Assembly: GCA_028042835.1 (NCBI GenBank)
Contig: JAOFOL010000023.1
Span: forward strand, 1-32,414
DNA from: Opitutales bacterium
GTDB taxonomy: Bacteria > Verrucomicrobiota > Verrucomicrobiia > Opitutales > Seribacteraceae
DNA: 32,414 bases
Direction of reading: 5' to 3'
In this document: in pieces, positions 1 to 32,414 of the stretch
How positions within the stretch are numbered: position 1 is the first letter of the stretch
Layout of the letters: every line of letters begins with the position of its first letter
Program-made: the position numbers and the translations under genes
The notes under the pieces: generated by a model
Seen by the model: the letters and a program-made list of their open reading frames with translations, nothing else
What the model was told of the DNA's origin: nothing
Databases searched by the model: none

Positions 1-432
1 ATTCACATCAAAAACATCTTGATTCGAATTGGAAGAATTTCCGTCCGTTGTATCCAGGGTGAAAGTACCATTCATATCGGCAAAGCCAGTATGGTCAGGA
101 GAAGCACCTTCTTGATCAGTTGTGTCTAAAGAAAAAAGTACACCGGAATCCCCAAAGCCAGTCTGATTATTGTCAGAATTGCTATGATTACCATCCCTAG
201 TGTCCAAACCAAAGAGTCCGGAATCGGCAAAACCTGAATTATCCGGGTTATACACTCCAGATACATTCGAATTGGTTTCCAGGGAGAATAAATCTGAATC
301 TCCAAAACCAGTCTGATTATTATCCTGAGAAAATAAGCTGGGAATAAATGTTGTGAATGCCCAAAGAAAAATTCCCCAGGTGCTTCCTGCCCGCCTGCCG
401 TCCAAGGTCGGGCGTTTAAAATCTCGGCTCAT
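1..432 (-). CDS. Secreted aspartate-rich repeat protein, 3' end beyond window
   Basis: The frame is open from the ATG at 432 to the window edge (144 codons, no stop), so the C-terminus is missing. The N-terminus is basic, followed by a hydrophobic stretch (about residues 19-36, GIFLWAFTTFIPSLF) ending in SQ, consistent with a signal peptide. The rest is a degenerate repeat of about 30-35 residues built on DNNQTGFGDS, SGFADSGLFGLDT and DSGVLFSLDTT, spaced by Asn/Asp/Ser-rich linkers. I do not recognise a named domain; the Asp/Asn-rich turns suggest a calcium-stabilised surface repeat, which is inference. It lies 45 bp downstream of the SUMF1-like gene on the same strand and is probably co-transcribed. 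Start choice: the only ATG before the signal-like segment. Confidence 0.7.
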   Translation of the reverse strand, partial: MSRDFKRPTLDGRRAGSTWGIFLWAFTTFIPSLFSQDNNQTGFGDSDLFSLETNSNVSGVYNPDNSGFADSGLFGLDTRDGNHSNSDNNQTGFGDSGVLFSLDTTDQEGASPDHTGFADMNGTFTLDTTDGNSSNSNQDVFDVN

Positions 433-477
433 TTGCTTGATCACTTTTGGGTGTCCCAGTGCCAATCAATTATCAGA

Positions 478-2076
478 TTATCTAAAATAACGTGCCGTTC
501 GCAAACCGACTGCAGGAGAAGAATCCTCAGGACTGCCATAAAGAAAGAGATCAAAAAGGCTTTGCGGAGACGTATCCCCCATCCCCCCCCCTGAATCTGC
601 AGGAGCAAATTTTTGGCTTCCTCCGGTTGCAGGGTCGTAATTAGGATCACTTGGGTCAGAGCCCGGATCTGCAGCATCCAGTCCCACAAAGGAACCCCCA
701 TAAACAGATGCGGAGATTACAGTTTCCCCGCCAGGAGCACCACCCATACTTGTCATCAGTTCTTCAGTCCATTCTGCTACATTTCCAATCACATCACGAA
801 CTCCTAGACCATTGACTGGACGGTTACCTGCCGGGCTGGCATTAACATCGTTTACTATATCATCCGGCGTACCCGGGGTAGCATCCGGTCCTTCAGACAT
901 AAAAGAAACGACATATTCCTGAGTAAATGTAGGATGAGTTAAAGGAGTTGCATCCCCCCAAGGCCATGCCTTTTGATTAGTACCGCCCGTCGCGAGTTTT
1001 TGGAATACCAAGGGATCGGGCAAACGATAACCGGTTGCATTATTATCGATATGAAAGAAGAAGTCAGCACTCGGACCGGTGGGGTTCTCCTGAAATTCAA
1101 TCTTGGCAGCTGTTTTGAAAACTGAGGTAAGACCGGCATCATATTGATTGTTATTGTTGAAATCAATGTACTCATCAGCTGTATACGCACCATCTCCATT
1201 TCCATCGGTGAAATTTTCCCCCGGGTCCCATTTCCCATTCTGATTGGTATCATCGGCTCCTAAAGAAAACATATCACCACTATTGGAGATTTGACCATCT
1301 CCGTTAGCATCTCCCTCATACCCTAATTCTGTAGCATCCGTCCAATAAGCAGGCTTAAGCCCCTCTTTTTCAGACCGTGCATTACACCATTTAATTGCCT
1401 GCCAAAAAGAAATCCCTGAACGGGGCATATCATCAGGTTCTCCCGAAGGGGCTAGCGGAATGCCGGAGTATCCATTTGCCAAAGCCCACTGGGCAACCTC
1501 ATTCCATTTTACATTGGTTATTTCATTTTTATCTACATGAACCTTATGAAAAGGATATTCATATGTTGAAATTGTGTCTTCCCATTGCGGAGCTCCGCCT
1601 GCTCCTCCAGGGTCATAAGCTTGGACAAAAAGAACATCCATGAACACCTCTTTTAATCCTGCACTCCCACTTCCGGATCCTCCGCCACCACCACCGCCTG
1701 AACCATTGTATCCGGATGGCTGATCCCCATAGGTCGCAATCACGCGGATTTTCCCTTTGCTGGTAAGTTGATTATCCCAGTCAGCAGCAGCATTCCAAAC
1801 AGCAGTTTTGCCGTTTCCTCCCGATACATTTGCATCCACATCCCCGGTTACATCCTGACAACGAATCGGATAGTTAAGCCCACCATCTGGGCTAAACCAA
1901 ATCTCAACATAGGCTTTCTGCCCTTCATCAAGTTGAAGGTCATACTGTACATCGACGAGTTTTGTTTTATTACCCTCTGTTGTTCGCTGACTGGCAGCGA
2001 TATTTTCGACCAAGGGTGCTGCGGCAAAGGTAAGATTAGAAATAACGGCTGCAATGCAGATAAATAACATTTTCAT
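478..2076 (-). CDS. Secreted SUMF1/formylglycine-generating-enzyme-like protein with Ca-binding-type insert
   Basis: 532 residues. Residues 1-19 form a signal peptide (MKMLFICIAAVISNLTFAA). A beta-rich N-terminal part follows, then a Gly/Ser linker (about 121-140), then an FGE-sulfatase (PF03781) type domain to the end: VHVDKNEITNVKWNEVAQWA (179-198), FWQAIKWCNARS, GYRLPDP, WPWGD, GNVAEWTEE, GGSF and the terminal VGLRTARYFR. Real FGEs oxidise a sulfatase cysteine using two C-terminal cysteines (aerobic type); here the C-terminal part has none, so a non-catalytic or lectin-like role is more likely (inference). Residues about 255-315 interrupt the domain with DxNxDG loops (DANGDGQIS, DTNQNGKWDPGE, DGNGDGAYT) resembling EF-hand or thrombospondin type 3 loops. 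It is the first gene of a minus-strand pair with the repeat protein. No clear Shine-Dalgarno. Confidence 0.85.
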   Translation of the reverse strand: MKMLFICIAAVISNLTFAAAPLVENIAASQRTTEGNKTKLVDVQYDLQLDEGQKAYVEIWFSPDGGLNYPIRCQDVTGDVDANVSGGNGKTAVWNAAADWDNQLTSKGKIRVIATYGDQPSGYNGSGGGGGGGSGSGSAGLKEVFMDVLFVQAYDPGGAGGAPQWEDTISTYEYPFHKVHVDKNEITNVKWNEVAQWALANGYSGIPLAPSGEPDDMPRSGISFWQAIKWCNARSEKEGLKPAYWTDATELGYEGDANGDGQISNSGDMFSLGADDTNQNGKWDPGENFTDGNGDGAYTADEYIDFNNNNQYDAGLTSVFKTAAKIEFQENPTGPSADFFFHIDNNATGYRLPDPLVFQKLATGGTNQKAWPWGDATPLTHPTFTQEYVVSFMSEGPDATPGTPDDIVNDVNASPAGNRPVNGLGVRDVIGNVAEWTEELMTSMGGAPGGETVISASVYGGSFVGLDAADPGSDPSDPNYDPATGGSQKFAPADSGGGMGDTSPQSLFDLFLYGSPEDSSPAVGLRTARYFR

Positions 2077-2258
2077 AGGAAAAATAAGCGGGCTGTTTTG
2101 GGACTTGGATGTATTAGTGCTAATTACAGTTAGCAGTTCTTGAAGTAATATTACATTAGATTAAGGAATTTCTCCAAATGATGTCCATAATTAATTAGGG
2201 TTTACAAGAATTAAATAGGTAGTTGCCAAAATAAACTGATTATGTTGAAAGAAGATAG

Positions 2259-2300
2259 TTGCCCGGATGGCGGAATTGGTAGACGCGCTGGATTCAAAAT
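2259..2300 (+). repeat. attL: 42-bp copy of the 5' half of tRNA-Leu
   Basis: These 42 bases are identical to 16524-16565, which begin two bases before the intact tRNA-Leu gene and end in its anticodon arm (…GGATTCAAAAT). After this point the left copy continues into unrelated sequence (tttagattagcg) and no 3' half or acceptor partner follows, so it is not a functional tRNA. Together with the integrase gene 52 bp downstream it marks one end of an integrated island. Crossover somewhere inside the 42 bp is certain; the exact base is not visible. Confidence 0.92.
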
Positions 2301-2352
2301 TTTAGATTAGCGCACTAGATGTAGCGTAGGTCCCGCATAAACACTGGACACT

Positions 2353-3528
2353 ATGAAAAACCCATACTACATCAAGACTATGAACCACACACCACCTATG
2401 CGCAAATTAGGCGCTAAATCCCGAGTAGGAACACGCATATATAAAAAAACTGCGGATGGTGTTTTCTTTTACCGACCAACGGTAGATGGAAAGCAGCATT
2501 ATTTTCCTCTCGGATATGATAAACGAAAGGCACTTGATCTTGCTGACAAGATTCGTGCAGCCAAAACGCTCTACCCAATTAAAGAGGTAATTGAGATGTA
2601 TCATAAAAAGCGTTTTCAGGAAGAAAAGGATCCGACTCCGAAAGTCTCGGAAGTCGAAAAGCGATTAAGTGAGCATCATGTAGCCCTGGGGATAAATAAG
2701 AAAACAGTAAAAGATTATATGGATGCACTGAAACGAATCATTCGAGTAGTAACGAATGAAAAGGATGTCGATGATTTCGACTGCGGGGAATTAAATGAGA
2801 GCTTTATAAATGGATATAAAATGCTCGCACTCGCAGGGCTCAGCGATGAGGGCAAAATCCAATCTCGAAAGCGGACAATCAATACAAAGCTTCGATCTGC
2901 CAAAGCTATATTTAATCATAGAATCTATGATGGGTTTTGCATAGATTTCAATGAATCTTTGCAGGAAACTGATTTCTTCAAGAAGCTGGGCAAGCAGTAT
3001 AAACTACCACCCATGAAATTAATTCAGAATACCTTCGACCTTTGGCATTCGACCAACGGCGATGTCCATACGCTGATGGGCGTATCCCTGATTTTTGGAT
3101 TGCGTCGGAATGAAATATTCCATGCTCGACGGGACTGGTTTAGTTTTGAGGGTGAAAAGGCTCGGGTAAATGTAGAAGCGGAGAAAAGGTTTAAGCCGAA
3201 GGGTGGACATGAAGGGCATTCGATGGGAAATAAGGCCCTAGCCAAACGAATTCTTAATAAAGCGTCGGGTGATGATTATTTAATTAATAATCGTGCGGAT
3301 AATGGACGCCCTGTTTACAGCGAAGCTTTAGAGCTTTTGAGAGATATCGGATGGGATAGACCTAGTCCCTTGCATGAACTGCGAAAATTATTTGGTAGTT
3401 TTGTATCAACGACCGAGAGTTTATATACCTCCCAGAAATGGTGTAGGCATGCAGATTCTAAGACTACGAGCGAAAGCTACAGTGATTTGATCGAGGATAA
3501 AAAAGTTATATCTCGCTGGGTTGCCTAG
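2353..3528 (+). CDS. int: Tyrosine-type site-specific recombinase (island integrase)
   Basis: 391 residues if begun at 2353; in-frame ATGs at 2380 and 2398 are possible alternatives, the last just before MRKLGAKSRVGTRIYKK. The C-terminal catalytic domain shows the full active-site set: Arg in IFGLRRNEIF (R251/R252), a lysine in the beta-hairpin (VEAEKRFKPKGG, near 278), H-x-x-R in LHELRK (H341, R344), His in CRHADSKTT (H366) and the nucleophile Tyr in SESYSDL (Y376). The middle part (about 75-200) is helical like an SAM-like core-binding domain. It should cut and rejoin DNA at the tRNA-Leu anticodon arm to integrate and excise the island. It is read away from attL, so after integration the chromosomal tRNA promoter points into it. 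The frame looks intact and the protein probably active. Confidence 0.93.
   Translation: MKNPYYIKTMNHTPPMRKLGAKSRVGTRIYKKTADGVFFYRPTVDGKQHYFPLGYDKRKALDLADKIRAAKTLYPIKEVIEMYHKKRFQEEKDPTPKVSEVEKRLSEHHVALGINKKTVKDYMDALKRIIRVVTNEKDVDDFDCGELNESFINGYKMLALAGLSDEGKIQSRKRTINTKLRSAKAIFNHRIYDGFCIDFNESLQETDFFKKLGKQYKLPPMKLIQNTFDLWHSTNGDVHTLMGVSLIFGLRRNEIFHARRDWFSFEGEKARVNVEAEKRFKPKGGHEGHSMGNKALAKRILNKASGDDYLINNRADNGRPVYSEALELLRDIGWDRPSPLHELRKLFGSFVSTTESLYTSQKWCRHADSKTTSESYSDLIEDKKVISRWVA
2383..2394 (+). repeat. 12-bp motif AACCACACACCA, copy 1
   Basis: First of four plus-strand copies, all inside the island. It lies within the 5' end of the integrase gene, four bases before the in-frame ATG at 2398, so if translation starts there the motif is in the leader. 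Function unknown. Confidence 0.5.
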
Positions 3529-3680
3529 CGGGTTTCAGGAACGAGAATGACTCCATCCTGAACGCCTCAAACTTTTGGAAACTTTAGCTTTTTCAACCTA
3601 CATTGACGAATTCCGTGGGACTTAAACCCTACCCGGCGACACATCAAAAGCTTTGACAACCCCAATAATATTGGCGAATT

Positions 3681-6476
3681 ATGCAAAGCATGTATTCACT
3701 AAGGCAGATACTAATCCTTTTATTTGGAGTGGTAATCTCTTTGCAGGCGGTTCCCCCTGTCCTCAATTATGCAGGTCAGGTAGCGGTCAATGGCGAAGCC
3801 TTTGAAGGCAATGGCTTGTTCAAGTTCGCCTTGGTCAATTCGGATGAGAACGCGACCTATTGGAGCAATGACGGGACGAGTGTGAATGGATCGGAACCTA
3901 AGGCTTCCGTATCAGTTCCCGTAAACGGAGGATTATATTCGATCCTCTTGGGCAACACCGCCCAGCAAGGCATGGGGGAGATTGATCCTGCGGTGTTTGC
4001 TCAGCATACCGATGCCAAGTTGCGGGTATGGTTTAGCGATGGGGTCAATGGGTTTCAGCAGTTAAGCCCTGACCGTCCTTTTGCATCGGTGCCTTATGCG
4101 TTTACGGCGGGGACTGCGCAGACGGCAGGTTCAGCTACCATTGCGGATGGCTCGATTAATAAGTCAATGCTTGGGAGTGATGTGATTGCTGACCTGAACA
4201 AGACTGTAACCATTACCCGTGACATGCTGCCTCAGGATGTACGGGACGACTTAAATAAAACGATTACGATTACCAGGAATATGTTGCCTGCAGATGTATT
4301 GAGTGACCTGAATCGCACCATATCAAAATCCATGTTAGGAAGTGATGTACTTGCCGACTTAAACAAGTCCTCCACAACCCCTTCGCCCATTACTTTATCG
4401 ATGCTTGCCCCTGAAGTGACCGCCAAGTTGGATCAGAATGGATCAGGAGGAAATACCACTGTCATTAATCCACCCGTTGTTGGAAGTACTCTTGCATTAC
4501 CTTACGGACAAAATGCTCCTGCGGGGTATTCACTTTATCAGCGGGGGGAGGCTAAGGCGTTGGTTTGGGAAGAGAAGGCTCCTGTGAGTGTGGCGAGGTA
4601 TGCTTATGATGGAGTGGAGGTTTTGGGCGGTAAAATTTATTTTATAGGGGGTCATAATGGGGCAGGATCTAAAAATATTGCAGAGAGATATGAATCTGCG
4701 ACTAATTCATGGGAATCTCTCAATTCCATGTCAGTAGCTAGGCATGGAGTTGCATCTGCCGTACTTAATGGGAAATTTTACGCAATCGGAGGTTTAAATG
4801 GCTCGAATAATTTGTCTAGTGTTGTAATATATGATCCATCGACAGAAAGTTGGTCGGCAGGAGTTGCTCTACCAAGTGCAGTAAGTCACGCAAGTGCAAT
4901 GACAGTTAACGGGAAGATTTATTTAATTGGCGGTAAAAATGCATCTAACCAAAAAATTGATCAAGTTCTATGCTTTGATCCATCTTCAAATCAATGGTCT
5001 ACTAAAGCAAATATGCCGACCGCAAGAGAATCGATGAAACTTGTTTGGTTTGAGGATCGGATTTGGGCAATCGGAGGAAAGGACGACGGAAACTACTTAA
5101 ATACAGTAGAAAGCTACCTCCCGAATTCGGATTCATGGCAAACGGAAGCTTACCTATTAATAAATAGATTCCATCAAGTATCTTGGGTAGCAAATGGTAG
5201 AATCTATACGGGCGGTGGCTATAATGGTACATCCTATCTAGATTCGGTTGAGGTTTATGATCCAGCAACCAAACAATGGTCGAATGCGGGTAGTTTGCCT
5301 GGAAGTAAATATGTAACAGGCACCGTCGTCCTCAACAATACAGTATATGTAATCGCAGGATCAACCGCATCAGGCGTCTACTCCAACAAAGTCTACGCCG
5401 CCGACCTGAACGCCTCCGTGGAAGGCGTCTACGACTTGTACCGCAGGGACGGCAATGCTTCCGCGGGTACGCCCCTCGTTCAGGCGGAAGTGGCGGATGG
5501 ATCAGTGACGGGGAGTAAGATGGCAAATAATACGATTACCACCACTCAGCTCAACGAGCAGATTCTTAAGTATCTGAAACCTGAGATTAGCCAACAGCCT
5601 CAAACCTTTTCCGTTCTAGCAGGCAGTAATACATCCTTTTCCGTTACCGCCGAAGGCAAATACCTGAGTTACCAATGGAAAAAGGATGGCAGTAATGTGA
5701 CTGGCGAAACTAATGCCACCCTTAAAATCACCGATGCCAATGCCACCCAACACGACGGAAATTATTCCGTGGTGGTGAGTAATGAATTTGGAAATGTTGA
5801 ATCAAATGCTTCCGAATTTCTAGTCATCAATCAAAATAGAATTACTCAGGGATTGGTTGGTTGGTGGCCATTGGACGGAAACGCATCTGATATGTCAGGT
5901 AATGGAAATGATGGTATAATTAAGGGAGCGATTCCTGAAATGGATCGTAGAGGTGTTTCAGGAAAAGCTTATTATTTGGACGGAGTTGATGACGAAATTA
6001 CACTTGGAAACAGTTCAATTCTTAATCCTACCAACACAATGACTTTGTCTGTTTGGTTCAAGATTGAATCTTGGAAGCGTAGTCCAATAATTGAAAGATA
6101 TAATACAGATTCTGGTCAAAAAGCTTACATATTGGATGCTCCACGAGTCAACACGAGGGTTTTAAGATTTAGAGCATTTGTGGCAAATAATTCTCAGCAT
6201 ACAGAAATTAGTAGCTCGCAGCTCCAACTAGATACCTTTTACAATGCGTCTGCAACCTATGATTCAAATAATGAATCATGTTTGTTTTTAAACGGCGTTT
6301 TGCAAAGCAGACAAAATGTTTCTGCTCAAATTCAGTCAACTACAAGTGAAACTACACTAGGCGGTTATGTATTTTCCCAACAAAATTATTTCCATGGCAC
6401 AATCGACGATGTCCGCATCTACGACCGTGCCTTATCCGCCGAAGAAGTGCAGGCTCTGTACAACTTGGGGCAGTAG
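3681..6476 (+). CDS. Secreted Kelch propeller / Ig-like / LamG mosaic surface protein
   Basis: 931 residues. Residues 1-23 are a signal peptide. Residues 24-145 form a beta-rich head (VLNYAGQVAVNGEAFEG… PFASVPYAFTAGTAQ) seen at the N-terminus of many secreted bacterial adhesins and fibre-like proteins. Residues about 150-250 repeat the unit SMLGSDVLADLNK / DMLPQDVRDDLNK. Six Kelch repeats follow (about 300-570; each has IGG and a YDPxxxxW-type strand), enough for a closed beta-propeller. An Ig-like domain lies at about 630-705 (YQWKKDGSNVTGETNATLKI) and a LamG/concanavalin-like domain at about 715-931 (GLVGWWPLDGNASDMSGNGN … IDDVRIYDRALSAEE). It is likely an adhesin or glycan-binding protein outside the cell (inference). 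Base use is mosaic: the Kelch core and LamG core are AT-rich, while the joins around 5335-5560 and the last 75 bases are GC-rich. No membrane anchor is visible. Confidence 0.85.
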   Translation: MQSMYSLRQILILLFGVVISLQAVPPVLNYAGQVAVNGEAFEGNGLFKFALVNSDENATYWSNDGTSVNGSEPKASVSVPVNGGLYSILLGNTAQQGMGEIDPAVFAQHTDAKLRVWFSDGVNGFQQLSPDRPFASVPYAFTAGTAQTAGSATIADGSINKSMLGSDVIADLNKTVTITRDMLPQDVRDDLNKTITITRNMLPADVLSDLNRTISKSMLGSDVLADLNKSSTTPSPITLSMLAPEVTAKLDQNGSGGNTTVINPPVVGSTLALPYGQNAPAGYSLYQRGEAKALVWEEKAPVSVARYAYDGVEVLGGKIYFIGGHNGAGSKNIAERYESATNSWESLNSMSVARHGVASAVLNGKFYAIGGLNGSNNLSSVVIYDPSTESWSAGVALPSAVSHASAMTVNGKIYLIGGKNASNQKIDQVLCFDPSSNQWSTKANMPTARESMKLVWFEDRIWAIGGKDDGNYLNTVESYLPNSDSWQTEAYLLINRFHQVSWVANGRIYTGGGYNGTSYLDSVEVYDPATKQWSNAGSLPGSKYVTGTVVLNNTVYVIAGSTASGVYSNKVYAADLNASVEGVYDLYRRDGNASAGTPLVQAEVADGSVTGSKMANNTITTTQLNEQILKYLKPEISQQPQTFSVLAGSNTSFSVTAEGKYLSYQWKKDGSNVTGETNATLKITDANATQHDGNYSVVVSNEFGNVESNASEFLVINQNRITQGLVGWWPLDGNASDMSGNGNDGIIKGAIPEMDRRGVSGKAYYLDGVDDEITLGNSSILNPTNTMTLSVWFKIESWKRSPIIERYNTDSGQKAYILDAPRVNTRVLRFRAFVANNSQHTEISSSQLQLDTFYNASATYDSNNESCLFLNGVLQSRQNVSAQIQSTTSETTLGGYVFSQQNYFHGTIDDVRIYDRALSAEEVQALYNLGQ

Positions 6477-6482
6477 TCCCAC

Positions 6483-6839
6483 ATGAATCTCCGCACCAAC
6501 ATATACCTTTCTAAATGCTATCGTAATCTGGACATAAAAGCTATTCTATTAACTCTGTTTGTCATTTGGTAGGGATGGAAATTGTAGGTATCTTTTTGGG
6601 GAATTTGGACGCTTGGGCGGGCTCACAAGTCATACCGCAGAGGGTATGTTTCTGAATGGAAAAAGACTCATAAGACTGGTAGAAAGTTTTATAAACATGA
6701 TGACCCCATTAGTTTTTGGACTCACATCATTGCGGAAAGCGTAATAGGAGTTGGAATAATTGTATTATGCCTTTACTGCTTAAGCTTGCCTCCTAATGAA
6801 GGTCTTCCACAAAAGGGTCCAGTATTTCCTCTAAGGTAA
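6483..6839 (+). pseudogene. Degenerate TPR 5' end (copy 1) running into a broken membrane protein
   Basis: The frame starts six bases after the LamG gene stop with ATGAATCTCCGCACC, matching the start of the TPR gene at 9240 (MNLRT, then LSK, YRNL). It then runs through two in-frame TAG codons (6570-6572 and 6585-6587) and stays in the same frame to a TAA at 6837-6839. The downstream part (VSFWGIWTLGRAHKSYRRGY … WTHIIAESVIGVGIIVLCLY) reads as a basic segment plus a C-terminal membrane helix. The piece after the second TAG has no ATG, GTG or TTG of its own. I read it as a dead fusion of a TPR gene start with a small membrane protein. Readthrough of the two ambers is a weaker alternative. Confidence 0.6.
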
Positions 6840-6904
6840 TTCTATACTGCAAACCACTACGACAAGTGGTGTTCAAGACTAAGCCCCTACCATCCTCCAA
6901 CCCT

Positions 6905-6967
6905 TTGAACCTCGGGCCCCACCTATCCATCTCCAGCGGATTCCGCGAGATGGGTATATTTTGCTAA
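6905..6967 (+). pseudogene. Degenerate TPR 5' end, copy 2
   Basis: A 21-codon frame TTG AAC CTC … TAA encodes LNLGPHLSISSGFREMGIFC, which lines up with MNLRTHLSRSNGYRELGMYD at the start of the TPR gene at 9240. The shared DNA includes CCCACCTATCC, and TTCCGCGAGATGGG against TACCGCGAGTTGGG. It ends after the shared part, so only the seed of the gene is present. Confidence 0.6.
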
Positions 6968-7148
6968 GTCGATCTTGTTTATAAAATTAGTGTAAGCTTA
7001 TAATGGGCGAATCCCATGTTGGTTTTTCTGTGTTTTTGCTCATCCTAGTAGGATAAGTCTTGGGGCGTTTATTTAGCTACACTACGGGGTGTCATATGTG
7101 TCATTGAGTTAGTGGCAAATTATATCGGACTGATAACCGTAACACAAA

Positions 7149-7343
7149 TCAGCGGATGCTCAGGCATCCGCCTCTGCCATGCACATAATCCTGAACATAT
7201 CTGTCCAAGTGACGAAGGAGAACATCATGGGACTTGTCCGTTCTGCGATAGATAAACTTTAATTGAACAGAGTAAGAAAGGTAAGCCCGGTAGTCGCCAA
7301 TGTAATAATAGAGGTGACCATTATGCGAATGATACTTAGGCAT
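7149..7343 (-). CDS. Small hypothetical protein, Tyr/His-rich
   Basis: 64 codons from an ATG at 7343. The product is rich in Tyr, His and Arg (HLYYYIGDYRAYLSYSV, HDVLLRHLDRYVQDYVHG). No family is recognised and no Shine-Dalgarno is visible. Its support is that nothing else occupies this DNA and that an 8-bp perfect hairpin sits exactly at its stop codon, as a terminator would. It could be a chance ORF in decayed DNA. Confidence 0.35.
   Translation of the reverse strand: MPKYHSHNGHLYYYIGDYRAYLSYSVQLKFIYRRTDKSHDVLLRHLDRYVQDYVHGRGGCLSIR
7151..7170 (-). terminator. Perfect 8-bp hairpin at the end of the minus-strand ORF
   Basis: GCGGATGC-TCAG-GCATCCGC is a perfect inverted repeat with a 4-base loop. 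On the minus strand it is followed by tgatttgtgtt, which is only moderately T-rich, so termination is plausible but not strong. Confidence 0.45.
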
Positions 7344-7577
7344 TGATTGTCGATAAGCATACTTACAAATCGCAAGTGTAGTCAGTTCAGATCAATAATG
7401 GGTGATTCTATTAGAGAATCTGCTTCATTGAAGCGTAAGGACTTTAGTGAAACTTATACGAATAGTGAATGTCTGAACCAGTAAAAGTAAGAAAGCCAAT
7501 CCTTTTCACCAAGTCTCGACCCTACCAGGTCAAGACAAAGGTCTTGCCTAGCAAGGCGAACCATAAGAAAAAAATTT

Positions 7578-7883
7578 ATGGCAAAGAAAAAGGAAGAAGT
7601 TTCTGATGAATTTAAGTCAGATATATACGAGCATTACCAAAACAGCGTCTCATTGTATATGCTTTTGAGAATGGAAGCAGAGAGAGTTAAGCGAGAGATT
7701 AAAATAAATGCAGAGGAACATGATCCAAAGAGGATGCGTAGAGATTTGCATGATGCAAACATGGTGCAAATGTTCAGCAGTAGACTTATCGCCAATCTTG
7801 CTGAAATAACAAGAAAATCCTATGAGACTAAGAAAGTTCTTGGTACTACAGTAAAGACTCTTTCCGAACAGGACATAGCCTAA
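7578..7883 (+). CDS. Small hypothetical, helical charged protein
   Basis: 101 residues starting MAKKKEEVSDEFKSDIYEHY. It is strongly charged and predicted by eye to be nearly all helical (long runs such as MLLRMEAERVKREIKINAEE, then LIANLAEITRKSYETKK), with no signal peptide or membrane segment. No family is recognised. It stands alone, plus strand, with A-rich DNA (aagaaaaaaattt) but no clear Shine-Dalgarno before the ATG. Size and composition resemble small cytoplasmic phage or island proteins that act as structural or DNA-packaging helpers, but that is only a guess. Confidence 0.6.
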   Translation: MAKKKEEVSDEFKSDIYEHYQNSVSLYMLLRMEAERVKREIKINAEEHDPKRMRRDLHDANMVQMFSSRLIANLAEITRKSYETKKVLGTTVKTLSEQDIA

Positions 7884-8057
7884 TCGATACATAAGAAGCT
7901 TTATAGCATTAACACTCTACACGATCTGCCACCAGGAATTGTGTTTCGTGCTAGGCTACCTTTTTTCTGAACAAATGATCGATAATCGTTGAGACTGAAT
8001 AGTTATCCTATTAAGTTGGCTTGACGAGGGGTGGGAGGTTTGGTTTGGTTTAGCTAT

Positions 8058-8660
8058 ATGAAAACTGTGCTACTTTCACTGATTCTTTCTTTTCCGCTCT
8101 TGTTAAACGGGGACGATGAACCTATCGATTATGATCGTTTGGAAAAACGCGAAGTAAATGGTGAGGTATTACTTTTTATCGTTGATAGTAAGAATCCTTT
8201 TACCGGTACAACCACCACTTTAAGGTACGAGAATGGGCAGAAGCGGGGTGCATTGGGTTTCAAGGCCGGAAAGCAGGATGGGCTAGCGACTAGTTGGTAC
8301 AAGAATGGACAGAAAAAAGATGAAGGTTACATGACTGATGCAAAATACTCTGGGTCATATAAAAGTTGGTATGAAAACGGACAGAAAAAGTCAGAAAAAA
8401 ATTTTAAGGACGGTGAGTGGGAGGGGCTTAGAACTACATGGCACGAGAATGGGCAAAAAAAGTCGGAATCAAACTTCAAGGAAGGAAAGCCGGATGGACT
8501 TATGACTTGGTGGTATGAAAACGGACAGAAACATTCAGAAAGGAACTATAAAGAAGGCAAGCCCGATGGAGTTCATATTTCTTATGATAAAACGGGGAAA
8601 GAAACCTTCAGAAGCTCATACTTCCAAGGAATCTTGAAGTCCCTGGTTAAATCTCCTTGA
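8058..8660 (+). CDS. Secreted YwqK-type MORN repeat protein (small copy)
   Basis: 200 residues from the ATG at 8058, chosen because a signal peptide begins there (MKTVLLSLILSFPLLLNG); an upstream GTG at 8031 is possible. After a head segment (VNGEVLLFIVDSKNPFTGTT) come six repeats of the MORN_2/YwqK type, each like WYENGQKKSExNFKxGxxxG. Databases often call such proteins 'YwqK family antitoxin', but the biochemical role is not established and no toxin partner is visible here. It has the same head-plus-repeat architecture as both halves of the large copy at 10188-11711 on the other strand. Its stop TGA overlaps the TTG of a TPR gene fragment (TTGA). Confidence 0.8.
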   Translation: MKTVLLSLILSFPLLLNGDDEPIDYDRLEKREVNGEVLLFIVDSKNPFTGTTTTLRYENGQKRGALGFKAGKQDGLATSWYKNGQKKDEGYMTDAKYSGSYKSWYENGQKKSEKNFKDGEWEGLRTTWHENGQKKSESNFKEGKPDGLMTWWYENGQKHSERNYKEGKPDGVHISYDKTGKETFRSSYFQGILKSLVKSP

Positions 8661-8824
8661 AAACCTCCATCCACCTATCCCGCTTCAACGGTTACCGCGA
8701 GTTGGGAATGTACGACGAATCAATCAACCAAGACGATGTGTGGACATACGAAGTCATCAAAGCGAAGTATCTGACCTATCGGGATGCCAAGGAATGGGAG
8801 GTTTCGAAGGTAAGCAGAGGATAG
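8657..8824 (+). pseudogene. Truncated TPR gene, copy 3
   Basis: A 56-codon frame, TTG start overlapping the stop of the YwqK gene. It encodes HLSRFNGYRELGMYDESI and later KYLTYRDAKEWE, nearly identical in DNA and protein to the start of the TPR gene at 9240, then diverges at VSKVSRG and stops. The break falls just before the membrane protein gene at 8839, as if that gene's arrival replaced the rest. In the middle, NQDDVWTYEVIKA differs from LELEEI-GEDRWHPSVVEA of the other copy, so this is a diverged paralogue rather than a fresh duplicate. Confidence 0.65.
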
Positions 8825-8838
8825 GCTTTCTTAAAAGA

Positions 8839-9231
8839 ATGAAATTATTAATCAAAATTACTTTCGTATTTTCAGTACTTTTTGTATTTTGGGTTGTCAG
8901 TATTGACGGAGTCATTGAGGAATTTCGAATCGGAAAAGTGGGGAATGTGCTGAGTTTTTTATTTTATTGGTGGCCGATAGGATTTTGTGTGGGATTACTA
9001 TTTGGAGGGTTTTTCCATTTTTTATCAAAATGGATACTCATTCAAAGTGAGGTGATTTTAAGAAGGTTTTTTTTGTTTTTCTTGTATGCAGTAGTTTTGT
9101 TTAAAATATTTTCCAGAGGTATGATTACAGATCGAACGGAGGCGATAATTACCGTTTGCATAATAATCATTATTGCCGTGTTCCATTATGGGATTAACTG
9201 GATCTTTCCTTCCAAGAAACAAACTATCTAA
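8839..9231 (+). CDS. Small integral membrane protein
   Basis: 130 residues from the ATG at 8839; an upstream frame reaching back to 8740 is antisense-like overlap with the TPR fragment and is rejected. Four hydrophobic segments are visible at about residues 4-22 (IKITFVFSVLFVFWVVSI), 38-62, 76-95 and 104-125, with a basic C-terminus (PSKKQTI). No family is recognised. It is flanked on both sides by copies of the same TPR gene start (8657 and 9240), so it looks like an inserted cassette. Confidence 0.6.
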   Translation: MKLLIKITFVFSVLFVFWVVSIDGVIEEFRIGKVGNVLSFLFYWWPIGFCVGLLFGGFFHFLSKWILIQSEVILRRFFLFFLYAVVLFKIFSRGMITDRTEAIITVCIIIIIAVFHYGINWIFPSKKQTI

Positions 9232-9239
9232 TTAACCCC

Positions 9240-9707
9240 ATGAACCTCCGCACCCACCTCTCCCGCTCCAACGGCTACCGCGAGTTGGGAATGTATGACG
9301 AATCAATCCTGGAACTAGAAGAAATTTAGGGCGAGGATCGGTGGCATCCATCAGTCGTGGAAGCAAGGTACAAAACCTACCGTGACGCCAAAGAATGGGA
9401 ACTGGCAATGACGATGGCAAAAGTGTTGGCTAATGGAATGCCCGACAGGTTGGAGTGGTTGAATAATCAGGCGGATGCGATGACTGAGTGCGGTGATACC
9501 GCAGGAGCTTTGCAGTTGCTTAAAGACGCTTCTAAGCGGTTTGAAGAGGACGGGAAATACCTACTAGCGGTTGGTCGTCAGTATGCCCTCTTGTGTGAGA
9601 TTGAGGAAGCCAAGAAGTATGTTAAGCGGGCAATTAAAGCGGACAGTTCTCTCAAGGCTGACTTTCTCGATGATCCTGCGTTTGATCCGGTGTGGGAGAG
9701 TTTTTGA
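9240..9707 (+). pseudogene. TPR-like protein gene with one in-frame amber (copy 4, the only full-length copy)
   Basis: The frame from ATG 9240 (MNLRTHLSRSNGYRELGMYD) continues without shift to the TGA at 9707, 156 codons, interrupted only by a TAG at 9327-9329 in EEI*GEDRWHPSV, a position where one change from CAG would restore Gln. The part after it contains helix pairs typical of tetratricopeptide repeats (AKEWELAMTMAKVLANG, LNNQADAMTECGDTAGALQL, YLLAVGRQYALLCEIEEAKK) and ends FDPVWESF. It may still make a C-terminal 116-residue product from a downstream GTG at 9357. It starts eight bases after the membrane protein stop. TPR proteins bind other proteins; the partner is unknown. Confidence 0.7.
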
Positions 9708-9720
9708 GTGGGACTATCTG

Positions 9721-9747
9721 AGCGCCTCTTAGGGCGAGGGTCAAGGG
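9721..9747 (-). repeat. GYF-leader repeat, copy 1
   Basis: Matches 10142-10168 with one difference. Read on the minus strand it gives TTGACC, then CTCGCCCTAAGAGGCG. The two other copies precede lipoprotein genes; this one has lost its gene and abuts the end of the TPR gene. Confidence 0.6.
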
Positions 9748-9748
9748 G

Positions 9749-9775
9749 GGAGCTGTTTTACTCCTAGGCAGCTCC
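9749..9775 (-). terminator. Hairpin between convergent TPR and ankyrin genes
   Basis: GGAGCTG … CAGCTCC, 7-bp stem with a 13-base loop, one base after the ankyrin gene stop. There is no T-tract on either side, so it is a weak terminator candidate. Confidence 0.35.
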
Positions 9776-9776
9776 T

Positions 9777-10130
9777 TCATCTGTCAGGTGACGATCTGCC
9801 GCCATTCTTTTTTAGAAGCTTGGCAAGCTCTTCATGCCCCCTGTCTTCAGCTAGATCCAGTGCAGTCTGGCCATCCCTCTTACGTCCAATATTCACATCG
9901 GCGCCTTTGCTCAACAAAAGCTCCGCAGCTTCGATTTGGCCTCTAGTGGCGGCTCGCTGAAGGGGTGTTTCTCCATCTCTGCCGTTTTGGGAATTAATAT
10001 TGGCTCCTTCCGCAATCTCTTTTTCAATAAGCTCCAAATTACCAGCTTCTGCGGCTTCATGCAGGATATCCTGTCCACACCCAACCATGAGCAGACTAAC
10101 AAACAGAGCAAATAACATAGCTTTTATCAT
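9777..10130 (-). CDS. Ankyrin-repeat lipoprotein
   Basis: 117 residues from the ATG at 10130, chosen because the lipoprotein signal starts there (MIKAMLFALFVSLLMVGCGQ, Cys 18 as lipidated residue). The mature part carries about three ankyrin repeats: DILHEAAEAGNLELIEKEIA, ETPLQRAATRGQIEAAELLL with SKGADVN, and QTALDLAEDRGHEELAKLLK. It should sit on the membrane facing the periplasm and bind protein partners. Its leader and signal peptide are near-identical to those of the upstream YwqK gene (ALF-SLLMVGCG), so the two genes share a duplicated 5' module with different bodies. Alternative start 10142 only adds four residues. Confidence 0.75.
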   Translation of the reverse strand: MIKAMLFALFVSLLMVGCGQDILHEAAEAGNLELIEKEIAEGANINSQNGRDGETPLQRAATRGQIEAAELLLSKGADVNIGRKRDGQTALDLAEDRGHEELAKLLKKNGGRSSPDR

Positions 10131-10141
10131 TTCACTATCCA

Positions 10142-10168
10142 AGCGCCTCTTTGGGCGAGGGTCAAGGG
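10142..10168 (-). repeat. GYF-leader repeat, copy 2
   Basis: Minus strand TTGACC-CTCGCCCAAAGAGGCG, 12 bases before the ankyrin lipoprotein ATG. Translated it gives LTLAQRGAWI, the tail of a GYF_2-like domain; CGCC…GGCG could also form a short hairpin and TTGACC resembles a -35 box. Confidence 0.65.
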
Positions 10169-10187
10169 TTAGGGGGTTGTCAGGGGG

Positions 10188-11711
10188 TTAGTCTTTGACG
10201 CGTTTATCATCCTTGTAGGATTCGCGACGTTCTACAGTCCCGTCCATGTTGTAGAAAGTCGCAAACCCGTTTCTTTTGCCGTCCTTGAAATTTATTTCCT
10301 CTTTCTTTTGTCCGTTCTCGTACCAAGAAGTCCTAAACCCGTCAGTCAATTTGCCGTCCTTCCAGATAGTTTCCGACTTCTTCTGTTCGTTCTCGTACCA
10401 TTCTGTCCAAGTACCGTTCGACTTGCCCTCCTCGAAGTTCATTTCAGACGCCTTTTGCCCGTTCTTGTACCATTTTGTCCACAATCCGTGCGGTTTGCCT
10501 TCCTTATAGGACATTTCAGACCCGATCAGACCGTTCTTGTGGAGCGTGGCATAACCGGTGTAGGGATTATTAGTACCGAGAAGATAGGTGACCCCGTCTC
10601 GATCTTGTAATTCCGACCAGTCGACGGCTGCTTCGATTTCGGTTTTTTCTTCGTCCTCAACCGGTTGCTTAATTGAATGTTGCATAATATCATCGACGAG
10701 GGAGTCGATTCCATTGATGAGTTCGTCTAGAGACTTCTCTGGGAGATCGACCGACATCGCCTCCGGTAACAACTCCTCCTTTACACTGAATTCTTTTACA
10801 GACTTCTTTGGGAGATCGACCTCACCGTCAATGTAAGATTTGCGAATCACTTCCGTACCATCTGCGTCGTACCAAACTATAACACCATCGCCGTCCTGCA
10901 CATTGGTCACGGGACACTTCTCGCCATTGGGCTTCCATGTAACGGCAGACATGAGCTTGTCGTCCTTGTAGTTTGTTTCTCCCTTCTTCTGACCGTTCTC
11001 GTTCCACTCCGTCCAAAGCCCGTCCCTCTTGCCGTCCTTGAAATTTCTTTCCCTCTCCTTCTGCCCGTTCTTATACCACTTCGTGCAAAGCCCGTCCACA
11101 TCATCTTCCTTCATGTTTGATTCAAACACCTTCTGTCCATTCTCTTGCCAATTCGTCCAAAGCCCGTTCAGTTGGCCGTCCTTCCAGTTTGATTCAGACT
11201 CCTTCTGCCCGTTCTCGTACCACACCGTCCAAAGCCCGTCCGGCTTGCCGTCTCTGAAGTGATTCTCCTCCTGCTTCTGTCCGTTCCAGTACCACTTAGT
11301 CAAAAGCCCATCCAACTTGCCGTCTTTGATTTTTACTTCCTGCTGCTTCTGCCCGTCCTCGTACCAAAAAGTCGAAAGGTCGTCAGGCTTGCCCTCTACA
11401 TATATCACATCGGCTTTCATTTGTCCGTTTTCGTGCCACTCAAGCGAGATCCCGTGTCTCCTTCCTCTCCAGTAACTAAATAATTCTTTAACCTGCCCAC
11501 TATCATACATTTTTTTTATAAAACCCGAATAAGGCTGTTTCTCGTTGGGTGCATAAACAAGTTTTTCGCCTTCTTCTCCCCGTTCTTGAATTTTATTCCT
11601 ATCAATCGCTTCGCCTATTTCTTTGTCTAAATATTCAGCATCATCCATGTGGAATAGCCCGCACCCAACCATCAACAGACTAGCAAAGAGAGCGAATAGT
11701 GTAACTTTCAT
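10188..11711 (-). CDS. Large YwqK-type MORN repeat lipoprotein with two repeat blocks
   Basis: 507 residues from the ATG at 11711, chosen for the lipoprotein signal MKVTLFALFASLLMVGCG. Block 1 (head LVYAPNEKQPYSGFIKKMYD, then about nine repeats like WYENGQKESESNWKDGQLNG) is followed by a low-complexity acidic linker (two DLPEKS/DLPKKS motifs, about 300-360) and block 2 (head GVTYLLGTNNPYTGYATLHK, then about five repeats). Each block has the same head-plus-repeat plan as the protein at 8058, so the gene looks like a fusion of two YwqK genes. Known family: MORN_2; function unknown. It should be anchored in the membrane by its lipidated Cys. An upstream in-frame TTG at 11747 lies in a GYF_2 remnant and is not favoured. 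Confidence 0.8.
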   Translation of the reverse strand: MKVTLFALFASLLMVGCGLFHMDDAEYLDKEIGEAIDRNKIQERGEEGEKLVYAPNEKQPYSGFIKKMYDSGQVKELFSYWRGRRHGISLEWHENGQMKADVIYVEGKPDDLSTFWYEDGQKQQEVKIKDGKLDGLLTKWYWNGQKQEENHFRDGKPDGLWTVWYENGQKESESNWKDGQLNGLWTNWQENGQKVFESNMKEDDVDGLCTKWYKNGQKERERNFKDGKRDGLWTEWNENGQKKGETNYKDDKLMSAVTWKPNGEKCPVTNVQDGDGVIVWYDADGTEVIRKSYIDGEVDLPKKSVKEFSVKEELLPEAMSVDLPEKSLDELINGIDSLVDDIMQHSIKQPVEDEEKTEIEAAVDWSELQDRDGVTYLLGTNNPYTGYATLHKNGLIGSEMSYKEGKPHGLWTKWYKNGQKASEMNFEEGKSNGTWTEWYENEQKKSETIWKDGKLTDGFRTSWYENGQKKEEINFKDGKRNGFATFYNMDGTVERRESYKDDKRVKD

Positions 11712-11849
11712 CTCCCCGATCCAATCGCCTCTTTGGGCGAGTGTCAAGGGTTTGAGATTCCCTGCCTTCAGGTATTGGCGGACTTGCTCAAGAGTAAATG
11801 CCCCATAGGTCTTGCCTTCTTTGTGGATGTGGATCTGGACCTTGTAATT
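11712..11849 (-). pseudogene. GYF_2 domain remnant in frame with the YwqK lipoprotein
   Basis: After a TAA, 46 codons without a start codon read VQIHIHKEGKTYGAFTLEQV, then RQYLKAGNLKPLTLAQRGDW. This fits the GYF_2 pattern (a strand, G-x-x-Y-G-P-F-x-x-E, a helix, L-A-x-x-x-x-W), with Ala in place of the usual Pro. The frame continues directly into the lipoprotein start at 11711. Its last part is the source of the leader repeat seen three times in this region. It is a fossil unless a non-standard start is used. Confidence 0.65.
11724..11750 (-). repeat. GYF-leader repeat, copy 3
   Basis: Minus strand TTGACA-CTCGCCCAAAGAGGCG, 12 bases before the large YwqK gene. This copy still belongs to a recognisable GYF_2 coding remnant (LTLAQRGDW). 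TTGACA is a perfect -35 sequence, but no good -10 follows at 16-18 bp. Confidence 0.65.
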
Positions 11850-11927
11850 TTAGAAGACGGATAGTTGTAGAGTCAACGGATGAGATTTATAACTTAATAA
11901 TATGTAAAAATAGGTATAAAAATATAC

Positions 11928-12539
11928 ATGTTTGACCACTTCTTCAAAGGGTTGTACACAAATTTAATGACAAGCCAATTTCGTCCTAAAGTTCCAACTC
12001 CTACTGATGACTCAATCTTTGAAAAGCTAAAGGGTGAGAGCGGTTGGTACGAACAGGCCAAAATTAAAGGCCAAAGGTTAATTATTGCAGATGGAATCGC
12101 GTATGATGACAATGGCCAAGAATTTGAAGGTGATACTAAGCAAACTCTTGGATCAGTGGTCAACCGCCTTAATCACCTTTATGGGGAAAGCATTTACGAT
12201 GTCGTGTATATTGACCAAGGGCAAAACGAAGGAAAAGTTGCGTTGATCGACATTCCTTCTCTCGATGCCTGTTACAGTCATCGGCACATGGTCGTCAAGG
12301 CCTTCAATCCATGTGCTGCCGGAAACGAGGAGCAAATAAAACATGATCTTTTTGCTCTTCCTTCTATTGAACAGTCAAACGAAGGGCCTAAAGGGGAATT
12401 TTGGAAAGCAATTAAGGATATTGTTGATTCCGGAAAGGATCTCCCCTTCTGCGGCGTGGTCCTGAAAAATTCGGAACACAGGTTTGACCGATCTGAAGAA
12501 GGTAATGAAAAAGACAGGTGGTGGGCGGTTGAATTATGA
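11928..12539 (+). CDS. Hypothetical cytoplasmic protein, 203 residues
   Basis: Starts MFDHFFKGLYTNLMTSQFRP; the Met at 11967 is an alternative. No signal peptide or membrane segment. Composition is that of a normal globular protein, with readable helix and strand alternation (GWYEQAKIKGQRLIIADGIA, VNRLNHLYGESIYDVVYIDQ). I recognise no family. The upstream DNA is very AT-rich (taatatgtaaaaataggtataaaaatatac), with a possible -10 TATAAC near 11890 and no Shine-Dalgarno. It is followed 47 bp later by a 51-codon ORF on the same strand, so the two may be a pair. It could be an immunity or anti-phage accessory gene by position only; the sequence gives no direct sign of this. Confidence 0.6.
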   Translation: MFDHFFKGLYTNLMTSQFRPKVPTPTDDSIFEKLKGESGWYEQAKIKGQRLIIADGIAYDDNGQEFEGDTKQTLGSVVNRLNHLYGESIYDVVYIDQGQNEGKVALIDIPSLDACYSHRHMVVKAFNPCAAGNEEQIKHDLFALPSIEQSNEGPKGEFWKAIKDIVDSGKDLPFCGVVLKNSEHRFDRSEEGNEKDRWWAVEL

Positions 12540-12586
12540 GAACAAAAAATTATCACTGCCAATTATAATTTAAAAGACCAACTCTG

Positions 12587-12742
12587 ATGGGCACCCCTTA
12601 TTTAATTTGTCATGATAACCTTTACAATGACTTCCATGATTATGTGAAAACCTTTGGTTTCGATTTTGCTGAAAAAGAAATGGAACGAAGGTTGAAAACT
12701 GCTAGGTTAGAGGTCGAACTTCGAAAGCTCGAAAGCTCGTAG
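12587..12742 (+). CDS. Small hypothetical protein, 51 residues
   Basis: MGTPYLICHDNLYNDFHDYV, then FGFDFAEKEMERRLKTARLE, ending in a charged helix that could form a coiled coil. It sits 47 bp after the 203-residue gene on the same strand. Too short to assign; the protein-like composition and the clean helix argue for a real gene. Confidence 0.4.
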   Translation: MGTPYLICHDNLYNDFHDYVKTFGFDFAEKEMERRLKTARLEVELRKLESS

Positions 12743-13229
12743 CGCTTAGGGTTTTACTTTTTGCAAAGTTAAAAACTTTGCTAATCCTGTATCTCTGTAT
12801 TTATGGATTTACCAATTATCGATTTGTATTCAACTACTTAAGTACACTATGTTAGGTTTTTACCTGAAAGTTGCAGGTTTTAGGTCGGAGGGTGGATTTG
12901 TACCTATGGTTTTATTGTGCCTTAAGTACCTGATTATCAGTAATTAACAACTGTTGGGTCAGGGCAGTGACTCAAAACCCGTGTCGTAAGTCGTTGATAT
13001 TCAAGAGCTCTATGGTTTTATGGTTTTATATATTATAAAAATTTTATATATATATATATTATATAGGCCCTGGGGGGTCCCCCCACGCTCCCCCGGCACG
13101 GACGGTTGGATAAACCATAAACCATAAAACCATATTATTTCCATAAGTTCATGCATATTAGGGCTTTATGAATATAGTTCCTCGGATATCGAAATTTCGC
13201 GATACCACAGAACCTGAAATAATACCTAT
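12743..13229 (+). other. Non-coding, structure-rich region
   Basis: About 490 bp with no convincing gene. Visible items: a perfect inverted repeat GCAAAGTT-AAA-AACTTTGC at 12763-12781, two copies of CTTAAGTAC near 12837 and 12921, and the origin-like block at 13011-13134 listed next. Confidence 0.6.
13011..13134 (+). other. Origin-like block: inverted repeats, AT tract and G6/C6 palindrome
   Basis: Left arm TATGGTTTTATGGTTTTAT (13011-13029) is the inverse of the end of the right arm ATAAACCATAAAACCATA (13117-13134) apart from one base; the right arm carries three spaced AAACC/AAAACC units from 13112. Between them lie about 40 bp of almost pure A/T (13023-13065) and the perfect palindrome TGGGGGG-T-CCCCCCA (13071-13085) in a GC-rich patch. 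Iteron-like repeats beside an easily melted AT tract are usual for plasmid or phage origins, but no initiator gene is seen nearby, so the call is inference. Confidence 0.4.
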
Positions 13230-13364
13230 TTACAGCGTTTTAATAAGTTCTACTAAAACGCTTGGCCACGAGAGCACCTCGCTCTTGGTGTACAGGACTA
13301 CAACGAATCCATTATCGAAGTCAGCCAGCACATGCGTATGTGTGACCTCTGACTCTTCGCTCAC
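13230..13364 (-). CDS. Small hypothetical protein coupled to the HNH gene
   Basis: 44 codons starting GTG at 13364, overlapping the TGA stop of the HNH frame (GTGA overlap), ending TAA at 13230. Product VSEESEVTHTHVLADFDNGF, then VVVLYTKSEVLSWPSVLVEL. Protein-like composition and the stop-start overlap, the same kind as at 14685, suggest translational coupling. A purine-rich stretch (GGAAGAAAAAGAAG) precedes the start. No family recognised. Confidence 0.5.
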   Translation of the reverse strand: MSEESEVTHTHVLADFDNGFVVVLYTKSEVLSWPSVLVELIKTL

Positions 13365-13603
13365 TTCTTTTTCTTCCTTGAGAAGCTACGATTTTTCGAT
13401 TTTGAGACTACTCTGAGATTCTTTCGACGATTATCTGCGGTATTTCTATTCTTGTGATCGACATCCTTGCCGTCACCTTTCCTTGCTTTACCGGCTTTGA
13501 CCATCTTGCTTCGAGCTGAGTTCCTTTGAGCCCGTCTCTTCTTCTGCTTTGTCCTGCAGCTATTACGATGTCCATGGCTTTGATAAAAAAAGAGGCCCGG
13601 CAA
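13361..13603 (-). CDS. Small HNH-type basic protein, phage style
   Basis: The segment KMVKAGKARKGDGKDVDHKN, then NTADNRRKNLRVVSKSKNRS, is the core of a small HNH endonuclease-like protein found in many tailed phages: DVDH supplies the first His, and the N-x-x-x-N-L-R-V-V-S part follows. The C-terminus is very basic (RSFSRKKKK). The N-terminus is doubtful: the only upstream start in frame is a TTG at 13603, inside a terminator-like hairpin, and homologues have a different leader, so the true start may be lost; an internal ATG would leave about 50 residues. If active it would nick or cut DNA; many such proteins act in phage packaging or as homing enzymes. Coupled to the 44-codon gene downstream. 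Confidence 0.65.
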   Translation of the reverse strand: MPGLFFYQSHGHRNSCRTKQKKRRAQRNSARSKMVKAGKARKGDGKDVDHKNRNTADNRRKNLRVVSKSKNRSFSRKKKK

Positions 13604-13617
13604 GAACCGGACCTCTT
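13590..13617 (-). terminator. Rho-independent terminator, minus strand
   Basis: AAGAGGcCCGG-CAAGAA-CCGGaCCTCTT: 11-bp stem with one mismatch; on the minus strand it is followed by T7 (13590-13584). It lies at the 5' edge of the HNH frame, so it would insulate that gene from leftward transcription. Confidence 0.75.
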
Positions 13618-13624
13618 AATACAT

Positions 13625-13642
13625 ATTAATAACCACACACCA
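13625..13642 (+). repeat. 18-bp direct repeat ATTAATAACCACACACCA, copy 1
   Basis: Exact match to 13902-13919, 277 bp apart; both contain the 12-bp motif also present at 2383 and 14878. This copy is followed by tATG, but that ATG opens only 15 codons. Confidence 0.7.
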
Positions 13643-13853
13643 TATGAGGATACCAAATGTACTCTTTCGTATTATCCAACTGAATACTTAGGTCAATCGC
13701 ATTCGATTGGCTAGCAACTATCATATATTCTCTGCGTTTACTATTTGTAGCCGCATCTCTCCATACCCTAAAAGCTCTGTAATCCAATACAGTGAAGAGT
13801 GAAAGGCGGTGCGGTTAGCTCAGGCAGGATTTTAAGATCCTATGGGGTGGAGA

Positions 13854-13892
13854 GAGTTGGGATTGAGTGTTCATTCCCGCAACTCTTCTCTG
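13854..13892 (+). promoter_or_regulatory. Leader hairpin before the DUF932 gene
   Basis: AGAGAGTTGGGA … TCCCGCAACTCTTCT can pair over about 8-11 bp, ending 10 bases before the 18-bp repeat and the DUF932 frame. It could be an attenuator or a leader structure. No T-tract follows. Confidence 0.35.
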
Positions 13893-13901
13893 ACAATAAC
13901 G

Positions 13902-13919
13902 ATTAATAACCACACACCA
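13902..13919 (+). repeat. 18-bp direct repeat ATTAATAACCACACACCA, copy 2
   Basis: Second exact copy, placed at the start of the DUF932 reading frame, where it encodes ITTHQ. The GP88-like gene has TTTHQ at its own N-terminus, encoded by the fourth copy of the 12-mer. Confidence 0.7.
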
Positions 13920-14688
13920 AGAAAAATCATTCGACCAACTCATCAATGTCCCAACGGAGCCAACCAAAAACATATCTCCAAGCAAGCGTTGGAAGCCTGT
14001 TCCTCATCATCATCTCGTTGAACTCGTCAAAGACAGTGTAACCTCTCAAGGATTCAACATTCATCAAGAACGCTACGGTCTCGATAAGCACAAAAACTTG
14101 TTTGGTATCATCAAACTCGAACGCGAAGATCACAGCAACGGTACCTTCCGTAATGTCATTGGTATTCGTAACAGTCACAATCAAGACTTCTCTGCCCAAC
14201 TTGTTGGCGGTGCAAATGTCATGGTCTGTGACAATCTCATGTTCTCTGGTGAATTCAGTGACAAAAGAAAGCACACAACTAATATCATGCGTGATCTACC
14301 CGAAATCGTTTACTCTCTAACCAATGATGTCGTTGGCTCTTATGGTAATCAAAAATGTCGCTACAATGGATACCGAGCAACATCTCTAGAAAAAGAAGAT
14401 GTCGCAGATATTATGTACGACGCTACTCGTAACGACTTCGCTATAGCCGGTGGCCAATATAACAAAGTAATCAACGAATACGAAAATCCGCAGCATGATG
14501 AATTCGAACCTGGTAATGCCTGGTCTCTATTCAATGCGTTTACCGAAATATATAAAGGATACAACGGTGCTGATGTTCGCAAAAGCATTAATCTACACAA
14601 TGTATTCGATCGTCACTGCAATGATGCAATCGAGCATGAAATGACAAGCTATGCACCTAATCAACTATCATTAGCCATCGCTGAGTGA
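13906..14688 (+). CDS. DUF932-family phage/plasmid protein, start unclear
   Basis: The frame is open from 13900 to the TGA at 14688. Its middle shows the family signature: FGIIKLEREDHSNGTF, GIRNSHNQDFSAQLVGGANV, VMVCDNLMFSGEF. Coding similarity clearly extends upstream of the first standard start (TTG 14098): SKRWKPVPHHHLVELVKDSV and TSQGFNIHQERYGL fit the family's N-terminal part. No ATG, GTG or TTG exists there, so either a rare start (ATA 13906 is in frame) or a lost start codon must be assumed. DUF932 proteins occur in phages and plasmids, often near replication genes; the function is unknown. The next gene overlaps its stop by GTGA, so translation is likely coupled. Confidence 0.75.
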   Translation: MTTHQEKSFDQLINVPTEPTKNISPSKRWKPVPHHHLVELVKDSVTSQGFNIHQERYGLDKHKNLFGIIKLEREDHSNGTFRNVIGIRNSHNQDFSAQLVGGANVMVCDNLMFSGEFSDKRKHTTNIMRDLPEIVYSLTNDVVGSYGNQKCRYNGYRATSLEKEDVADIMYDATRNDFAIAGGQYNKVINEYENPQHDEFEPGNAWSLFNAFTEIYKGYNGADVRKSINLHNVFDRHCNDAIEHEMTSYAPNQLSLAIAE

Positions 14689-14906
14689 ATATAGGTTACG
14701 CCCTTAAGATCCTCCGTAACCGTAAAAAATATACACCTACAGAGATCTCAGAAGCTAACCGCACTGTCGAAATAATGAACTCGATGCGAATCTGCCCAAA
14801 GTGCAATTCACGCATCATCTACTATAACCAATATCAACTCGGGGGATGTTTCCCCTGCTTACAATGGAAAACAATACAACCACACACCAAATCACATGGT
14901 CTGTAG
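14685..14906 (+). CDS. Small zinc-ribbon protein
   Basis: 73 residues from a GTG that overlaps the DUF932 stop (GTGA). A helical N-terminus (YALKILRNRKKYTPTEISEA) is followed by a Cys4 zinc ribbon: CPKC at about 38-41 and CFPC at about 55-58. It overlaps the start of the GP88-like gene by 43 bases in another frame. Zinc ribbons of this size often bind nucleic acid; the specific role is unknown. Confidence 0.6.
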   Translation: MNIGYALKILRNRKKYTPTEISEANRTVEIMNSMRICPKCNSRIIYYNQYQLGGCFPCLQWKTIQPHTKSHGL

Positions 14907-15661
14907 GTAATTCAAAACTACCAAAACGAATCATACACCTCAGTCTACCGTCGGGTCACACTTGTCCCGCCGCCGACCGATGCTCATCCAAAGCACATAT
15001 GATCACAGGTAAAATTACCGACGGACCAAATTGTGAATTCAGATGCTATAGTGCCATGCAAGAGGCAATCTATACGCATCTTCGTAATCAACGCTGGAAT
15101 ACTTTGTTCCGACTCAAAGGTGAGTCACGCAAAAAGATGTTCCAACTACTATCAGCATCGCTCAAGCGTAAGCATGACGCGTACATTGCTAATCACGGGC
15201 AAAGGCCTATCATCCGTGCTCATGTCGGTGGTGACTTCTTCAATAAGTCCTACTTCCTGGCATGGATGGATCTCGCTCGTTCGTTCAGTCCAACATGGTT
15301 CTATGCATACACCAAACGCATCGACCTATGGCTTGAGCACAAAGACCAAATACCATCAAACTTCGAACTTAATGCATCGTTCGGTGGTAAATATGACAAT
15401 CTGATTGAGCCTAACAATCTCAAGTCAGCTCGCGTCGTCTACAGTATCGAAGAAGCAGAAAGACTTGGTCTTGAGCTCGATAAAGACGACTCCCATGCAT
15501 ACACCCGCGGACCGAGCTTCGCTCAATTGATTCATGGCTGTCAACCAGCCAAGTCAAAAGCAAGCAAAGCACTCGCACAACTCAAACACACCAATGGCTG
15601 GACAGGATATAATAAGGGTTTTACCAAACTGCCGTTAAATAAATTAAAAGCCCCAGCTTAA
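14864..15661 (+). CDS. GP88-like phage protein
   Basis: 265 residues from the ATG at 14864 (MENNTTTHQITWSVGNSKLP); an ATG at 14846 adds six residues. It resembles the GP88 family of phage and plasmid proteins: NSKLPK near the start, a Cys motif TCPAADRCSSKAH … FRCYSAM, then HVGGDFFNKSYFLAWMDLAR, WFYAYTKR and SFGGKYDN. The family's role is unknown; the clustered Cys/His suggests metal binding. It is the last gene of a plus-strand trio (DUF932, zinc ribbon, GP88-like) that ends in a good terminator 29 bp later. C-ending codons are frequent in this trio, unlike the neighbouring cargo genes, which supports a separate, phage-like source. Confidence 0.75.
   Translation: MENNTTTHQITWSVGNSKLPKRIIHLSLPSGHTCPAADRCSSKAHMITGKITDGPNCEFRCYSAMQEAIYTHLRNQRWNTLFRLKGESRKKMFQLLSASLKRKHDAYIANHGQRPIIRAHVGGDFFNKSYFLAWMDLARSFSPTWFYAYTKRIDLWLEHKDQIPSNFELNASFGGKYDNLIEPNNLKSARVVYSIEEAERLGLELDKDDSHAYTRGPSFAQLIHGCQPAKSKASKALAQLKHTNGWTGYNKGFTKLPLNKLKAPA
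14878..14889 (+). repeat. 12-bp motif AACCACACACCA, copy 4
   Basis: Lies near the 5' end of the GP88-like gene. As at copy 2 it is read in frame as part of TTHQ. Confidence 0.5.
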
Positions 15662-15690
15662 TTTAACCAAAATACCAATTATTCATCTAA

Positions 15691-15727
15691 GGACCTCGGT
15701 ACTATCACAGTATCGGGGTCTTTTTTT
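15691..15727 (+). terminator. Rho-independent terminator after the GP88-like gene
   Basis: GGACCTCGGTACT-ATCAC-AGTATCGGGGTC followed by T7. A long, partly wobble-paired stem with a clean T-tract, closing the DUF932-zinc ribbon-GP88 operon. Confidence 0.85.
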
Positions 15728-16027
15728 ATCCCGAGTCATTGAAGATAAAAGTATCAGTAGCAAGCTCGCTCCGCTTGACAGAATCCTCCACTGCCTCATA
15801 TCTTGTGTCGTCAAACAACTGAGGGTAAGGGACGATTACGAAAGCCCTTGATCCATACGCCTTCGACTGGATTCTGAATCCAGTGCGTAAAAGTACGCAA
15901 ATCCTTATTGTGCATGTAGTTGCCAAAGTCGAAATTGACATCGGCGACTAATTTGTGACCGTCTTCGCTCGCACTACCCCCCACATCCCCCGGGGTACCA
16001 CTATCACTACCACTCGCAGTCGCCTAT
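15726..16027 (-). pseudogene. Frameshifted, 5'-truncated gene of unknown (phage-like) function
   Basis: One frame reads HKLVADVNFDFGNYMHNKDL, then RTFTHWIQNPVEGVWIK, and then fails (GFRNRPLPSVV*). The next frame takes over exactly there with AFVIVPYPQLFDDTRYEAVE and runs to a stop at 15726. One surplus G in the run near 15844 explains the shift. Upstream the first frame meets a stop just before 16027 and shows no start codon, so the 5' end is gone too; a Gly/Ser-rich segment (SGSDSGTPGDVGGSASEDG) begins what remains. No family is recognised. A sequencing error could explain the frameshift but not the lost start. Confidence 0.55.
15867..15883 (-). repeat. Palindrome resembling the tRNA-Leu anticodon arm
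   Basis: CTGGATTCAGAATCCAG on the minus strand differs at one of 17 positions from the tRNA-Leu(CAA) anticodon arm CTGGATTCAAAATCCAG, the area where the island recombined. It lies inside a coding remnant (HWIQNPVE), so chance is possible. Confidence 0.4.
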
Positions 16028-16148
16028 CAATCACAGAAATAAAAAAGTATCTTTTTGAAGGCCCACCCCAACCGGTGGTAGGTGGGGTACTAAAAATGTA
16101 CTCTATTTTTAAATGAGGACGACTTCTTCTACCTCTAGGCCGAACTTA

Positions 16149-16403
16149 TCAAGAATTGGGTTTCTTTTCTTCTTCCCCATATCCGATCGAAAAACATTCT
16201 GACACCGACTGTTTTGGTGGAAATGCTACAGCGCCTTCGCTCCAGATTTCCGTATTCTTTTCATCAAATTCGAAATGAACTTTAATCAAAACATCCGAAC
16301 ACATTTCATTTTCGAGAGCACATAATCGAATCTGAGCAATCAAGTCCTCCGCGATCTGTTTTGCTTGAATACTTACTGACTCAAGCATGTCGTTTTCCAC
16401 CAA
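16149..16403 (-). CDS. Small hypothetical protein, 84 residues
   Basis: MVENDMLESVSIQAKQIAED, then a helix-strand mix (VLIKVHFEFDEKNTEIWSEG) and an acidic tail. No family recognised. Near its 3' end an ATG in another frame (16180) opens 23 codons, MGKKKRNPILDKFGLEVEEV plus VLI, ending at 16109; either this is a tiny overlapping gene or a frameshift has cut the main protein short. It is the last gene before the right end of the island; the 122 bp between it and the tRNA must hold the tRNA promoter. Confidence 0.5.
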   Translation of the reverse strand: MVENDMLESVSIQAKQIAEDLIAQIRLCALENEMCSDVLIKVHFEFDEKNTEIWSEGAVAFPPKQSVSECFSIGYGEEEKKPNS

Positions 16404-16523
16404 TTTCTGCTTATCTAACTAATCTTTCATTTTACTTTTACCGTTGCAAATTAGTTGCAAACCGCCATGTATAGTATTGAATAACACTGCTTCACATATG
16501 TCAAGCGGCTGACTTTCAACACT

Positions 16524-16565
16524 TTGCCCGGATGGCGGAATTGGTAGACGCGCTGGATTCAAAAT
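16524..16565 (+). repeat. attR: 42-bp direct repeat, part of the intact tRNA-Leu
   Basis: Identical to 2259-2300. It joins the island (left) to the 3' half of the tRNA gene in the chromosome (right). Confidence 0.92.
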
Positions 16566-16612
16566 CCAGTTCCCGCGAGGGAGTGAGGGTTCGACCCCCT
16601 CTCCGGGTACCA
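16526..16612 (+). tRNA. tRNA-Leu (anticodon CAA)
   Basis: 87 bases. Acceptor GCCCGGA pairs with TCCGGGT (one G-T pair), discriminator A, CCA encoded at 16610-16612. Anticodon arm CTGGA-TTCAAAA-TCCAG gives CAA (reads UUG). The long variable arm (TTCCCGCGAGGGAG) is class II, as expected for Leu, and the T arm contains GGTTCGACC. A T-run follows at 16616-16622. The 5' half is also the island attachment repeat. Confidence 0.97.
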
Positions 16613-16636
16613 CTCTTTTTTTATTTTCCCAGTGTA

Positions 16637-17152
16637 ATGAAAACTATGCAGGTATCCATCCGCAGAGGGCGCGAGTCCGACATGCCCGCCTTACGGGACA
16701 TTCTTAATCATTATATCCTTAATTCGGTCGTAACCTTCGAAATGGTGGAGCTATCCCTGGAAAACCGCAAAACCTGGTTCACCCAGTTTTCGGAAACGGG
16801 TCGATATCAACTATTTGTAGCCGAAGAAAAAGGATTCGTTGTCGGATATGCCGCAAGTTTGCGCTTCCACCAGCGTCCGGCCTATGCCCCTTCGGTCATG
16901 AGCAGTATCTATCTCCATCCGCAACATACAGGAAAGGGAATCGGAGAAAGGATATATACCGAGCTGATGGAAAACATGAAACTCGCCGAGGATGTGCACC
17001 GGGTGTACGGACTGGTGGTACTTCCCAACCCCGGGTCCGAAAAACTCCATGAAAAACTGGGCTTTCAGGTGGCCGGTGTGCTCAATGAGGGCGGTTATAA
17101 ATTTGGTGAGTATCATGATGTCCGTATGTACGAACATCGCCTGGGGAAGTAA
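16637..17152 (+). CDS. GNAT N-acetyltransferase, phosphinothricin acetyltransferase-like
   Basis: 171 residues from the ATG at 16637; the longer frame reaching back through the tRNA (MAELVDALDSKSSS) is the well-known tRNA-Leu translation artefact. GNAT fold is visible: IRRGRESDMPALRDILNHYI at the N-terminus, motif A SSIYLHPQHTGKGIGERIYT with the acetyl-CoA loop HTGKGIG, then NPGSEKLHEKLGFQVAGVLN. It matches the COG1247 type (PAT/bar-like enzymes that acetylate small amines such as phosphinothricin or methionine sulfoximine). The natural substrate cannot be told from the sequence. It begins 24 bp after the tRNA and converges with a minus-strand gene 12 bp downstream. Confidence 0.88.
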   Translation: MKTMQVSIRRGRESDMPALRDILNHYILNSVVTFEMVELSLENRKTWFTQFSETGRYQLFVAEEKGFVVGYAASLRFHQRPAYAPSVMSSIYLHPQHTGKGIGERIYTELMENMKLAEDVHRVYGLVVLPNPGSEKLHEKLGFQVAGVLNEGGYKFGEYHDVRMYEHRLGK

Positions 17153-17164
17153 CCCACTCTGTGA

Positions 17165-17425
17165 TCACAAATACTGCTGACTCTCAATCCATGTGACTAG
17201 GGAGAGGATGCAAAGAAGAGCCCCTCCCGCCAGAATCCATGGGAACGGGCCATGCGGTTTTTCCATGAATTCAAAACTGCATTCCTCACAGTTCATCTCC
17301 TTCCCTTTTCTTTTGGAATCGCAAAAGGGACATGCATCATGACCATGGGAATTTCCCAGACGAAGCAGAAAGACAAAGAGAAAAGGACAAAAGAGTAGAA
17401 ACCAGACAAGACTTACTAAGTTCAT
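17165..17425 (-). CDS. Small membrane protein with zinc ribbon
   Basis: 86 residues: an N-terminal helix (about 4-22, VSLVWFLLFCPFLFVFLLR), a Cys4 zinc-ribbon (CPFC at about 32-35 and CEEC at about 46-49), and a second helix (about 63-79, PWILAGGALLCILSLVTW). The ribbon should lie between the two helices on one face of the membrane. Twelve bp downstream of the MotA-like gene on the same strand, so probably one transcript. Function unknown. Confidence 0.65.
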   Translation of the reverse strand: MNLVSLVWFLLFCPFLFVFLLRLGNSHGHDACPFCDSKRKGKEMNCEECSFEFMEKPHGPFPWILAGGALLCILSLVTWIESQQYL

Positions 17426-17437
17426 ATTGCTAAAATT

Positions 17438-17914
17438 CTACCCGGAAGCCTTTTCAGAAAAGCTATACCGCAAATAAACAAATAGCCCCTGAGACAATAA
17501 CATCGCGACAAAGACCCCACTCATAGCGGCGGCTACCCGTAGACCGACCTGCTCCCGATGCTCCAGGTTACTCATCGTACAAATGAGGCTAAGTATAACA
17601 GCCATACCTCCACCCACCGCAGCGTAACTACGAGCACTATCGCAAATTTGACAAAACTCACGATTGGGAAGTGGTTTTTGGACGCAGGCCAGTAGAGCCT
17701 TGGGAAGATAAACTAGAAATTGTTTACGGTGCGTACACAAGAGGCCGAAACATGTAGTGCCCACCACAATAATAATTTCAGGAGGATGAATGAGATTCAA
17801 AAGATTCCCTCCAGCGAGTACAAATCCAGCGAGTACGGTCGTAAAAAAACCGATTATCCCAAGAATGCGGAGAATTGAGTCTGTTAGATCGAAGCTGCTT
17901 TCATTTTCATTCAT
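17438..17914 (-). CDS. Small MotA/TolQ-like membrane protein
   Basis: 158 residues. The first half resembles the N-terminus of MotA-type proton channel subunits: LGIIGFFTTVLAGFVLAGGN, then LLNLIHPPEIIIVVGTTCFG. Later helices are at about 104-123 (YAAVGGGMAVILSLICTM) and 130-150 (VAAAMSGVFVAMLLSQGLFV). MotA and TolQ/ExbB proteins are usually 210-290 residues with a large cytoplasmic loop; here the loop is short, so the protein may be a reduced relative with another role. No MotB partner lies beside it; instead the zinc-ribbon membrane protein follows. The start at 17914 gives a short acidic tail before the first helix. Confidence 0.6.
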   Translation of the reverse strand: MNENESSFDLTDSILRILGIIGFFTTVLAGFVLAGGNLLNLIHPPEIIIVVGTTCFGLLCTHRKQFLVYLPKALLACVQKPLPNREFCQICDSARSYAAVGGGMAVILSLICTMSNLEHREQVGLRVAAAMSGVFVAMLLSQGLFVYLRYSFSEKASG

Positions 17915-18023
17915 AAGTAAATTTGCTTATGAATAACATTAATGCAAATTATTTAAATATTAATTTAGATACACCATATCTAAAACTAAATTTCGATGGC
18001 GAAACTAATTTCATATATAAAAT

Positions 18024-19016
18024 TCAGCTGGGTAGTAAATCGCTGACTAGATCACGCTCTTCAGCAAGCTCACTGACAGAAGCATCAATTTTTTCACGGG
18101 CAAAGTCATTGATGGGTAAGTCCTGAACAATTTCCCAGTTTTGGCCATCCGAACGAATAGGGAAAGAAGTAATCAAACCTTCCTTGGTGTCATAACTGCC
18201 GTCAGATGCCACACAAACACTATTCCAATTTCCTTCCGGAGTGGGTGTGGTGAGAGATTTGACTGTGTCTATGGCGGCATTGGCTGCCGAAGCAGCTGAA
18301 GATGCACCCCTAGCCTGTATGATGGCAGCTCCACGCTGCTGAACAGTCGGAATAAAGTCCACATGAGCCCAAGTATCATCTGAGATTACTTCAGAGGCGG
18401 GAGCCCCACCAATTTTAGAGTTGTAATAATCGGGGTATTGGGTGGCGGAATGGTTTCCCCAAATTGTGACGTTGGAAACTTCAGACACCTGCCGATTGGC
18501 CTTAGCTGCAAGTTGAGCTGCAGCACGGTTTTCGTCCAGCCGGGTCATTGCAAACCAACGGTCACGCGGGATACCAGGGGCATTATTCATCGCAATCAAG
18601 CAATTAGTGTTACATGGATTACCTACAACCAATACTCGCACATCAGATGCTGCATTTGCCTCGATCGCTTTACCCTGTCCAGTGAAAATCTTTCCGTTGA
18701 TGCCAAGTAGATCTCCTCTTTCCATACCGGCTTTTCTTGGTACACTACCTACAAGCAAGGACCAGTTAACATCAGAAAACCCTTCATTGAGGTCTGAAGT
18801 CGGACGAATGTCCTTAAGCAATGGAAAGGCGCAATCATCAAGTTCCATGCATACGCCTTCGAGAGCTTTCATGCCAGGTTCAATCTCAATGAGATTCAAG
18901 GCAACCGGTTGGTCAGGTCCAAAAAGACCACCGGATGCAATACGAAAAAGTAAAGAGTAACCGATTTGACCGGCAGCTCCGGTTACAGCTACACGAATAG
19001 GTGCTTTATCATTCAT
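18024..19016 (-). CDS. mdh: Malate dehydrogenase (NAD type)
   Basis: 330 residues, full length for the cytoplasmic-type MDH family (MalDH of about 325-330). It interconverts malate and oxaloacetate in the TCA cycle. The NAD-binding loop is [13 protein letters not shown] (11-23). The substrate loop carries Arg in [14 protein letters not shown] (R94 and R100), and the active site shows MTRLDENRA (D161) and [12 protein letters not shown] with catalytic H189. The frame is intact. It is transcribed in the same direction as the DAHP synthase gene upstream, 43 bp apart. No Shine-Dalgarno is visible before ATG 19016. Confidence 0.96.
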
Positions 19017-19059
19017 AAGTAGTTACAAGTTGGGGGAAAAAGGTGAATACAAAAATTAG

Positions 19060-20130
19060 TTAATTAAAACGCGACTTATCAATTACCTCGGCGGCTCGCC
19101 GAAGGCAAGCCTCAGTCGTTGACCAGTCGATACAACCGTCCGTAATTGAAACTCCATATTCCAGCTGATCAACAGGGCGAGGAAATGCTTGATTCCCTGC
19201 CTTCAAATGGCTCTCTATCATAACAGCATGGATACATTCAGCTCCATCTTCGATCTGCCCGAGTACATCATCTAGAACATCCGGTTGCATGGAGGGATCC
19301 TTCGAACTGTTCGCATGGCTACAATCGATCATGATCGAAGTTGGAGCTTTCACAGTCTCCAGTCCGATTTTTGCCATATCCACATTTCCGGATGTATAGT
19401 TGGGTCCTCCAGCGCCACCTCTTAATATAAGTTGGCAATCAGGGTTCCCACCTGTGGTGACAGCGGAGGCTTGTCCATCTTCGGTGATACCCAAAAAGGT
19501 CTGACTTTTTGTGGCGGCAATTATGCCGTTAACTGCAGCCTTAAGGTCACCACTTGTTGCATTCTTGAAGCCAACAGGCATGGACAAACCTGACGCCATT
19601 TGGCGATGCGTCTGTGATTCTGAAGTACGGGCACCGATAGCGGCCCAACAAAGAGAGTCTGCTAAATACTGAGGGGTAATAGGGTCAAGTAATTCTGTAG
19701 CGGTAGGGATACCTAAATCCAGAACCTCGCCGAGGAAAGTACGTGCAATCCGTAAGCCTTTAGGAATATCACAAGTTCCATTCATTTGAGGATCCATGAT
19801 AAGTCCTTTCCACCCAACTGTTGTGCGCGGTTTTTCAAAATAAACTCGCATGACTAGAAGCAAGCGATCTTTTACCTCATCGGATAAAGCAGCAAAACGT
19901 TCTGCATATTCCCGACAAGCTTTAAGGTCGTGAATGGAACATGGACCGACCACGGCAAGCAATCGCTTATCCTCGCCATGAATGATAGAATGAAGATCAT
20001 CTCTTGTTTTACGAACAAGGCTTTTTTGATCTGCGTTACGGGGAATTTCTTCACATAATTCCACCGGTTTAGGTAGAGCTACGGAGTTGGTAATTCTTAA
20101 GTTTGTTACATTGTGCACTCGTATGAACAT
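19060..20130 (-). CDS. aroG: 3-deoxy-7-phosphoheptulonate (DAHP) synthase, class I alpha
   Basis: 356 residues, normal for the AroF/AroG/AroH type. It joins phosphoenolpyruvate and erythrose 4-phosphate to start the shikimate pathway. Signature parts: VGPCSIHD (61-68, metal and PEP site), PRTTVGWKGLIMDP (101-114), ESQTHRQMASGLSMPVGFKN, LRGG-GGPNY and IDCSHANSSKDP (metal-binding His). Which of the three paralogue names applies, and so which amino acid inhibits it, cannot be read from the sequence; aroG is used only as a generic symbol. It is divergent from ygfZ, with 48 bp between the two starts. Confidence 0.93.
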   Translation of the reverse strand: MFIRVHNVTNLRITNSVALPKPVELCEEIPRNADQKSLVRKTRDDLHSIIHGEDKRLLAVVGPCSIHDLKACREYAERFAALSDEVKDRLLLVMRVYFEKPRTTVGWKGLIMDPQMNGTCDIPKGLRIARTFLGEVLDLGIPTATELLDPITPQYLADSLCWAAIGARTSESQTHRQMASGLSMPVGFKNATSGDLKAAVNGIIAATKSQTFLGITEDGQASAVTTGGNPDCQLILRGGAGGPNYTSGNVDMAKIGLETVKAPTSIMIDCSHANSSKDPSMQPDVLDDVLGQIEDGAECIHAVMIESHLKAGNQAFPRPVDQLEYGVSITDGCIDWSTTEACLRRAAEVIDKSRFN

Positions 20131-20138
20131 AGAAGGGA

Positions 20139-20156
20139 AGCTTGCATGAACAAGCT
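20139..20156. promoter_or_regulatory. Inverted repeat in the divergent aroG/ygfZ promoter region
   Basis: AGCTTG-CATGAA-CAAGCT, perfect 6-bp arms, central in the 48-bp gap between divergent starts. It fits an operator or simply a weak hairpin; no known regulator site is recognised. Confidence 0.3.
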
Positions 20157-20178
20157 AAAGTTTTACGAATAGAAAAAT

Positions 20179-21093
20179 ATGCATGATTTTTTTTACAAAC
20201 GACCTGCACCAACGATCATCAGAACGACCGGTGAAGATGCAGAGGATTACTTACAAAGCCAATGGACGATTGACCTAAAAAAACTTCCTGAGCAAGAAGT
20301 CCGTTTTGGACTTCGATTAAACTCTAAAGGGAAAATACTAGCTGGCGCTTACATACTCCGCTTAACTAAGGAAGAATTCCTTATCTTATCAGAAGGATTA
20401 GCTGCCGAGGAATTAATTTCATTGATGGAAGAAAATGTGGTGGCTGATGAAGTCGAATTTTCCAATGAATCCGAATCCTGGGACTATTTTTGCACTCGAG
20501 TGAAGGACCCTAAAAGTTTTATCGCCAAGTGTGGAAAATCTTTCGATTCATCGGGACAGATCGTTAAATTTGAAGATTCTATCTTCTTTATCGACGAAAG
20601 ATACGAGGGGAGCACATTGTCTTCAATACATAAAAAATCAGATACAAGTCACCCTGCCTGGACAAACGAACTACAAGAAATAAATAAGGATGAATATAAT
20701 TTCCTGCGAATCAAAAACCACTGCTTTGACATTCCAATGGAGATTGGTCCTGAGGAATTACCTCAAGAGGCGGGTCTGGAAATAAAATCTGTCGATTTCG
20801 ATAAGGGTTGCTATCTTGGACAAGAAGTCATGGCCCGACTCCACTCTATGGGACAAGTCCAACGTCACATAACTGTAGTCGAGTGGTTACCTGAATCAGG
20901 AACGCCTCCCACCCTTCCGATGAATGTGGTGTTTAATGACAAAAGCATCGGTTCATTAAAATCTCTTGTGGGGGATGGAGAAACTTGGATCGGGGTGGCA
21001 AAGATTCACCAAAAAGGAATGGTTCAACTTGGGACAGAAGGTTTAGACCTCGAAGATAAAAACTTTGGAAAGATTAGAAAATATGAATCATAA
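20179..21093 (+). CDS. ygfZ: YgfZ/GcvT-like folate-binding protein
   Basis: 304 residues. The family's defining motif K-G-C-Y-x-G-Q-E is present as KGCYLGQE (209-216), with Cys 211 the conserved functional residue. The N-terminal half follows the GcvT fold (EDAEDYLQSQWTIDLKKLPE, GLRLNSKGKILAGAYILRL), and QVQRHI starts the C-terminal barrel. YgfZ proteins use tetrahydrofolate and help assemble or repair certain iron-sulfur enzymes. The last codons overlap the next gene's ATG (AAATATGAATCATAA), so the two are likely translated together. Confidence 0.93.
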   Translation: MHDFFYKRPAPTIIRTTGEDAEDYLQSQWTIDLKKLPEQEVRFGLRLNSKGKILAGAYILRLTKEEFLILSEGLAAEELISLMEENVVADEVEFSNESESWDYFCTRVKDPKSFIAKCGKSFDSSGQIVKFEDSIFFIDERYEGSTLSSIHKKSDTSHPAWTNELQEINKDEYNFLRIKNHCFDIPMEIGPEELPQEAGLEIKSVDFDKGCYLGQEVMARLHSMGQVQRHITVVEWLPESGTPPTLPMNVVFNDKSIGSLKSLVGDGETWIGVAKIHQKGMVQLGTEGLDLEDKNFGKIRKYES

Positions 21094-21304
21094 AGAAATT
21101 ACACAGGTAGCTGGAATTTTTAAAAATTTAGGAGCCAACCAAGAACAGGCAACGACCATGGCAAGGCAATTAATCAAGCGCGCAGAACAACTCGCCAAAG
21201 AAAATAATTCCTCCAATATTAAGGAATTACAAACGCTTTTAGATACCGCAATTTGTGGAGCACAAGGAATCCTAAAACCCACTAAAAAAGCCGATTCTGA
21301 GTAA
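21083..21304 (+). CDS. Small helical protein downstream of ygfZ
   Basis: 73 residues from the ATG at 21083, which overlaps the end of ygfZ in another frame; a longer start at 21065 is less likely. Helical and Ala/Gln-rich: ITQVAGIFKNLGANQEQATT, MARQLIKRAEQLAKEN, LLDTAICGAQGIL. No family recognised. The overlap suggests a partner role with YgfZ (inference). Confidence 0.7.
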   Translation: MNHKEITQVAGIFKNLGANQEQATTMARQLIKRAEQLAKENNSSNIKELQTLLDTAICGAQGILKPTKKADSE

Positions 21305-21339
21305 AAAAACCAATAAACCGCTAAAAAATCGCGTTTTTT

Positions 21340-21371
21340 GCAGAAAATGTTTGACCAAGTCGCAGAAAATG
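21340..21371 (+). promoter_or_regulatory. Direct repeat GCAGAAAATG upstream of HU
   Basis: Two exact 10-bp copies at 21340-21349 and 21362-21371, 22 bp apart (two helical turns), with TTGACC between them as a possible -35. The spacing suggests protein binding on one DNA face near the HU promoter. No clear -10. Confidence 0.35.
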
Positions 21372-21428
21372 CAGAGCTAAAAGCTTGAACAACTCAAACA
21401 ATCATATTCCAAACAAAAGGAACCCAAC

Positions 21429-21701
21429 ATGAATAAAGGACAACTAATCGAAGCCGTACAAAAAAAACTAGGCAAGGACACTACCAAGGCAGCAGCAGAC
21501 GCAGCACTTAATGCTGTGATTGATTGCGTAACCAAGGCAGTTAAGAAAGAGCCTGTTCAAATCATTGGCTTTGGTACCTTTTCCGTGGTTAAGCGTGCGG
21601 CCCGTAAAGGAGTGAATCCCCAAACCGGTGAAAAAATTAAGATTAAGGCTTCCAAGTCTGTGAAGTTCAAGCCAGGTGCTAAATTAAAGGCTGCAATCTG
21701 A
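21429..21701 (+). CDS. hup: HU-family DNA-binding protein
   Basis: 90 residues, exact size for HU/IHF. It bends and compacts DNA as a dimer. N-terminal helices MNKGQLIEAVQKKLGKD and AAADAALNAVIDCVTKAV are followed by the beta arm: IIGFGTFSVVKRAARKGVNP, QTGEKIKIKASKSVKFKPGA. The Pro in GVNPQTG is the DNA-intercalating residue of the arm. It has the clearest Shine-Dalgarno in the window (AAAAGGAACCCAAC-ATG), as expected for an abundant protein, and a strong terminator 29 bp after the stop. Confidence 0.96.
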   Translation: MNKGQLIEAVQKKLGKDTTKAAADAALNAVIDCVTKAVKKEPVQIIGFGTFSVVKRAARKGVNPQTGEKIKIKASKSVKFKPGAKLKAAI

Positions 21702-21729
21702 TTTGCTTCTAATATACCCCTTTTAAATA

Positions 21730-21757
21730 AACCCGTGGGCAACCACGGGTTTTTTTT
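21730..21757 (+). terminator. Strong rho-independent terminator after hup
   Basis: ACCCGTGG-GCAA-CCACGGGT, a perfect 8-bp stem and 4-base loop followed by T7. It ends five bases before the galactokinase-like ATG. Confidence 0.95.
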
Positions 21758-21762
21758 AACAC

Positions 21763-22950
21763 ATGCAAAATTTAGAATTCATAGAATTATTCAAGCAAAA
21801 CAAACAAAACGGTTCATTTAGTTTTGCACCAGGTAGAATTGAATTCTTAGGTAATCATTTAGATTACAATGGAGGTGATGTCTTGGGCATGGCTGTAAAT
21901 GCTGGTGTATATTGCCTAGGGGTGCCGACTGATGATAATACAATCTCTTTGTTCAGTGAAAATATAGGAGGAAGCAGATGGCTAGGATCCGTGGATGGAT
22001 TCACAAAACAATCCGGCAATTTCTCTTGGACGAATTACTGTCTGGGTGTAGTAAAGGAACTTCAAAATCAGAACCTTGCTCCAAAGAATGGGTTCCATTT
22101 GCTTTTCTCTTCGGATTTACCCACTTCAGTGGGACTGAGTTCAAGCGCTGCTCTAGAACTAGCCACTGCCCACACGCTACTCCAATTAGCCGGAAACACA
22201 GTCGAGCGAGACCAATTGGCAAATATATGCCGAAAAGCAGAAAACGACTTTGTAGGTATGCCCTGCGGCATTCTAGACCAAGGTACCTCGGCCTTTGGAA
22301 AAAAGAATAATTTAGTATGTATTGATTGTGACCAAAACAAGTTCTCGAACCTTGCCCTTCCCCCCGATACAGAAGTCTGGATTTTCAACACTAGAATTAA
22401 ACACGATTTAGTTGATTCTCTTTACTCAACTAGACACAAAGAGTGCCAGGAAGTACTCAATATCGTTCAAAGTAAGTTCCCCGAGATCAATCTTCTTACC
22501 GAATGCAACCCTAGCATGCTGGATGCAACCGAAATACCGGAGAACCTAAAAAAGCGTGGCTTACATGTCATCGAGGAACAGAACCGGGTGAGAGCGTTCA
22601 AGGAGGGACTTGAAAGTAACTTGAATCTTGCCGTTCTTGGATCATACTTAGCGGACTCTCATGCTAGTTCATCAGATAAGTTTGAAAACAGCTGCTCCGA
22701 GCTAGACTTTCTAGCAGATCAACTAAATTCCCATAAATCAGTACTAGGAGCCCGACTCACTGGTGGTGGATTTGGTGGAGCAGTTATGGCTTGGACTCGT
22801 GACTCTTTTTCTGAAAACGAAGCTGTTACGATTACCGAAAACTACAAAAATCATTTCAAACAACAAATCGACTTTCACCAGTTTAGAGCATCTGATGGTG
22901 TCCGTACAGCACACCTGTACGATGAAAATCCGTTTGATACTATTCGTTAA
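21763..22950 (+). CDS. Galactokinase-like GHMP sugar kinase
   Basis: 395 residues, normal galactokinase size. All three GHMP motifs are present: APGRIEFLGNHLDYNGG (22-38), the ATP loop LPTSVGLSSSAALELATA (119-136) and GARLTGGGFGGAVMAW near the C-terminus. The catalytic Asp lies in CGILDQGTSAFG (D172), and Arg 25, His 32 and Asp 34 match sugar-site residues. The usual GEH(T)DYN motif reads GNHLDYN: Asn 31 replaces the Glu that contacts the sugar in characterised galactokinases, so the substrate may not be galactose. I therefore give no gene symbol. No other galactose genes are nearby. It starts just after the hup terminator, so its promoter must overlap that structure or readthrough must occur. 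Its 3' end overlaps the convergent hydrolase gene by 11 bp. Confidence 0.88.
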   Translation: MQNLEFIELFKQNKQNGSFSFAPGRIEFLGNHLDYNGGDVLGMAVNAGVYCLGVPTDDNTISLFSENIGGSRWLGSVDGFTKQSGNFSWTNYCLGVVKELQNQNLAPKNGFHLLFSSDLPTSVGLSSSAALELATAHTLLQLAGNTVERDQLANICRKAENDFVGMPCGILDQGTSAFGKKNNLVCIDCDQNKFSNLALPPDTEVWIFNTRIKHDLVDSLYSTRHKECQEVLNIVQSKFPEINLLTECNPSMLDATEIPENLKKRGLHVIEEQNRVRAFKEGLESNLNLAVLGSYLADSHASSSDKFENSCSELDFLADQLNSHKSVLGARLTGGGFGGAVMAWTRDSFSENEAVTITENYKNHFKQQIDFHQFRASDGVRTAHLYDENPFDTIR

Positions 22951-23719
22951 AAAAATCCTGAAATAAGGATAAAAAACCTTCTCGGTCCTCTACATGTACA
23001 TCATGACCAGCTTGCGGCAGGGTCTTTATTTTGGATTGTGGAAAAAAAGTATGGATTTCTTCTATATGCTCACTTCTTACATAACCAGACTTTCCTCCTC
23101 TAATAAAGAGAGAAGCTCCCTCATAACGCTCCCCATCCTTTAATGGATTTGATGATAAAAACTGAATTGAATTCTTTAATCCTTTCAAATCAGGAAGCCA
23201 GGCAAGAATTCCGTCTTTCACCTCCAAATTAGTAAGTAGAAACTGGCGAAATGCCCAATTTGGAATTTGTTCACTTAAGATAAGGTCTGCTTCCTTACGG
23301 TTTGATATCTTAGCAATATTCAGTTCAAGCAAGGCAGTCAAAGTCGGTAGATGGTGCTCCGGCGGGTAATCCCGAGGTGCGATATCTACGATAGCAAGTT
23401 TTTCAATGGCAGCAGGTGAATCGCAGGCTATTCGCATGGCAACTTTACCACCTAAACTATGACCGCAGATTGAAAAACTTTCAACACCTCGCCTTCTTAA
23501 ATTAGATGATATACATTCAGCGATCGTCTTCACTGTACAAACTCCTAGATGTGGAGACTTACCATGGCTCGGGAGGTCAAAGCTCAGCGTGTGAAACTCC
23601 TCCGAAACAATTTTGGTTATAGAACGCCAGTTTCTAGAGGAACCAAGCAATCCATGAAGAAATACAATCTTGGGGTTATCTGAATTTCCTCGTTCTTCAA
23701 AAAAAAGATTGTTTGTCAC
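22940..23719 (-). CDS. Alpha/beta hydrolase, YbfF-like esterase
   Basis: 259 residues. The fold is clear: oxyanion segment FLHGLLGSSRNW, nucleophile elbow GHSLGGK (Ser), and the late His in AGHDVHVE. A cap with several helices lies at about 120-190. It resembles YbfF-type esterases that cut small acyl esters; the true substrate is unknown. It follows mutS with one base between mutS stop and its ATG region on the same strand (23721/23719), so it is translated in one operon with mutS. The last codons overlap the 3' end of the galactokinase-like gene. Confidence 0.88.
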   Translation of the reverse strand: MTNNLFFEERGNSDNPKIVFLHGLLGSSRNWRSITKIVSEEFHTLSFDLPSHGKSPHLGVCTVKTIAECISSNLRRRGVESFSICGHSLGGKVAMRIACDSPAAIEKLAIVDIAPRDYPPEHHLPTLTALLELNIAKISNRKEADLILSEQIPNWAFRQFLLTNLEVKDGILAWLPDLKGLKNSIQFLSSNPLKDGERYEGASLFIRGGKSGYVRSEHIEEIHTFFPQSKIKTLPQAGHDVHVEDREGFLSLFQDFFNE

Positions 23720-23720
23720 T

Positions 23721-26372
23721 CTAAAATAATTCCAATTGAGATGGATCCTGAATTTTTACTTGGGTAGTCTTAACTCGTTTATTTTCCCCACTAGAAGTTT
23801 CTCCGACAGGAGGTTTTTCTTCATTAGGAATTTTCTCTTCGAGCATATTATTATGATGAGGAGGTTCGGTAGTCTGTGAGGGACCATTCTCTAGCCCACT
23901 CAATATTTCTTTTGCTCGACGAACCACCTTATCAGGGAGTCCGGCAAGTCTTGCTACCTGAATACCAAATGATCTTTCAGACGCCCCAGGGGTGACTTGC
24001 CGAACGAAAATAATCTCATCATTCCACTCCTTCACCGCGACCGCGAAATTATTTAGACGAGGAAGACTTTGAGAAAGTTGAGTTAATTCATGGTAATGGG
24101 TGGCAAAAAGAGTTTTCGGACCCGCATCCCCATTTCCATGAAGGTGCTCTACAACGGACCAGGCTATACTTAAGCCGTCGTAAGTACTGGTACCGCGCCC
24201 TATTTCGTCTAATACAATAAGACTATTAGCTGTACAATTATTCAGTATATTTGCGGTCTCGTTCATTTCCACCATGAAAGTCGAGTTTCCTCTGGCCAAT
24301 TCATCACCAGCTCCAACTCGGGAAAAAATCCGATCGACCACCCCCATCCTGCAGGATTTAGCAGGCACAGCAGATCCGACCTGGGCCATTAATGCGATGA
24401 TTGCAACCTGCCGAATAAAGGTAGATTTACCTGCCATGTTGGGACCTGTGATCAAAGCGATCTGTTTTCCTACGGAAGACAATAGACAGTCATTCGGAAC
24501 AAAAGCATGAGTTCCGGCTAGGCCTAAACTTTCCTTTTTTAGAACCACTTCAACCACTGGGTGCCTACCCTGTTCTATATCAAGAACCGAAGAATCTTCC
24601 AAGAATTCAGGCATACAATATCCTCTCTCTCTTGATATCTTACCCCATGATGAAAAGAGGTCAATCTCAGCAAGCACTTGGGCTACCTCTAGCAAATCAT
24701 TGGCATGATCCAGCGTCTTATTTACAACGCCAATAAATAGAGCCTGCTCAGAGGAAACGGCTGTTTCTTCCGCATGCAGGATTTCTTTCTCCTTCTCTCG
24801 AAGTTCCTCGGTGTAAAATCGTTCTGCATTAGTCATCGTTTGCTTTCGGATGTAATGCTCGGGAACCAAGTGCAAGTTTACTTTAGTTACCTCTATAAAA
24901 TAGCCGAAGGCACCGTTGTATTTAACCTTTAGATTGGAAATTCCAGTTTTTTGACGCTCACTTGTCTCCAGCTCCGTAATCCACCTTTTCCCTCCCGTGG
25001 CCAATTCTCTAAGTTTATCGAAGTCTTCATCAAATCCCTCGCGTATCACTGCACCGCTGTGCCCTTTTACATCGACCTTGATTTCAGCGGGCAACTCTTC
25101 TTCAATCGCCTTTTCCAAGAGGTCTCTTAATGAATCAAAAGTATTAATATTTAAAGCTAATCCCTGAATTGCCAGAGCCTCCCCACCTTCCAATTGCAAA
25201 GATTCCTTAACCAAGGGCAGACCACGTAACATGGTACGAACGCCTCCTATTTCACGGGGCCTAGCCATACGATTTTGTAATCTACCAAGAATCCTCTCAA
25301 TATCACTTCCTGTCTTTAAAATCTCGGCTATCTGATTGACTAACTTAGGGCGCACGGAAAATTCAGAAACGCATGCCTGTCTACGAAAAATCTCCTTAAG
25401 ATCTCTTTCAGGAGCACCCAGATATCGTTCCAATAAGCGAGATCCTGCTGAAGATGAAGTTTCATCCATAACATCCAATAAAGAACCACTTCTGGTATGA
25501 CTACTCGTTTTAAATACTTCGAGGTTTCGCTGAGTAGCAGGATCCAAAAGTAAAATATTCCCTCCCCGCCATTCTTCAAGTGTTCGAAGGTTCCCTGGTT
25601 TTCCTTTTAAAACGTCTTCGGCATAGACTAAAACGGCCCCAGCTGGACCAAGACCTTTATGATCAACCGTAATACCAAAACCTTCGAGATTCATTACTCC
25701 CAAAGACTCCATGACTTCACGGGCACCGGAACGTTGCTCAAAATCAAAGTCAGGGCGGTCCGTTCGCGTAACATCACTCCACAAACGATTCAAATCCTCT
25801 GTAAATCTACCTTTATCAACTAAGTTGGAAATTTTCTTGTCCCAACTTTCAGGCAAGAGAATTTCCTTTGGGTTTATTCCACTTATTGCGGAAAGAAAAT
25901 CGTAGGGTTCTGTAAAGCATCCTAATTTGAATTGCCCTGTCGATAAATCTAACCAAGAGGCAACTAATTCCTTTTTTTCCATAGACACAGCCAAAAGAAA
26001 ATGATTTGAAGTTGCATCTAATTGACGGTCCTCAAGCACTGTTCCCGGAGTAAGAATACGGGTAATTCCACGCTTAACGAGTTTACCTGTTTGAGCAGTC
26101 TCTAACTGATCACATATCGCAACCTTATGGCCAAGATTCAGTAATTTAGTTAAATATCCTTCGGCAGCATGAAAGGGAATGCCAGCCATAGGCATATCAT
26201 GCCTTTTTGTAAGCGTGATTCCGAGCAATGCGGCCCCACGCTCAGCATCGACTTCAAACATTTCATAGAAATCTCCAAGGCGAAAAAGTAACAGAGTATC
26301 ATCTTCAAGGCTCTCACGAGCCTCACGATACTGTTTCATCATGGGTGTTTCTCCTGTAGATTTTTTACTCAT
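23721..26372 (-). CDS. mutS: DNA mismatch repair protein MutS
   Basis: 883 residues, the normal length. The mismatch-reading motif F-x-E is in GDFYEMF (F35, E37). The ATPase carries Walker A GPNMAGKST (643-651), the FSRVGAGDELARGNSTFMVE signature and Walker B VLDEIGRGTS. The extreme C-terminus ends SQLELF, close to the QL(S/D)LF consensus for binding the sliding clamp, after a Pro/Glu-rich linker. MutS binds mispairs and starts repair with MutL. It heads a two-gene operon with the hydrolase. No Shine-Dalgarno precedes the ATG at 26372. Confidence 0.98.
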   Translation of the reverse strand: MSKKSTGETPMMKQYREARESLEDDTLLLFRLGDFYEMFEVDAERGAALLGITLTKRHDMPMAGIPFHAAEGYLTKLLNLGHKVAICDQLETAQTGKLVKRGITRILTPGTVLEDRQLDATSNHFLLAVSMEKKELVASWLDLSTGQFKLGCFTEPYDFLSAISGINPKEILLPESWDKKISNLVDKGRFTEDLNRLWSDVTRTDRPDFDFEQRSGAREVMESLGVMNLEGFGITVDHKGLGPAGAVLVYAEDVLKGKPGNLRTLEEWRGGNILLLDPATQRNLEVFKTSSHTRSGSLLDVMDETSSSAGSRLLERYLGAPERDLKEIFRRQACVSEFSVRPKLVNQIAEILKTGSDIERILGRLQNRMARPREIGGVRTMLRGLPLVKESLQLEGGEALAIQGLALNINTFDSLRDLLEKAIEEELPAEIKVDVKGHSGAVIREGFDEDFDKLRELATGGKRWITELETSERQKTGISNLKVKYNGAFGYFIEVTKVNLHLVPEHYIRKQTMTNAERFYTEELREKEKEILHAEETAVSSEQALFIGVVNKTLDHANDLLEVAQVLAEIDLFSSWGKISRERGYCMPEFLEDSSVLDIEQGRHPVVEVVLKKESLGLAGTHAFVPNDCLLSSVGKQIALITGPNMAGKSTFIRQVAIIALMAQVGSAVPAKSCRMGVVDRIFSRVGAGDELARGNSTFMVEMNETANILNNCTANSLIVLDEIGRGTSTYDGLSIAWSVVEHLHGNGDAGPKTLFATHYHELTQLSQSLPRLNNFAVAVKEWNDEIIFVRQVTPGASERSFGIQVARLAGLPDKVVRRAKEILSGLENGPSQTTEPPHHNNMLEEKIPNEEKPPVGETSSGENKRVKTTQVKIQDPSQLELF

Positions 26373-26435
26373 TCAAAACCAAAGATGGAAAAGACAACCC
26401 AGAGTTGCGTCAAGGGAATGTAATTCCCAAAGACC

Positions 26436-27413
26436 CTAGAAGTTCATCCCCATCCCGAGCTCAAACAAATGTGAATTAACACTATCGAACCCGACCAATG
26501 CAGAACCGTCGTTTTCAGGAATGCCCGCTAGCCTATATCCTAGAAACAGGCTCAACCGCTCAGAAAATGAATAATCTAAGAGTAAGGAGAGTTCGTAACA
26601 AAAGCCTGAGTCGGAAAGAAGGTCCAAGGAATTGATAGAAGGGATATTGAGAGAGTGGCTAACAGATGAATATCCAAGACCAAATGATGCTTCAAAGGAA
26701 AGTTTATGATTAAGGGGGATCGCAATTCCCAGATTACCCGTAAAAGATAAGGATTCTACATCACCGTCAGCATGAAGTCCAAAACCCAAAAAGTTTGAGC
26801 TTGAAAATTCTTGATGTGTATATCCAAAACGAGCAGACATCGTCCAGTTTTCAATTCGACGCCCGACCACAACTCCAACTCCACTACCCACATCTCCTTT
26901 GAAAGTATCCCCTGCCTTGAGTTTAGAGTCGAAAGGTGCCTGAATAATAAAAAATGGACGTAAAAAACTTCCACCTTTGAGTTCCTCCGTAGTAGGTTGA
27001 ACAACTATAGATATATCACTTACTTCATCCACAAATTGATGCGATGAGTTGGATTCACGCTTCTCATCTTTAGGTCGAAATGGACCTGGCAGTGCGTCGA
27101 ATGATGCTTGAGGAGATGCTTCTACATCATCGGGGGTAGAGCTCTCGCTTTCTTGGTAGATGGATTTATTCTCAGGGGCAGGAGAAATATTTTCACGATA
27201 CAGAGGAGTACTTTGAGTTGGTCTGGGTTGAATAACCTGGACTGGCTCAGTACCTGTCAATTCAGCCATTTTTTTTGATAATTCAATGGCTCGAAGTTCC
27301 ATTCTCCTAAAGTACTCATCACGATCAACATTCCCTCGTTGCGCATGAGACAGGGAAAAAGCGAAGCCAAATAATAAGGGATAGATTAAAAAGATATTAC
27401 GATTCATATTCAA
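26436..27413 (-). CDS. Outer-membrane beta-barrel protein, porin/OmpA-like
   Basis: 325 residues. A signal peptide (MNMNRNIFLIYPLLFGFAFS, LSHA|Q) is followed by a short helix, a Pro/Ser/Glu-rich disordered stretch (about 60-140) and a C-terminal beta-barrel of about 180 residues with alternating strands and Gly/aromatic girdles (SGVGVVVGRRIENWTMSARF, LSFEASFGLGYSSVS, LSLFLGYRLAG) ending in the outer-membrane signature Phe (FELGMGMNF). It should form a small outer-membrane barrel; the pore or binding role is unknown. Eleven bp after the giant cadherin-like gene on the same strand, so likely co-expressed. Confidence 0.8.
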   Translation of the reverse strand: MNMNRNIFLIYPLLFGFAFSLSHAQRGNVDRDEYFRRMELRAIELSKKMAELTGTEPVQVIQPRPTQSTPLYRENISPAPENKSIYQESESSTPDDVEASPQASFDALPGPFRPKDEKRESNSSHQFVDEVSDISIVVQPTTEELKGGSFLRPFFIIQAPFDSKLKAGDTFKGDVGSGVGVVVGRRIENWTMSARFGYTHQEFSSSNFLGFGLHADGDVESLSFTGNLGIAIPLNHKLSFEASFGLGYSSVSHSLNIPSINSLDLLSDSGFCYELSLLLDYSFSERLSLFLGYRLAGIPENDGSALVGFDSVNSHLFELGMGMNF

Positions 27414-27424
27414 AGTTTATATTT

Positions 27425-30400
27425 CTAAAAACCAAGTTGGATTCCATAACTTTCCAAAGTCTTTGAAGATTTCGTGAAAATCAATTCGCGAAGTATTATG
27501 TTCTTTTCCTCTTCGGTAAAAATGGTCGAACTTTTAATAAAATTCGAGACTTTAACAGCAGAATCTAAAGAAGAAATCGTGGAAGCTGCCCTTTGGATTT
27601 GAAAAATCTCGGGAGAGACAGTCTCCTGTGAGTTATAATCGGTGACTATACTCCAACCAGCTGTATCACTTACGCTTCCTTGCCAAAGCATCCACTTAGA
27701 GAATTCTTTTATGAAAACATAAGAAAAGTAATCATTCCCGGTCCAGAACCACCCTAGGTATTCACTCCAACACCAAGTGGCTCCGTATAAAAGATCACTA
27801 GGAACATGAACATAAACCCAACCCATTTTCTCGATAAAAATCCAATTGTCCTCTGATTCATTTAAATAACCGAAATTATCATAATATCTCCAACCAGTGA
27901 GCTGAGGGGATCGGGTAACATTAATTCTTACTTTAGCAGAAGATGATAAATTACCATCGGTTACTTCATAAGAGAAGGTAACCGGTCCGATAAACCCGAC
28001 AGGAGGAGTAAACAAAAAATCTGTAGATGTTGATGAAAAAGTTCCACTTGTAGAGGGAGGTAATGAAGAATTCCAATCAAAGTTTGCCACTCTGTCTTCG
28101 CTTAATGTGGAGTCTAGGGACCAGCTTTTTAAAGTAAGAGTTTCTTGGCTAGGATCATCAGGGAAAGAACTGTCGTTAAGAAGGAAATTAACACTCATTG
28201 GCTGCCCATTCTCCAATAAGTAATCGTATTCATCAGGAACAGCAGTGGGTGGATCATTAACTGGAGTGACCAGAATTTGAATAGGTTGAACAATATAATC
28301 ATAGGACGCATTGACTTCGTAAATCTGAAGGTTAAAAAAATCTGTTCCAAAGAAATCTTGGTTTGGTTTGTAGGTATAATGTTTGGCAGAAATTTCCTCC
28401 AACACACCGTCCTGAGAATCCTTTATGAGAACAAAGGTAAAAGAATCATTCTCTGCGTCCGATCCATTAAAATCATCAAAATGAATGTCGAGCAAACCAT
28501 CTTCCAACATTTCAAAAGTCGTGGTTGCAAGTACGGGTGCTTCATTCAGATCCTCAACATATACATAAAGATTTCTTATTGTAGCGTTATACTCGCCGTC
28601 GCTCAACGCCACAGATAATTCATAAAGATTGTTCGTACCTAAATCATTAGGCATTTCAAAATCCGGAACATTCTCGGGTTTAAAGGTGAGGATTCCTGAA
28701 GTATGATTAAGGTCGAAGAGATGTGCATCAGATGTCAGATTGTCGTCAGCACCCAATATACTAAAGAAAGTAACATTTAGGTCGTCTGTGGCATTTAAAT
28801 CGATGACAAAAGGTTCATTTTCATTAACCGTAATTGGACTTGTGGGAGTGAATGGAGGCGAGGTCCATACAGGTGGAAATTCATTTACATTCTCAATGTG
28901 CACTGAAACCGATAGTTCCTCGGTGTTAATTGCATCGGATGCAGTAAAATTGGTGTCAGATATTTGTAAATTAAAATGATAAACATTATCCTTGTTTGCG
29001 TCGTGAGGTGCTTCAAAGTCAGGTATCAAAGGAGCGAATTTGACGGAATTATTTTCAATCTTAAACAGATTAGCATCCTCACCACTAACTACCTCTATTT
29101 TGATAACACCACCATCTGGATCAGTAAAATTCAAATCAACGACAACTTCAGAATCCTCGGGTAGAAATATAGATTGCTTGCCATGCAAATTTTGGTTCCC
29201 AATGATCGGTATGTTGTCATTTAAATTAGTCACTCTTACGGTTAAATTTTCCTGCACAGGATATTCTCCGTCTGAAATCTCAACGGTTATTTCATAATCA
29301 TTTCCATTACCTGATGCCAAAGGAAGTTCGTAGTCTGGAATAATGCGAAAATTTAAGATACCACTCGATGAAAGTTTAAAATAAGTTTCGTCTAGCCCAC
29401 CTGCTAATTTATATTCAATTGATTGATCATCGGAATCAAAAATCGGAATCTGCCCGACAATTAACGATCCCTCTGGATGTTCAATCACTGTAGAAGTAAA
29501 AGATGGTGCATCATTAACTGGATTAACCTTAACTTTTATTAAAACATCCCCAACACGGTTCAATTTGTCGGTGGCACGTAGAGTAAAATTATCATCACCG
29601 GAATAGTTAGAATCCGGATTATATTGGAGAGTCAGACTAGCATCAGTAATGACTACATTGCCGTAAAACGGATCGCTTGATAAACTCCAAGATAATGGGC
29701 CCTGCCCCACCTCATATGTCGAATTTAGATCGGTAGAGTTAAAATCAACAATCAAACTGCCCTCTTCGCTTACTGAAAACATATCTCCACCTGGAGAAAC
29801 ATAAAACTCTGGAGAACCGTCCATGACAAAGACATTGATATAGTAGTCTAGATATGCAGGCCCCGATACAAAACCTGCACCATCATCTTCCACTCGAATG
29901 ACCATGGTATAATTATTATCTGAATCAGAATCCAACGGGGTTTCCGCATCGGGCGGAGCTTTAAAAGTAAGATCTCCACTTTCATTCAAATCAAAGAAGT
30001 CTCCGTCGTGACTATCTAATATTTTATATGTAAATTCTTGCTTGGGATTATCATCCTCATCAGCGAATTCAAATGTGAAAATATTTAGTGCGTTTTCATA
30101 AACTTGATGCTGAGAAACTAGGTTGGTAATTTCTGGAGGATCGTTGACATCGATTACACTAAGAAGGATGCTTGAAGTAGCCGTTGCATTTCCATCAACC
30201 GAGATCGAAGTTACGCCGACCTTAATCTCATATTGATTAATTCCGATATAATCGGATGGGGATTCATGGTTGGGTGAATTACGAAACCATAAATTAGGTG
30301 AATACTTAGGTCGAAATTCAAAAATGGACGCGTCATTACCGCCGAGAACCTCAAAACGAAAATCTTCAAGATCTTCATCTATATTAGCCCAACTTGCAGA

Positions 30401-32414
30401 TGAAATCGAACTTGTACTTGTTCGAGCAACTTCAGTTGATGAGGAAAACAAACCAACCCCATTATTTATAAACAAATCTACACTCACATCACTTGCAGAA
30501 ACTGTAACCAAGTCTAAACTGCCATCTCCTTGTACATCTCCAAATTCAATGGAGGAAACAACTGAACCAGTGTCAAAAATTTCAGGGGTATCGAATGATA
30601 AAGAAGCTGTACCATTCTGTAGAAGCACTCCAAATTTGGTCGGTTTTGAAAAACAAACAACGACATCGAGTTTATCGTCGTTATCTAAGTGGTCACACAA
30701 GATACGAAAGGCCGTTGCACCAGTTTCCTGATAGAGGACAACCGGATCAGCAAACCTGCCAAAACCATCATTTAGGCAATAATAGAATGAATCACCAGAC
30801 ACGAATAAAACATCCTGATCCCCATCCTGATCTATATCACCAGTTGAACTATCGATAGGATTATAAACCTTATCATGGTTTTGTAGTACATATTTTTTTG
30901 GAGAGAAAGCGTAAGATTGATTAGCTCCCAAGTTCTCAAACCATGAGATTTCGCTACTCCCCTTTCCTATTATCAAAACATCTATATCTCCGTCTTGGTC
31001 AAGATCATCGAGATTCATTGAAATTGGTTCATCTACTGAACCAGTAGAACTGATGTTGCTGGTCGTTCCTCCGTTTACAATGTCTGCGAAACCTGAACCC
31101 GTCCACCCCCATGCATAAATGGCGTCCAAGGATGTTGAGATGGCAATAATGTCCATAAATCCATCTTCATCGATATCGGCAAGATCTATATGATCCACAT
31201 CGCCGGTAAAAACTGTATTCGAGCCAGAAAAATTACCTGATCCATTATTGAGAAATAAATCAATTCCGGAAACATTGCCTTTGCTTAAAACAACAACATC
31301 ATCCAATCCATCCCGATTGAAATCGGCCGACTTTAGGCTGTAAGGTGAGATCCCGTCAGCAGAAGTTGCAACAGTGTAAGAGGAACTGAACGAGGGGGTT
31401 GCACCAGATTGATTCGTTACAAATTTAACATCCGAACCATCCACCACATAAAAGATATCTAATTTGGAATTGTTATTATCCTGATCAATAAATTCAAACT
31501 TTTGAACAAAGGATTGGTTCTCGGGAATGGTTAACTTTAGAGTACTGGAATCACTTAAAACAGGAGCATCATTAACATTCAATACCTGAATTTTAAAGAC
31601 CTGAGAAATAGTGCTTTGCAATGAATTCGATAAGGAAATCTCAACCTCATATGAGTTATCATTATTGGTATCTGCTGGTTTTTCGAAATCAGGAGAAACT
31701 TGAAAAGATAATTCTCCGGTTGCATCATTAAGGGAGAAAAGTCCGGCATCATCTCCTCCTATAGCTTCAAAAGCTATCGTTCCTTGGCCTTCTGGGTCAT
31801 AAACATAATCAAAAAGATTGGGAATTGCTAATGCATTGTTTTCATTAATTGATAGCGTGTAGGATTGGGATGAATTAAATTCCGGCAACTCATCCTCATT
31901 CGTGATCATCACCAAAATATTTTGTAAGGTACTCTGGGCAGGCGATCCGTTGTCTGTAGCATTTACCTCCAAGTGAAAACCAACTTGGTAACCCTGATTC
32001 CCAAAAACACCATTCTGTGGAATAGTACTTAAAGTTCCCCCTAAACCCCCTAAATTCAGGGGTGACTCGTAGTCAATAGGAGCAGCTAATCGAATGACTC
32101 CGGTAACCGAATCAAAGATAAAAGGACTGAGTTCTTGCTGTACCGAAAAGCCAGAACTTGTAACATTTAGATCGTTAAGTAAACGAACATTGTAAGATAT
32201 GTTATCTCCTTCTGAATCTGTTGCATTAGCATCATAGACTACGGTTGAGTTTTCAGATAAATTTATTTTTACAAACTTTTTAGCAGGAAATTCATTGAAA
32301 GGGTCGTTGTGAATTTCATCCAAGTAGTTGGTAAAAACTGGCGCATCATTAATATTTCGTACCTGTATACGAATGGGGAAATCTGTGTAGATTGTATCAT
32401 CATCGGTTGCTGAA
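27425..32414 (-). CDS. Giant cadherin-like / FG-GAP surface protein, 5' end beyond window
   Basis: At least 1,662 residues are visible; a TTG at 32323 is not the start, since the same frame stays open to the edge with more repeat sequence (IQVRNINDAPVFTN). The protein is built from about ten cadherin-like repeats (VNDAPVL / DFEKPADTNNDNSYEVEI / GVLNFRIIPDYELP styles). From about residue 310 to 650 (counted from 32323) an FG-GAP/VCBS propeller with repeated DxDxDGxxD loops (ADFNRDGLDDVVVL, GDIDQDGDQDVLFV) sits inside one cadherin repeat. The C-terminus (from about 1471) is a Trp-rich module (GWRYYDNFGYLN, GWVYVH, WCWSEYLGWFWTG, WMLWQ) and then a helical tail. It should be a calcium-dependent surface adhesin or binding protein. 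No LPXTG or PEP-CTERM anchor is seen. Confidence 0.9.
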   Translation of the reverse strand, partial: SATDDDTIYTDFPIRIQVRNINDAPVFTNYLDEIHNDPFNEFPAKKFVKINLSENSTVVYDANATDSEGDNISYNVRLLNDLNVTSSGFSVQQELSPFIFDSVTGVIRLAAPIDYESPLNLGGLGGTLSTIPQNGVFGNQGYQVGFHLEVNATDNGSPAQSTLQNILVMITNEDELPEFNSSQSYTLSINENNALAIPNLFDYVYDPEGQGTIAFEAIGGDDAGLFSLNDATGELSFQVSPDFEKPADTNNDNSYEVEISLSNSLQSTISQVFKIQVLNVNDAPVLSDSSTLKLTIPENQSFVQKFEFIDQDNNNSKLDIFYVVDGSDVKFVTNQSGATPSFSSSYTVATSADGISPYSLKSADFNRDGLDDVVVLSKGNVSGIDLFLNNGSGNFSGSNTVFTGDVDHIDLADIDEDGFMDIIAISTSLDAIYAWGWTGSGFADIVNGGTTSNISSTGSVDEPISMNLDDLDQDGDIDVLIIGKGSSEISWFENLGANQSYAFSPKKYVLQNHDKVYNPIDSSTGDIDQDGDQDVLFVSGDSFYYCLNDGFGRFADPVVLYQETGATAFRILCDHLDNDDKLDVVVCFSKPTKFGVLLQNGTASLSFDTPEIFDTGSVVSSIEFGDVQGDGSLDLVTVSASDVSVDLFINNGVGLFSSSTEVARTSTSSISSASWANIDEDLEDFRFEVLGGNDASIFEFRPKYSPNLWFRNSPNHESPSDYIGINQYEIKVGVTSISVDGNATATSSILLSVIDVNDPPEITNLVSQHQVYENALNIFTFEFADEDDNPKQEFTYKILDSHDGDFFDLNESGDLTFKAPPDAETPLDSDSDNNYTMVIRVEDDGAGFVSGPAYLDYYINVFVMDGSPEFYVSPGGDMFSVSEEGSLIVDFNSTDLNSTYEVGQGPLSWSLSSDPFYGNVVITDASLTLQYNPDSNYSGDDNFTLRATDKLNRVGDVLIKVKVNPVNDAPSFTSTVIEHPEGSLIVGQIPIFDSDDQSIEYKLAGGLDETYFKLSSSGILNFRIIPDYELPLASGNGNDYEITVEISDGEYPVQENLTVRVTNLNDNIPIIGNQNLHGKQSIFLPEDSEVVVDLNFTDPDGGVIKIEVVSGEDANLFKIENNSVKFAPLIPDFEAPHDANKDNVYHFNLQISDTNFTASDAINTEELSVSVHIENVNEFPPVWTSPPFTPTSPITVNENEPFVIDLNATDDLNVTFFSILGADDNLTSDAHLFDLNHTSGILTFKPENVPDFEMPNDLGTNNLYELSVALSDGEYNATIRNLYVYVEDLNEAPVLATTTFEMLEDGLLDIHFDDFNGSDAENDSFTFVLIKDSQDGVLEEISAKHYTYKPNQDFFGTDFFNLQIYEVNASYDYIVQPIQILVTPVNDPPTAVPDEYDYLLENGQPMSVNFLLNDSSFPDDPSQETLTLKSWSLDSTLSEDRVANFDWNSSLPPSTSGTFSSTSTDFLFTPPVGFIGPVTFSYEVTDGNLSSSAKVRINVTRSPQLTGWRYYDNFGYLNESEDNWIFIEKMGWVYVHVPSDLLYGATWCWSEYLGWFWTGNDYFSYVFIKEFSKWMLWQGSVSDTAGWSIVTDYNSQETVSPEIFQIQRAASTISSLDSAVKVSNFIKSSTIFTEEEKNIILRELIFTKSSKTLESYGIQLGF

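Follow-up and report, generated by a model that had tools for sequence, protein, structure and literature searches.

An apparently phage-derived island in the anticodon loop of tRNA-Leu(CAA) of an Opitutales bacterium, and an integrase family that uses both 5' and inverted 3' halves of tRNA genes

Phages and islands often land in tRNA genes, and for each insertion one may ask which half of the gene the element brings along and which promoter the rebuilt tRNA is left with. We asked this of tRNA-Leu(CAA), the sole tRNA that ARAGORN called in the window, a 32,414-nt stretch of an Opitutales genome (63% complete, 110 contigs), where it lies at 16526-16612 with its anticodon at nt 35. A repeat finder returned an exact pair of 42-nt direct repeats (2259-2300 and 16524-16565), a 42-mer counted twice on the plus strand of the window by motif search; by our own arithmetic the probability of such a pair by chance in 32 kb is ~3e-17. 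The repeat covers nt -2 to 40 of the tRNA, whose anticodon loop TTCAAAA occupies nt 33-39, and its end at nt 40 is the first base past the loop. The tRNA is whole at the right copy only. These results bear out the original prediction that the repeat begins two bases before the tRNA and stops in the anticodon arm, and that the 14.2-kb island carries the 5' half of the gene. The two bases before the tRNA differ among relatives and phages (TT, AT, GT, TA) and were therefore given no weight. The features of the two ends are as follows.

2184-2258, plus strand: DNA left of attL, read as host, with a host-type tRNA promoter TTGCCA-16-TTGAAA (2223-2250) facing the half tRNA and the integrase gene
2259-2300, plus strand: attL, the displaced 5' half of tRNA-Leu(CAA) (nt -2 to 40); exact repeat
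2301-2352, plus strand: phage leader of the integrase gene; matches to phage loci only, e.g. 97% over 32 nt
2353-3528, plus strand: tyrosine integrase gene (int); PHROG phrog_1 (E 4e-19), alignment and viral relatives
16431-16523, minus strand: attP arm from the phage; its promoter TTGACA-17-TTCAAT is directed leftward into 16149-16430
16524-16565, plus strand: attR, the phage-supplied tRNA 5' half; exact repeat, same half in viral contigs
16526-16612, plus strand: complete tRNA-Leu(CAA); ARAGORN, sequence identical to the gene of several relatives
16613-17152, plus strand: host DNA right of the tRNA (GNAT gene; then MDH and AroG); syntenic in relatives

The layout agrees with the Islander definition of an island, with a whole tRNA gene and a cognate fragment in the same orientation at opposite ends, an integrase gene within the interval and, as in the Islander configuration filter, the 5' fragment upstream of the tRNA. 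It also has the marks of 5'-half integration, namely an attP containing the tRNA from nt 1 to the anticodon loop and a tRNA rebuilt behind element DNA. Judged from the DNA itself, we regard as confirmed a predicted insertion within the anticodon loop of tRNA-Leu(CAA), with the front half of the gene replaced.

The int reading frame starts 52 bp past the left repeat copy, and its relatives in viral contigs are 30-86% identical. In an alignment of the window protein with 12 relatives (13 sequences), R251/R252, K283, H341, R344, H366 and Y376 are invariant, and these R, K, HxxR, H and Y residues are what we take to be the catalytic set of tyrosine recombinases. The window protein matched no Pfam family at E 0.001, while PF00589 was matched by 7 of 14 family members (best E 1.2e-5). 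No match at E <= 1e-5 was found among 50,697 phage records, and a profile of the family had no match among solved structures. The other 41 genomes of the host family held nothing comparable, only a weak match of 25% identity in one of them (G036), and a search of 372 genomes of the order gave just two more matches that passed E 1e-10, at about 30% identity.

The gene order of the window to the right of the island, tRNA-Leu(CAA) followed by GNAT, MDH and AroG genes, recurred in 22 of the 32 fetched loci (22 genomes). The relatives with an uninterrupted tRNA-Leu at the same locus, which the original prediction had asked for, amount to 19 of these 22, two of the 19 starting at a contig edge just upstream (G009, G033); of the remaining three, two show an assembly gap within the tRNA (G021, G015), and in G003 the 5' strand is foreign. 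In G021 and G015 runs of N separate two tRNA copies, and these gaps were first read as islands; the copies have differing anticodon stems and are possibly strain mixtures, and they were not used. The G003 locus (contig C90, L054 1-145) is a tRNA-Leu(CAA) that pairs a host 3' strand with a foreign GCCGAGG as its 5' acceptor strand, sitting behind TTGATT-16-TATAAT on a contig that begins 58 bp upstream; it is either a hybrid tRNA or an assembly chimera, and an exact search of the viral contigs with its 5' half gave 0 matches. At a further locus (L052, G034:C25) a tRNA-Leu 5'-half fragment (11347-11381, query nt 9-43) lies 2.5 kb upstream of an intact tRNA-Leu(CAA) (13884-13972) and is possibly a remnant of another 5'-half element.

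The four arms of the two att sites were compared with 61 host and 80 phage loci, partly overlapping sets. The DNA right of the tRNA (16613-16700) matched host loci only, that to the left of the right copy (16404-16523) matched no host locus of the 61 but 5 of the 80 phage loci, the best at 77% across its full 120 nt, and that to the right of the left copy (2301-2352) again matched none of the 61 host loci. Since the right flank matches relatives and the DNA inside both att sites matches phages only, the tRNA has moved off its original upstream DNA. The DNA upstream of the tRNA thus belongs to the island, as had been claimed, and the observation named as contradicting this, an island-free relative with 16404-16525 before its tRNA, was looked for in the 61 host loci and not found. 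The fourth arm, left of the left copy (2077-2258), had no match among the 61 host or 80 phage loci; it is read as host from the position of its promoter and from one FGE-like neighbour (44% identity, in one fetched relative).

If the island arose by recombination at this repeat, its excised circle would join the right end to int across a single tRNA half, and this junction was looked for in viral contigs. Queried with the integrase they gave 5 loci at 72-77% identity, and queried with a 32-nt piece of the tRNA 5' half they gave 36 stretches, 25 of them from the island's phage group, three with a full tRNA-Leu(CAA) (L079, L082, L088) and eight with a GCGGGTG-type half as in L061 (L077, L085, L087, L089, L092, L097, L098, L101). 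The IMG/VR contigs have the predicted attP order of a small gene, about 100-130 bp, the tRNA 5' half and the integrase. The order with a gene like 16149-16403 on the opposite strand was found in all 29 int-bearing viral loci (28 contigs), in none of which did ARAGORN call a tRNA-Leu. The predicted circular junction therefore has its counterpart in phage contigs, and the aligned junctions (31 sequences, 24 distinct, window circle among them) agree. The phage group with the 5'-half layout is known so far from environmental DNA only, and no second lysogen with both junctions was found. L061 itself (G005:C88), a T7-like phage contig binned in the genome of a relative, holds two GCGGGTG-type tRNA-Leu 5' halves (1463-1501 and 2555-2593) 1.09 kb apart, around a DNA methyltransferase-like gene and with similar DNA after both copies.

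The matchless left flank could mean that the left 42 bp come from an older or different event, in a nested arrangement where 2259 is not the left end of the element ending at 16524, and other elements do use the 5' half of tRNA-Leu (e.g. the T7-like contigs L061/L077); against this, 2301-2352 and int match their phage counterparts both in order and in spacing, with the 16149 gene at the opposite end, as the circle requires, which makes a nested element highly improbable. We give an equally slim chance to an assembly artefact, in which the end of a phage contig was fused to a host contig at the shared 42 bp. The assembly is indeed fragmented and incomplete, but an artefact would require two false junctions within a single contig, and the cargo and decay marks described below argue for long residence. 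The reading that we hold to be very probable is that the island represents a decayed prophage, or an element derived from such a prophage, from an uncultured phage group, whose tyrosine integrase would recombine in the anticodon loop of tRNA-Leu(CAA), rebuilding the tRNA from a phage 5' half and a host 3' half and leaving the host 5' half with its promoter before int. The endpoints, the form of attP in the viral contigs and the origin of three of the four arms are directly visible, and the exchange would fall within nt 31/32-40/41.

What the island has kept and gained bears on whether it is decayed. Its contents between int and attR are listed here.

3681-6476, plus strand: Kelch/Ig/LamG protein gene, cargo; Pfam, not found in the phage pieces searched
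8031-11747, strand not assigned: repeat-rich cargo, with MORN-like, TPR-like and ankyrin-like genes; ORFs and repeats
13361-13603, minus strand: HNH-endonuclease-like phage gene; PHROGs, and 74% identity across 66 aa with phage contigs G374 and G375
13900-14688, plus strand: DUF932 phage gene; ORF, Pfam, viral homologues
14846-15661, plus strand: GP88-family phage gene; Pfam PF17338 (E 1.8e-35), 65-76% identical in 3 of 17 phage records
16149-16430, minus strand: gene beside attP in the phage group, found in the 29 loci above

The genes at the right end (HNH, DUF932, a 73-aa ORF and GP88) are homologous to genes of three viral contigs of 57-69 kb with ends not closed (G374, G375, G372). DUF932 is present in 2 of 15 further viral records and GP88 in 3 of 17, many of these records being short fragments. 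G374 and G372 encode a phage-type DNA polymerase, a helicase and rIIA/rIIB, and G374 additionally a terminase and an endolysin, none of which was recognised among the 14 island proteins scanned; these 14 matched no terminase or capsid profile in PHROGs, of the kind that a complete tailed-phage prophage would carry. The middle of the island (3681-12539) had no match in the phage pieces searched. The Kelch/Ig/LamG protein matches several virion, tail and head-decoration PHROG profiles via its repeat domains, three of the repeat-rich genes have PHROG matches of unknown function, and the MORN-like, TPR-like and ankyrin-like names are our own reading of the repeats. Two DNA repeat families occur in this cargo region (8655-8725 and 9238-9308; 9713-9747, 10134-10168 and 11716-11750), one of them placed at cargo gene starts. 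The repeat CCCTTGAC... before two cargo genes resembled a cassette border; a pattern for it had one match (G003) in 19 genomes and fails on the window's own copies, and is hence uninformative.

In the 16149 gene codon 4 is an in-frame stop, in place of the tryptophan of L176 and L105, and the DUF932 frame is open upstream of 14098, with no ATG, GTG or TTG start there. With the phage genes that were kept, these marks lead us to read the island as, apparently, a phage-derived element, a decayed prophage with cargo. The main rival to this reading is that the element is a working phage satellite, which has kept int and att plus a handful of its larger relatives' genes and carries cargo. Consistent with a satellite are the exact, phage-like ends, an intact int gene with its catalytic residues and the lack of any recognised terminase or capsid gene among the 14 island proteins scanned; the stop in the 16149 gene, the DUF932 frame and the absence of the cargo from the phage loci searched speak against it, and we consider a satellite unlikely. 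The 16149 protein (18-sequence alignment) has an AlphaFold model of mean pLDDT 80 with two helices and a beta hairpin that matched nothing in the PDB at E <= 0.001, and an excisionase or regulator would be only a guess.

Which promoters now serve int and the tRNA was addressed on both flanks. Consensus sigma-70 scans found no promoter-like site on either, and because the host -10 is weakly consensus-like they were replaced by a two-box model trained on 54 upstream regions of host tRNAs (G026, G000), a set containing the G026 tRNA-Leu(CAA) region that is also one of the 13 relatives' loci scored (L009). Leave-one-out scores have a median of 7.6 and shuffles a 95th percentile of 8.7. At the usual distance the left flank scored 9.5, within the 6.2-11.7 of the 13 relatives' loci, and no terminator-like site lies before int, which supports the predicted host promoter before 2259 facing the half tRNA and then int. 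With no distance limit the left region gave 9.9 and 9.5, inside the shuffle range (95% 10.5), so that the case for the left promoter draws on its position in addition to its score. At normal distance the right flank scored 4.8, a background value reached by 34% of shuffles, in a model where 17% of true host tRNA regions score no higher than this flank.

The original prediction had also placed a promoter in 16404-16525 that would drive the tRNA after integration and int after excision, so that integration state would tune both the integrase and the decoding of UUG. This part did not hold up and we judge it quite improbable. The swap of upstream DNA on which it builds is real, in one subgroup of the phages (L178-L182, L174) the half tRNA is preceded by TTGCAC-17-TAATTT, which scores 10.0, and lifting the distance limit brings up a farther, rightward candidate in the window at 16444-16471 (also 10.0). 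This candidate, however, does not stand out from shuffled sequence of 426 bp (mean 8.9, 95% 11.1) and overlaps a repeat whose sequence varies among phages, the score at normal distance is background, and the conserved promoter is on the opposite strand, pointing leftward to the 16149 gene. Consensus promoters of at least 10/12 were found on the minus strand of 30 of 39 distinct sequences, window included, and on the plus strand of 6 of 39, against 8% of shuffles; plus-strand scores had a median of 5.5 in 5'-half phages (n=40) versus 2.2 in 3'-half phages (n=7), values that are not independent. Between the minus-strand promoter and the 16149 gene the window has a short direct repeat of GTTGC with 11-bp spacing (16443-16459), and the same place of attP in other phages holds a repeat of the GGTAC, GATAC or GCGT type; this varying repeat looks like a putative operator whose sequence differs among phages. 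Displacement of the tRNA promoter by integration is likely on these predictions, and we infer that int is now read from the host's tRNA promoter, with the tRNA itself left either with weak transcription or with a phage promoter that escaped recognition.

A tRNA-Leu(CAA) lost in this way may be tolerable to the host. The codon TTG occurs 47 times among the 261 leucine codons of six host genes of the window, and tRNA-Leu(TAA) reads UUG too, by wobble. A 96% complete relative (G026) has one tRNA-Leu(CAA) and one tRNA-Leu(TAA) sequence, which likewise weighs against a tuning of UUG decoding by the island promoter; in the incomplete genome G000, 19 tRNAs were found, with Leu TAG, CAA and AAG present and no TAA. 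G000 and G026 have a tRNA-Leu with anticodon AAG, with A at the wobble position (L135 and L168), which is unusual for bacteria.

To see how general the 5'-half layout is, the integrase family was widened by profile scans and 56 integrases were tabulated (the window, 53 from viral contigs and 2 from genome contigs), tRNA halves being sought by comparison with the tRNAs of G026 and G000, a library from one genus. The table leaves out four int-truncated loci, all with a Leu-CAA 5' half (L091, L095, L105, L106), and one with a match of 59 residues only (L297). A tRNA half lies upstream of int in 48 of the 56 rows, as a direct 5' half in 41 (Leu-CAA 32, Tyr-GTA 4, Ser-CGA 3, Leu-AAG 1, Leu-TAG 1) and as an inverted 3' half in 7 (Leu-TAG 4, Tyr-GTA 2 and Cys-GCA 1, the last at 91% identity). 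The labels were taken from the strand of the tRNA match and agree with the nt ranges in 48/48, and many contigs are near-copies, so that these counts are not independent events. In all 48 rows the anticodon side of the half points toward int. Among the 8 rows with no detected half, int is cut by the contig end in three, and upstream DNA is readable in five (L186, L211, L214, L259, L265), which means that the polarity rule has gaps or that the one-genus library misses the tRNAs of these five. The 5' blocks stop at nt 40 or 41 and the 3' blocks begin at nt 31 or 32, so that the shared stretch is the anticodon loop. A gene of the 16149 type is present in 13 of 15 loci of the wider family and was undetected in L215 and L219.

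On a maximum-likelihood tree of 54 rows, the half used must have switched between 5' and 3' at least 3 times and the isotype at least 6 times. A 5' Leu-CAA row groups, at 99/95 support, as sister to the clade of 3' Leu-TAG rows, and since the tree warns of long branches meeting, the two Tyr groups included, the Leu-TAG switch is the best supported. The use, by one predicted integrase family, of both 5' halves and inverted 3' halves of several tRNAs is, to our knowledge, new. With the anticodon side always facing int, the half that is restored would follow from the orientation of the tRNA. On this basis we tentatively propose, as a possibility that we rate somewhat below even, a single uncultured phage lineage whose anticodon-arm polarity is fixed toward int and which would inherit the front or back half by the side of entry, the same tRNA (Tyr-GTA, Leu-TAG) being enterable both ways; front-half lysogens would strip the tRNA promoter and wire int to the host promoter, and back-half lysogens would keep the tRNA promoter.

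The steps would be as follows. The phage integrase would swap strands in the anticodon loop of tRNA-Leu(CAA), and since tRNA nt 1-40 lie on the int-distal side of attP in the phage, integration would join the phage 5' half to the host 3' half. The host 5' half would end up, with its promoter, at the opposite end of the element, before int. Whether a 5'-half or a 3'-half phage results would depend on the orientation in which the tRNA is met. If the fixed-polarity reading is true, tRNA silencing and constitutive int expression are side effects of how the tRNA is oriented. A family of bacterial phages with recurrent use of the front half, and with switches between halves, would be a natural experiment on tRNA promoter loss, would inform how integrases change target and supplies many att sites for mapping the exchange point.

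The 5'-half layout is rare but known. Passages of the Islander paper count 159 of 3919 islands with a 5' fragment, in line with the earlier claim that most tRNA islands restore the 3' half, and the present island resembles these in having a complete tRNA gene and a displaced 5' fragment with the integrase between; unlike here, those passages do not tie 5'/3' use to tRNA orientation within one integrase family (PMC4383910). Nor was such a link seen in a literature search covering titles and abstract openings. In the parts consulted, a review describes the 5'-half choice as unique in archaea, altered tRNA expression as seldom seen in bacteria, and the rebuilt bacterial tRNA as retaining its original promoter with very few exceptions (PMC8371274). 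The archaeal plasmid pTN3 is described, in excerpts, as sharing 41 bp with tRNA-Leu, the 5' half, and as parting the tRNA from its original promoter (PMC5495485). The att block shared with the 5' half of tRNA-Leu is like that of pTN3 and pTN3-like integrases, whereas pTN3 is archaeal and its integration disrupts the integrase gene, attP here lying between two divergent genes with int left whole (PMC5495485, PMC8371274). The T7-like cyanophages P-SSP7 and S-TIP37 have, according to extracts, 39-bp attP motifs that match the first half of tRNA-Leu and integration demonstrated by PCR; there attP is downstream of int and integration is rare, perhaps transient, whereas attP here is upstream of int (PMC8776855). 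The tRNA-dependent lysogeny of mycobacteriophages, as excerpted, likewise involves integration in a tRNA gene with consequences for that tRNA, with the difference that the gene stays unrestored and a spare comes with the phage, whereas here the tRNA is rebuilt (PMC10865867). The window has no second tRNA, and thus no spare of the same isotype. Portions of the KplE1 study cite an earlier suggestion that an integrated element may profit from transcriptional coupling to the tRNA gene; KplE1 carries the argW 3' end and its int has its own promoter in attL (PMC2951348). Unlike in KplE1, coupling here would run via the promoter left behind and the half tRNA.
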